A stretch of DNA of 64,000 nt, from the NCBI GenBank assembly GCA_030142905.1, contig JASJOG010000624.1:1-64000 (forward strand). The letters run 5' to 3'. Positions 1 to 64,000 of the stretch are shown here, one piece after another. This DNA is from Heliopora coerulea (taxonomy: Eukaryota; Cnidaria; Anthozoa; Scleralcyonacea; Helioporidae). The position numbers were made by a program, and so were the translations under genes. Numbering within the stretch: position 1 is the first letter of the stretch; each line of letters starts with the position of its first letter. The notes beneath the pieces are model-generated. The model was not told where the DNA came from, did not search any database, and saw only the letters and a program-made list of their open reading frames with translations.

Positions 1-705
1 TGCACCCATCCATCTGAGAGCTGTATGAACAGCACGGGGAGTGCCTTTGGGGCCGGTCTGAACTTGTAAATGGAACAATGAGGTCGAAGACGTCCGCACC
101 CACAAGTACGGTTGCTAGTCCTCCATCCACTTTAGGCAGATTAAGGTCAGCGAGATGGGGCCATTTTGTCTTTTCTCGTGCAATGTCAATGTCCACCTGT
201 GGAAGGTTCACGTCTTTCACGATCTACGCCTTTTCCAGGGAATGGCGTTGATTTTGACTCAATCGCGGGCTGATTTCGAAGCTTACGATCTGAAAAGTAA
301 AAACGATCCGCCGTCTAATGACATTTAGGGTAATTTTTCTTTTCAGGGTCATGAAGACCAGTTTTTCGGGCGATGTCAGTTCGGATCAACGAGCAAGTAC
401 TGCCCATGTCCAACATGGCGTATTTGTCGATACTTGCGATCGGCCCGTGCAAGGTCACAAGAAATACTGGCAGCAGAACCTTTGACTGGCATGGCTCGTC
501 AGACGAGAGAGAGTGTTCCCCAGGCTGTGGGTTGCCGTTTACTCTTCTGGCGCCATAGATAAGACCGTGGTGTTTCTTTTGGCATTTGTCAACTCGGCAT
601 TAGGTTGGTGTTGGGCACTTTCGGGAAATATGTCCAGCGTTGAGGCAGCTAAAGCAGAGCTGAGCGTTCTTCGCTGCTTCATCACGTTTGTCAACTGAGA
701 ACATG
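1..705 (-). pseudogene. BEL/Pao retrotransposon gag-protease relic
   Basis: Read on the minus strand, about 705-560 gives a gag zinc-knuckle region with a CFSC-x4-GHISRKC pattern, followed by a second Cys/His cluster ending QKKHH, as in BEL/Pao gag proteins. About 250-1 reads like the DUF1758 aspartic protease of this group, with the phrases WPHLADLNLP and VLVGADVFDL. Stops and shifts break the frame between the two parts. Positions 1-98 closely match 34803-34901, so this is a second copy of the family found at 31.4-34.9 kb. The element runs off the left edge of the window and is cut at about 705 by a Penelope fragment. The family call is firm; the exact join is approximate. Confidence 0.75.
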
Positions 706-1110
706 GCAATGTTGGGTATACCAGAAATTTCGACAAGCGATAACAACGAAAAAAAGATTTGCATCGGTATGACATCGAACAGCTTTAAACAGAGATACAG
801 AAATCATCAGAAATCTTTCATTAACGAGGAGTACAAAAACGAAACGGAACTTTCGAAATTTATTTGGGGACTTAAACTGAAGAAGCGTCGTTTTACTTTA
901 AGTTGGTCTATTTTGAGCCGTGCACCAGCATACCAGGGTGGTGCTTCAAAATGCAAGCTATGCTTAGAAGAGAAGTTACAATTGATAATAGCTGACAAAA
1001 AGACCTTGCTGAACAAAAGAGACGAAATTGTATCAACGTGCCGACACAAGACCAAATTCAAGATTAAACACTTCAGCCGCCCAAGGAAGAAAAACAGCAT
1101 TCCATAGCTA
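705..1110 (+). pseudogene. Penelope-like element, GIY-YIG nuclease end
   Basis: This is the C-terminal end of a Penelope-like retroelement protein. The frame at 688-1107 includes CIGMTSNSFKQRYRNH, the YIG half of the GIY-YIG nuclease, then ELSKFIW, a KCKLCLEEK cysteine pair and LLNKRDEIVSTCRHK, all standard for this family. The reverse transcriptase and the GIY half are absent, so the copy is 5' truncated, as is common for target-primed insertions. The apparent ATG at 688 lies in the neighbouring BEL/Pao relic and is not a real start. A hammerhead ribozyme follows at 1158. Confidence 0.85.
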
Positions 1111-1157
1111 TTACGTCACCCCGTCTATATAAGATCAAATCGGAACCATTATCTAGC

Positions 1158-1203
1158 TGTTGCCTGATGATCGCATAGTAGCGTGAAACTCGGAGTAGCG
1201 ACA
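1158..1203 (+). ncRNA. Hammerhead ribozyme in PLE 3' end
   Basis: The core CTGATGA lies at 1164-1170 and GAAA at 1185-1188. Stem I pairs TGTTGC (1158-1163) with GCGACA (1198-1203), including one G-U. Stem II is a short CGC/GCG helix closed by a U-U mismatch. Stem III is the three-pair ACU/AGU helix with a CGG loop. The U-A cleavage step falls after 1197. PLEs are known to carry hammerhead ribozymes with very short stem III, which often work best as dimers. The stem II closing mismatch could weaken activity. Confidence 0.75.
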
Positions 1204-1455
1204 CAAGACATTTTAAGTTTAGGTTATTTCATACTTCTCTACTTTTTGAAGTATTGAGCACTCTTAATGCCAAAGCCATTCCTTGTTTTGGTTTGATTTA
1301 TATATATCTATATACATACGGTATATACGTGAACGTTTTGGTTTACGAAATACAAAGAGAGCTCATTATCGCACAGATAGACCAACCTGAAAATTCTTTC
1401 TCAAGATAAAACAGGCTGAAGTGACTTTTTGAGGTAAGCGATAAAATTATATATA
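1204..1455. other. AT-rich spacer after the PLE 3' end
   Basis: It may include the last part of the PLE tail. No gene or further repeat was recognised. Confidence 0.4.
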
Positions 1456-1793
1456 CAGTCGAACCTCGATTATCCGGACCTCGATTATTCGGACTTCTCG
1501 ATTATCCGGACTTTTTCTCTGGTCCCAAATTTTTCATGAATATTAATAAGTCATAATGAACATCCATCGAAATTATCATTATTATTATTATTATTTCTTT
1601 TTTTTTACGCAATCTAAGCATTAACAAGTGTATTTTAAACGGGTTTGTTTTCCTTTAGAAGAGCGAGCGTACTAAGCGCTCGCACGTATTGTAGGTGAAG
1701 TGCTTTCAGCTGAATTCTGATTCGATTATCCGGACTCTCGATTATCCGGACTATTTGCCCCAGTCCCGCCCAGTCCGGATAATCGAGATTCGA

Positions 1794-1796
<3 letters not shown>
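1456..1796. mobile_element. Tigger/pogo-type MITE (341 bp)
   Basis: The ends are inverted copies of CAGTCGAACCTCGATTATCC, with TA on each side (1454-1455 and 1797-1798), as expected for the Tc1/mariner superfamily. The motif TCGATTATCCGGAC is repeated two or three times inside each end. There is no coding capacity. The terminal sequence is typical of Tigger/pogo elements. Confidence 0.85.

Positions 1797-1834
<38 letters not shown>
1797..1834. repeat. (TA)n microsatellite
   Basis: About 36 bp of TA repeats join the MITE to the inverted PLE end. PLE insertions in this window repeatedly sit beside TA tracts (also 3690, 3931 and 8545). Confidence 0.9.
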
Positions 1835-1836
<2 letters not shown>

Positions 1837-1964
1837 CACAACACAAGATTTGGTTACTTTATAAGAACTTTTATTCACTACAGATCTGTTTCGTATGACA
1901 AGTCCGAAGATTGCCACACTCATCAGGTGAATGCTGTGTTTGGCGTGTAAACTTGAGATTTGTG
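1835..1964 (-). mobile_element. Inverted copy of PLE terminal region
   Basis: This matches, in reverse complement, the PLE 3' region at about 3460-3600. It lies directly upstream of the truncated PLE reading frame. Penelope elements are known to carry terminal repeats in direct or inverted arrangement, so this is probably part of the same insertion as 1965-3660. Confidence 0.85.
1873..1932 (-). ncRNA. Hammerhead ribozyme, complete core
   Basis: On the minus strand, stem I pairs ATTCAC (1932-1927) with GTGAAT (1878-1873). CTGATGA occupies 1926-1920 and GAAA 1892-1889. Stem II (1919-1893) is a helix of about nine pairs with a loop containing TTCG. Stem III is ACA/UGU with a GATC loop, and the cleavage-site A is at 1879. 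All invariant core bases are present, which makes this the best-formed ribozyme in the window. Confidence 0.85.
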
Positions 1965-3417
1965 GAATAGCAGCACTTCCGTCATTGAATGGTTCAGAAA
2001 CATCAAAGACAAACCAGCGCATTCATTTATAAGTTTTGACGTGGTTGATTTTTATCCCTCAATAACGGAAGACTTGTTAATTAAAGCACTTTCGTTCGCT
2101 TCGGAATATGATCGAATTACCGACAGAGAAAAAAGCATCATCATTCGGGCTAAGAACTCTCTTCTTTTTAACGAAAACAAAGCATGACAGAAAAAAGCCG
2201 AAGGCTCAAATTTCGACGTGACGATGGGCAGCTTTGACGGTGCTGAGACCTGCGAACTTGTCGGCTCCTACCTTCTGTCCCAATTCCCCACTAATATTAA
2301 AAGGAATGTTGGATTATACAGAGATGACGGCCTGGGCGCATTCAGTGCAACCCCCAAAGAAATTGAAAACATCAAGAAAGCAATATGTAAAATATTCAAC
2401 GACCACAAGCTAAATCTTACTATAGATGCGAACAAAAAAAGTGTAAACTTTCTCGATGTTTCATTCGACTTAAGATCCGGATCATATAAACCTTACATAA
2501 AGCCTAACAGCGTTTCTCTTTACGTCCACAGAGACAGCAACCATCCACCTACAATACTCCGACAAATCCCCGAATCCATCAACCGCCGACTTTCGAACAT
2601 ATCTTCCTGCCAACAAACTTTCGATTCCACACGACAACCGTACCAAGAAGCTCTCCTAAAAAGTGGATACGACTACCAGCTTCATTTCGAACCCCAACCT
2701 ACTCGACAAAAACGAACAAAGAAAAGAAACGTCATTTGGTTTAATCCGCCGTACAGTGCCAATGTCGCAACCAACATCGGTCGTAAGTTTCTGAAAGCTA
2801 TCGACGAGTGCTTCCCAAAAGGCCATCCTTTACACAAAATTTGCTATAGAAACACACTGAAGCTTAGTTATAGTTGCATGCCCAACGTAGCCAACATCAT
2901 TTCGTTGCACAACGAATCAGTGCTAAACAAAACCAAAGAAACTGCTGATCACACGCCCCCGGAAAACGAATGCAACTACCGCATAAAAAATGATTGTCCA
3001 CTAAAAGGGAAATGCCAAACCAAAGGGATTGTTTACTAGGCCACCGTAACGAATGAGGACAACAACACGAAAGAGACCTACGTCGGCTTAACAGAAGGAA
3101 CGTTTAAAACACGATATCGGAACCACACCAGCTCATTTCGAAACGAAAAATCCAAAAACGCAACAGAACTTAGCAAACATGTTTGGTTGCTGAAGGAATC
3201 GAACGCGCGCTATTTAATAGAATGGAAAATTATGAAGAAATGTCATCCCTATTCAAACAGGACTAAACGCTGCAACTTATGCATCTACGAAAAATTTCTC
3301 ATCATCTGCCATCCGGAACTGAGTTCCCTCAACAAAAGGAATGAACTCATATCTACTTGCAGGCACGCAAGAAACACTTGCTTTGTAATAGATAATTGTT
3401 ACTGTCTCTACCTGTAA
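1965..3417 (+). pseudogene. Penelope-like element RT + GIY-YIG protein, two nonsense codons
   Basis: This is one reading frame spanning reverse transcriptase and GIY-YIG nuclease. RT motif A reads SFDVVDFYPS near 2035, the motif B region TMGSFDGAE near 2220, and motif C GLYRDDGL near 2310. The nuclease starts with GIVY at about 3025 and continues with YVGLTEGTFK and the terminal NKRNELISTCRH. Two in-frame stops, TGA at 2185 and TAG at 3037, interrupt an otherwise open frame; single changes from TGG and CAG would explain them. The N-terminal half of the RT is missing. The copy is flanked by an inverted terminus upstream and its own 3' end downstream. Confidence 0.9.
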
Positions 3418-3660
3418 TACTAACCAAATACTACACACAAACAACTTGACGTCACAAACTAACCACAGATCTCAAGTTTACACGCCAAACACAGCATTCA
3501 CCAAATGAGTGTGGCAAGCTTCGGACTTGTCATAAGAAACAGATCTGTAGTGAATAAAAGTTCTTATGAAGCACCCAAATCTTGTGTCGTGATTATTCCG
3601 CTCTACCTCGGTATAGAGCACTCTGCACCATATGATTTTGTTATTGATACTTGTTATCAA
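3418..3660 (+). mobile_element. PLE 3' terminal region
   Basis: This is the untranslated 3' end of the PLE at 1965-3417. It contains a hammerhead-derived segment and then unique sequence to the TATC/TA tract. It is the direct partner of the inverted copy at 1835-1964. Confidence 0.75.
3496..3555 (+). ncRNA. Hammerhead ribozyme relic, broken core
   Basis: This is the same fold as the minus-strand ribozyme at 1873-1932. Stem I is kept (ATTCAC at 3496-3501 with GTGAAT at 3550-3555) and so is GAAA, but the core reads CAAATGA instead of CTGATGA. The first stem II pair is also lost. Two invariant bases are changed, so cleavage is not expected. Confidence 0.75.
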
Positions 3661-3663
3661 CAC

Positions 3664-3684
3664 ATATATCTATCTATCTATCTA

Positions 3685-3724
<40 letters not shown>
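3664..3724. repeat. (TATC)n-(TA)n microsatellite
   Basis: TATC units run into about 40 bp of TA at the end of the PLE insertion. Confidence 0.9.
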
Positions 3725-3727
<3 letters not shown>

Positions 3728-3810
3728 CAATGATGAGTACCACGAAGGTTACAGCGTTGGTATGAAAAGATAGAGGGCTCAATACCATTACAGGTAGAGC
3801 GAATTAGTAA

Positions 3811-3927
3811 ATACAAAAGACAAAATTTTGCTGTCGCTACTCTGAGTTTCACGCGCTCAGGCGATGATCGCCTGATGATCGCCTGAGCGCGTGAAACTCA
3901 GAGTAGAGACAATAAAATTTTGTCTTT

Positions 3928-3932
<5 letters not shown>
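3811..3932. repeat. Near-perfect palindrome of PLE ribozyme sequence
   Basis: The left arm 3811-3868 is the reverse complement of 3873-3932 with a few mismatches. Each arm carries the stem II-GAAA-stem III part of a hammerhead (GAAA at 3893-3896 on the plus side). The centre falls at the CTGATGA core (3872-3878), so the upstream stem I strand is missing. It probably arose by joining two PLE termini head to head. Confidence 0.8.

Positions 3933-3969
<37 letters not shown>
3931..3969. repeat. (TA)n then TATG microsatellite
   Basis: A TA tract with two ATGT units separates the palindrome from the inverted PLE terminus. Confidence 0.9.
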
Positions 3970-3977
<8 letters not shown>

Positions 3978-4020
3978 GTAATAATTTATTGTTGCTTATC
4001 TAATATGTTTACAGCTTGTT
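3970..4020 (-). mobile_element. Inverted PLE terminal fragment
   Basis: In reverse complement this matches 8437-8484, the segment just downstream of the ribozyme cleavage site in the 3' end of the same PLE. It abuts the truncated PLE frame that starts at about 4021. Confidence 0.75.
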
Positions 4021-4481
4021 GTGATTGTGAGAAAGGATTGTGACGGGACTTTCGACCTAACCATGGGAAGTTTTGACGGTGCCGAGGTGCGCGAATTAGT
4101 CGGCCTTTATATACTGAGAATCTTGGCACGGAAATTTAAAAGTTTGTCAATTGGGCTCTACTGGGACGACGGTTTAGTCTCATTCTACAACACCAACAGC
4201 TAAACGTCACAGAAAATCCGAAAGGACGTTACGTCAATTTTCAAAGACCTTGGGCTGAACATTACAATACAAGCCAACTTGAAGGAAGTTAACTTCCTGG
4301 ACGTAACATTTAATCTGACGACCGGAATGTTTGGACCATACAGGAAGCCAAACGACACCCCAATCTACATTAGCACCAGCTCCAACCACCCGCAGAACAT
4401 CATCAAACAGCTCCCGAAGAATATTGGAAAACGTATAAGCGACATATCCGCAAACAAGAGTGTTTTCGACAACGCAGCACC
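4015..4481 (+). pseudogene. PLE reverse transcriptase, first half (split by transposon)
   Basis: The frame opens with FDLTMGSFDGAEVRELVG, includes the catalytic GLYWDDGL, and after an in-frame TAA at 4201 continues with EVNFLDVTFNL and ISDISANKSVFDNAAP. It is 5' truncated: motif A is missing. The protein continues in the same sense at 7553, because a 3.07-kb transposon has split the copy at codons for Ala-Pro. Confidence 0.85.
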
Positions 4482-4883
4482 AACAAGGGCAGATAATGTA
4501 ATAAGCCAGTCGGCGCGTTTGTTTACATCGACGGGGCGGACCAATCAAATTGCTCAATTTTACCAACATGTCTGAATTTACTGGGACATCGCTGCGAAAA
4601 ACTATACCTCAGAAAAGGCCTTCCGTGAACGCGAATTTTACATTTTCAAAGAGAAAACGAACTGATTCGGATAGTATTTGAGTTTTTCTTCAAATCTGTT
4701 GTGAGGATATGTAATGCGTTCCTTAACAAGAAAAATATCGGCTTTTGAATCGGGAGTTACGAAATGCTCACGACCGAGTTCATGTTTAACGTTGTCTGTG
4801 TGAAAAAGCCAACATAAATGTATTATTCTGTACGGGTTTTGATACCCTAGAGCTTTCAAGGCTCTCGTTATCTGATAAATATA
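4482..4883 (+). repeat. Left terminal inverted repeat
   Basis: About 402 bp, matching 7153-7552 in reverse complement with scattered substitutions. On the minus strand it holds the same short reading frame as the right repeat, but a CAA-to-TAA change ends it early at 4638. Confidence 0.85.
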
Positions 4884-7152
4884 TCACAAAGAACCTTATA
4901 CAGTAACTAAGGTAGCACTTTTCGTCATTATGGACGTCTAGTTTTCGTTCCATTCATTCCCAGCCACGAACGGCAGGGAAATGTTAAAACTGTTCAGTTT
5001 TTCAAAAAAAATCTTTGAAGTTTGGTGTAACGTTTAAATTCTTAACAAAAGTTGTCATAACCATCCCCTTTATGACCAGTGGTCAAAGGTTTGTGGTCAA
5101 ATGCAACTGGCGAACCATAAAAGGTTCATAGTTTGACTGAGATATCCAAAGCATTTGCGAGTTTCATAAAAGATAATTAGTAGCAAAATCACAGAGTGAT
5201 TCACAGGCATTTTTGCAGTACTAGTTTCATACAATGTATAAAACAGTGCACTTTTATTGAATATTTGACAGCATGTTTTAGTTAAGGAAGCCAAGCAAAA
5301 GCAGAAAGAGGCAAGACATAAATCCTTATTGGTGCATTGAAGTTTACTGTAAAAGAAAAGACTTCGTTTTTCATTATGTAATTTGGGTATTGTTACAAAA
5401 GCTAAAAACTCAAATTCATCCAGAGATGGACCCACATGAATTTGTAAAAAATTGTTTTAAAGCTGGTGCGAAGATAATCAACAAAAACTAGGGTCACAGT
5501 TGTGAAAAACATCATAATATACTCATATACACAAAGACCAGACTGTTTTCATGTAGCAGTATCCAGGACGGTGAAATCCTGGCATCCTTAAGAAATTTGG
5601 GAATTGCAGCAGATCCTCACATTATTAAAGCTACATCAGTATCAGTAGCAGCCACAAAGTCATGTCCCTATCTTGTTGAAGGTTACTTAAGAGGATTGCA
5701 CCTTTTAAACTTAGGAGATCACACTTTGTCTGTTTTCAGTCACTGTCCAAATGCAATAATTACAATCTGTATTGCAAGTATTTGTTACATTGCTGGGTAA
5801 TGTTATGGTGCACCACAGGCATCATTATCATGTGGCCATTCTCGTTGTACTTTCACTTCAATTTGTCTACACAAAACTAGTAATCTAACATTCCAACCTA
5901 TGCTACATTCTAGGGTAGTTTTTGATAAATATCTTGTGGAAAATTTCCACCCCTTTTCACTAGGAAGTGCAAAGGAAACTGATAGAGCTGGTTGGATAAC
6001 TGAGAAAGCCAAGGAGGTAGATGCCTGCTATCATGAACTGCACTAATATTAATGCACATTTGTGCCACTGAAAAATTTGAATTCATTGCAGGAAAAGAAT
6101 TAAAAATTTGAAATTTAAGGCTGCTAAGTTTCTTCAGATTATCTAACAATAATTTTAAAAAGGGCCTGTTGAATTCCTGTTGAACTCATCAAGGTGTAAA
6201 CTTCCCAATCTTTTTGGTAAAGAGATTGTTACAAACAAAGTTCTGTCACTTGGATTTATATCAGTAAAAAACCCTTCAAACCCATAAATATCAAGTGCGT
6301 CAAAATTCAAAAGTGTATCTAATATCGTGACGTCAGTCAACCGGACCTCTCACATTAGAGAGAGCTGGAGTTGAATTTGCCTGCAGTTTCCAGTTATTTG
6401 CTTATTACTCTAATGGATTTGTCTCACTCTTTGACAACGTATTTTCTGGTTGGTACTGGTTTCATGAAGTCTCTGACATCTGCTGTTAATGCGTCCCAGT
6501 AATAGCTTCATTAAAAAAGGCCCTGCTAGTTCACCAGTGGATGTGAGCACGATCAGTACTAAATTTCAAAAACTGTCGCAATTACCTTGAGTAGAGCTAA
6601 AAGTCCATCGCGGCGGATCTTTCGAGGATGCAGACATTCTTTCATCCTGGCATGCAACGTATGGATGTCAGTATTTTCGAATTTGCCATGTCATCCAAGA
6701 ATTTAAGGTTAAACGCCCAGGGAGACCAGTGAAAGACCCCATCTTGAAGTAATACCATTTATGAAAACTGCAATAAAGTGAAGAGTGACAATGATGACAA
6801 TGACGAAGGACGAAGGAAGGTCTGGTGCTGGTGGACGACTTCGATGAATTTGCAGGCGAATGAAGAGTTTCTTGTTTGCTTTCAAGGGTAAGCAATTGTT
6901 GTCGGGTAGATGCACGAAAACAATAAATTCGTCATTCTTCATTTCTATTCGAGTGGCATACTTTGAGCAAACGTTTTCCTAAACTAGGTTTGAGTTTAAT
7001 TTGACTAACACTCCTTTCCTTAACTCAGCTTCGCTCTCGCAGGCCACGGGGATACAGAGAGGCCAAAATTTCCTCCGATATCAGCCAGATACAAACTCTA
7101 GGCGTTCGAACCAGTTTTAGAGCTAAGAAAAGCACCACTTTACGTACTTTCG
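4884..7152. other. Interior of the long-TIR transposon
   Basis: No recognisable transposase. Short open stretches exist at 5597-5800 (+), 6155-6340 (-) and 6709-6942 (-), each under 80 codons and without a motif I know. They may be decayed exons or captured sequence, or chance frames. Confidence 0.4.
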
Positions 7153-7552
7153 TATTTATGAGATGAGGAGAGCCTTGAAAGCTCTAGGACGTCAAAACCC
7201 GTACGGAATGATAAATTTATGTTGGCTTTTTCACACAGACAACGTTAAACATGAACTCGGTCGTGAGTATTTCGTAACTCCCGGTTCGAAAGCCGATATT
7301 TTACTTCTTAAGGAACGCATTACATATCCCGACAACAGATTTGAAGAAAAACTCATATCCTATCCGAATCAGTTCGTGTTCTCTTTGAAAATGCAAAATT
7401 CGCGTTCACGGAAGGCCTTTTCTGAGGTATAGTTTTTCGCAGTAATGTCCCAGTTAATTCAGACATGTTGGTAAAATCGAGCAATTTGATTGGTCTGCCC
7501 CGTCGATGTAAACAAACGCGCTGAATGGCTTATTACATTTTCTGCCCTTGTT
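7153..7552 (-). repeat. Right terminal inverted repeat
   Basis: About 400 bp, the partner of 4482-4883. The outermost part, TCTGCCCTTGTT, abuts the duplicated target site at 7553. Confidence 0.85.
7163..7432 (+). CDS. Short ORF inside the transposon TIR
   Basis: An 89-codon frame runs outward inside the right TIR and is nearly duplicated on the minus strand in the left TIR (4638-4859). Shared phrases include HTDNVKHELGRE and KERITYP. Between the two arms I count more amino-acid-changing than silent differences, so there is no sign that the protein is being conserved. It may be the C-terminal end of a former transposase or a chance frame held in the repeat. Function unknown. Confidence 0.3.
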   Translation: MRRALKALGRQNPYGMINLCWLFHTDNVKHELGREYFVTPGSKADILLLKERITYPDNRFEEKLISYPNQFVFSLKMQNSRSRKAFSEV

Positions 7553-8300
7553 CGCAGCACCCTATTACGACAAAGCACTGAAAGCCAGCGGTCTCAAAGA
7601 ACCAACTAAGTACGACGCCATACCCAACCCAGAACGCAAGAAGAGTACCAAAAGCAGAAAAAAAAACATTGTTTGGTTCAACAACCCTTACAGCATGAAC
7701 GTGCAAACAAACGTCGCCAAGAAATTTCTTCAGCTACTCGACAAACACTTTCCACCCGGCCACAAGTTTCACAAGATTTTTAATAGAAATAACGCCAAGG
7801 TCAGTTACAGTTGCATGCCCAACACGGCAAGCATCGTACGGTCGCACAACCAGAAAGTTCTGAACCCCAACAAAAACGCGAGGAAAGGAAATGCAACTGC
7901 AAAGTAAAGGAGACCTGTCCCCTTCGAAGGAAATTGCCTCACAGAAAGCTTGGTTTACTGTGCCAACGTGACCAATGGTTCCGACAACTACCGCACAAAC
8001 TACATCGGACTTACGGAGAACACATTCAAAGACCGCCTCCACAAGCACAGAAACTCTTTCCGCTACGAAAACAAAATTAACTATACCGAATATTCTAAAC
8101 ACGTCTGGGACTTGCTGAAAAGAGGGATCACTGATGAATCAATTAAATGATCAATTCTTGGGAAGGCCCCTGCCTACCAAAACGGATCGAAAAGATGCAA
8201 GCTTTGTTTGGCTGGAAAGTACCACATCATATTCCAAAAATATAAATTACTTAATAGGGGCAACGAACTGCTCTCGAATTGTTGACACATCAACAATTAC
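7553..8300 (+). pseudogene. PLE second half: RT tail and GIY-YIG
   Basis: This continues the PLE of 4015-4481. It carries KNIVWFNNPYSMNVQTN and VSYSCMPNTASIV (RT tail), then, after a frameshift near 7900, SLVYCANVT...NYIGLTENTFKDR (GIY-YIG) and SKHVWDLLK. Another shift near 8150 leads to APAYQNGSKRCKLCLAGK. The end is decayed. At least two shifts and one upstream stop make it inactive. Confidence 0.85.
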
Positions 8301-8399
8301 CCATTACGCAACTTTAAAGAAGCACAGCCTAATAATTAACACCTCTTGATCTCGCCGCCGGAACTGTATGTAAGCTCAGTTGAATGTTGAGATAATTTA

Positions 8400-8441
8400 G
8401 TCGTCTGATGATTGCAAAAGCATGAAACACGGTGTAACGAC
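8400..8441 (+). ncRNA. Hammerhead ribozyme in PLE 3' end
   Basis: Stem I pairs GTCGT (8400-8404) with ACGAC (8437-8441). CTGATGA is at 8405-8411, stem II is TGC/GCA with an AAAA loop and a U-U closing mismatch, GAAA is at 8424-8427, and stem III is ACA/UGU with a CGG loop. The cleavage-site A is 8436. The minimal stem III matches the form at 1158-1203 although the stems have covaried (GTCGT/ACGAC versus TTGC/GCGA). Confidence 0.75.
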
Positions 8442-8544
8442 AAGCTGTAAACATATTAGATAAGCAACAATAAATTATTACTATAAAGCTCTGCAGCTTT
8501 GCATTGAGTACTCTGCTCACCGGAAAATTACCCATGCTTATTTA
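8442..8544 (+). mobile_element. PLE 3' tail
   Basis: Sequence after the ribozyme to the TA/TG tract. Its first ~48 bp recur inverted at 3970-4020, which ties the two ends to one element family. Confidence 0.65.
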
Positions 8545-8600
8545 TCTACTTTATATATATATATATAGTAGATGTATATACATATGTGTATATACATATG

Positions 8601-8657
<57 letters not shown>

Positions 8658-8720
8658 GTGTGTGTGTACATGTGTATATATACTGTATATATATACACAT
8701 ATATACTGTATATTAAAATA
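8545..8720. repeat. Compound TA/TG microsatellite
   Basis: Alternating blocks of TA, TATG and TG dinucleotides. Reading frames across it (runs of Tyr, Ile, Cys, Val) are artefacts. Confidence 0.95.
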
Positions 8721-9114
8721 ATTATTAATAATTCACTAGGAAATCACAAAGGATTTGGGCTCCTAATTAGTATACTGTAAATCGGATACAGGATACTGAC
8801 AAGAATTATGAACTTTTCCCTTCAATTTTTGTGCTAAAATTTACTACTGCTCGCCTTGTAAATCCCATACAGATCAGCCGCTCATATTATATTTATTACA
8901 TACAATATATTGATAAATGACTAGTTCACGATCCCTAAGTTGAGGGCAAAGACGTATTTCTTTTCTTTTTCTTGTACTCCGTTTCAGAGATGAACGAGTT
9001 AGATGTCAAAAACGTTTCCCTTCCACAGTGCTTATGATTTATGTTCCGTGAGTTAAACAGTTTAAAATTAAGATAGTTTAGTTTTACATTTTTACTTTAA
9101 ATATATTTTCTCAC
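8721..9114. other. Host intron, duplicated at 22.7-22.9 kb
   Basis: From about 8920 this is recognisably similar to 22700-22902 and leads into matching 87-bp exons. Nothing else recognised. Confidence 0.6.
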
Positions 9115-9201
9115 CAAATACACTGCTTTCTTCTTCAGTCGACGGAAGCGTATGGTCAACCTCCTTTAGATCTTGTTCACCTTGGCTTCTACGGCTCAGT
9201 T
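9115..9201 (-). CDS. Host exon, 87 bp, phase 1-1 (type B copy 1)
   Basis: On the minus strand the acceptor is TGCTTTACAG and the donor GTGAG. The exon begins with two bases completing a split codon and ends with one base of the next. Between them are 28 codons rich in Ser, Glu and Asp, including STEEES. The paralogous exon at 22903-22989 has the same length, phase and STEEES motif, which argues strongly for a real exon. The peptide looks unstructured and polar. I do not recognise the protein. Confidence 0.6.
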
Positions 9202-9450
9202 CTGTAAAGCAAAAGAACTATGTCATTGATATATGGTCAACTCTCTTTCTTTCCGACTCAACAGTCATCAAGCTCTCATGTTTCTTAAACATCTAAATGC
9301 TTCAACAGTCATTATATGATTTGCCAGATGGGTAATGGTAAATTAAATCTCGCGAAGTCAGGTGAAATTAACACCAAGAAAGAAACATACGCAATGCGAG
9401 TAAGGGGTTCTTTAACCAGTATTAAAATCCACGAGATATATATTTTAAAT
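9202..9450. other. Host intron, duplicated at 22.99-23.17 kb
   Basis: The similarity to the second locus continues past the acceptor, so intron as well as exon was duplicated. Confidence 0.55.
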
Positions 9451-9668
9451 TGTGGGAGCTTGGAGATATGTTGAATGAGAGATGTACGTTCATCAAGCTT
9501 TATCCTCAGAAAAACGACTTCTGAGCCCCGGACAGGGATCGAACCCCCAATCTTCTGATGACCGGTGAGACGCCCTAACCATTGAGCTACCAAGACTCAG
9601 ATGGTGAGCTAGGGTGCAAGTTCGACATATGTGCGACCTGAGCGGAAGCCACTATATGTTAATAATGT
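9451..9668 (-). mobile_element. tRNA-derived SINE (family 1)
   Basis: On the minus strand a tRNA-like head carries an A box, TAGCTCAATGG, and a B box, GGTTCGATCCC, followed by a tail ending near the CGTTCATC motif. The same unit recurs at 19.4-20.2, 24.1-24.4, 46.6 and 51.7-52.2 kb. Acceptor-stem pairing is poor, so this is not a functional tRNA gene. Confidence 0.85.
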
Positions 9669-10718
9669 GATCTATGAGACATACCTCGCTTTTCACCTAA
9701 AATTACATTGAGGTATGAACATTGTTCATTTAAAATGTTTGTGAAACAAAAAAGAGATCGACTTTATATATTTTTCTTTCGAAAGTAGGTTCAAAATAAA
9801 GAAGAAACCCGTCCAGTTTTTTTCTTTATCAGTTTTCACTATGTAGATGTAAGCATTTGAAATACTAGAATGGTGATATCACAAGGTGGACAGGTTTCGG
9901 CAGAAATACGTTGGCATTATTGTCTCGTAAATCACCACTTTAATGCTTCATGAATAAAACGTGGCCACATTACAGCTTTCTCAAGCATTGATGTGTTATG
10001 GAATACTCAAAATTAATGAGCTGGAGAGTTTTAGATTCGATAAATCATGTGCTGCGAGATTTTTAAATGACTTCGAAAACGAACTCTTTAATACACTAAT
10101 TCATCAAGGTTTGAAAATTAATGTTTTCCAAGTAGAAAAAAATTGAGGAAAGTAAGCGTGTTTTAATCACAATTACAGAAGGGACGCGGTTATGATTTTC
10201 CTTTGTATTATACTCATGAATTGTTAATGAGTTTTTGAAATTTATTGACGCACCATGGCAACATGTGACGTCTCAAGTCCTAATAATGTGTAAACGAGTA
10301 CTAGCTCCATTTTTGAATAAGACTTATACTTGGAATTCAGGATATTGTATCAAAATCATATCCTAAGTAAACAAAGCCAGAAATGATTGTTTACGAAACG
10401 TGAAAATTACAGAATAAAGAATTCTGAAACAAAATGTGTTTCCATGGTAAATATAAAAAGTTGACTAGTCAGCAGACCACTAAAATGGTCACATTGCCCT
10501 CATGTTTGTCATCATTCAGGTCATGTATTACAAAATATCCTCACTTTGATGCTTTTCTGGGAAAGCGTGTCTACCTTGTGACGTCATTGTAATAAGATTT
10601 AAAATGTTTTCCTCGACAACGGCAACTGATGAAGAAATAATTTAAATGGTATTCTTCATTAGTCAGAACTTACAAAGAAAAACAATATAGGTTATTTTGT
10701 GTACTTCATACTCGCATG
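9669..10718. other. Unannotated AT-rich DNA
   Basis: Probably host intron. A 61-codon frame at 9961-10146 has no recognisable motif and is likely chance. Confidence 0.4.
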
Positions 10719-10930
10719 TTACCCTGAGGATGATTCTGAAATAGAGTCGAGACACCGCACATCCTCACTAATATCGAGTGTTAAGTTGTCGCGAGAATCT
10801 CTCGTGCACTTAAATTCGATAAAACGAGCATACTGTCCCCAGTTGACTCGATAACTTAACTGGTAGAGCAGCGGTCCGGAAACTCGAAGACGCGAGTTCA
10901 AATCCCGCTGAAGTCAATTTTTCTAGTTGA
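10719..10930 (+). mobile_element. tRNA-like SINE (family 2)
   Basis: The tRNA-like part at about 10843-10915 has an A-box-like TAACTTAACTGG and a B-box-like AGTTCAAATCC. The 5' part with CTCGTGCACTTAAATT is shared with the minus-strand copy at 23560-23780. It differs from family 1. Confidence 0.7.
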
Positions 10931-12313
10931 CTTTAGCAGTGTACGTCAATTAATGAAATATTAAATAAGACAGCTGACTCTCAATTCGATTCAACCTCTT
11001 GAAATGGTGGTACAAGTAAAACCATAAAAGAGGAGATACGTTATTTCTTTAGCTGAGCAATCGTGAAATTTAACAGTTATTAGAGTCGCTAACGGTGTTT
11101 GGCTACCCTATTTCATGTTGCATCTGAAAAACCAAGAAACCTCTCAATTAATGACTGATCTCCAACAAGTGTTAATGCGTTAATGTATTAGCAACTGTTA
11201 GTGGAAACTAACAAAGGGAAAGGCATCGTGCAAGGAAAAAAATTGGTGTGGCCCAGGCTAAGATGTACTCTGTAACACCAAATGTTTCAAACACTTTAAC
11301 GCCTGAAGACGGCACTTGTCGTTTTTATTAATTTTACCCTGGCTAACGCCAGACAATTTTACTCGTAAAAGGGCAAAAACCCCAGCAGGCTTCCAAGGGC
11401 TAAGCAGATCTAAACATATTATTTAAAATGATCAAATGAGAAAGTCACAAATTGCTGACTACAAACCTATCAAGGTAAAGACAAGACCTTCTCAAATAAA
11501 TTAAGCTTTTCATAATTCTAGAACGCCAATAATATAACTGAACCATATTCAAATCAAAACCCCTGCCTAACATACACAAATACTACACAGGCAAGGTTGC
11601 AACGCTCAATTCTAAACCTATATTTCGTGCACATGTAATATCATCTAAATTTACTAAATAGCATCTAATTAAACTGAATTTTTCCAATCTTGTCTGAATA
11701 TTCAACCGCTATTTTGCTTTTAATCACAGAAGGTTAAAACTGCTTTGCAAAAATTGTTTGATTAAGGAGAGTTTGTGTGGGTTAACAGCAAATTTTTTTA
11801 TACAAAGTAGGAGCTCTATTTTAAATTGATTAGATAAAACACATTTTAAATATGTCCTAAGTTTTCATCCTCAAAGTTTTTGGACAGCTCAGTCGTCAGG
11901 GCGCTGAACATCATACTGAAGGTGGCGAGGTCGATTGTTCGATGAAGTCAAATTTAGGGAGTTGCTAGGTGATTTTTATACTGCAATTGATGCGCCGGAA
12001 AATACGTGAACTTATTTTGCCGTAAGTGAAGGTTGATTTAAATAGATAAAAATTACCCTGTACTTCCAATGTTCCAACGAGGTCACCTCTTCCCATCTTT
12101 TTCAGGAACATTATCAGTTTGTTGACGTCATTCTCACACTTGGTTCCTAATCTCTTATCACCTGAAGAGATTAAGAGCGAAAACGTTTGTGAATAAAAGT
12201 AAAAATTTCAGTGGTTATATTCAAGTTATTACCATTATTCATCCTATAGCTGACTTACACAATTTTTCATATAGAAAACTCGTGTTTGGCAAGTCAACAA
12301 TTTCATTTATGTA
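10931..12313. other. Unannotated DNA with a possible PLE tail
   Basis: Mostly featureless. At 12148-12198, TCACCTGAAGAGA..GCGAAAA..GTGAATAAAAG resembles the hammerhead-bearing end of the PLE at 1873-1932 (shared TCAC/GTGA stem I and tail), but stems II and III do not form well, so it is at most a relic. A degenerate tRNA-like stretch lies near 11885-11950. Confidence 0.4.
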
Positions 12314-13776
12314 TATATATATCTGAAAAGATAAAACTTTTAAAAAAACTTTATTTCAACGTTTCGGGGCACTGCCCCTTTGTCAAGAATAAGAACTACA
12401 AGATAGAAGATGCTCCTCATATACATAGCATTACTTAATAATTAAAAAATCCGTTAAAAATACTCAAAAAAAGTCCCAAAGGTTCAAACCTTTAGGTACA
12501 AAAGAATCCAATTTATATGCCCAAAAACCTTCCCTTTTGGTTGGGTCTGATACATCCGTCCTATCAATAATTTTTACTAGCATATCATTAATTCCCTCAT
12601 GACCCCTCTCATAAAAATGGGCATACAAATGTTCTCCTGGTATACCCCTTTGGCCATTACCATACCTTTCAACACTACTTTTATGGTTATTGAACCTCCT
12701 CCTGAAAGATGTTATTGTACTGCCCACATAAATCTTCGAACACTTTTTACATATTATAAGGTAAATCACTCCTGCCGAATCGCAATCGAGCAAATAATTA
12801 ATATAAAATATACGACCATTTCTACAAAATGTGGAACCTTCCTCCACAAAATTGCAAATTTAACAGCGTGATTTACCACACTTTCGCATACCCTTATCCC
12901 CACTACCTTCTCCCTTAAGTTTAGACCTCACTAAATTATCCTTTAAATTCTTTGGTCTCCGGTATACTATCATCGGCTTTTCTTCAAAAATACTTCTCAT
13001 GTCCTGCGAGGCGTGCAAAATAGACCAGAGTGAATCAATAATTTTACCCACCCCCGACAATGCAGGGTGAAACGTCATAACTAAAGGCAATCTCTTATTT
13101 CTTTTAATATCTCTTCTATTACTATCTTGGCAAAGGTGACTCTCCCTGGTCTTAGCTCTGGCCCTCTCAAATTCCGAATCTACCAAGTTTTCCTTAAAAC
13201 CTCTTTTTATAAAATTACTACGAAGATCTCGTAATCTATCTCTATAACTCTCCTCCGTACTACAAATCCGTTTAACTCTCAAGGCTTGCCCATAAGGAAT
13301 CCCCTCCTTTACATGCCTCGGATGACAGGATCCGTAATGTAAATACTGATGCGTATCCGTTGGTTTACAATAAACATCTGTCGAGATCTTATTACCTTGA
13401 ACCATAACATCTAAGTATGAAAGCTTTTCATACGACCATTCCCATGTATACTTAATTAATTCATGATATGAATTAACATAATCTAAAAATTCTCACAAAC
13501 TTTTCCTTCCATGGAACCAAATGAGGAAAATATCGTCCAAAAACCGCCACCATACTAATGGATCCAGGTGATATCCCCTCAACATTTTCTCCTCTAACTT
13601 AGACATAAAGATGTTGGCAAAAGAGGGTGCAAACTTTGTATCTATTGCCGTACCTAACTTTTGGTGGTAGATTTTGTCTTCAAACTCAAAATAATTATTT
13701 TCTAAAATTAATTTTGCCAAATCTACCAACTCCTCAACAGGCACCCGTTTTTCAGAACCCAAATTACTATTAAATT
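12314..13776 (-). repeat. Left arm of a 1.46-kb inverted repeat
   Basis: This matches 14474-15939 in reverse complement almost base for base. Both arms are PLE sequence and start at the same CTGAAAAGATAAAACT terminus beside TA-rich DNA. Confidence 0.9.
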
Positions 13777-14380
13777 CCTGCATTGCTTCCCTTATACTTT
13801 CTAATCCTTCGTCGTGTGGAATATGTGGATAAAGACCCACAACATCCATACTACAAATAATAGCACCCTCAGGGATATCACCCAGCTCCTTTAATTTATA
13901 CAAAAATTCTGTGGTATCCTTAATAACATGAGGTAAGGTTTTAACAATAGGCTGAAGGTAAAAGTCTACAAATTCCAAAATTCTTTCCGTTGGTGTTCCA
14001 TATTGGAAACTACCGGTCTCCCCGGAACATTAACCAATTTTTTATGAATTTTAGGAAGATAGAATCTACCGATTCCATTTTCTTCCCCTTTTAAATAAAG
14101 ACGATTCTCCCCCGAAATTATTCCGGCTTCCTTCAACCCAATTAATTTCCCATCAACCTCTTTACATAATTTATCCAAAGGGTTTTCCCTAACTCCCTCA
14201 TAAACAGCCATTTCACTTAGCTGTTTATAAGCTTCCTCACAGTATTCTTTTAACCCCCAAACCACTACCGCCGATCCCTTTTCTGCTTCCTTAATAACAA
14301 TATCCCTAAATCCCTTTAAGTCTTTTAAGGCTCTAATCTCCTCTCCACTAAAATTACTATAATTAAGCCCCTCCTCCTTT
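12464..14380 (-). pseudogene. Penelope-like element (second type), minus copy
   Basis: This PLE is of a different type from those at 1-8.5 kb. In order it shows LPKIHKKLVNVPGRPVVSN (RT motifs 1-2), ICSMDVVGLYPHIP (motif A), GTAIDTKFAPSFANIF (motif B, with Asp where PLEs usually have Gly), FLDDIFLIW (motif C), YCKPTDTHQYLHYGSCHP, a Cys-rich linker, then GVIYLIICKKCSKIYVGST (GIY-YIG) and the terminal LDSFVPKGLNLWDFF. A frameshift lies near 14000 and there are in-frame stops after HGRKSL (TGA) and KSRC (TAA). It carries more of the N-terminal RT than the plus copy does. Confidence 0.9.
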
Positions 14381-14473
14381 ATCGAAATAACTCTCTTCTA
14401 AATTCTTAAGAATTAAACCCAATGCTGGATTGAGTATATCCGGTGTCCATGATGATTTAACCTTAAAACGCAG

Positions 14474-15939
14474 GAATATAATAGTAATTTGGGTTTGGGA
14501 AAACGGGTGCCTGTTGAGGAGTTGGTAGATTTGGCAAAATTAATTTTAGAAAATAATTATTTTGAGTTTGAAGACAAAATCTACCACCAAAAGTTAGGTA
14601 CGGCAATAGATACAAAGTTTGCACCCTCTTTTGCCAACATCTTTATGTCTAAGTTAGAGGAGAAAATGTTGAGGGGATATCACCTGGATCCATTAGTATT
14701 ATGGTGGCGGTTTTTGGACGATATTTTCCTCATTTGGTTCCATGGAAGGAAAAGTTTGTGAGAATTTTTAGATTATGTTAATTCATATCATGAATTAATT
14801 AAGTATACATGGGAATGGTCGTATGAAAAGCTTTCATACTTAGATGTTATGGTTCAAGGTAATAAGATCTCGACAGATGTTTATTGTAAACCAACGGATA
14901 CGCATCAGTATTTACATTACGGATCCTGTCATCCGAGGCATGTTAAGAAGGGGATTCCTTATGGGCAAGCCTTGAGAGTTAAACGGATTTGTAGTACGGA
15001 GGAGAGTTATAGAGATAGATTACGGGATCTTCGTAGTAATTTTATAAAAAGAGGTTTTAAGGAAAACTTGGTAGATTCGGAATTTGAGAGGGCCAGAGCT
15101 AAGACCAGGGAGAGTCACCTTTGCCAAGATAGTAATAGAAGAGATATTAAAAGAAATAAGAGATTGCCTTTAGTTATGACGTTTCACCCTGCATTGTCGG
15201 GGGTGGGTAAAATTATTGATTCACTCTGGCCTATTTTGCACGCCTCGCAGGACATGAGAAGTATTTTTGAAGAAAAGCCGATGATAGTATACCGGAGACC
15301 GAAGAATTTAAAGGATAATTTAGTGAGGTCTAAACTGAAGGGAGAAGGTAGTGGGGATAAGGGTATGCGAAAGTGTGGTAAATCACGCTGTTAAATTTGC
15401 AATTTTGTGGAGGAAGGTTCCACATTTTGTAGAAATGGTCGTATATTTTATATTAATTATTTGCTCGATTGCGATTCGGCAGGAGTGATTTACCTTATAA
15501 TATGTAAAAAGTGTTCGAAGATTTATGTGGGCAGTACAATAACATCTTTCAGGAGGAGGTTCAATAACCATAAAAGTAGTGTTGAAAGGTATGGTAATGG
15601 CCAAAGGGGTATACCAGGAGAACATTTGTATGCCCATTTTTATGAGAGGGGTCATGAGGGAATTAAAGATATGTTAGTTAAAATTATTGATAGGACGGAT
15701 GTATCAGACCCAACCAAAAGGGAAGGTTTTTGGGCATATAAATTGGATTCTTTTGTACCTAAAGGTTTGAACCTTTGGGACTTTTTTTGAGTATTTTTAA
15801 CGGATTTTTTAATTATTAAGTAATGCTATGTATATGAGGAGCATCTTCTATCTTGTAGTTCTTATTCTTGACAAAGGGGCAGTGCCCCGAAACGTTGAAA
15901 TAAAGTTTTTTTAAAAGTTTTATCTTTTCAGATATATAT
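14474..15939 (+). repeat. Right arm of the 1.46-kb inverted repeat
   Basis: Partner of 12314-13776, separated from it by 697 bp of N-terminal RT sequence that exists only once. Confidence 0.9.
14477..15790 (+). pseudogene. Penelope-like element (second type), plus copy
   Basis: This starts inside the RT between motifs A and B and then matches the minus copy to its end. The two stops after HGRKSL and KSRC are at identical places. Differences are few: an in-frame 3-bp insertion (DPLVLWW for DPLVWW), Lys for Glu in KKGIPYG, Pro for Ser in LWPIL, and Lys for Asn in GIKDML. The GIY-YIG part GVIYLIICKKC...YVGST is intact. A CTTGACAAA-GGGGC-AGT-GCCCC-GAAAC block at 15867-15893 resembles a decayed hammerhead core. 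Confidence 0.9.
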
Positions 15940-16244
15940 GGTTTTAAAACTTGGGATAAGGATGTTTTTGATAATATACATACATATATATATATATATG
16001 TCCGGCAGGAAACGAACAAGTAACCTTTTGGTGGCCAGAAAGACAAGCCAACAATTGAGCTCAGAGGGAGACAGAACGTCATAAATTTGTGCTGGTTGGA
16101 TTGATGGACGTTTGCGCTACGAGAGCGGCAGCCTGAATGAGACAGTAATGGCCGATTCCCCCTTATTATCTGCTGAGTACAACTACCAGAAGACTTTTCG
16201 AAACCTTCTTAGTTATGCTAATGTAAGCAACTGTCTTTCTATTC
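15940..16244. other. Spacer with short TA repeat
   Basis: Contains a TA tract near 15985 and no recognisable gene. Confidence 0.4.
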
Positions 16245-16900
16245 TCTTTGGGTATCAAATATTTGCACGAAAAAGAAAACTTCGCAAGGTATTCTGCTAC
16301 TTGTATTCAGCTGACGTAACAAGCGGAACCGGTCATTGTGAATCAACGTTATGAATATTGTAAATCACAGTTATCCGGGTGTAAACCTCCAACCTTGCAC
16401 TTGCATGTCACTGTACAACATTCATAACGTCGAAAGTAACATCACTGTGTCGGGACAATTTCGTATCCGAAATCTTAGACTGAGAAAATTACCTGTAGTT
16501 CTCCCTCATTTACCTTGAAAGCAGTTTAGAAGTTGTCATGTCAAGACCTGTCAGTGCACTCGAAAAGTGTACTGACCATGGTCAGGCCCGCAGAGAGGCA
16601 ACAGGAGGACCGGAGCAAAGTGGTCATCCAGAGCTCCCCCCCCCAAAAAAAAACCTTCAGATTATGGCCTATGCGCCAAAAAGAGTTTCTTTCGGGATTA
16701 AGGCCTTTAAGGCATTTTGAGGAATTCTTAAGAATAAAGCCCTTAAAATCTGAGGCCCCTCAGGGTACGAGGCCCTGGGGCAATATGCATCCCCCTTACC
16801 CCCACCTCTCTGCGGGCCTGACTATTGTGGAAGTCACTGTTGTATTATAATACTGATATACAAGATATCAAGGCCCGAAGTTCTTTAATTCGAAGTTCTT
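16245..16900. repeat. Duplicated host intron segment (copy 1)
   Basis: Apart from an inserted MITE, this matches 53976-54375 along its length and in the same orientation. It lies downstream of the 45-bp exon at 19220 on the minus strand, just as the other copy lies downstream of the 48-bp exon at 56136. Confidence 0.8.
16583..16820. mobile_element. hAT-type MITE (238 bp)
   Basis: The ends are inverted copies of CAGGCCCGCAGAGAGG. The flanking 8-mers ACCATGGT and ACTATTGT are related, and the empty site in the duplicate at about 54300 reads ACTGTTGT. The element is absent there, so insertion followed the duplication or was lost from the other copy. Confidence 0.8.
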
Positions 16901-18430
16901 TAATTCATAATAATATACAGCATATCAAGGGAATGGTTTAAGTGCTGTAGGATATTCTATAACACGTACTACCTTCGCTTTTGAAGAATTTTTTAGTGCA
17001 CGCATAGTCTCCACTCCAGCTTAAAGAGTTATTCCGTTATGTCCGCTCCAGGATTTCAGGCACTTTGCCGAGGGGTAACGATAAGTGCAATTCCGTCGTG
17101 GGTGATATTCTTAGTAACGGATTCGAATATTCAAATTTGAAGTTAAACGAAATAGGCCAGGAGTGCAAAGAATCACTATGAGAATGACATGAGTGTGTTG
17201 ACCGATTTGACTCAAGTGCTAATGCTTGGTACTGGTTTTGGCACATATTAATCAATAGCAGTATTAAAACATTATAAAAAAATTACTGATAATAAAAGTC
17301 CTAAACTGGGTAAAAGTGATTCGTAGCAGTCCTCAAAGCTAACAAACAAACAACATATGCCATTGATACCTTAGACTTACTATAAAATGCTGGCACCAAA
17401 TTTAGAAACTTTTGATACTGACGAGAACAAGAAGTAAATTAACAAGAACGTTTTAGGTATTCGACCCAAACTTCGAGACTATGCTCAATCTAAATTTAGT
17501 CTCCGCTGAGCTGAAATATTTAGAAGTGCCCCCAAGTTCAGGTTTGCAACGCGCCAATGCATCGCACTTAAAGTCTTGTGCACAGGTAACAAAGTTGACG
17601 GAGTCTTTAAGGTAGAAATAGCAGATCAGGAATTCATAATCTTCTACAGTCAACAACAAGAGAACAGTTGGGAGTTGAATATATTCCCATGATTTCTGCA
17701 CGAAGTATTGAGGTCATTCAGCTCTGCAACAGTAACATTGCACGGTATCTGTAATGTCAAAAACTATTACCGAACAATAATTCAAGTCTCACAAGTCTTG
17801 GAAGATCTAGGAAGTACGACTGGAAGTGTTCCGGCACAATACCGTTTTCTTGGAATTTTTCTACCTTTTAAAACTTTGAAATTTATTAAAAAGGTTCGTC
17901 CTTGCTAACTAAAAAAGATTTGTAACAATAGCCAAAGCTAAAGTTGTTTTAATCAAAGGCCGATAACGCTAGTTTTACAAAAAAAAAAAAAACAAAAAAA
18001 AAACAAACAAACTATTTTATATAGTATTTGGTTCGTTCTGTTTGTTATTTTTTAACCATTTTTGTTTTCGGGAGATTTTCTTTTAATCTCGTTTTGCTTA
18101 ATGAATGCGTGAATGCTTACTTAGCATTCATGTTTATTCATTTATTTTGTTTTTAATTGAATTCTTTGAAGAAAAACAACCTCCAAAACTACTCCTGAAA
18201 CTAAGTCTAAATTTGCGGAGAAGTCAAGGCGTTTTTGCACTCAACTCAATTAAATTGAATTCAAATATTCAAAATTTCAGAAGTATTTTTACTAATAATT
18301 TTATCACGGGTAAAGTAAATCAAGAAATATCCTTACGCTTTGGAAGACGTATCAAAAATGCTGGGATACCGGCAACGCGACAGGTTTTTTTAATAGCCTT
18401 TTCAAGAAGTACTATATCACATCACTTTAC
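16901..18430. other. Unannotated, probably intron
   Basis: No motif found. Open stretches at 17453-17701 (-) and 18105-18434 (+) have AT-driven composition and no recognisable domain. An A-rich tract sits near 17980. Confidence 0.4.
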
Positions 18431-18631
18431 GTAACATGCTGTATTTATCTAATGGAAAAGATGCTGCTGAAGTGTGAACATCAGATATGGGATATCGTTG
18501 CAAATAGTTTACATTCAAGACATTTTAAAATATTCTGACATGCAAGAAAATGGTTTGCTGAGTTAAAGCGAGGTAGTGATCTTTAAGAGGGCAGGACTTT
18601 ATTACCGTGACCTGGCTAAATGAAAGTATAA

Positions 18632-19017
18632 GGCCCCGTCAACACGTAAGCATTTTCTTCGGAAAAGGCGTATTTTTTTATCTGTTTTAGCCTTCTGTCC
18701 ACACGTAAACGATGAGGGGGAGGAGTCGTTTCCACTGGAAACGTAGACTTTCGAAAACCCCTCTTAAAGTGGAGACTTTTGAAAACGGAAACTTTTGAAA
18801 ACGGTGTTGGACCCATTTCCCTAACATGAAGACCAATATCGAGATCATTGATTCTGATTAGCCAGACATGATTTAATTAACACTCCCATCGTTTTCATCG
18901 TTATCGTGTGGACTGGCGAATACGATACAAAACTGCTCGCGTGCACACAATTTTGAGGAGTTTTTAGTTAAATGAAAACGCATAAACTTGAAAAAATGGG
19001 TACATGTGGACGTAGCT
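18632..19017. mobile_element. PIF/Harbinger-type MITE (386 bp)
   Basis: The inverted ends resemble GGCCCCGTCAACACGT, flanked by TAA on both sides (18629-18631 and 19018-19020). It is absent from the duplicate segment at 30.4 kb. No coding capacity. Confidence 0.7.
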
Positions 19018-19219
19018 TAAGTAATGCTTTCCAACAAACGTCCTAAGAAGTATCCTTTTAAAGCAATGATTTTCGGCACAACCTTTCACTTCCCCGGGTG
19101 TTTTTACATAAAATTCTAACCCGGCGCAGATAACAGCAACCACCAACCGTAGTAATGTAAACTTACATAACCAGAAAATAAACGCCACATATATACGTAG
19201 TTATATAACAAAAGTTTAC

Positions 19220-19264
19220 CTGCTCTTGCACTTTCTTTTTGCGCTTTAAATTCTTTAACGACCT
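19220..19264 (-). CDS. Host exon, 45 bp, phase 1-1 (type A copy)
   Basis: Minus strand: acceptor TATTTTGCAG, donor GTAAAC. It encodes VVKEFKAQKESARA between split codons. Closely similar exons lie at 30526-30570 and 56136-56183. Splicing to the 87-bp exon at 9115-9201 keeps the frame (split codon GAA). Confidence 0.6.
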
Positions 19265-19329
19265 CTGCAAAATACGACAAAAAAAGAATATTACTAAAAG
19301 AATTTCGAGGCTCGTATGCCTTTATTGTC

Positions 19330-20012
19330 AACGTCCTGTTTATTTTTAAATAACAGGGCTTTTTTATATACATACTTTTAGGGAAAACATTATATGAAAA
19401 GCTAAATCAAGGTAGATGAACGATCTTCAAGTTCGATACTCATTAAATGATTTCTGAGCCCCAGACGGAGATCGAACCCGCAACTTTCTGATGACCGGTG
19501 AGACGCTCTTACCATTGAGCTACCAAGACTCAGATGATGAGCTAAGGTGCAAGTTGGATATATATGTGCGACCTAAGCGGAAGCCACTATATATTAATAA
19601 TGATTGATGCAGTTTAATGTTTGAGAAATATGAGAGCTTGAATAAATTAAGGTAGATGAACGATCTTCAAGCTTGATACTCAGAAAATGATTTCTGAGCC
19701 CCAGACGGGAATGTTTCTCAAACATTAAACTGCATCAGTCATTATTAATATATAGTGGCTTCCGCTTAGGTCGCACATATATATCGAACTTGCACCATAG
19801 TTCACCACCTGAGTCTCGGTAGCTCAATGGTTAGAGCGTCTTACCGTTCACCAGAAGGTTGCGGGTTCGATCTCCCTCTGGAGCTGAGAAATCATTTTCT
19901 GAGTATCGAGCTTGAAGATCGTTCATCTACCTTGATTTAGCACTTCATATAATGTTTTCCGTTAAAGTATGTATATAAAAAGGCCTGTTATTTAAAAATA
20001 AACAGGAAGATC
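19330..20012. repeat. Large hairpin: inverted duplication with SINE and intron
   Basis: Left arm about 19330-19640 and right arm about 19711-20012 are inverted copies separated by about 70 bp. Each arm contains a family-1 SINE plus about 60 bp of the neighbouring intron, including the CCTGTTTATTTTTAAATAAC segment. Two independent SINE insertions would not share that flank. Confidence 0.8.
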
Positions 20013-20225
20013 GTTCATCTACATTAATATATCCAAGATCTCATGTTTCTCAAACATTAAACTGCAAAAGCTAAATCTTAAGATGATAGATGAACGATCG
20101 TCAAGTTCTATACTCAGAAAAACGATTTCTGAGCCCCAGGCGATTTCTTTGTATAGAGGTTGACGATCGTTCATCTATCATCTTAAGATATTTCCAAGCT
20201 TTCATGTATCTAATATAAAAGCTAA
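20013..20225. repeat. SINE fragments in inverted arrangement
   Basis: The SINE tail motif is present inverted at 20078-20106 and 20159-20188, with a little of the tRNA-like head between them. Confidence 0.7.
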
Positions 20226-20530
20226 ATCGCAAATAAAAGCTTTGTCAGCTAAAACGGTTTGGATACTATTTGAGTTCAATAAAAACAAAATACATCGACG
20301 TCTACACCACTGCCAAAGCATTGCTAAAAAGATCTAACTTTTGACCTTGCTTGCACGAAGTTTACTTTGTAACACTGCCGCTTATCCGTAGGTGCGTGTC
20401 AGCAAACAAAGAAATTTTAATTCGGATGCATATTATGAAACAAATTTATAAAGAGGTTTGTGATAGAAATCATTTTAATAACTCGTAGAAGCTGCATTAT
20501 CATATCTAAAGCTGCATTATCGGAGGTATT

Positions 20531-21421
20531 CTCTATTGACTGGTCCTAAGCGATTTAAATTCAGCTCAGTCATTCATACTAAAATTATGATTAAATATAA
20601 AAATTCATGTAATTATCGTATGAGAAATATTGAGCGTGTGCGTGTTTTGTACTAACCCCCCTGCGATGAAAATTGAAAAGTTTGACTAAGGTGGTAAAAA
20701 TCCTGAATCCACCACTGGTTAGTTCAATGGTTTTAGCATGTCGACGATGATCAACACGAATGCGCGGGTTTTATCTTCAAAATATGAAAATAACACAAAT
20801 ATCTAAACATAAGTATAAAGTAACTCAAAGACTTAGGACATCTGACATGACTGAGTTGTTTCAGAAGTTTCTTTGAAACACGTAGTACAAAGTTATAGCA
20901 GTCATAACTGTACTTGACCTTACTGCTAAGCGCTAAGTAGCATAATAATATCCAAAACGCTAGTCGTAATGATACAATGACAAACGCTCCTTGCTATGAG
21001 CTACCATGAGTAAATGTATATTAAAAATTGGGTAGAAGAGATGGACTTGTGTATTAAGGTGATTGTTAAAGTGATGAATTATGAGTGAGATAGGCCATAA
21101 GCTGAAAATTGTCTTGACTTGATGAACTTGTGTAGTCACTTCAACACAATTTTCAGCTTATAACCTATCACACTCACAATCCTTCTGTTTCTTTTATGTC
21201 AGCATTTAATTAACTTATATAAATATCACTTCACAGATGCTTTGTACTTTTACGGATTCACAGGGTGTTTCATAGAAGTCATAAATTCAGTAGATAAAAT
21301 ATATACTGTTATTTCAATTGGCATATCGTAAGCACATATAGACAGACAATAAATCAAACCAAGTACACAAGAGACCGGATAAATAAAGTAAAGCCAAAAT
21401 GCTGTTCTCTACAAGAATCGG
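20531..21421. other. Unannotated DNA with one small hairpin
   Basis: An inverted repeat of about 30 bp (21080-21110 with 21148-21178) could fold into a stem. A degenerate tRNA-like A box is at about 20705. Otherwise nothing recognised. Confidence 0.5.
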
Positions 21422-21602
21422 TCATAATTTAACGACAGTTTTTGATGCGTTCACACGATTCTGGATCTCCGACAAGGTTGTATCGAATTTCCTGTTCACA
21501 GTTTTATTTCTTTTTCGAAAATAAAACCTTTCTCTACTCATGCGAAAGTTTTCACGCCATTCATCTCCCGCAGAAAGGTTCAAAAGAATATTATTCCAAC
21601 TG
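21422..21602 (-). pseudogene. Harbinger transposase N-terminal remnant
   Basis: The frame contains WNNILLNLS and DEWRENFRMSRERF, the conserved N-terminal segment of PIF/Harbinger transposases (HARBI1-like). It is soon lost in unrelated sequence, and the upstream part is interrupted by a hAT MITE. No catalytic domain remains. Confidence 0.6.
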
Positions 21603-21610
21603 GTTGTACC

Positions 21611-22049
21611 CAGTGGCGTAGCCAGAGAATCTGTGATGCCAGGGCCTTGGAAGCACAGTAATTTGGGGGTCGGGGGGGCATGCCCCAAGAAAACTTTTGA
21701 ATTGTTGGGTTTCTAAAAGGATATTTCCTGCATTTTGAGGTTTCTATTCTCGTATTTTAGACTGCGGTGCCGAGCTGGATTCGAAGGCTTCAATAGGCGG
21801 TAAACTCGTACAGATCTTCCAAATTACTTTTTTAAACTACGCGATATATCATTGATGAGAACAAATCGTTTGAATTTTTAGCGTGGGAGGAAAAATTGCG
21901 CAAAATTTCCTTTGTGGACCAAACTAAAAGGGCTAATATTAAATTATTCAAAATTTATTGTTTATTTTTCAGTTGAACATGCTAAATACGTCTTGGGAAG
22001 CGGCCATGTTTGTAGCCAACGCCTGGACCCGGGTTTGGCTACGCCACTG
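21611..22049. mobile_element. hAT MITE (439 bp)
   Basis: The ends are CAGTGGCGTAGCCA and its complement, and the 8-bp duplication GTTGTACC is perfect on both sides (21603-21610 and 22050-22057). It sits inside the Harbinger remnant, whose sequence resumes after it. Confidence 0.9.
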
Positions 22050-22057
22050 GTTGTACC

Positions 22058-22699
22058 ACTTCCCGTTGATAAACCTTTCCCATCAATAAACCTTTCCACT
22101 TCGCCCACATGACATTAGCGTCACTAATTAAGTTCAGAATACTACGTATTAGATAATTACTAACCCTCACCAAAACCCATTATATTTTCTCTGCATTATA
22201 TCAGCGAATGCAGCCAACAAAAATGATACAAAGTCGACTAACATAATTTTGCTCCCTGCATTCACTGATATAATGCAGAGTAAAAAGAATAGGTTTTGAT
22301 GCGATGATAGGTTTATTATGACGTGATGACCATATCATTTGGTCGCAATAGCAACAAAATTTATTTGGAATTTTTTTACTAGGTTACCAATTACCCTGTC
22401 AAATTTTATCAATCCTAATAGTTAAGGATTACACCTGTTAATCCTAAACTTTCTACACGAGCACTCTTCCTGGTCTTCCTCGGTGAAAGTTCTCTGACGT
22501 ACCCAAAATTTGGAGAAATTGACCTCGGCTACATTCGCCCCGCATGGGCCACCCGGCCCCAGAGGACAAGAGAACCTGTATTGAATAAGTTAAATGCCTG
22601 TAGATATGATGAGGTCGGGAGTCACATCATCATCTCAACATTCCGTCCTTAAATAAAAAGATGTTTTCTACTTAAACAGGTCTTCACTTCCACCCTGTA
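22058..22699. other. Unannotated DNA with a 43-bp-arm hairpin
   Basis: Inverted arms at about 22170-22214 and 22255-22299 share CTGCATTATATCAG and could be a foldback element. The first ~80 bp probably still belong to the Harbinger remnant. Confidence 0.5.
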
Positions 22700-23175
22700 T
22701 GTAAATGATCAGTTCACGATCCGTAAGATAAGTGTAAAGATGTTTTTCTCTTATATTTTGTCCTACGATTTAATGAGAAATACGTTAGCTTTCAAAAACG
22801 TTTCCCTTTGATAGTGTATATGATTTATTTTCCGTAAATTAAACAGTTTTTAATTAATATAATTTAGTTCTATATTTCTTTACTTTAAAAATATTTTCTC
22901 ACCAGATGCATTGCTTTCTTCTTCAGTAGACTGAGGCGCATTGTCACACTCAATTACATTCTGTGCACCACGGCTGCCACTGCTTCGTTCTGTAACGTAA
23001 AAGAACTATCAGTGATACATGTTAAACTCTGTTCACTTCTTACCAAACAAACATTTTATGATCTTCCGGTTAGGTTACAGTTGTCTAAATTTCGAGGTCA
23101 GGTAAAATTACGACCCAAAAAACCGAGGGGGATCCATGTTCCTTTAACCAGGGTTAAAATCTACGGTGCTCTACA
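22700..23175. repeat. Duplicated host segment around 87-bp exon (copy 2)
   Basis: Aligns with 8920-9450, exon and both introns, in the same orientation. Confidence 0.75.
22903..22989 (-). CDS. Host exon, 87 bp, phase 1-1 (type B copy 2)
   Basis: Minus strand: acceptor ACGTTACAG, donor GTGAG. It encodes 28 codons ending STEEESNAS, the same length and phase as the exon at 9115-9201. It joins in frame upstream to the 45-bp exon at 30526 and downstream to that at 19220. Confidence 0.6.
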
Positions 23176-23559
23176 ACTCTTGAGCAACGAAATTTAGGTT
23201 TTGCAGCGATCTTTAAATTGTTGACCGTCCAGGAATGCCGGGTTAAAATTTAGATTGGGGCACATGAAAGCAGGGCATGCAGAAAGTTTTAAGCTTAAGA
23301 GTTTCCCTCAGCTTTCGTTAGCTTCAAATGCATGGCATATCCGAAATTTTTCACATTAATATGTAAATTATTTCTCGTGAACAAACAAATAAAATAATGC
23401 AATAAAACCACACGTTCCTTGATGAAGTTAACTGGTAAGTATAACATATTCTTTAAATATATAAAAAAAAGGAACGTAATCGAAAGTTTGGCCTAATTTT
23501 CATGTTTTCCGTACCTGTCGGATATTAAACGAAAACTTCACAATAATCCTACACTGCCG
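23176..23559. other. Unannotated, probably intron
   Basis: Nothing recognised. Confidence 0.4.
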
Positions 23560-23780
23560 AATTCTACTGAAAAATGTTGACTCGAGTGGGATTTGAACTC
23601 GCACCTTTGGGATACCGGTCCGCCGCTCTACCTATTGACCTATCCTGTCCACAGGGATTGAAGGAGAGTTTTATCCAATTTAAGTGCACGAGATATCCTC
23701 GTGACAACTTAATGCTTATCCATGAGGATGGATGTGCAGTGTTTCAATTCTATTTCAGAATAATACTCAGGATATGAAGT
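23560..23780 (-). mobile_element. tRNA-like SINE (family 2)
   Basis: On the minus strand it carries AGTTCAAATCC (B box) and the CTCGTGCACTTAAATT segment shared with 10719-10930. Confidence 0.7.
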
Positions 23781-23789
23781 TTTCGTTTC

Positions 23790-26600
23790 ATAATAGGTTG
23801 ATAACGGTAAAGAGGAAAATTTGAATGAAGAAATTGATGGAAATGTAGGACTTGAAAGGAGTGAAGATGAGGCTACAGAAAATGAAGAGAGATTGATACT
23901 GGAAATATGGATGAATTAAGCATGGAGGATCAGAATACTGTCAGGGAAATTTTGGAAATGATGAAAACGAGGGGATTTACAGATTACAAAGATTTCAAAA
24001 AAGTGGATAGTAGAAGACTAAAGAACATAAGGAGCAATTGTATATTAGATATATGAGAGCTTGGAAATATCTTAAAATGACAGATGAATGATCGTCAAGC
24101 CCTATACTGAGAAAAACGATTTCTGAGTCCCAGACGGGGATCGAACCTGCAACCTCCTGATGACCGGTAAGACGGTCTAACCATTGAGCTACCAGGACTC
24201 AGATGGCCGGAAGCCACTATATATTGATAATAATAGTGGCTTCCGCTTAGGTCGCACATATATGTCGAATCTGCACCTTGCGGGTTAGATCCCCGTCTAG
24301 GGCTTATAAATCGTTTTTCTGAGCATAGGGCTTGACGATCATTCAACTATCACCTTAATAACGGGCAATGTTAATAGGTTGCTTCGGCACATAAAAGTAC
24401 GAGATATCACAGAAATTAATGATTTAATAAAGGCTGGGACAACATATGTGGCAAATGCATTAGGACTGAAGAGCAAAAAGAAGGAAAGGACAGAACCATG
24501 GTGGAAGAGAAGGATTCAAGGGGACATAAAGATTTTGAGGCGAGATGTTAATATACTTGAAAGAAAGGCCAGGGGTCAACTGAAAAATGAAAGGAAGTAC
24601 AAAGAACTAGACCGAAGATACAAAATTGCGACGAAGGGATTGGATGTTGTTTTAGAAGAGTTAAGGCAAAGACTGACAGCCAAAACAGCAAAAATCAAAT
24701 AGTATAACAAGAGAATAGCTCAATACGGACAAAATCGGATGTTCAAGACTGACAAGAAAAAATTTTATGAAGAACTTAATGGTGATGTTTGGTAAGAGGG
24801 GTTAAATCCAGATGCGGAAGAAAGCAAGAAATTTTGGGAAGACATTTGGAGTGTGGAGAAGGAGCACAAGGCTGATGCAGAATGGTTAACTGAGATCAGA
24901 AACGAAAGGAAACATGCATTGCAAAACCCAGTTGAGATTACAGAGCAAATGGTTAACATCCAGTGTCGTAAAGTACCAAATTGGAAGGGGGCTGGGCCAG
25001 ATGGTGTTCAAGGGTATTGGTTAAAAAGGTTTACATCTCTTCACGGTAAAATATCAGTTGAATTCGATGATATATTAAATAGTGTGAAATCGATACCAAG
25101 TTGGATGACTTACGGGAGGACTGTGCTATGTTTAAAGGACCCGGACAAAGGGAATGCTGTGGACAACTTTCGGCCAATATCGTGTCTACCACTTATGTGG
25201 AATTAATGACAGGGATTATAGCTGAGAGTATGTACACATTTATGGACATGAAAACATACTGCCAGAAGAGCAAAAGGGATGTAGATGGAGGAGCAGAGGC
25301 ACAAAGGATCAATTGCTGATAAATAAGGCAATACTTCGAGAATGTAAGAGGAGACATAAGAACTTGGCCACGGCGTGGGTGAATTATCGGAATGCGTATG
25401 ACCTTGTCCCCCACAGTTGGATATCGGAGTGCTTGAGGATATTTGGAATTGCTGAGAATGTAACCAAATTCATGAAGAGAAGTATGGCAACATGGAAAAC
25501 ACAATTAAGCTCTGCAAGGACAGTGGTAGGAGAGGTGAATATAAAAAGAAGAATTTTTTAGGGGGTTTGTCTTTCACCTCTTATTTTTGTCTTAAGCATG
25601 ATACCGCTTTCACTACTGTTGAGAAAAACTGGAATGGGATATGAATGGTGCGAGACAAAGCTGAAAATCAACCATTTGCTTTTCATGGATGATATCCAGC
25701 TGTTTGGCAAGTGTCAGAATCAGATTGATTTATTGGTGAATACAGTGTATCATTTTAGTGGTGATATGGGTATGGAGTTTGGCATTGGGAAGAGTGGCGT
25801 ATTGGTAATGCAAAGAGGCAAGGTGATTGCAACTGACGGGATAGAGCTCCTTGATGGACAGGTGATGAAAGACATAGAAGAGAATGGTTATAAATATCTT
25901 GGGATTTTGGAGATGGACAAAATTACGGAGGTTGAAATGAAGGAAGCATTTACAACTGAGTACTACAGGAGACTGGGGCTGGTGTTGAACTCGAAATTGA
26001 ATGGAAGGAACAAAATCACTACGATAAACACATTAGCTGTTGCAGTTTTACGATATGGAGCAGGTATATTGAAGTGGACGCAGGATGAGGTCAAAGAATT
26101 GGGCGGAAAACTAGGAAGAAAATGACAATATCTGGAGCATTTAATTTGAAAAGTGATGTAGATAGATTGTGTATACCAAGAAACAAAGGAGGGAGGGGAC
26201 TTCGATGCGAGTATTGTATAAGAAGTTAGGAAAATGGACTAGGATGGTATATAAAAAACAGTGAAGAACAATTTTTGAATGGAGTGAGAAAGGTAGGGAT
26301 AATAGACACAGAAAACTGCAAGGGTAAAGAAGAATTCCAACAGAACATCAAAGAAGACAAGATGAGAGTATGGAAAAAGAGCAACACAGAGATAGAATTG
26401 ATAAAGAAGACACATGGGCCTGGATGAAGAAATCTGATTTGAAAATTGGAACAGAGGCCTTGATCTGTGTAGCACAAAAACAGGCATTGCGCACCTAGTA
26501 TGTTAAATACAATATTGACCACACAGGAGATCCTCCATTGTACAGATTGTATGGTTTAGCAGGGGAAACTGTGACCTAAATAGTTAGTGGATGTACCATT
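23790..26600 (+). pseudogene. R2-like LINE with restriction-type nuclease, copy 1
   Basis: This is a non-LTR retrotransposon of a type common in corals. After an N-terminal basic region (YGQNRMFKTDKKKFYEEL near 24735) come [13 protein letters not shown] (25000), [12 protein letters not shown] (RT motif 2, 25170), [15 protein letters not shown] (motif A, 25380) and LLFMDDIQLFGK (catalytic FMDD, 25690), then GYKYLGILE. Stops at 24700 and 24793 and shifts near 25200, 25310 and 25560 make it inactive. The frame decays after 26125 and the nuclease domain is not seen; a second copy starts at about 26640. An inverted SINE pair splits the N-terminal region. Confidence 0.85.
24050..24365. mobile_element. 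Inverted SINE pair inside the LINE
   Basis: A minus-strand family-1 SINE (24055-24215) meets a shortened plus-strand copy (24230-24360) at mirrored ATAGTGGCTTCCG motifs. The plus copy lacks the A-box half. The LINE sequence resumes after it with RLLRHIKVRDITE. Confidence 0.8.
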
Positions 26601-28990
26601 TTGGCACAGAAGGAGTACAAGCGGAAGCACGACAATGTTGCACGCATAGTGTACGATCTGAGAAGCCTGCGTCTGAGGCACCACCAGAGAGTATGCACTG
26701 GACGACAGCCAAGAAGGTTCGACTGGTTGAAATAGATACGGAGAAAAAGAAACGTGGACTTGGTTTCATAAAGAGGGTAGGTGATAGATGGGAACAGGAG
26801 TATGGAGAGAAGTTAAAAGATCAAAAGCTGAGAGATAATGCTGCTAGATTTAAGAAGGAGAAACAGATTGAAGACCTTGTCTTGGTGAGAAGAAGCAATG
26901 AAGACTGTGAGGAGGGAGGAACTGAGGCAGGAGTTGAGGATGGGGAATTGAAGGAGACAGCAAGAGTGGTAGGCGTGTCAGAAAAAGAAGTGGAGCAGGA
27001 ACCCGATAGAGGAACAGAAGCAGATGAAGCAGCAGGGACAGAGGGAGAAGAAGCATTAAGAGAGGTTTTCACAACTGAGTTAGCGCAGATAACACCAACA
27101 AATGCGACCAACATCGAAGAAAGGAACAGACTTTCGAAACTTAAAAAACTGCCTCCAGAAATAGCAAAGTGTGCAAATAAGATACTTAGCGAATACCTCA
27201 AAAGTAGCAATAAGTTGGAGGAGATCACAGATGCAGTTTATGCCATGACAAGGGCAATAGCAAGATTACCGAATGCCAAGATGAGAGTCCCAGACATAGG
27301 AAGGAGATTGAATGGAGGAGGAAATAGATGATGATGATGAAGACTTTATTTAGAGAGGGTTGCACTCAATAGCAAAGCTAATAAACTTGTGGCCCTCTAT
27401 AATGCTAAAATTAAAAATTACAATAATTCTAAAATATAACTTAAAAAGTACTAAACTATACATTAATACAGGATAAAACTATATAAAAGCCAAAATCTTA
27501 ACTAATTGATAATCTAATATAGACACGATAAAAATGAAAAATTAAATTATAAAATGATTACGAGTCTGCTGTTGTCTAAATAGTTCATTCCAAAAAGAAG
27601 ATTTAAAAGATTTCACGAAGTCTCTATGTCTTAAAGAAAGTGATAAACTATTCCACACTTTACAGGTTGTGGTGGTAAAAGTTCTTTCACCCTCAGCCTG
27701 GCGATTGAATCTAGGGGAAATTAAATTAAAATTAGCATATCGAGTTTGCCTCGTGTCGACATAGCTGTTTAACTTAAGTCGATTACTGACATATGATATA
27801 GAAGAGATGGAGGTTACGCAACCAGATTAAGACACTAAGGCAGAAAATAGCGAGAGTGAACAATGAATCCCATCGCAGAAGGACACAAAGAAAAGCAACG
27901 AGAAAAGAAGTGAGGATCTTACAAGAACTGAGGAAGTATGTAGAAAGAGGATCAGCAGGCAAGCAGGAGCTTGTGGAGGCCTCGGAGAAGTGGTTGGATG
28001 AACAACAGAACAAGCACTGGGTGAAGTCGGAGTGGAGGTTGAATTTAGGGAGGACGAAATCTGGAAAGATGGTGAGAAGATAGAGAAAGAATGGTCAAAG
28101 AGAAGTTCAAGAATGATTATAAGGGGAAGGGTATGCAGAGTCAAGTGTTTGCAGGGCAGGAGAACGAGAGTCTTGTGTGGTTGAACACAAATATCACACC
28201 GCAGAAGACGGCTGGAATAATGGAATTGCTGGAGCAGGTGGTGGAGACTCGGAAGTGGAAAGTGTTGTGTGGGATTGGAGGTGGGGACGGAAAATGTAGA
28301 TTGTGCAAGAAGTTTGATTAAACCGTTCAACACCTGCTTGCAGAGTGTGAGATTCTGGCAGGAACCAAGTATCTCGCTAGGCACAACGATGCCTTGATAG
28401 TACTGGCCGTTAGCTGGGCCATTGAGAGAGAACTTCTCCCTGCCAATACAGCATGGTACACTGTTAGATTGAAGAAAGGCCACGTCCTAAAGGAGAACGG
28501 GTTCAAGTTGTGTTGGGACTTGGAGCATAGGACGAGAAAGACCAGCTCTGCACGCAGACCAGACTTGACATTAGAAAACGAGAAAGCGAGGAAGATCTGG
28601 TTAGTGGACATGTCATGCCCTTCAAGAGCATAACATCGAGGAAGCGACGAGAACGAAGTTACAGAAGTATCAGCAGCTGGCATTCAGAACCAAAGAAAAG
28701 AGAAGGTACAGAGTGGAAGTAGTGTCGGTAATAATTGGATGCCTGGGAGTTGGTGGCGAAGATGCAACCAGATCAGTGAGGGAGATTACTGGAGATGAGG
28801 ACAGTGTGATTAGGATAATCAGTACAATACAGCAGACGGTGCTTTTTGAGGGGGAAACAATAATTAGAAAGTGTTTGGCGGAATGATACAGCCAGAGTAG
28901 TGAACGTACAGCCGAAGCGCGTCAGTCTCAGTGTGATCCAATGGGGACACGTGTACCTCGGTTACCTCCCAGCAATATTTGGTGGGAGGG
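26600..28990 (+). pseudogene. R2-like LINE, copy 2, internally deleted
   Basis: The N-terminal part (26640-27330) reads GLGFIKRVGDRWEQEYG and KLRDNAARFKKEK and then becomes acidic. After an unrelated LINE fragment it resumes at 27805 with another basic N-terminal stretch, then jumps at about 28060 to the C-terminal region: a CRLC-x7-H-x5-C zinc knuckle at 28300 and RRPDLTLENEKARKIWLVDMSCPS at 28555, which fits a restriction-like endonuclease. The whole RT is missing. The 3' end at about 28990-29060 is an AAT-rich tail. Confidence 0.8.
27326..27803 (-). mobile_element. Jockey-type LINE 3' fragment
   Basis: On the minus strand it reads LISPRFNRQAEGERTF and KVWNSLSLSLRHRDF, the usual C-terminal end of Jockey-superfamily RT proteins, followed by a short AT-rich tail and (ATC)n. 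It is inserted into the R2-like LINE. Confidence 0.75.
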
Positions 28991-29069
28991 AATAATGGCC
29001 AGAATATGAACCGGTTAACAGAAACATAATAACAATATTAACAATAGTAATAATAATAATGATAATCAG

Positions 29070-29783
29070 CAGCAGCAGCGGCGTATATAACAATTTCTAG
29101 AGGGGGGCGAGATTTGAAAAATTTCCGACAGGAGTTAGCCTAAATCGGTTTACCTGAAAAAACGGCAAACGCATTTTTAGTAGTCATTTAGAGTTGAAAA
29201 TTAGCAACAGCAGTCTAGCCTTGGCTGTAGTATGCGGACACAGCGGCGTCAACCAACTAGCATTGACTGGCTTCTTTTCAGAACATAAAATGTTACCAAC
29301 AATTTTATAGGCTATTTTGATTACACGATTTTCCTATTTTGTACTACTGCATTTGCAACTGACTGTGCTCTGTGCATTAATTAACGCATTGTTTCAAAGT
29401 TAAAACGTTGAAGTTTATTGGACGAAACTTTACGTTGTTAGGCACCTGTCAACACGAACCGCGAGGAATGAATTTTCTAATGCTAATTTATAGGCAGACA
29501 GTTGCCATATTTCAAAAGCAAACGTCCGGTTTTATGCATTCGGTTTAGGTACAAGATGTTTATAGTATTTTCAAATTTTCATTTACCGTAATATTGTATC
29601 ATTTTTATGGTGTAGAAATGTCCAATTTTTGACATTTCTAGTCCTGAAGGTTTTTTGACTTCTCAGCGAACAAAATATAGTAAGGTATCCTCCCTCAAAT
29701 TTTCCGACAAGCTCTAAATTTTCCGACGGAAATTTCTGGCGGGAGGGCGGTCGCCCCCCTGCTTCCCTATATACACGCCACTG
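29070..29783. mobile_element. hAT MITE (714 bp)
   Basis: The ends are CAGCGGCGTATATA (after two extra CAG units) and CACGCCACTG. The 8-bp duplication ATAATCAG flanks it at 29062-29069 and 29784-29791. It sits in the LINE tail. No transposase. Confidence 0.75.
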
Positions 29784-29791
29784 ATAATCAG

Positions 29792-30270
29792 GGCTTCACT
29801 GAAAAACACTTCGGTGATGTGAGCTCCCTGGTAAAATAACATTATCATTATCAAAAAGTGCGAGGGCCCCAAAAATGGTGCGAGGCCCCAAAAAGCGCAG
29901 AGCCACTGTCACGTTCCCAAAATTCCCCCCATCCCCCCACCTTTAATCCGCCACAATCGCGATCAATATTTCGTTTGGAAACATTTGATATTCCCTATAA
30001 CCATATCCAAACATCTGTCGGTCTTATACCCTAGAAAATGGAAATATCTGGAACGAAATGTCAAAGGAGACTAGTCAATTGCAAACATTGCTAACTTAGT
30101 TTTCAAAAACCTCATGCACCAATGGTGATATAAGGTGGTTATATACCTTAAACCTCGGTATCACTGAAACACCTCGTACTCAGTGTATAACTTTTAGAAA
30201 TGACCAAAGTAAGTGTACAGAATGTACTAATAGAAAATTAAAAGCATGTTAAACATGACTGTTGTCAGCA
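29792..30270. other. Unannotated DNA
   Basis: Begins with the remainder of the LINE-associated tail. Nothing else recognised. Confidence 0.4.
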
Positions 30271-30990
30271 TGAAACATATTGCGATAATAGCTGCTGAAG
30301 TGTAAACATCAGATGTGGGATATCGTCGTAGATCGTTTACATTCACGACATTTTAAAATCTTCTGACATGCAAGACAATGGTTTGCTGAGTTAAAGGGAG
30401 GTAGTAATCTTTAAAATGGCAAGACTTTGTTACAGATACCAGGTTAACCACCAACCCTGGTTGTGCATACTTATATAGCCAGAAAATAAACGCCACATTT
30501 ATACGTAGTGCTAACAAATGTTTACCTGCTCTTGTACTTTCAGATATTTCTTTAATTTCTTTAACGACCTCTGCAGAATGCGACAAAAAGAATATTACTA
30601 ATAGAATTTCGATGCTCATATGCCTTTATTGTCAACGTCTTGTTTATTTTTAAATAACAAGTCTTTTTTATATAAATACTTTTACGGGTAATTTTATATA
30701 AAAACCTAAATCGTACATAAACTTCTTTATCAGTTGTAAAGGTTTGGATACTGTTTAAGTTGAGCAAAAACAAAATACATCGACGTCTACATCAGTGACA
30801 AAGCATTGCTAAAAGATCTAATTTTTCACCTTGTTTGCAGTAAGCTACTCTAGAACATGGCGTTTGTCGACAGGTGTATGCCAGCAGACAATGAAGTTCT
30901 AATTCGAGTGCATATTATAAAACAAATTTATAAAGGTGTTTGTGATAAACATAACTCGTAGAAGTTGCATTATCGGATCTAAAATACTCG
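30271..30990. repeat. Duplicated host segment around exon (copy 2)
   Basis: Aligns with 18431-20530 minus the MITE and SINEs inserted there. Confidence 0.75.
30526..30570 (-). CDS. Host exon, 45 bp, phase 1-1 (type A copy)
   Basis: Minus strand: acceptor GCATTCTGCAG, donor GTAAAC. It encodes VVKEIKEISESTRA, the paralogue of the exon at 19220-19264 with identical length and phase. Confidence 0.6.
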
Positions 30991-31390
30991 CCTATTGCTT
31001 TGTGTTTCATTTCCGAAATAGAAGTATTGGCTTTAGCCAGAGTAAAGTTAAAAAGTCGGGTATGGAACGGGAGGGGTTAAAAAAAGTTATAATTATTAAA
31101 TGAATTCGGTTCGTTTCTTCATATTTTTTTGCGCCATTTTCTTTCTTTGATTTCAAGCTTTTCGTTGTTCTCCTCCAAGAAGATTACCAAAAAAAAAATA
31201 GTCGAAAAAAAGAAAAGGGCAAAAAAAGCAAAAAATCTTTCGACCAGGGATCACACTTAGGAAACTAACAGCAAGTGCGCTATTGGTTAAAGCAAGTTAC
31301 ATTAATCTGGGGTGCAATGAATTAAAGTGCAAGTGTTAGTGCTCGGAAATACCTTTAGATTAAGTGCTACTAAATAAAAAACAAACAAAA
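30991..31390. other. Unannotated, end of BEL/Pao element
   Basis: A-rich stretch near 31190. The right end probably includes the 3' untranslated part of the minus-strand BEL/Pao element. No clear LTR was found. Confidence 0.4.
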
Positions 31391-34300
31391 TAGTGTCTAC
31401 GATGTGCCGGCGGAGCACAGCCGGCTCCGTGTTCGTCCTCATTCTCGGAGGCGGACATGTCCACTTGCAGAGTTTCGACGCTTTCTTCAAGAAGTGCAAA
31501 CTTCACTACCAGTCACACCATTGTTCCCAACTTGGTCTTCATCTCAGCTGCTCGGACAACTCTGTTTTTACCTACTATAAGACGAATGACACGGTCTTAT
31601 GGCCGCACATTCACAAGGGGACTGTGGATCTACCACGAGCATGACATCGCCTTTCTCGAGATTCGTCACATCCTTTGTCCATTTTCTTAATTCCATGAGG
31701 GAAAATACGTATTTTCTAAGCCACCTTTTCCAAATGTGGACGGTCAGTGCTAGAGCCTGGCGCCATCGTTTCCTGCTCGACATTTTTCGATCCATAAAGA
31801 CATGGGGTGGCAGGTTTGGATTTGAGCGTCCCAACAGGAAGTTATTGGGTGTAAGGACTTCTTCGTCAGCCAAGTGAGTGCTAACATGCGTCAGAGGACG
31901 GCCATTGAGTAAGGATTCCACTTCCTTTACAATGGTCAAGAGGACTTCGTTGGTGAGCATCTGATTCTGAAGGATTGCGCGCATCGTTCGTTTAGACGAC
32001 CTCACAAGGCGTTTCCAAATTCCACCACAATGTGGGGCGGACCGTGGGTTGAAACACCATTCGATGCCTTCCGGCAACAATGAATTGATTCGATGGTAAT
32101 TCCATCAGTCTAGGTAGATGCGTCACTCTTTCTCGGCGCCCACGAAGGTCGTACCATTATCTGAATAGATAACCTGCAGCTTGCCCCTTCTGGAGATCAT
32201 CCTGCGCAGGGCCATGATGTAAGAATCATTCTCCAGGGTACGCGCCACCTCGATGTGCACGGTACGGTTTACCAGGCATGTGAAAAGGCAACAGTATCGC
32301 TTCTCGGCTTTAATCTACCGTTTTACAGCAAACCGTGCGAAATAATCTACTGCGACAAATAGAAATAAGGGGAATACGCGATGAGCCGGGTTGCCGGTAG
32401 ATCGGCCATGATCGGTACTTGAGGCAGTGCTTTGCATCGTCGACAGTATGGGGATCGATATGTGAATTCCAGTTGAATGGTATGGCGAACGTGTTTGTTG
32501 CCTTCATGGTGGCAGCGTAGGTGGTAGTTAGTTATCATTAATTTTGTGATATTGCATTTGAATGAAAGAATAATTGGGTTGTGAGTCGCGTATGACACGG
32601 GACCTTTCGAAATGAAACCTCTAGCGCGCAGGATCCCATTTGAATCTAGGGAAGGAGCCAAAGTCAGGATACGGTACTGCCGGGGCACTCGTGTTTTCTC
32701 ATTTAAGCACGTAATGTCTGACGAGAAGACTTCTCTTTTCGACCGCTTTATCCAAGTTTCTCTAGTTTCGCTTAGTTCGAGCGAGGCTCAGATGCCCAAC
32801 CTTACAATTCTCTTTCGGGCGTCGACAATTCCTTAGAAAACGTAAGACCCATAAGGTAACTCGGGGGAGTCTATCCCAAGATGAGGAACGGTTTGGGTCG
32901 AGGAAGTAAACGGGTGCTAAGGCCGTGGCGTTCGTCCAACCTTTTGAGTCAGCAACACTCTCCTCATCGGCGATGTTGTCTGGTTGTGGCCAAAATTCTT
33001 CAGGTTGAGATAGGAAAGCCGGCCCATTTAACCATCGAGAACTAGGGCAGAGTCTAATGCATGCAATTAACGACTTCCATCGTCAGCCACGTTTATCTAG
33101 CCAGGTACGTGTCACCACTGTTCAGGGTTCGTCAAATCATGGATCTCTGCCATACAGTTGGCAATGAATGCTTGGTGACGGCGACTTGTATTGTTGATCC
33201 ACCCAATGACGGTGCGACTCACTCCACAAGTGACAAGAGTCAATCTCGTACGTGTGGTTTTCCTTCACAACTTCCCACAAACGAGCACACATAAAAGCGG
33301 CCTGGAGCTCGGGTTGCAGAATACTTAGTTGTCGAAGAGATGCAACTCGAGTTTTTTCCATCACGAAACAGCACTGGATCAACCCATTGTCGTACAGGAA
33401 ACGGAAATAGGCGACAGCACAGAAAGCAGATTCAGATGCAACGCCAAAGAGGTGGGCTTGAGTGTTAACTGGTGAGGCAGGGACTGATCGATAAAATCGA
33501 GGAAGGCTAAACGATTCCAGGTCACTGAGCTGATCTTGCCACTTTCGGGAAGGTGCCATCTTCTTCTCGGGAATCTCTTCGTCCCATCTCCGTTTCTTAC
33601 GCCAGAGATTTTGGAGGAATTTCTTCGCTTACAGGGTAAACGGGGCAACAATACCCAGAGGGTCGTATATGGAGGAGACGAGACTAAGGATCTGTCTTTG
33701 TGTGTCTACTGGTTTTTGAGGCCTGAGGCGAATAACGAACCAGTTGGTCTTAACGGTCCAAGCGACCCCAAGAGCACGTTCTACTGGAAGGTCACTTTCG
33801 GGCTCCAGATCATTCAAGGATGTGGCGAGTTCTTTTGGTGGGATACGACTTAAAACCTGTTTGGAGTTGCTACAACATTTAGTCGGACGGGAATCCTCTT
33901 CTCGATAAAATCTGAGTGAGGTCGGACTGAAGTTGTACTGCCGAATTTCATTTTCCTCAGACTTGAAAAGGTCGTCCACGTAAAAGTTATTTAGCACTGC
34001 TTCCGTAGCCCTTGGAAATTGTGTGGAGTTATCATGTGCGGCCGACGCAGGACATAATTGGCTTAAGCGGGGGACAACTTTGCTTCAGAAATGTGGCCAA
34101 GAAAAAGGTAAACGCTCACAGATGAATCACTACTTTCTCTCCATAGGAAACGCAGTACTACTTAATCTCGTGGCTGAACCGCTACCTGGGAAAACATTGC
34201 TTCGATGTCGGCGCAGAGGGCGATTCTCACTTCACAAAAGCGCCCTAATATCTCGATCAGGGAAATAATTAGGTCTGGACCTGTCAGTAGTTGGTCATTT

Positions 34301-34902
34301 AGAGATGTGTGTCCAAAGGCGGCAGTAGCGTTGCAAGCCCGCCATGACTTTCCGGGTTTGTTCGGGTTCACGACGGATGGTGGGGAAGAAACCCTTGGTG
34401 CCTTACCAGCATTGTCGCTTCCTCCGGGGTCAATTTCTTGATATAGCCCATCTGCAAATCGTTATCTATCGTACTCTGATGCGCCATCGCGAGGGCCGTG
34501 TTCTTTGCAAGTCGCTTTTCCAGGGAACGAAGATGGTTCTCGGTAACGGGGCAGTTATTCGGTACTTTGGCTGTGGGGTGTTTCCAAAAGAGTCCAGTTT
34601 CGTGACAATCGCCAAGTTTCTTCGTTGTCGATTCCAAAATCTTGTGTGCAATTTCGTCTTCTTCCGACCTGGAGTTTTTCCTGTCGTACTTGCACCCAAA
34701 GGACTCAGTTTTCCACCACTCTTGCCCTTGTCTGTTGAAGTCCTCGTCTGGAGTGGATACGTGAACCTTTAGCACGTGCTCAGTTCCCTTTGTTGGGCCA
34801 GGTAGATGCGCTGCACCCTTCCATCTGAGAGCTGCACGAACAGCACGGGGAATACCTTTGGGGTCGGTCCGAACTTGTAATGGAACAACGAGGTCGAAGA
34901 CA
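31391..34902 (-). pseudogene. BEL/Pao retrotransposon pol
   Basis: In minus-strand order: end of protease; RT from 34775 (LEKRLAKNTALAMAH), motif A ALCADIEAMFSQV near 34195, catalytic NNFYVDDLF near 33985; the family-specific SLVSSIYDPLGIVAPFTL at 33640; RNase H region 33559-33137; integrase zinc domain with HLRCHHEGNKHVRH and CRRC (32520-32430); integrase core YSDNGTTFVGAE near 32140; and the typical LLNGRPLTHVS...NNFLLGRSNPNLPP (31910-31800). Frameshifts near 34370 and 34050, a stop at about 33627 and others make it inactive. A LINE cuts it at 34902. Confidence 0.9.
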
Positions 34903-36290
34903 TAGTAGTAGTAAGTAGTAGTAAAAACTATATTTAAAAGTCACACGCTGGCCTCGTCAACTAAAGCTGATTTCCACGAGGGGCGTGTGAATAACATATA
35001 TAAGAATACATACAATTGTATACATTACATAAATATTATATGAAACAATGTAATCACAACTACAATACACTACACAGTACTAGTATATCAATCAAGCATG
35101 TATAAAATAAATTACAAAACAGGTTAAAAAATGCCACACTAGATTTAACTCCCGATAAAATTTAGGAGGTGTAAGCACGAATTCTATTTTTAAATATTGT
35201 CAATGTATCGGAATAACGCACATCTGCAGGTAGAGAATTCCAAACTTTAGCTCCATTGTAAGAAAAACTTTTCTTTAACTTTTCAGATTTTGGTTGAGGC
35301 AATTGCAGCAAGGTAGAAGAGCCCCTGAGGTCGAAATGAGTAATATTTCTCTTATGTTCAAACAGTTCCTCAAGCGAGCTCGGAGCCAAGTTATTTAGAA
35401 CCTTATACATTGTTTTTACTTTTGACTTGGCTCGTCGAGTCTCGAGAGTTTCCCATCCTAACCTTTTTATTACTTCTGGTCCAGAAATATCATTTCTAAA
35501 GTTCATTATTACCCTATCAGCTCCATTTTGAAGTTTTTGAAGCCTGCTGGAGAGTCCGACACCCATGGTATCCCATACTTCACTGCAGTAGTCAAAATGA
35601 GGATTAATTAAAGCATTGTAGATAGAGATCAGAGTGTTTCGATCAACTAAATCGCGAATTTTTCTAATAGCTCCTATTCCTGAGGTAACGTTTTAGCGAC
35701 TTTATCGATGTGTCTATTCCAAGAAAATTTATCATCAATTTCAACTCCAAGTACGGTAGCATTACAGACTTATGATTAATTTTGAGATCTGGCTGTGTGA
35801 CAAGGTTGTTTAATTTATGAGCTGAACCAATGAGCATAAATTCTGTTTTTGCAACATTAAGGTTCAATTTGTTGGTTAAAAGCCACTCATTTATGCATGT
35901 AAGATCACTATTCATGTTCAACTCAATTTCTTGTATACTTTCACCGGCTACTGTAAGATTAGTATCATCGGCAAACAGCCGAGAAATAGCCTGATTTAGA
36001 CACTCTGGAAGGTAATTTAAGTATATGAGAAAAACGACAGGACCAAGAATAGACCCTTGAGGAATAGCATATGCAATACGCCTTTCAATTGTCATTACGT
36101 CACCTAATTGACATATCTGATTTCGATCAGGTAAGTATGAACTTATCATGGACAAGGCACTTCATGTTATGCCATAAAGTTCTAATTAGCATAACAGAAT
36201 ACCATGGTCAATTGTATCAAATACCTTCTTATGATCTAACAAAACAACCAAGTTAAACATTTTACGATCCATATTAACATACCAGCTGTT
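34903..36290 (-). pseudogene. Jockey-superfamily LINE, 5' truncated
   Basis: Minus strand: LLDHKKVFDTIDHGILL (RT motif A, 36240), AIPQGSILGPVVFLIYLN (motif B, 36060), RLFADDTNLTVAG (catalytic ADD, 35970), then SSRLQKLQNGADRVI and a WNSLPADVR C-terminus. There are breaks near 36170 and 35690-35590. The 3' end is a TAG/CTA-type microsatellite tail that abuts the BEL/Pao element at 34902. Resembles the L2/CR1 side of the group. Confidence 0.85.
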
Positions 36291-36299
36291 CGTACTATC

Positions 36300-38050
36300 T
36301 GGAAATATAAATATGAAACCGGAGATGATAAAGAAGAGATGGAGGGAGTATATAGAGTAACTATTAAATGTAGAGAATGATTGGGATGGAATTGTAGATT
36401 GTGAGATAGTTGAAGGACCATGAGAGCTTATCACAGAGATGAAAGTAGAGAAGAGGATAGGGCAGATGAAAAGCAGGAAGGCAGGAGGTCCGACGGAATT
36501 GGTGGGTGAGATTATCAGTGCAGTTGGTCAGGTAGTGGAGAAGAAGATGACAGAGATCTGCAATATGGTAGTGGACGAAGATAAGATACTGAAGGACTGG
36601 GAGCTGAGTACCCATTTAAAAAGTTAAAGGTGACCCATTGGAGTGTGGGGCACATAGGACAATAAAGTTGTTACAAAACGGGACGAAGGTATTTGAGAGG
36701 GTTCTGGAGAGAAGGTTGATAGGGAAAGTAAGTATTAATGGCAGGCAGTTTGGATTTATGCCAGGGACGCGGACGACAGATGGGATCCTTGTGGTACTAC
36801 AGATGCAGGAGACGTTTCTGGCGAATAAGAGACTATTGTATTACGCATTTGTGGATCTGGAGAAGGCATTTGATAGGATGTCCAGAGAAGAGGTTAGGTG
36901 GGAATTGAGGAAGCTGGAGGTTGAAGAATGGCTGGTGAAAGCGGTGATAATAAAGTGTAAGAAAGCGAAAACAATGATCAAAACGAAGCATGGAAACAGT
37001 GAGGAGTTTGAGGTGAAGGTTGGGGTACATCAGGGATTTGTTTTGAGTAAATTACTGTTTGAGGTTGTGATGGAAGCGCTGACCCAAGACGTTAGGGAGG
37101 GCCTGCCGTGGGAGCTGTTATATGCTGACGATTTAGTTCTGATGGCTGAGAGCATTGAGGAACTTAATGGGAAACTGCTGAGGTGGAAACAGTACATGGA
37201 GGCGAAAGGGTTGAAGGTGAACATTGGTAAAACAAAGGTGAAGGTGTCAGGGAAGAATTGTGGTGATGTTGAAAGACTGGAGACGTTGCCATGTACTGTA
37301 TGTGGAAAGGGTGTTGGGAGCATTTCCATCAGATGTACGAGATGCAATGGATGGGTACACAAGTAATGCTCAGGTGTGAAGGGCTCTTTGGTTGGAGTTA
37401 AGGATACGTTTGTGTGCAAGATGTGTGAAAGAGCAGGTGATGAAGAGGATAGGAATGTGAAGGAGAACTTGGATCTGGGAAATAGAGTTCACTTAGAGAA
37501 TGCTGGAAAATTTTGTTAGCTGGGTGATATGCTGAATGGGGGTGGAGGAGCAAATCTCGCATCCGTGGCAAGGGTCTATTGTGTGTGAAGGAAGTTTATG
37601 GAGTTATCAAGGATCTTGACAAGGAAGGAAGTGTCATTTAAACTGAAGGGGAAGCTGTATGTGACGTGTGTGAAGAGTACTATGGTATATGGAAGTGAAA
37701 CGTGGGCCATGACGGCGGACCAGAGTGGGAGACTGGAATGTACGGATGGTGAGATGGATGTGTGGTGTATTGCCGAGGGATAGAGTGCCAAGTGCAAAGC
37801 TGAAGGAAAGAATGAAGATTGAGTAAGTGTCTGATGCTGTGAAACGGAATAGGTTAAGATGATTGGGACATAGGCTGCGGAAGGATGATGATGATTGGGT
37901 GAAAAAAATCATGTCGTTTGGGGTGGAAGGTAAGAGAGGACGGGGAAGGCCGAGAATGACATGGAGCCATGTGTGTAAATTGTAAAGTTTAAAGCATGGA
38001 GAGTGTGGGTTGAAGAGAAGGATAGGGAGAGGTGGAGGAGGCTGCTGTGT
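36300..38050 (+). pseudogene. LINE RT with zinc-ribbon domain
   Basis: Reads IGQMKSRKAGGP (36455), NGRQFGFMPGTRTTDGILV (36740), VDLEKAFDRMSREEV (motif A, 36850), VGVHQGFVLSKLLFEVV (motif B, 37020) and ELLYADDLVLMAES (catalytic ADD, 37110). A CTVCGKG..SIRCTRCNGWVHK cysteine domain (37290-37365) follows, then a YGSETWAM segment. There is a frameshift near 36630 and stops near 37364, 37517 and 37586. The domain order is that of a widespread invertebrate APE-type LINE family I cannot name with certainty. Confidence 0.85.
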
Positions 38051-38876
38051 AGAGCCGACAGCCAAACCCTGCGTAAGCAGGAAAAACGGCCGTAAAACGA
38101 CTGTTGTTTGTAATCTCTCTTGCTCTTTCATGCCAACTTTCAACAGTTTCACCCCTCACATCTGCTTCTTCTCCAGCCACCTTCCCTGGTTTCGAGTTAC
38201 CCATTTCAAAATCTTTCACATTGAATGTCGGGCATGGTCAACAACGCTATTTGTAATTCACCAAAAAAATTGTAAATGCTCAAGCGGCGGACACAATAAG
38301 TCAATATTACCTTGCTGTTACCACTTTCATTAGTTACTGGTTTGTCCAAAGCATACAAAACTACCAAATGTTCTATTTATGTATGTTTTAGCGGTGATAA
38401 AGACCCCACAGAGGGTTGTAAAAGATATCTGAACATCTTTATGAAATTTAACGTCCTTTATTTCTGTTCTTTGGTAGCATTTGATGAGCTGACTTTTACT
38501 GCAATCCGTTCTTTTGAAATTAAGTTACCTTCATTAGTCACCGGCAAACCTTTTAACGACTGTTACCTGCAGGTTCCCGGGTCTTTCTGGAAACAGTGTT
38601 TCTTGCAGTGACATTGAAATGTATAGAACTGTATCGCGCAACAATGGCAGGCTGAATATAATTTACACATCAAAGACCAATTGATGACAAGTTGATATAA
38701 TATGCCGCCAAACTAGTTTCTTCTACATTGAAGAACTCTCGAAACCCAGCTTTCGTTATTTCACAGCTGTCTTTTAATCGACACTAAGTCTGTAAACAAA
38801 CGCTACAAGTCTACAGAGAAGATGATTGGCAGTACAGGAGTTAGCCAGAATTGTTGATCAGGGTATTGCTACTTAC
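38051..38876. other. Unannotated, probably intron
   Basis: Begins with the probable LINE 3' tail. A possible 20-bp exon near 38575 was rejected on phase. Confidence 0.35.
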
Positions 38877-38924
38877 CATGTTTAATAGCTTCTTTCCCAG
38901 TTCCTTGATCTCCTTTCACGTTTT
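38877..38924 (-). CDS. Host exon, 48 bp, phase 1-1
   Basis: Minus strand: acceptor TTTTTATTTTAG, donor GTAAG. It encodes NVKGDQGTGKEAIKH between split codons. The length equals the 56136 exon and the phases match the rest of the series, but I see no intron similarity to the other copies. Confidence 0.45.
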
Positions 38925-39952
38925 CTAAAATAAAAAGACCATAAATATCGGTTCATCTCCACTGTCATGACAGCAGTATAAAAAATTTGATTCAAATAAG
39001 CTCATTGTACCATGGTATTAATACGATCTTAAATGTAGTTCATATTTCGGCAATTGAATAATATACCAAGAGTAGACGTATTTTTATTAAGATATTTTAA
39101 GATATTTTTATCAAGATATTTTGATTAAGATATTTTGATTAAGAATAAGGTCATTCTGTGGACGAACTACTTGAACTCGTGGCCCATACCATTTACGATC
39201 ATTGAGTTTGCAATAAAGCACGTGAATGAAATATATTTTAAACGAGCTTTACGACGCTTTTCAGTCTGTTTTTATTATCATTTGATATGCTTAGGACGTA
39301 CAAATCGTCCTACTTCATGATTGCTACTACTGAAGATTGCTGTACTCGATTTTGCTAGTTGAAGACAACGTCCACTGCGTCATTTCTATGCACGATTTTT
39401 CAATTGCCATGGATTTGAAATAATCTTGGAATTAACTGATACAAATAGAGCATTATAGATTACAACGACAAAACAAATACGCGATATAATATAACAAAGG
39501 TATCAATAGAAATTGAAGTACTGCTTTGTTATAAATTGTAAGGATTTTAAATTGCAATTAAGATGTTCAAGTTAAGACAGTAGACGGTCCATTTGCTTTT
39601 TTGTTCGAATTTATCTTATTAGGATATGGAATCCTTCTTTTGAGATGTTTGTAGATTTGAAAATTACTGTCGGTTTGATTAAAATACTCGTGTACCTTTT
39701 GTAGAGCTGCCTTCAGGTCCCTCCAACATAACGAACTTTAAATCTCGCACGTTTAAAGTGATAAAAAACTTTAGACTTCAAAAAGAAAGTTCATATATCA
39801 CTGTTGGTGAAGATGTTGCATATAATAAAGGCAATGACGAATCTAGCCTAGCCGAGTAGAAAAGTTTGATATCAATATTTTTTTGATAATTGTTGATTAT
39901 TTGCCGAAGTTTGTTCAATGCCAGTTGGGTAAAAGCCGAAGCACGATTGGTA
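38925..39952. other. Unannotated AT-rich DNA
   Basis: Nothing recognised; probably intron. Confidence 0.4.
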
Positions 39953-40055
39953 AAGTTTAAATGACTTTAGTCACAGTAGTAAACGTCGTATGAACGAGAT
40001 TCGAGCAAAACAAGGTGCCGACCTCCGTGAGGGTAACCCGTATAAACCTTTGTTG
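39953..40055 (-). repeat. LTR-like repeat, left
   Basis: Matches 44216-44318 in the same orientation (shared AGTAAACG, GCAAAACAAG and GTGAGGGTAAC). It marks one end of the LTR element. Confidence 0.6.
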
Positions 40056-40255
40056 CTAATCGATACTGTCACAACTCTCTTTTCTTACGTTTAAGAAAAT
40101 TGTAAAGTTTAAAGCACTACTACCATAAATGGAACTGATGGAAAAATGCCTGAGTTAGTTGAAACATCAATGTAAACGCATGCACGCCCAATGGCCGAAG
40201 TCTGTTTCATTGTGTCTCATGAAATCGCACAACGCAGAACTCATCATATACTTGG
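40056..40255. other. LTR-element 3' flank
   Basis: Between the LTR-like repeat and the integrase end. No clear feature. Confidence 0.35.
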
Positions 40256-40936
40256 AGGTCTGTTATATGGTCTTGGTAGTGTTTTGGTAGGCGTCGGGTG
40301 CGCGTCGATCTGCGAAGTCCATCATCTGATGGCGAGGTAAGCTAATTTGGTGCTGGTAGGGTTTGCTGCGGCTCTTCTGCGCTGTAGCGGGGTTTGGTTA
40401 GGAGTGCGTCGGGGATATATGGGGGTGGAGGTGGAGGATGCGGTTCCAAAAGAGGGTCCTACTCTTCGTCTGTGCGGTATGATGTGGGTAACGGTAGTGT
40501 GTCTGGCACGTCAGGTTGAACCTTAAAGCACTCAGATAACTTCAAGTGCTATAACGAGCTTCATAACTGGCACCCGTTGAACTTCTCGATGTTGCAGAAT
40601 GGGAGGTCAACCAACACGACAAGGTAACGGTGTCGAACTCGTGACTTGTTCCTGTTTGGGTGGAGGTATAGCTAGTCGCCAACTTTAATGGGAGATGTAG
40701 GCTGAGCCTGTGCAGTAAAACACTTATTAAAAGGGTGATTCGTGAGATGCTGTTAATGTTGAGAAGCTATCAGGTTGCCGTCGCCTAGAAGTATCTGGAC
40801 ATTAGAGAATTGGTCCCTCTGGATGCGCATGTATCGAGCAGACAGTTCACGCGAGTGGATACGAGAGTTCAAAACGGCAGTCGCTACTGCTAGTATGCAT
40901 GGTGATAAGGCCCACCTAACGGACCTTGATGTACTA
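40256..40936 (-). pseudogene. LTR element integrase C-terminal remnant
   Basis: On the minus strand, in pieces, it gives NSR.DSRELSARYMRIQRDQ and SPIKVGD.LYLHPNRNKSR followed by YLVVLVDLPFCN, resembling the integrase tail of Ty3-like elements in cnidarians. It is riddled with stops. Confidence 0.6.
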
Positions 40937-42527
40937 CACTGCGTCTGAAGTTATTATGCAAGAGTGATAATTTGAAATATATTTGTATGCGTTCTCCAAA
41001 ACCTCATAGCAATCACACATATAATAAAGCGATATATAAGCAATTAATAGCAATATATTTACACGCACGTTACACGAACTGGTCTGATTTATTCCCAAAA
41101 TAGCCAACTAATTAGAAAAGCAGTGTCTGAAGTTATTATGCAAGTGTAATAACACTGCTAATGCTGCTATAACGCTGCCGATCTCTTACTTAAAAAGTTA
41201 ACATGGGCAAAAAGAAAGATTTATCAGCAACTGAGAAAAAGGAAATTGTGCAGTTATTACCTAAAGGGAAAACAACATTAGAAATTTCAAAGATATTACG
41301 AAGAGACCATCGAATAGTTAAGAATGCAATGGAAGACGTAAACAAATAGAGGGTAAGAAGCAAAGAAAAAGGATTTAAGAACATTAGCGACAGAGACAAA
41401 CAAGAATTGAAGCAAATTCTAACAAAGCATCCACTACTAAGTAGCGCGGAAGTGTTTGACAAGGCAGGAATAATGGGAGTGAAACGTGATAAAAGGTGTA
41501 GAATCCTTTGAACAATGAGCACAGCCAAGAAATCAGTTAGCAGACCTCCTCTCAATAAAACACACATGCAGAACCGTTTGAATTGGGCCAGGGAAAACTT
41601 GAAAACTGACTTTAATAAAGTGATTTTTACTGATGAATCAAGGGTGACTCTGGATGGTCCGTATGGTTGGTCTAAAGGGTGGGTTCTCTGTGATAAAGAA
41701 GCTCCTCCAATGCTGAGGAGACAACACGGAGGTAGTGGAATCATGATGTGGGCAGGGATTGTCAATGACAATGTAATTGGGCCGTTCAAAGTGGATGAAG
41801 GAGTGAATCTAAACAGTTATAACTATTGCGTTTTACTGGAAAACACATTTTTCAAGTGGTACAAAGCTCAAAGTCGAAAATTTAAGAAGGACTGCTTCTT
41901 CATGCAAGACAATGCCCCCTCTCATGCGCCACGAAGTACTTCTGACTTTTTGGCTCAAAAGGGGTTTACAGAAAGTAAATTAATGAAATGGCCATTGTCC
42001 TCTCGTGATCTAAATCCGATTGAAAACATGTGGGCACTGGTAAAGAGGGAACTGTATAGTGGTGGTAAACAGTACAGAAGCCAGTCAGAGTTGTGGGAGG
42101 CAATTAAAAAAGCAACTCCAGCAATCAAGTCTGAAACAGTGAAGTCTCTCACAAATTCAATGGATGATCTACTTATTAAAATAATTGATAAAAAAGGTGG
42201 ATATATTTACATGTAAAATGATTCCATTGTTTGATGTTTAGAAACAAATAGAATGTTAAATTGGTTTCTGGCAGTAAATATTCCATTAACATCACTAAAG
42301 CTCAGTGTTTGGTCAGACAAATTCCCATTTGCATAATACCTTCAGACACCCAACTTTATAAATTTTTGTTAGAAATACCGTAGCAGGGCCCGAAACAACT
42401 AAAATACAAGTGAAGATAGTTTTCTTGTATATCACTTTATTATATGTGTGATTGCTGTGAGGTTTTGCAAAACGCATAAAAATATATTTCAAATTATCAC
42501 TCTTGCATAATAACTTCAGACACAGTG
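40937..42527 (+). mobile_element. Tc1-like element (1591 bp)
   Basis: Inverted repeats of about 105 bp begin CACTGCGTCTGAAG and are flanked by TA (40935-40936 and 42528-42529). A second, inner copy of the end motif lies at 41121-41150 and 42325-42350, giving an IR/DR-type double binding-site layout. It is inserted in the LTR element. Confidence 0.9.
41203..42216 (+). pseudogene. Tc1-like transposase, DD37E, two stops
   Basis: Starting at ATG 41203, MGKKKDLSATEKKEIVQLL begins a helix-turn-helix DNA-binding region; TAG at 41347 and TGA at 41509 interrupt it. From 41515 the frame is open to 42216. Catalytic residues are in IFTDES, MQDNAPSH and LNPIENMW. I count 37 residues between the second Asp and the Glu, not the 34 of classic Tc1, which places it with the DD37E lineage. 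Only two nonsense changes separate it from a full-length frame of about 337 codons. Confidence 0.9.
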
Positions 42528-42529
42528 TA

Positions 42530-44215
42530 TTTGGGGTATCGGTGCGTGGTTCGATGGTATACGTGGCGTCGGATTGTGCACCATCGGAAAGTTTCCTTTC
42601 CAGGAACTCTTCAGGCCAAATGGTTTTAGGAATTGGTTCCTGGAGTATAAACCATCGGCGAGCAGCAGTGCTGGAACCTTTTCAGGCGGAAGAACTGCAT
42701 TTGTAAATAGTGCCATTCCTGAGTACAGCCACCTCATTTGCCTCCATGAAAGACGTACCAGTGAGGATGGCAACATCTTGATTTTCCACGATAAGGCCTT
42801 CGAACTTGAATTCCCTATTGTCACAGGTAAAGGAAATTCGTTTCTTGCGAAGTACTTGTAGTTGAGAGGAGGCATCGGCTTGATGAACTGACTGACCACT
42901 GGATATAATGTGAGCTAAAAGGCGTTTTGTAGTTAAGTGGCGTATCGTGTTGCCGGCTGCACCGCTATCTACTCTGATGTTCTTCACGTGATGGCTGTAA
43001 AATACATCAAAGTATGAAGACTGACGGATCTGGACTCGATAAACTACAGTGCTTTCACCTGATTTTCCACGGTTGAAGTCGCGGGTCAGGACATTGATGT
43101 CTAGGTCGCCGTCGGTTTCCGACTTGACTGCGAGGATGCCAACTATCTGCCTTGCTTTGACGATATGCTGTCTGTCGCTATCCGAAAGTACTCGCACTTA
43201 CTCAGCAAGTGGCATGTTTCAGAGCGCGTCACGCTTGCTTGCTTGCACAATGGGAAAACTTTGTCTTGCCGGGGTTGTCTGGGGGTTGCTTTGTATATGC
43301 CTTTGCTGGCATGGCCACGGTACTCGGTAGAGACGGTTGTGTGGAGAATCTTGGCATCGTCAAATGCACCGATTTTGTCTAGGAGGGAACTAATTGCTTG
43401 TGATATTTCCAGTTTGATCGACGCTAGGGTACGAGATCTTAGTTCGGTTCCATAGTATTGCTTAACGAGACGGGACAGGTTAGGGTGGATTAACTTTAAC
43501 CACTTAAGTACCATTAGGTTATCTAGTGTGGACGTGAGCACTTCGTCTTCAGTTGTTGTTTCACCGTTGTGGTTGAGGCCATTGGTTTGCAGTAGGGAGT
43601 CTTCCGCGAAAGCCATCAGACTTTGGAACAGGTCCTCGGAACGCTCGCCGGCTTCTAAATTAGTGTCCGAAAAGTCAATGAAATGAGCTCTTGTCACTCG
43701 AAAACGGGAAGTTGTTTGAAGTCGAATTTTTCACTAGAGTGTTCCTGGAAATAATTGGGCGTTAGTCAGCGATTTGCCCAAACATAAGTTCGACAAAGTT
43801 CACTTTTTGCTGAGCACGGTGAGTCGTCTTGCTTCTGGAACGGTTTCACCGTCATCTTCGAAAGTTCTGAGTAGTTGGGTTCTCGTTTACTTCTGCCACG
43901 AAGCTCCTTCGGCTACAAATGGGGCAAAGTTATTGTCCAACAAGAGGGTGCATGTCAAATTTTGCTTCCAATTCTTGATTCTGATGATTATCTCGACTTT
44001 CGAGAGGCACCATTGTTTCGAAGTCCTGTGAGTGGAAGTCATCGTAAACGTTTAGTAGGGGGATCGTGTTGAATTAGCAAATTTGCACGCTGTTTCGGCT
44101 CTAATTTTCTGTGCTTTCGAGCGGATATTGGCGAAGAAAATCGCTAGGGTTAGGCCCAATCGTTGCCACCACGCCAGTTGAGGTGAATAACTAAGAGCTG
44201 AGGAACGATCCATAC
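42530..44215 (-). pseudogene. LTR element gag-protease
   Basis: Minus strand: gag at 43697-43143 with PLCKQ..TRSETCHLLSKC, a zinc-knuckle variant, overlapping the protease frame 43197-42682 that contains the aspartic protease signature IRVDSGAAGNTIRHL. Upstream (44200-43700) is N-terminal gag, decayed. RT and RNase H do not follow: at 42530 the sequence meets the Tc1-like element, and on its other side lies the integrase tail. Probably Ty3/gypsy-related. Confidence 0.75.
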
Positions 44216-44318
44216 AGTTCAAATGACTTTAATTGCAGTAGTAAACGTTGAGACAACAAGACTCGGGCAAAACAAGATGGTGAACCTACGTGAGGGTAAC
44301 ATGTATTAACCAGTATCG
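44216..44318 (-). repeat. LTR-like repeat, right
   Basis: Partner of 39953-40055; the gag side of the element ends here. Confidence 0.6.
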
Positions 44319-45767
44319 CTGACCTTTACTGCCGTAAACTAATTTTAAAATATCTGTCATTGGAGATCGTCGGAGGTATATTGTGTCATTATTATCGAAA
44401 GGTTGTATAGAAGATTGTTTAGAAGATTTTGTCTGATTTTGTAAATAAGATTCTGCAATTCTTTCCATGAGGTATTTTGCAAATTCGTTTTTAATCAGTG
44501 TTATTGTGAGCTCTTACAGATCCACGCGTAAACTTTGCCAATTGTTGTTAATTTTACAAGTTTTGTCTTTGTATGTTTTCATAAGTCCTGTTTTATATAA
44601 GAGTGAAAATGTTTAATTAGGATACATAGATATCTGGAAAGAGTTATCCGTATGTTTCCATGAAAGAAGAATATCCAAATTGGAAGTTTGCTTTGCACTA
44701 TTTCCAGTGAAAATGAAATTAAGCTAATTATTTCATTGTAGAACATCGTGTATTCAATTCGTCGTAATGATCAATAATGCTTTGTTTGCATTAATTGCAA
44801 AATAACATCAACTCAAAAACCCAAACAAAAATTCATTCCTAAAACTGACGCAATGTTGTTTGCTTTTTAATCCATGAACTGGCGTCAAAAATTTAAGCGT
44901 TGTTCAGCGCTTATTTTGTCAATGAATATATTTGTTCATTGAATAAGATACCTTATACCTGCTAGACAGTCCTTCATGTAATTGAATCTTTCATTTTTCA
45001 GTTACGTCCTGTTGATGTTTCCATTTAACAGATGTTCTTGAGGTCAATTATCTCCTAGAACTCGTCCAAGTTTCATGTCGAGAAAAACTTGACTTTAGCA
45101 ATCATTTGAATTCGCAAATCTCATTATTTCTTTTACAGATAGCAACGGCTTAAATGAAGGATCTTTCCCAAGGGTACTCAATTTGAGAAAATGACGATCA
45201 TGGATACAGTATCCCACTAAAAAAGTAAGTTTACTTTGAGAATCTCGCGCTTCAATAGTAAATGTCATGAACTCGTAATTTCCAGCTGTAACTTCTTCAG
45301 AATTGCGGTAGCCTTTTCATTTTATGAAAAAATTTAACTCTTTAAATCAGCACTTAGTTAGGATACAAAATTTTCTAAAAAGATCATTATGTGGCTTGTT
45401 TAGACGCTCTAAGTACATACATGAATACAAATACGTTCCAAATTCTTTAGCCACTGCTAGAGATAGAGCTCAACTTTTCTGATGTCAACACAAAATAAAC
45501 AGTCATAACTTTCTACCAGGCTTAAAATTTGGCGTTACAGCAGAGTTAACAAAGAGTTTAACTACCCAAAAACGAAGAACAGAAGGGTCTGAATGATGGA
45601 TGTCTGTCACACAACGACCTTGCTAGGGACGGTTATATTCAAAAGTTGGCATCGCTCCTCAACGCTGCGTTGGAAACTCAAGAAAGCTTTTTCATGTAAT
45701 GAAAGAAGTACCTTAAATGCAGGAAAGTCAACCCACGATACATCTTCACGCGATCCCAGTGCTTTCA
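44319..45767. other. Unannotated DNA with one candidate exon
   Basis: Probably host. The only notable open frame is 45095-45316 (-). An 82-codon frame at 45593-45841 (+) runs into the tRNA-like array and is likely chance. Confidence 0.4.
45095..45316 (-). CDS. Candidate unrecognised exon
   Basis: A minus-strand frame of 73 codons between stops reads KGYRNSEEVTAGNYEF, TIEARDSQSKLTFLVG and LSTLGKDPSFKPLL. Its composition is more protein-like than that of neighbouring AT-rich frames. No start is needed if it is an internal exon; a possible donor TCT|GTAAAA is at about 45122. No family recognised. Confidence 0.3.
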   Translation of the reverse strand, partial: KGYRNSEEVTAGNYEFMTFTIEARDSQSKLTFLVGYCIHDRHFLKLSTLGKDPSFKPLLSVKEIMRFANSNDC

Positions 45768-46372
45768 ACCTTAGTGTCGGAGCTCAGTTAGTAGATCATC
45801 AGAGTCGTAGACTAAAAATTTTGCGTATCCTTCAACCTTAATCTCATAGATTACTAAGTTCAGCTGTTAGAGAATTAAACTAGCAAACCAGAATTTTTGC
45901 TATGCTTCTAGTCTTAGTCTAATAGTTTAGTAAATCAAAGATCAGACTGGCGAACCAAAGGTCGTAAGTTGTTCTCAAACTCGGTCTTACAGCTCAGTTC
46001 GTAGAACATCAGATGAGTACTGAAAGTCGTGGGTTATTTTCATATTTGGCTTGATAATTTAGACGGTACACCATCCGACCAGTAAACCAAAGGTTGTAGT
46101 ATCTACTCAGCCTTGGTCTTATTGTTCAGTTGAACATCAGACTAGTAAACTAAATGTATGGGTTTATTCTCAACCTTTATCTCATTGTTCAGTGGGTCGT
46201 AAATCAGACCAGTAAACCAAACATTGTAGGATGTATTAAACTTTGATCTTATTGCTCAGTTGGCATAGAACATGATTCAGGTAAACTAAAGTTCTGTAGG
46301 CTGCTCTTATCTTTGTTCTCACTGGTCAGTTGATGGGAAGCCAGATTAGTACACTAACTGTTGTACAGAACT
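45768..46372 (+). repeat. Tandem array of degenerate tRNA-Thr-like units
   Basis: About nine head-to-tail units of 63-75 bp share the order TTATTGCTCAGTTGGTAGA (A-box like), ATCAGACTAGTAAACC (anticodon-arm like, with AGT in the loop position of threonine tRNA) and AAGGTTGTAGGTTTATTC (decayed B box). Many differences from a working tRNA are CG to TG or CA. No unit looks functional. Confidence 0.65.
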
Positions 46373-47130
46373 GATTCCAAGAAGTTGTTTGCGTTTCAAA
46401 AAAGCATGTGGAACATGTTTCACGGCTTTATTCCGTGTTTTGTTGCAGGCAGTTAATATTTCCTCACAATTTACGACAGAAGACTGGTCCCCTACCTTAT
46501 AATAAATCAAATAAACAATGTGCAACAGCAACTCTCCACAGTCCGAAAGAAGACATACGAACGGTCGTGAAGTTCAAGTCCTCCGAAATTGTTTCTGAGC
46601 CTTAGACGGGGGATCAAACAGGTAATCTTATCATTATCAGGCAAGGCCTCTTGGCATTGAGCTATCAAGATTAAGTTGAATGGTTAAGGTTTCTAGTGTT
46701 TAGAGTCTACCCCTTGAGAATCACCAATATAAAGTAAATTTTATATCTAACACACATAAAAAAGCATCACAATAGTAATGACATCTTACACGACTTAGTG
46801 TCGTGAGAAGTTTTTATCGAACACGAAATGCGAAGTAAATGCAGCTATAACTGTACTTAGCTTTCGGAACGGTAATACGGTCAAATTTTTCCCGGTAATG
46901 ACCAATCTAGAGCTTCATGTTACTAGAGGGATTCTGAACAGTTATATTCCGAAAGAGGTACACTTATGCACCATGCAGATAACTACGAGATTTAATCGGT
47001 TCTTAGCACGTTTTTGGGATTACACAACACAAGGATCCGGTCAACGAAGTTACACTTGAAATCCTAAAAATATTTTGGTCAGTAAAAGGAAATACCAGCT
47101 ATCTGTTTTGAAAACGCTGGCTGGCCTTTC
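46373..47130. other. Unannotated DNA with a degenerate SINE
   Basis: A decayed family-1 SINE head lies at about 46560-46690 (-), and a SINE tail fragment near 47130 touches the LINE. A 61-codon minus frame at 46346-46531 has no recognised motif. Confidence 0.5.
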
Positions 47131-47149
47131 AACCTGAGCGGAAGCCACC

Positions 47150-47214
47150 ATATATAGATAGATAGATAGATTAGATTAGATTAGATTAGATTAGATTAGA
47201 TTAGATAGATTTTA
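47150..47214. repeat. (GATA)n/(GATTA)n tail
   Basis: The microsatellite 3' tail of the minus-strand LINE that follows. Confidence 0.85.
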
Positions 47215-48175
47215 TTTTGACACGGTAGTTCTTTCAGAAGTAAAAATTACATCAATTTCTAAATCTGTTCTACCTAGAAGCCGTGTGTAAAAACTAACTA
47301 TATTTACATTTTTTTTTATCATGATCTATAAAGATATGCACACAATATTTACAGAGTATTTACAATATTAGTATTACAATATTGTTGTCAATGCAAAAGT
47401 TCTCGAACTTTCTTTTTAAATTTTGTGAGGTTTTCCTCTGCTTTTAATGAGTTAGTTAAGGAGTTCCACAGCATGGTTCCTGATACTGCAAAGCTGTCAT
47501 GATAGGTTTTAGTTCGAACTTTTGGTATTTGGAAATCACAGTTGGATGCTCTGAGGTTGTAGACACTTGATCCATACTGTTTTTCAAACATATCATTCAA
47601 ATATGATGGAGCATGTCCATTTACAATTTTGTGTATCATGACAGCTCTTTGGTATTTCCTGTTGTGAGCTCCTGTAGACCAGACCATCCTAGATGAGAGA
47701 AAATTTCACTGGTAAGGCGTGTATATGGCCCGCTTGTAATTATACGAGCTGCACGGTTTTGCAACTTTTGGAGTTTATCTGAAAGTGTTTGGTCTACACT
47801 ATCCCACACAGCAGAGCAATACTTGAAGTGAGGCTCTACAACAGCATAGTATATGTTGGTCAGTAATTGTTGGTTAACAAATGGCTTGGCTTTCTTTAAG
47901 ACTCGTAAACCAGTTTTAACTTTCTTTATTGCGTTTCCTATATGGTATTTCCATGTCAAATTTTCATCAATTGTGAGACCTAGACATTTCACTTTTTCAG
48001 CTTGTTTTAGTGTTGTTCCATTAATAGATAAATTTAGGGTATCATTAAGAGTTGCCAATCTTTGTCGTGATCCAATTAGCATATATTCGGTTTTAACGAA
48101 ATTTAGTGAAAGCTTGTTTGCACTAAGCCATTCTACGACCCTGTTTATATCCTTCTCTAATATTGTCTTGATTTC
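47215..48175 (-). pseudogene. Jockey-type LINE C-terminal fragment
   Basis: Minus strand from 48082: EKVKCLGLTIDENLTWKYHI, then VVEPHFKYCSAVWDS, KLQKLQNRAARII, and a shift near 47650 to MIHKIVNGHAPSYL and the WNSLTNSLKAEENL terminus. This is the thumb/C-terminal part of a CR1/L2-like RT; the catalytic part is missing. Confidence 0.85.
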
Positions 48176-48275
48176 AGGTATACTAGATCCAGGGATACTA
48201 GATCCAGGGATACTAGATCCAGGGATACTAGATCCAGGTATACTAGATCAGGTATACTAGATCAGGTATACTAGA
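48176..48275. repeat. 15-bp minisatellite
   Basis: Four to six units of GGATACTAGATCCAG with shortened ATACTAGATCAGGT variants at the 5' truncation point of the LINE. Confidence 0.85.
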
Positions 48276-49253
48276 TCCAGATCCTAGATAGATAGAAAGA
48301 TAGATAGATAGATAGATTAGATAGATTAAATAGATTAGATAGAGTAGATAGATTAGATAGATTAGATAGATTAGATAGATTAGATAGAGTAGATAGATTA
48401 GATAGATTAGATAGATTAGATAGATTAGATAGATTAGATAGATTAGATAGATTAGATAGATTAGATAGATTAGATAGATTAGATAGAGTAGATAGATTAG
48501 ATAGATTAGATAGATTAGATAGATTAGATTAGATAGATTAGATAGATTAGATAGATTAGATAAATTAGATAGATTAGATAGAGTAGATAGAGTAGATAGA
48601 TTAGATAGATTAGATAGATTAGATAGATTAGATAGATTAGATAGATTAGATAGATCAGATAGATCAGATAGATTAGATAGATTAGATAGATTAGATAGAT
48701 TAGATTAGATAGATTAGATAGAGTAGATAGATTAGATAGATTAGATAGATTAGATAGATTAGATAGATTAGATAGATTAGATAGAGTAGATAGATTAGAT
48801 AGATTATATAGATTAGATAGATTAGATAGATTAGATAGATTAGATAGATTAGATAGATTAGATAGATTAGATAGATTAGATAGATTAGATAGATTAGATA
48901 GATTAGATAGATCAGATAGATTAGATAGATTATATAGATTTGATAGATTAGATAGATAGATAGATTAGATAGATTAGATAGATTAGATAGATTAGATAGA
49001 TTAGATAGATTAGATAGAGTAAATAGAGTAGATAGATTAGATAGATTAGATAGATTAGATAGATTAGATAGATTAGATAGATTAGATAGATTAGATAGAT
49101 TAGATAGATTAGATAGAGTAGATAGATTAGATAGATTAGATAGATTAGATAGATTAGATAGATTAGATAGATTAGATAGATTAGATAGATTAGATAGATT
49201 AGATAGATTAGATAGATTAGATAGATTAGATAGATTAGATAGATTTGATAGAT

Positions 49254-49284
<31 letters not shown>

Positions 49285-49295
49285 ATAGATAGATA
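48276..49295. repeat. 1-kb satellite of 9-bp TTAGATAGA units
   Basis: About a kilobase of GATTAGATA repeats with occasional GAGTAGATA, ATCAGATA or dropped units. The minus-strand frame of repeating Ile-Tyr-Leu across it is an artefact of the 9-bp period. Confidence 0.95.
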
Positions 49296-51640
49296 TATAG
49301 ATTTATTTAAAATTACATCGCAGCCCAAAAAAGGCTGAATTTCGTAATTATTTACATTTAAAAATTTTTACAATAAAACTTTTATCTATACTATACTACC
49401 CGATATGTCTCACAAGCAATTTTTTAATGAATAACTTTAATTAGATTTAAAACTATATAACATTAAATTAACTAAATAGTATTTTCAAAAAAACTTAAAA
49501 ATTTAGCAAGTATACAAATTAGAGTATAGGCGGACGTTTCATTAATTGCGCATAGCGAAAATAAAAGAGTTTATTGTTCTATTTGTTTAAACGCGTGGGA
49601 TGTCAAAATTTCGCTGATTTCGTAACTTATAATATGGATTATATCTTTCTGGTAATAATTTATTGAGTTTATGGCTTGGATCTGAAGTTATAGATTGAAA
49701 AGGTTTATTATGCAGATGTTCATGATGGTCCTTCATGGGTTTAACACCTAAACTTTCAAGAGCAGTATAATAATCCAAGTCTGCCATAATAATAGTCATG
49801 ACCCTTTTCTCCAGACGCACAAACTCACTTTTTAAGTATTGCGGTAGGGAATGGTAAAAAGCTGGTATTCCATAATCTACCACCGATCTAATACACAATA
49901 CATAAAACAACGCTAAATCTTGCGCTGGTACTTTAGCCCGCCTTAATTGTACTAAAAAATACAATCTTTTACCAACTTTCTTTATAACTTCATCTATGTG
50001 GGCATTCCAGGTCAAGTTGTTACTAAAAGTCAAACCTAACAGTTTAACGCAATTCACTACTTCCAACTCCTTGCCATTAACAACTACAGGATCAAAAACT
50101 GCAGGTATCTTTGCAAATGAAATTCTTAATTCTTTACATTTGCTCGGATTTAAGTGGACTGTGTTTTCATGTGATCATTCCATAACACGATCAGCTGTAA
50201 ACTGGGCGTTGCTGACTTCCTCCTTGGGAACTATTTCGGACGTTGTCGTATCATCTACATATTTCCAAACATGATGATCACTGATTTCTAGGTCATTGAT
50301 CATAAGGGTAAACACACCAAAGTCCCAACTTTTTTCCATGTGGTACCCCAGAAGGGACTGATCCCCACTCCGAATAGCAGCTGTCAGCCATTCTAATTCT
50401 TTGAAATCTGTTCGTTAGAAAGTTGATTATCCAATTGACGACACTTCTAGGTAAATCCAGGTTACATAACTTATCAATTAAGATGTTGTGGTCAATGAGA
50501 TCAAAAGCTTTACGATAATCAAATAATATAGTTCTTACAGTTGCCCCATTACCATCAGTCCCTAGATACCAGTGATGCAACATACTAATTAAAGCTATCG
50601 TGGTAGAAGATTTTTGGATTACTCCAAACTGGTTCGCATCAATTACTTTTAATATTGCTGGTTAAACATAGTCTTCTACTATGAACTCTTCCGCCAATCT
50701 GGAAGAACAAAGTGTGAGCGAAATAGGTCTTAAGTCTTTCTTCAGATCGTGAACGGACTTCGCTCTCGTACTGGTGATACATCAGCCATCTTCCAAACGA
50801 TGGGTAAACATTGCTCATGATAGGAAGCATTTAGGACGTACATAAAGGAAAGGGCCACCATGTTCGAATATTCCTTTAAAAACCAGTTTGGTATTTCATC
50901 AGGTCAAGACGCTTTACCCTGGTTAAGCTTCATCAAGGCCTTCTCTACCCGACTCTCAGTTATACTTAGGAACTCCGGCAACTCTTCCAAGGGAAGACGT
51001 GCTGGTTGAGCTGGTAAACGGTACTCTTGAAGCGGTTCCAGAAAAGCTGCATTAATAACATTAGCTTGTCCATGTTGCAAGAGATTCAAAAACTCGTCAA
51101 CATTCCTTTGACATGTTACGTCACTGTTTTTGATTTTCATATTACTAAGATGTTTCACTTCTTTTCACCATCTCTTTGGATTTTCCCCTTTCAGTTGGTG
51201 TATATTCAATTTATAATAATTTGCTCTGCATTTTTTCCTTTCTCTGTTGACTAAATTGCTATAATACTTAAATTTAGAAGAATTCGTACCGTATTTGTTA
51301 AACGTTTTTTGTCTTTTCAGAATAAGGGATTTTAATTTCTGAGTCATTCATGGAGCATCAGCCGTGCAGATCCGAATCTGTTTTTCTGGCATAAGTAAAT
51401 CTAGGCCAGTATGCACTACTCCATAAAAGTGTTCCACATTTTTTCACAACTATTCAGAGGGTCAAACATCGAAGACCAATCCACGAGGTTCAAATATCTT
51501 CCCATTTCATCCTTACGGCTTCTCCGTCGGTCACGTCTTGTAATCACTTTCTTGGTGTTACTTTTATGTTCTTTAATTTTAAGGGAAGCCACGACAGTGT
51601 TATGGTCAGATAAACCAAATGGTGGATAAGCTTGCGGCGA
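49296..51640 (-). pseudogene. Jockey-type (CR1-like) LINE
   Basis: Minus strand: linker LKSLILKRQKTFNKYG (51330), the VNAAFLEPL-like VINAAFLEPLQEYR and ITESRVEKALMKLNQGK (51060-50910), RT motif A ILFDYRKAFDLIDHNIL (50510), motif B region SGVPHG (50330), then VNCVKLLGLTFSNNLTWNAHI and PAFYHSLPQYLKSEFVRLEKR (50060-49790). Frame breaks occur near 50890, 50640, 50310 and 50180. The 3' end joins a GATA tail. Confidence 0.85.
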
Positions 51641-51659
51641 ATACTAGTAGTCATGCGTA

Positions 51660-52185
51660 TTAGTTAACACAAGGTTTAGTGTGGCATATGTTAATAATGA
51701 TATTGATCAATTTATATTTTAGAAGTGCAAGAGCTAGAAGATATCTTGAGATGATAGATAAACGATCGTCAAGCTCTATCCTCAGAAAAATGATTTCGGA
51801 CCCCCAGACGGGGATCGAACCCTCAACCTTCTGATGACTGGTAAGACGCTCTAAACATTGAGCTACCAAAACTCTGATGGTGAGCCAAGGTGCAAGAATG
51901 TTGCGGGTTCGATCCCCGTCTGGGGCTCAGAAATCGTTTTTCTGAGCATAGAGCTTCACGATCACTCATCTATTATCCAAAGATATCTCCAAGCTCTCAC
52001 CCTTCTAAAATACAAATTTGATTAATATCATTATTAACATATAGTGGCTTCCGCTCAGGTGGCACATAAGTCGAACTTGCACCTTAGCTCACCATCTGTT
52101 TAATGGTTAAAGCGTCTCACCGGTAATCAGAAAGTTGAGGGTTCGATCCCCGTTTGGGGCTTAGAAATCGTTTTTCTGAGGATCA
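51660..52185. mobile_element. Inverted SINE pair (family 1)
   Basis: A minus copy (51700-51893) is followed at once by plus-strand SINE tail and then a full plus copy (52035-52180). A and B boxes are seen in the plus copy (TTTAATGG degenerate, GGTTCGATCCC). Confidence 0.8.
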
Positions 52186-53975
52186 ATCAATCAATCAACT
52201 TTTATTAAAGAGGGTAACGACATAACAGCATTAACTGATAAACTAGCTGTCCTCGATTACATAAATCAAAATAAATAAATAAGAAATATAAGAACTATAA
52301 GTTGACACTATAAAACTGTAAAATGATCAATATCCTTTAAAATATCAACATAAAAATTTATCAGAGCTTTCTTAAAATTATTCACACTTTTGATCACCTT
52401 CAGTTTGTTTGGCAAGGCGTTCCATAGCCTTGCCATTCTGACTGAAAAGGACCGGCCTCCTTCAGTTTCTCTTTTAAAGCGCGGACAAACCAAGTTTATT
52501 GAACCATATCGACTATTTCGATCATGGATGTCAGAATTTTCTCTTAAGATGTCCTCTGTATATACTGGGCAGTCGCAGAACAGACGTTTGTGAACCAGAA
52601 CACACACGTTCACTTTTACTTCACGAGAAAAAAGATAGCTTCTCCAATTTCTTAAATAGCTCAACACTATTCGCCCTTGCATCCGCATCTAGAATAACCA
52701 TTGCAGCTAGCTTTTGAAGTCGCAAGACCCTTTGTAAGTTCTCAATTTAACACGATGACCCCATGGTTACGCCATACATCATAGGCTCTTTGATCATAGC
52801 GTTATAATAAATAATAAGCTGCTCAACGGGAAGAAAACTCTTGATTTTTGCAAAACAGTGATGCGTTGAGAAAGCTTCTTACAGAGAGAATCGACATGCT
52901 CGTCAAAGGACATTCCTCCGTCTAACTTTACACCCAACAAGAAGTCATTAATGAATATGAAGGACAATACGGGTCCCAAAATGCTACCCTTTGAAACCCC
53001 AAGATTTCCTCTTTCAGCCCTAGAATGACATCCATTTATGTTTACATATTGTCTACGACCACGTAGGTAGCTTGTAAATAATGGAAGATAGTCCTCACCA
53101 ATTCCAAGAGCCTTGAGCTTAGATATCAACAAGTGATGATCTACAAGGTCAAACGCTTTCTTATAATCCACGAAAACTATCCCAGTTACTCTGTCTTTAT
53201 CGAGATCAAGTAAAAACTGATCTACAAATCTTATTAAGGCTGTCTCAGTTCAATGCAATTTTCTAAACCCAGACTGGAGTCTATAGAGAAGTTTATTTTT
53301 ACTGAGAAATGCACATGCAGCTCGACAGATGTGTTTCTCCAACTGTTTTGACAGAATAGGTGAAACTGATATCGGTTGGTAGCTGTTCTAGTCATCTCTG
53401 CTTCCATTCCCTTTATAAACCTGTATAACCTTCGCTGTTTTCCAGACAATCGGGAACTGTTTCGTATACAAACAAAAATTTAACACCCTAGTAAGAGAAG
53501 GCGCTATATCAGGTGCAGCAACTTTAAGGATCTTCACACTAACGCCTTCATCACCAGTTGTCTTATGTGATGGGATAGACAATAACAATTCCAATACATC
53601 CTTTTGAACAACAAGGACATCTCAGAGTTACTATCTGGTATAAAACTAATATCAGACGGACTTTGGTACCTACCAAACAATGCAAGGATTTTCTAAGGCT
53701 GGTCAATAAAGTAACAGTTGAAAATCTCAGCAATAGTTTTATTTTCCGTTATTACTACGTCGTTCTCAACTATTTGCAATATTCCATTTTTCGTTTCACT
53801 GCCATCCTTAGACAAACACTTGATCAAGTTCCAAAGTTTACTTGAATTATTCTTGTGTTCAGAAGCCTTTTCTTTAAAATAGTCTTGCTTAGTTTTCTTA
53901 ATCAATTTATTCACGCTATTTTTGACGATTGCTCGTCTATCATCTGAAGTAATCAACTGTCTTTCCATTCTCTTT
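52186..53975 (-). pseudogene. Jockey-type LINE with RT core deletion
   Basis: The 3' tail (ATCA)n is at 52186. Minus strand: KTKQDYFKEKASEHKNN (53890), MELLLSIPSHKTTGDEGVSVKILK (53590), WKTAKVIQVYKG, MDYKKAFDLVDHHLL (motif A, 53165), SKGSILGPVLSFIFINDFLLG (motif B, 52990), then immediately SFDEHVDSL, so the catalytic ADD segment is missing. The C-terminus is RLWNALPNKLK. Frame breaks near 53610 and 53390. Confidence 0.85.
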
Positions 53976-54375
53976 CAGTGTTAAATATTTGCATGAAAAA
54001 GAAAACGTCGTAAGGTATTCTTGTGCCGGTATTCAGCTGACGTAATAAGGGGAACCGACCATTCTGTATCAACGTTATGAATATTGTACATCACAGTTAT
54101 TCAGGTGTAAACCTTCAAGCTTTCACTTCTATGTCACTGTACAACATTCTTAACGTCGAAAGGGATGTCACTGTGTTGAGACAATTTCGTGTCGGAAATC
54201 TTAGACTGAAAAAATTACCTGTAGTTCTCACTCATTTGCTTTAAAAGCAGTTCAGAAATTTTCATGTCAAGACTTGTCAGTGCACTCGAAAAGTGTACTG
54301 ACTGTTGTGGAAGTCACTGTTGCATTATAATATTGATATATAAGATATCAAGGACCGAAGTACGTTAATTCACTT
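53976..54375. repeat. Duplicated host intron segment (copy 2)
   Basis: Empty-site version of 16245-16900, lacking the hAT MITE. The left edge is cut by the LINE. Confidence 0.8.
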
Positions 54376-54690
54376 ACCGATTAAATTATCAACTCTGTTT
54401 CGTTGAAATTTTTTACGGCTAAACTAAAGGTATTATTAAACAAACGAGTATTTTTGTACGTCATCATTTAGGTTTATGTGTCATTTGACCATTCTATAGA
54501 AGGCCAAAACGCCATTATGCAGGCATCTTGATGTGGGTGGGTGGTTGGCTGGCTGGGTTTGTGGCAATTACGTGATAGCCCAATAAGTTACGTGTATGAG
54601 TGAAGAATTTACGGAACGTGAAGGACAGGTCGCCAATATCGAGTGGAGCGCGTGGTCCTACGTTTGACGTCCGAGAGAGAACGTTTTGTG
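54376..54690. other. Unannotated host DNA
   Basis: Nothing recognised; a donor-like GTAAGT near 54370 (-) was rejected. Confidence 0.4.
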
Positions 54691-54693
54691 TTA

Positions 54694-55404
54694 GGCCTAG
54701 TTCAGACGTAGAAGTTCTGTCGCTTTTAATTCGTCACATTTAATACTACGAAAACTCGACGGAGGTGACAAGTTTCAGTTCAGAAGTAGAATTTAATGTG
54801 TCGCATTTAATTCGAATCTTGAAATGTGACACCAAACAGCGCGGTTGTTGATTATTTCACCAAGCGGAAATAGGTCATTCAGACCAAAGTTTTCAAAATA
54901 AGAAGAGAAACGCGGCTTAGATGACTCCAAATATTGCGCTATTAAGACATTTGAGGAGTCATTTAATTCGTCATCATCGTCTGCTTTAACAGATATTGCC
55001 CGGGTCTAATACTTCAGTCCCTGTAACAGGTGACTTTTTTTTATTAGCGTCCCATTCACGCGTATCGTCAGTTTTCTCAACCACAGAGCAGTCTGGACAG
55101 CTCTTCACTGGCACAGCACAAAGAAAACACTCTTGTTTTTTTCTCGTTTCCACTACTTGGACAAGTGTTCTGCTCCTATGCCATGTTGAAAATGATACTC
55201 GTGGGGTCCACGAAGCTTCAAACGTTGTATCATTGGATAAGAAAACTAATTTTACTAATTTATGCATTTTATCCGACTGTATTTTATCCGACGTCTGAAT
55301 CAACATCGAATATCCGTCAAATAAAGTCAGTTCAGAAATCGCATTTCCATCGAACAGAATTGGTCGCATTAAATGCGACTGAACTTCAACTTACGGACTA
55401 AGCC
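54694..55404. mobile_element. PIF/Harbinger-like element (711 bp)
   Basis: The ends GGCCTAGTTCAG and its imperfect complement GGACTAAGCC are flanked by TTA (54691-54693 and 55405-55407). Inside, a Cys-rich minus frame (ECFLCAVPVKSCPDCSV) lies at 55369-54986. The middle 54910-55200 is similar to the sequence just outside the element at 55408-55690. Confidence 0.65.
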
Positions 55405-55407
55405 TTA

Positions 55408-55690
55408 GATCACTGCGAATATTGCGCTGTTAAAATGTTTGTGGAGTCGGTTTATTCTTCATCTTCATCTGATTTAAAGATCTTGCCCGAGTCTAATCTT
55501 TCAGTCCCTGCAACACGCGACTCTTTTATGAGCCTCGCAGGCATAGGTATTGTCAGCTTTCTCTGCAACGAGCAGTCTGGACCGATCTACATTGATATAG
55601 CACTTAGAAAACACTCGTGTTTTTTCCCGTTTCCATAACTTGTACAAGTGTCAGATTCTCGTTACGTGTGTATATCAACGGAGCCATTGC
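55408..55690. repeat. Tandem relative of 54910-55200
   Basis: Shares ATATTGCGCT, TCAGTCCCTG, GAGCAGTCTGGAC and GAAAACACTC in the same order as the interior of the Harbinger-like element. The reading frame on the minus strand is weaker here. Confidence 0.65.
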
Positions 55691-56135
55691 GTTTACGCTG
55701 ATCACACTTAAAATACGTCATTTCCGCGAAAGGCCACTGGCATTTAATTACTTAAACCGTTACCATACCAAAAGAATTATTTTTATTCAGTTCAATGTGA
55801 TCCATTTTGGAACCTGTATTTCTTAATACTATTTATGTCATCAACAACTAAGTAAGTGGACACATGCACACACTGTGTGCCTATTTTTTATATTTGTAAT
55901 TTCATTTAATTCCATTGGGGAAAGTCTAAATCTGTTTTATAAGCCTTATGTGGTTTCTTTTATACTTCCTCACCACATGTCTGTATAAATATTGATATTT
56001 ATTGTCTTTTGTAACATTTTGTGGTAAGCTTAATAAACTCAAACTTAAACTCAAACTCAACTTGTTATGTTACTGGTAGGGATACGGCATTGGCAGGTTA
56101 TAAACTGACATGTCTAATAAAAAAACTGTGTTTAC
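55691..56135. other. Host intron
   Basis: AT-rich; nothing recognised. Confidence 0.4.
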
Positions 56136-56183
56136 GTGAACTTTCATTTTTAACCGTTCCTTCAATGAATTCGTCGACTACCT
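56136..56183 (-). CDS. Host exon, 48 bp, phase 1-1 (type A copy)
   Basis: Minus strand: acceptor CTTATTCAG, donor GTAAAC. It encodes VVDEFIEGTVKNESS. The start VV-EF matches the exons at 30526 and 19220, and intron sequence 1.8 kb downstream matches that following the 19220 exon. Confidence 0.55.
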
Positions 56184-56628
56184 CTGAATAAGATGACAAA
56201 AGATAATCTAAGAAAGACTTCTCAAACATTTATAATTAGACTCAATAACTGTGTTTTCTAGTTTGTGTGCTAAAGTTACTAATCTACTTACTCCTCAACA
56301 AAAGCAAATTTCAAAATCTCCTTAATAAAAATATTCAATTTGCCCATAGTCAGTTACTCGCGTTTCACTCACAAGCTCTAAATAAATTTTATAACCAATA
56401 AATTGAAATGAAATATACGAAACAGAAATTCATGGACCGAACGAATAAGTCCGCTGAAACCCGAAGAGAAGCGAACCGTGCGAAGCTGCACAGTGCGCAA
56501 CGGCTGTCTCAGAGAAAGCTTGGTGGAAATTTCAGTAAGAGAAATAACCAAAACAAACCAAACGCTTCGAGCTAAGTGCGTCCGTAAATCGACAAGAACT
56601 TCATTTATATCGCCAATTCGATGTTTAC
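56184..56628. other. Host intron
   Basis: Between two predicted exons. The open minus frame continuing from the exon into 56378 is read-through into intron. Confidence 0.45.
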
Positions 56629-56740
56629 CTCGCTCGAGGTTGATTTGGGGTCCGTATATTTCAAAGAATAGATCACCTTCGTGCAGCTCTGTAGTTACGT
56701 CCTTAATTCTATTTAATTGCCACGACTTCAAGCAAATTCT
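56629..56740 (-). CDS. Host exon, 112 bp, phase 0 to 1
   Basis: Minus strand: acceptor GCTGTTTACAG, donor GTAAAC. It encodes 37 codons, with phrases SWQLNRIKDVTTEL and LFFEIYGPQINLER, then one base of a split codon. That base joins the 56183 exon in frame (GAG). This is the only exon in the series that looks like folded protein. No family recognised. Upstream exons lie beyond the window or under the transposons. Confidence 0.55.
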
Positions 56741-56906
56741 CTGTAAACAGCGAGGGTTAGATGTAGAGAAGTGACACCCTTATTCATTAACAATCTTTAT
56801 TCAGAACACCTGATTATCTCGAAGCAAAACCGGAGTGGCAAAAACTTTCATATTTCTCATCCATGGAACACCCAGTTGCAACTCAGATTCAGTTTTCAGA
56901 ACTTTA

Positions 56907-57417
56907 CCGTAAAATCCCGGTTATAAGTCCTGGGCTTATACAATTTCGAAAGGGGTTTTGGGTGGGCTTATATCCGGCGAGGCTTTTTTTCGGGGGGGCT
57001 TATAAGCAGAATAAAAAAACATTTCGAAACGAGCTGATAACGTAATGGCAAGAACAGATGCTCTGCATGTCGTCGTTTAAACTGTTGTACACTGAAAACT
57101 ACGATCAAGCATTGAATGGTTTCTTTAACGGTATCTGACGAGATCATAAAAAATCATTGTTCCTTATTCTACTTGTACTGTGAAAATAATTTTATAAAGA
57201 CAACTATGATTAAGGCAACAATGCAACGAGGCAAAGAAGAGCTTGGGGTTTCTCAGCGGAGGTACTTATAAAGGAATACCTTTTCTTTTGGATATTTACA
57301 TATACATTGGCCTATAAGCGGGGTCTTGTAACAGGGATAAATTTTTTGTTTACAAATAGATGGGCTTATAATCGGGTGGGTTAATAACCGCAGGGGCTTA
57401 TGACCGGAATTTTACGG
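56907..57417. mobile_element. TA-flanked MITE (511 bp)
   Basis: The ends CCGTAAAATCCCGGTTATAAG and CCGGAATTTTACGG are inverted relatives, with TA on both sides (56905-56906 and 57418-57419). The motif GGGCTTATA is repeated inside. Probably Tc1/mariner-type. Confidence 0.75.
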
Positions 57418-57421
57418 TATG

Positions 57422-60030
57422 CAGGGCACGGCAGTGCGAGTAAATCACTCGCAAATACGACTAAAATTTTCCCGTGGCGAGTAACTGGCACAAAACACTT
57501 GCCAATTGGCGAGTGTTGTCCATATAATCTTGATCTTACTTGACAGCTTTGACGTCAACTCATTTCTATCAATGAAATATGACATTATCCGCTCGATAAA
57601 ATTTGCGTTTACAAAATTTTCTTCAAATTTTCAAATTGAAGCACAATGTTTTTCAACTTCACGGAACGATCCTGTGTTTTTATGAGCCCACAAAGTAACA
57701 AATCAGTGGTTTCGTAGACAGAGGTTAAGACTACTTTGTGTATGATTGTGTATGCTAATGGCGTCGGCTGGAGTAATAACCAAGTTTTACATTAGAACAG
57801 ACATTTTACAATACAAAGAAGACAATGAAGAGCAATTAATTGCAAAAAAGCGTAAGAAAAATTCCACGACGGAAACATAAACGCATGGTTTTCTTCAGTC
57901 ATGGTAAGTGGAGTTCGAATGGCTTCGCTACAATAGTGAGGCGAACGTTATGTATTGTGACTTCTGCCGACGTGTAGGTCGTCAGTTGGCCGGAAACACA
58001 GAATATGTTAATGACTCAACAAAATTCAAGAAGGAAAATATTGGAGCCCATGGAAAAAGTCAGAAGCATGCGAAGTGCCGCGACTGGGCTCTGTCGAAGA
58101 CAAAACACGTTCAAGATTCTGAAATTGGAAAACAGTTTGTTTACGATAGAAAAGAAGGATCAAGAGAAAGCCACCGAGAAATTAAAGATGAAATTCAACA
58201 CAGAGTATTGCATTAGAAAAGAAGAGTTACCATATACAAAGGTCAGACCTAAAATTGATTTTGCAAAGAAAGAGTAGCCTGTCGATAACACCGGCTTACG
58301 CGAATGATAGAAGATGTGCAGAAATGATGTCAACAGTGACAAGTACAATTAGACCCAGTAATTCCAATGCTCTGCAGAATTCAAATTATATTTCTTTGAT
58401 GATTGATTTGGCGACAGATAAATCTGTTTCAGAGAATGAAGTAATTCATGCACGTATCGTTGAAACTGGAGAGCCAACAAACAAAATGCTAGACTTGGAG
58501 GTTTTGGAACACTCACACACAGATGGAATTGTATCCGGAATCAAGAGTTCATTTTCAGAGGTGGGGATGGAAGAGGATGAGTGGAAAAGAAAGACAGTTG
58601 GATTTTGTGCTGAAGGAGCAACAGTGAATGTGGGACAGAGAAATGGAATAGTTGCAAAACTTCGAGCAGATATTCCATACTTGATTGATTTCCACTGTAC
58701 GGCACACAGACTTGAACTGGCCTTGCTGGAACTACAGGAAGTCTGCCCCATGGTTAAAGATGTATCTGGCTGTCTCCATCTTGTATGGGAGACATATCAT
58801 TACAGCTCCAAAAGCAAGCGGGAGGTACATACTATTGGAGCAGAGCTGGATGCCACAATTTACAACCCAACGCCAGTTAAAGGAACCAGATGTGTTCCCC
58901 ATATTGACGGAGCACTACATGTCTTCCTTCAAGGGAAGAAAGGTAGAGATCTAGCCACAGGTCATGGCCAATATGCAGCAGTTTGTATCCATGTCGAAAG
59001 AATTGCTACAAGCAGCAAGAATACTGATGTTAAAAACAGGGCTGCCAAGCTACACAAGCTTATGATCACCAAGAACTTTGTTGAGTTTACCCATTTCATG
59101 ATCGATGTTTTTGGAGAAGTTGCATCACTGAGCTTGAAACTTCAGACAAAGGCACTAATCCTTCCTACTGCCATTTCATCCATTGACACATGCATTAATA
59201 CTATTAAGAGCATGAAAGAGAGACCTATTGCCAGTGGGGCTTTGAAGCAGTTTCAACTTCTTGTTGAGGAGCAGAATGACACAACTCTTATGTTCCAGGG
59301 TATTGAGCAGAAGGGTGGCTCTGCAGCTGGACGATTTAGCAGCAATGTTACACTCAAACAGGCAATTGTAAAAACCATTGATGTGATAGTCAAGGAACTA
59401 AGAGCCAGATTTGATAACCTTCTTGGCAAAAATGAAGATGAACAGGCAAAACAAACAGTGAGTTGCTTCAATATCTTTCATCCTGACACATGGCCTCGTT
59501 CTTCCAGAGAGGTACTAGAGTTTGCGATCCAAGAAGTTGACACGTTATGCCAATGGCTTCAGGCTCCTCTAGAGGCTGCTGGATGTAACACTAAAGCTGC
59601 TCTAGCTGAATGGAGACAGTTGAAAGTCCTTGTATCTAACTCCTTTCACGATAAGAACTATGCAGAGCTATGGCAGATCATGTTGACTAAAGAGCCCTAC
59701 AAGTCAGACTTTGCTAATGTACTGCACCTGGTAGAACTTATGCTGGTGTTGCCAATAAGCTCTGCAGAGTGTGAACGAGCCTTTTCAGCTCAAAAGAGAA
59801 TCAAATCCGATACAAGAAGCAGCTTATCAGTGGAGAGACTATCCGACCATCAGGTCGGATACTCATCAGTGCAAAAGGACCTGAACTTGAAGACTTCATT
59901 CCTGATGAGATTGTTTCCAGGTGGTTGTCCAGCCAGAAGAGAAAATATTCAGGAGGTCAAGACCAAAGATAATGGTCTGAGGATATTGGGACTGTATAGT
60001 CATGTGCTTTATCTCCAACAATGAGTTGCT
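57422..60030 (+). mobile_element. hAT transposon, left end present
   Basis: The left end appears to start at CAGGGCACGGCAGTGCGAG, typical of hAT elements. The right end was not found; an R2-like LINE fragment starts at about 60030. Confidence 0.6.
57908..60024 (+). pseudogene. hAT transposase (ZNF862/DUF4371-like)
   Basis: The N-terminal part (57908-58120) holds a zinc-finger segment MYCDFCRRVG...HGKSQKHAKCRDWA. Two frame changes follow (near 58120 and 58260), the middle piece being FNTEYCIRKEELPYTK. From 58255 a single frame runs 589 codons: SLMIDLATDKSVSENE (first catalytic Asp), FCAEGATVNVG (where a second catalytic Asp would be expected it reads Glu), FHCTAHRLELALL, and the C-terminal dimerisation block LPISSAECERAFSAQKRIKSDTRSSLS. 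The frame changes may be indels or small introns. The open C-terminal frame suggests a young copy. Confidence 0.85.
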
Positions 60031-61500
60031 CGAAGGTCGTAAAAAGATACCGTAAAAGATGAGATTACGCCCAAAACTGGAGGAATAGGAAAAGAATAGA
60101 AGGGCTGCAACTCACAGCATTTCTGACGAAGGGACAAAGAACCTCAGTAGCGAAGGAAAGAAGGCAGGAAGAATGACGTAATCACTGGAGAGAAAAGCAG
60201 TTGCATGATAAATTCCTTAGAGATGCCGAAGGTACAAGAAATATTAAGTCATGACGATGGATAAACGAAGGATTTCTGAAGAAGAAAGCTGAGGGTTTGA
60301 TATTTGCTGCGCAAGATCAGGCCCTGAGAACCAACTGGATCCAGAAAAACATGGATGGTCAAGAGATATGTAAAAAGTGTAGACTTCGCAGAGACAGGGA
60401 TGAATCTATAGCCCACCTGATACTTGACTCCGAAAAACTTGCTCAAAAAAGGAACTCTAAGAACCTCACGGTATTGAAGCAAGAATTGTGCACCTAGGTT
60501 TGTGTCAGACATCCAGGTTGATAAAAGGATGTCATGTGGTACAACCACAAGCTGAAAAGTGCAATAGAAAATGAGAGGATGAAGATTCTGTAAATGAGAA
60601 AGCAGATGGGTAGGACAAGGATTGAAGAGCCAGAAAGAAGTATACCAGGAAACAAAAGTCAGAATTGCAACCTATACCTCAATGTCAGAGAGTAAATGGA
60701 TTGAAGTAGTGTGGAAGAGAGAATGCTATAGTGAGTATTGTTAAGTGAACCATGAAGGCAAACAGTCGTTAGCAGAATATGGAATGGAAGTAACCTTTAA
60801 CGAAAAAGGAGTTACGATCAACGGAGAGAGTATGACAGCCCCCTGGAAAACCTGCTGGTAGAAATTGAAGGAAGAATTGATGAAAGGAATGAATAATAAC
60901 AAAAAGGCAAAGTATATTAAGAAGGAAATTCAAAGCAATGTCTATCAGAACCAGGATGTGGAATGTAGTGAATGGCTTAAATGCAATCTAGACCCTAACA
61001 AGACAGCAGCGTTGATAAACATGCAAGAACAGATGATCGCGACAAGGAAATGAAAGGGCATGAGGGGATTAAAAGTAGAATCGGTATTGTGTAGATTGAG
61101 CTAGCGTTTGAAACGAGAGGGAAACGACCGGGATTACATGTAGAGATGATGACAATGGTAATAGGATGTCTTGGAGGTGATATCAATAAATTACAACAAC
61201 AAATTGATAAACTAATATGACATGAGAAGGAAACTAAATGGGTGGCGAGAAACATCCAGAAAATAGTATTAATGGAAAGTGAGATACTGTTACGCAAAGT
61301 GGTGAGCAAAGTGGTCCAAGAGGATTGATATTTTAGAATATGGAGTATTGAAGCATGCAACCCTAACAAATTTATATAAGAGGAGCCACTATGTACATCT
61401 AGTAGGCGCTATTGGTCGTTAAGAATTGGCTATCCAACCAAGATCATAATAGTAATCCTAATTATTAGGTGGTGTGCGACTTGTTATAATAATAACAATA
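60030..61500 (+). pseudogene. R2-like LINE C-terminal fragment
   Basis: Reads FLRDAEGTRNIKS, KAEGLIFAAQDQALRTNWIQ and CKKCRLRRDRDESIAHL (decayed zinc knuckle) at 60200-60430, and much later ELAFETRGKRPGLHVEMM and VIGCLGGDINKLQQQ at 61100-61200, the conserved C-terminus. Many stops. The 3' end at about 61440-61500 is an AAT-type tail. Confidence 0.75.
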
Positions 61501-61504
61501 ATAA

Positions 61505-62878
61505 CAGGGGACTGGAGTAGGACAAGCAAAGCTTCAGCCTATTACGTTAAAATGAACGCTCCCGCGCAAAACAGTCCGGGGTGGCACCTTTGGGAAGTGC
61601 CAGCAACCTCTTAGCCAAGGGAAGATAAGACTATTTAGTCTTGGATGGCAACTTATCTAGAAGAAGGTAACTCCGAGATAAAACCAGAATAACTTAGGCA
61701 GGACAATAATATCAGAGCCAGTGAGCTCCATAACATGAGCATGCTTTGATGAGATGACCTAGAGAGTGGCGCCCCTGCATTGCCAGCTGGGTAGACAGGT
61801 AGTCGAAAACCTGAGCTTGCCTTAATTGGCTGGCAGTAACAAGTACACTACCTTCAAATGATGGCAAACCTGCCCTGTTGGCCGAAGGACTAGAAGACAG
61901 TCCGTACAGCTGACTAATGCCCCTAAACTTAGTTTATGGAGGATTAACCAGCTTTAAATGACGAAACAGATGATCACTAATCTAAGAATAAAACAATATT
62001 CAGATTTAACTCTTGCAGAGGCACACCTAAACTGACCTTAACTGGTTGGAAGTGCAAAGAGTTCTGTTAAAGTTAAACTGGATATACGCATTGGGGAGTG
62101 CTTTCAGGGACTTTCGAAGGCTGTACGTCCCTTACCCTATTCTGAGTGGATTAAATGGGTGAGAGAGGGCTGCCCCCCGGGTCATCTTTAATAGACACTT
62201 TTAATGGAAAAAATTTCCTTTCTCCACGACTTTCCTGAAATGTGCAATGTCTGTTGTGGCCTTACCTGACGGGATCCTGGGAGCCTGTAGCAGGCTGAGA
62301 CCCCTTCCACTATTCTTAAGTTAATAATTTTTGAAGGAAGAAAATCTCTAGTGTTTAGATATTTTTAAAACACAAACGGGACCAGTTGCGAAAAATGCAC
62401 CTTTGGGCCTTCCCGCATGGAATTGAACACGCGACCTCGCGAATCTAGTGCGAAGCTCTGCCAACTGAGCTACGGAGTACGTTGCCGAAAGCATGGCCAC
62501 AAGTTCAGTATATATAATGGTGGTAATAACGATATAAGAGAAGGGTATATTCGATAGAACACTATGGTATTTACACTCGACTGATAACTGTTAAGTTGAT
62601 AATTTTTGAAAGAGGAAAATCTTGAGTGTCCAGAAATTTTTAAGACCCAAAAATATGGGGTGGTGTAAGTTGTAATAATAATAAAAATGATAATAATAAT
62701 AATAATTCTTCTCCTTCAAAAATTATCAACTTGAGAACAGTGGAAGGGGTCTCAGCCTGCCACAGGCTCCAAGTATCCCGTCAGGGGGTGAAATACCAGG
62801 ATTGTGTCTGGCGCGATTAACTCACAAACTCACAAAAGTGATGAATAATGAGCAATAAACAGAAATGAAGATAACGAA
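61505..62878 (+). mobile_element. 5' untranslated region of the next R2-like LINE
   Basis: It follows the previous copy's AAT tail directly. It contains no long frame. Within it lie an inverted repeat (62258-62344 with 62699-62788, shared AGCCTG and GACCCCTTCCACT), a nearby direct repeat (62322-62384 and 62608-62655), and a tRNA-like insert. Confidence 0.5.
62397..62480 (-). other. tRNA-like sequence, not a functional tRNA
   Basis: Minus strand: A box TAGCTCAGTTGG and B box GTGTTCAATTCC are good, but the acceptor arms do not pair. Probably the head of a third SINE family. Confidence 0.55.
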
Positions 62879-64000
62879 GTGAATGAGGCCAGAAATGGTC
62901 TCTCGTCCGGCAGTGTTGGTGTGAACGGACAGGCACCACTCGGTCGTCATCAAGTTACTGCCTGTAGAAAGCGGAACAATGCGTTATATCGAGCTGTAAT
63001 GGAATGCTATTTTGAGAGTAAACCAGGAACCAAGAGGGTACAGAAGGAGAATGTTGAATGGCCGGCACAACAGAAGGATGTTTAGGATGTCTAAGCAAAA
63101 TTTAGCTGACCAGGCAAGAGCAATTAGAAACAATAATTGGCTTTCCACTGTCGAGCTGGAGGAGATTAAGCGACGAGTGGATAGTGCGGCGGATGACGAG
63201 AATAATGAGAATAGGATGAATGATGATGGAATGAATATGCAGCAAAATCAAGAACCTGTTTTTGAGTGTTGATCGGAGAGGGAAGAAAACGAGGAAGGAG
63301 TTTACCAATTTCGAGTCCTAAATCCGGAAGAACTGTCAGAGGGACAGCGAGATATTCTGAATGATATCAAACTGGCTCTAGAAGAAGATAAAGCAAAACA
63401 ACCAACATCTTTGAAACATGTGGAGAGAAAGAAGCTCCGTGAGATGGCTAAAGAAGTGAATGACGTACTAGCGCACATTCAAACAGCTGATATAACCGAA
63501 ACCAATCGGCTAATGCGAACCGCAGGTATGGTTGTAACGCAGAGACTAGGTATAAAGAAAAGAATTACTGAAGCAAGAAAAAAACCCTTTCGGAAGAGAA
63601 GAATAAAGAGCAAAACTGATGTGTTGAGGAGAGAAATAAGCAAGCTGGAGAGGGGAAAGAACAATCGAAGTAAAGTTAGCAAGGGATTGACACAGATTGA
63701 GAAGAAATACAATGTGAGAAAAAAAGGGTTGAATGTTGTTATTGAGGAATTGAAGCAGCGAATGACAGTGAATGCTGCAAAATTAAGAAGATATGAACAA
63801 CGGATAAACCAATACAGGCAAAACCGCATGTTTCAGAATGATCAGAAGAAATTCTATCAGGAAATGGGCGGTGTAACCAGTGAGAGAGATATTAAACCTG
63901 ATCCCCTAGAGAGCTGCTATTTTTGAAGCAATATCTGGGATAATCCTACCGAGCACAATCAAGAGGAAGAATGGTTAGATGAAGTTAGAGAAGACCTGAG
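62879..64000 (+). pseudogene. R2-like LINE N-terminal region, runs off window
   Basis: NNALYRAVMECYFESKPGT in one frame shifts near 63030 to GYRRRMLNGRHNRRMF, then NNWLSTVELEEIKRRVD, a TGA at 63270, PEELSEGQRDILNDIKLAL, ADITETNRLMRTAG and NQYRQNRMFQNDQKKFYQEM. TGA at 63924 is another break before the frame reaches the window edge. It is the same family as 23790-26600, which lacks this early region. Confidence 0.8.

What the first reader, a model, noticed from the sequence alone, without database searches (positions are those of the whole stretch)
9115..56740. Repeating phase-1 mini-exons in one minus-strand host gene
Seven short segments with acceptor and donor signals lie on the minus strand at 56740-56629, 56183-56136, 38924-38877, 30570-30526, 22989-22903, 19264-19220 and 9201-9115. 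All junctions between them are phase 1 and the joined frame stays open. The 45-48 bp type (VVKEF.., VVKEI.., VVDEF..) and the 87-bp type (..STEEES..) alternate, and flanking intron sequence is duplicated with them. This suggests an exon module duplicated in tandem inside a gene with transposon-filled introns over more than 47 kb. Multiples of three with phase 1-1 make each exon skippable, so splice variants of the polar peptide are possible.
Basis: partly seen in the sequence, partly recalled or inferred. Interest (0 to 1): 0.8.

Follow-up and report, generated by a model that had tools for sequence, protein, structure and literature searches.

The report
Tandemly duplicated mini-exons among transposons
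A stretch of DNA packed with transposons, apparently from an animal, holds a row of very short exons, some of them copies of one another, that probably encode a charged, floppy part of a protein and could be skipped without breaking it; the arrangement is a known kind, and whether the protein is made is not known.

Summary
All seven segments exist as stated, with AG/GT borders, and join to 157 open codons. The 45-bp exons (30570, 19264) and 87-bp exons (22989, 9201) are real duplicates with their introns, same order and strand. The 48-bp exon at 56183 is an older relative of the 45-bp type, alike only in exon and splice signals. The 48-bp exon at 38924 matches neither type, so alternation holds for the last four exons only. 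The 112-bp segment rests on splice signals and frame alone. A frame-blind splice scan gives phase 1-1 open segments in 9 of 27 cases on this strand, 1 of 23 on the other (p 0.014). The recent copies differ at least as much in exons as in introns yet keep frame and splice sites (about 1% expected neutrally). All 64 skip combinations stay open. No protein relative was found; the genome search did not complete. Best reading: tandem duplication of a two-exon module encoding a fast-changing acidic linker. Transcription, one-gene linkage and exon skipping are unproven.

The parts
56629..56740 (-). candidate exon, 112 bp, phase 0 in, phase 1 out (RICLKSWQLNRIKDV...QINLER)
   Evidence: AG/GT borders and open frame; acceptor rank 82 of 3332, donor rank 69 of 3564; no paralogue in the window
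56136..56183 (-). 48-bp phase 1-1 exon, older copy of the 45-bp type (VVDEFIEGTVKNESS)
   Evidence: profile match 56203-56129, E 0.0005 and 0.0014, reciprocal E 0.12 and 0.24; exon shuffles 7 and 27 of 5000; weak donor
38877..38924 (-). 48-bp phase 1-1 exon, unrelated to the other types (NVKGDQGTGKEAIKH)
   Evidence: acceptor rank 88 of 3332, donor rank 5 of 3564; no paralogue
30526..30570 (-). 45-bp phase 1-1 exon, module copy B (VVKEIKEISESTRA)
   Evidence: paralogue of 19264-19220 with introns
22903..22989 (-). 87-bp phase 1-1 exon, module copy B
   Evidence: paralogue of 9201-9115 with introns; best-scoring phase 1-1 candidate of the strand
19220..19264 (-). 45-bp phase 1-1 exon, module copy A (VVKEFKAQKESARA)
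9115..9201 (-). 87-bp phase 1-1 exon, module copy A
30291..30983 (-). 45-type block, copy B: homologous stretch around the exon
   Evidence: self-comparison
18463..20510 (-). 45-type block, copy A, interrupted by unshared sequence at about 18619-19127 and 19421-20208 (the latter SINE-like)
   Evidence: self-comparison; Rfam tRNA match at 19457-19529
22702..23165 (-). 87-type block, copy B
   Evidence: self-comparison
8914..9433 (-). 87-type block, copy A
   Evidence: self-comparison
12087..12161 (-). possible extra phase 1-1 exon of 75 bp between the 45- and 87-bp exons of copy A (DKRLGTKCENDVNKLIMFLKKMGR)
   Evidence: splice score 17.1; no copy elsewhere in the window; unproven

Best explanation
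These are coding cassette exons of one gene on the minus strand that runs through the window and probably beyond both ends. A module of two exons (45 bp and 87 bp, phase 1-1) with its introns was duplicated head to tail; an older duplication had earlier separated the 48-bp exon at 56183 from the 45-bp type. Transposon insertions stretched the introns to between about 0.4 and 17 kb. The exons encode a strongly acidic, polar, probably disordered linker. Because each internal exon is a multiple of three in phase 1-1, and every possible junction codon is Glu or Gln, copies can be added, lost or skipped without breaking the frame; selection keeps frame and splice sites while residues drift or are diversified. 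Shown: duplication, retention of splice sites and frame, open combinations, lack of residue conservation in the recent pair. Inferred: that all exons are in one transcript, that the product is made, that it is a disordered linker, and that exons are skipped.
For: Segments and open join. Collinear duplicated blocks in the same order and strand. Third 45-type copy in which the match covers the exon plus about 20 bp before and 7 bp after; introns beyond are no better than random (169 and 90 of 300 random stretches as good), and the exon differs in length by exactly one codon. Neutral simulations keep frame, splice sites and no indels in both exons of a module in 235 and 249 of 20000 runs. 64 of 64 skip combinations open, 21 of 21 junction codons E or Q. 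Last 120 residues: 23 Glu, 16 Ser, pI 4.6, GRAVY -1.08.
Against: No relative among about 5.8 billion proteins in two searches, so no cross-species support. In the recent pair exons diverge as much as introns or more (32 of 132 sites against 80 of 470, p 0.076; dN 0.33, dS 0.24, intron K 0.19), so there is no sign of purifying selection on residues. The 38924 and 56740 segments have no paralogue. The 56183 donor is weak and the reciprocal profile match is weak. The pair was noticed because it is intact, which biases the 1.2% figure. Recognisable homology covers only about 0.5 to 0.7 kb per block, not the whole supposed unit. No transcript data.
Confidence: 0.6

Rival explanations
1. Exons of a long non-coding RNA, or of a dying gene: splice sites are kept, the open frame is fortuitous and the sequence drifts neutrally.
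For: No protein relative; exon divergence not below intron divergence in the recent pair; 45-bp exons open in two phases.
Confidence: 0.2
2. The 45-bp and 87-bp blocks are parts of dispersed repeats (transposons) that happen to carry splice-like borders, each inserted twice; there is no gene.
For: The window is rich in transposons and each block is only about 0.5 to 0.7 kb of recognisable homology; the rest of the supposed 11-14 kb unit shows none.
Against: Same order and strand in both copies; no other full copy in 64 kb, only an inverted repeat of the upstream intron at 19921-20009 and a weak partial match of the 87-type intron at 10970-11067 (E 0.037); a third 45-type copy alike over exon and splice signals only; splice scores among the best of the strand.
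Confidence: 0.12
3. A special case of the best explanation: a micro-exon-gene-like secreted diversifier, in which exons are skipped to make a pool of variant secreted peptides and residues are under positive selection.
For: Short symmetric exons in long introns; nonsynonymous divergence higher than intron divergence (Fisher p 0.046) with dN/dS about 1.35; skip combinations all open.
Against: Exons (45-112 bp) longer than the 15 bp typical of schistosome genes (passages of PMC10526429); the 5' end and any signal peptide are not seen; few sites (126), one of several tests; the 87-bp exon (64 of 87 identical) is hardly more diverged than its upstream intron (49 of 65 identical); no transcripts.
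Confidence: 0.15

Closest known systems
Titin PEVK exon array (vertebrates)
   Same: Repeated short exons, tandem duplication aided by LINE-1 elements in introns, many splice isoforms of different length (passages of PMC6469411). That the exons share one phase and encode a disordered charged spring is recalled.
   Different: No sequence relation seen; far fewer exons here; 2 Pro in 120 residues; splicing variation not shown
Schistosome micro-exon genes (MEGs)
   Same: Very small symmetric exons in long introns; dN/dS above 1 reported for the mature parts of three families (passages of PMC4350168)
   Different: Exons here 45-112 bp and introns up to 17 kb, against 6-81 bp (most 15) and up to 5 kb; residues polar and acidic, whereas Pro, Phe and Leu are prominent in MEG proteins (passages of PMC10526429); no signal peptide seen; organism unknown
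Tandem exon duplication in general, including mutually exclusive exons (search listing and starts of abstracts only: PMC9013439, PMC9741552)
   Same: Head-to-tail duplicated exons in one gene
   Different: Here the exons are multiples of three, so mutual exclusion is not required
Elastin (recalled; a paper search gave nothing useful)
   Same: Two kinds of small same-phase exons alternate
   Different: A polar acidic tail here, not hydrophobic repeats

Membership tests
Tandem exon duplication (kind of event) | two or more homologous exons in the same orientation with homologous flanking introns | tested here: met
   45-bp and 87-bp pairs
Tandem exon duplication (kind of event) | copies lie in one transcription unit | not testable with these tools
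   no transcript data; only frame and phase compatibility
Schistosome micro-exon genes | most of the coding sequence in very small symmetric exons (6-81 bp) | tested here: inconclusive
   6 of 7 segments symmetric, 4 of 7 below 81 bp; whole gene not seen
Schistosome micro-exon genes | N-terminal signal peptide | not testable with these tools
   the 5' end of the gene was not found in the window
Schistosome micro-exon genes | alternative inclusion of exons in transcripts | not testable with these tools
   no RNA data
Titin PEVK region | sequence relation, or P-E-V-K-rich repeats | tested here: not met
   no significant Pfam or PDB match, though PEVK repeats may have no model there; 2 Pro in 120 residues

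The most novel reading that the evidence does not exclude
An orphan gene in an unidentified animal that works like schistosome micro-exon genes: a modular array of phase 1-1 exons, any subset of which yields an open acidic peptide, with residues diversified faster than the neighbouring introns, i.e. an independent origin of splice-made peptide variety.
Probability: 0.12. Interest if true: 0.6.

Novelty: new member of a known kind. Interest (0 to 1): 0.35.

Why it matters
It is a testable example of a multi-exon module growing by tandem duplication while transposons swell its introns, with a young copy pair and an older copy in one locus. If exon skipping is real, it would add a case to the genes that use symmetric mini-exons to vary a peptide. 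If not, it is an ordinary orphan gene of a sort that automatic annotation easily misses.

Tried and rejected
Pfam and PDB searches of the joined peptide gave nothing significant (best E 0.36 and 0.72). Two protein-collection searches of the joined peptide gave nothing (171 and 499 candidates).

Other strong splice candidates on the minus strand were set aside as host exons: 289-197, because a neighbouring frame of 1-400 reads by eye like a BEL/Pao element and the adjacent 1-91 repeats 34812-34901 inside such an element; 1008-934, antisense to an ORF that looks Penelope-like by eye; 19877-19845, in SINE-like sequence. 60587-60417 (phase 0-0, best score of the strand, 20.3) would fit in phase before the 112-bp segment, but it lies about 0.4 kb from the end of the hAT ORF and has no copy in the window; left open. 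A search for hAT end repeats gave two weak pairs only. An altered genetic code was considered because a Penelope-like ORF is split by single stops in both inverted copies; the stops are TGA and TAA, so it is read as broken. A relation of the 38924 exon to either exon type was tested and not found.

Seven paper searches were made; apart from passages of three papers only listings were seen. One search (micro-exon genes with cnidarian or mollusc words) listed 10 of 10,018 papers, none of the 10 holding 'micro-exon genes'; the rest were not seen, so this is no claim of absence.
Full report
What was checked. The six internal exons are multiples of three and enter and leave in phase 1. The first segment enters in phase 0, so an upstream exon must end in phase 0; it has a shorter alternative donor at 56677.

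Is it more than chance? I scored splice-site pairs with generic weight matrices (recalled values). At lower thresholds the strands differ less (14 or more: 13 against 8; 12 or more: 24 against 15). Without asking for an open frame, 27 non-overlapping exon-like pairs on the minus strand and 23 on the plus strand reach 15.5; 9 of 27 and 1 of 23 are symmetric, open and phase 1-1 (Fisher p 0.014). Dropping four phase 1-1 candidates that I judged to lie in transposons (three minus, one plus) leaves 6 of 24 against 0 of 22, p 0.022; other candidates in transposons were left in the denominators, and the six include the unproven 12161-12087.

Duplication. Self-comparison shows two blocks copied in the same order and strand: the 45-bp exon block (30291-30983 against 18463-20510, broken in copy A by two unshared stretches) and the 87-bp exon block (22702-23165 against 8914-9433), at 76 to 87% identity in the main pieces and 64% in one end piece (alignments). 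The spacing differs (10.5 to 13.8 kb) because of unshared sequence. A profile of the two 45-bp blocks finds 56203-56129 on the minus strand with E 0.0014, and a shorter profile with E 0.0005; the reciprocal single-sequence profile gives only 0.12 and 0.24. The match runs from about 20 bp before the exon to 7 bp after it, and the introns beyond match no better than random stretches (169 and 90 of 300 as good). That fits an old duplicate whose exon and splice signals were kept. The exon alone beats composition shuffles (7 and 27 of 5000 as good) and is one codon longer. The 38924 exon fails: 865, 1688 and 2715 of 5000 shuffles as good against the three 45-type exons, 404 of 890 window stretches as good against the 87-type. 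So the array reads 112, 48 (45-type), 48 (unrelated), 45, 87, 45, 87: the module [45 + 87] is duplicated once, with an older single 45-type copy.

How it evolves. Between the recent copies 32 of 132 exon sites differ against 80 of 470 intron sites (Fisher p 0.076); dN 0.33, dS 0.24, intron K 0.19; nonsynonymous against intron p 0.046. The contrast is uneven: the 45-bp exon is 36 of 45 identical with flanks at 92% and 84%; the 87-bp exon is 64 of 87 identical with flanks at 75% and 80%. Residues are therefore not conserved in this pair and may be diversified, but the numbers are small and the test is one of several. Frame and splice sites are nevertheless kept: a neutral simulation with the intron rates keeps both exons of a module intact in 235 and 249 of 20000 runs; since the pair was noticed for being intact, this is an optimistic figure. 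VV(K/D)E at the start is shared by all three 45-type copies.

What it could do. All 64 subsets of the six internal exons behind the first segment stay open, and 21 of 21 possible junction codons are Glu or Gln. The last 120 residues hold 23 Glu, 16 Ser, 2 Pro, no Trp or Tyr, pI 4.6, GRAVY -1.08: a polar acidic linker that is probably disordered (inference). Exon copies can be added or skipped without harm to the frame. Whether they are skipped in the organism is unknown.

Surroundings. Of 20 ORFs that I chose from the 88 listed, 6 match transposon-type Pfam models above the cut-off (DDE_3, DUF5641, three RVT_1, hAT dimerisation; DUF5641 is counted as retroelement-linked from recall), five of these six between the seven segments and the hAT upstream of them; one matches ALKBH8_N, three match RVT_1 or Peptidase_A17 below the cut-off, and 10 match none of these. 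Four tRNA-like matches in Rfam coincide with repeated, SINE-like sequence. The organism is not identified; the best scored relative of the hAT ORF is from Haliotis asinina at 55% identity.

Relatives. None for the joined peptide in Pfam, PDB or the protein collection. The whole-genome search did not complete in ten attempts. The nearest known arrangements are the titin PEVK array (passages of PMC6469411) and schistosome micro-exon genes (passages of PMC10526429 and PMC4350168); neither is shown to be related by descent.

Verdict. The gene-level interpretation is likely but unproven; the arrangement is a known kind. Its best use is as a test case for exon-module growth in an orphan gene.

Noticed in passing
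12315-15939: Two copies of an element that looks Penelope-like by eye (one part matches RVT_1 below the cut-off), inverted, 99% complementary over 1243-bp arms, both broken by the same stops (TGA, TAA, TGA).
   Followed up: partly
48175-49303: Long array of a 9-bp unit (TAGATAGAT, 115 copies) beside a 15-bp array (7 copies) that overlaps the end of a LINE-like ORF (by eye; no Pfam match) at 47636-48247.
   Followed up: no
60417-60587 (-): The best-scoring exon-like segment of the minus strand (171 bp, phase 0-0), in phase with the 112-bp segment; about 0.4 kb from the end of the hAT ORF, status open.
   Followed up: partly
58192-60024 (+): Open ORF of 610 codons of a hAT-type transposase; best scored relative is an abalone protein (55%).
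   Followed up: partly
49587-50174 (-): An ORF that looks LINE-like matches Pfam ALKBH8_N above its cut-off; I recall this model as often hitting reverse-transcriptase ORFs.
   Followed up: no
19344-19998: Inverted SINE-like pair (90% complementary, 288-bp arms) in the intron just before the 45-bp exon of copy A.
   Followed up: partly
54916-55651: Local direct duplication of about 250 bp (78%), downstream of the 56183 exon on the minus strand.
   Followed up: no
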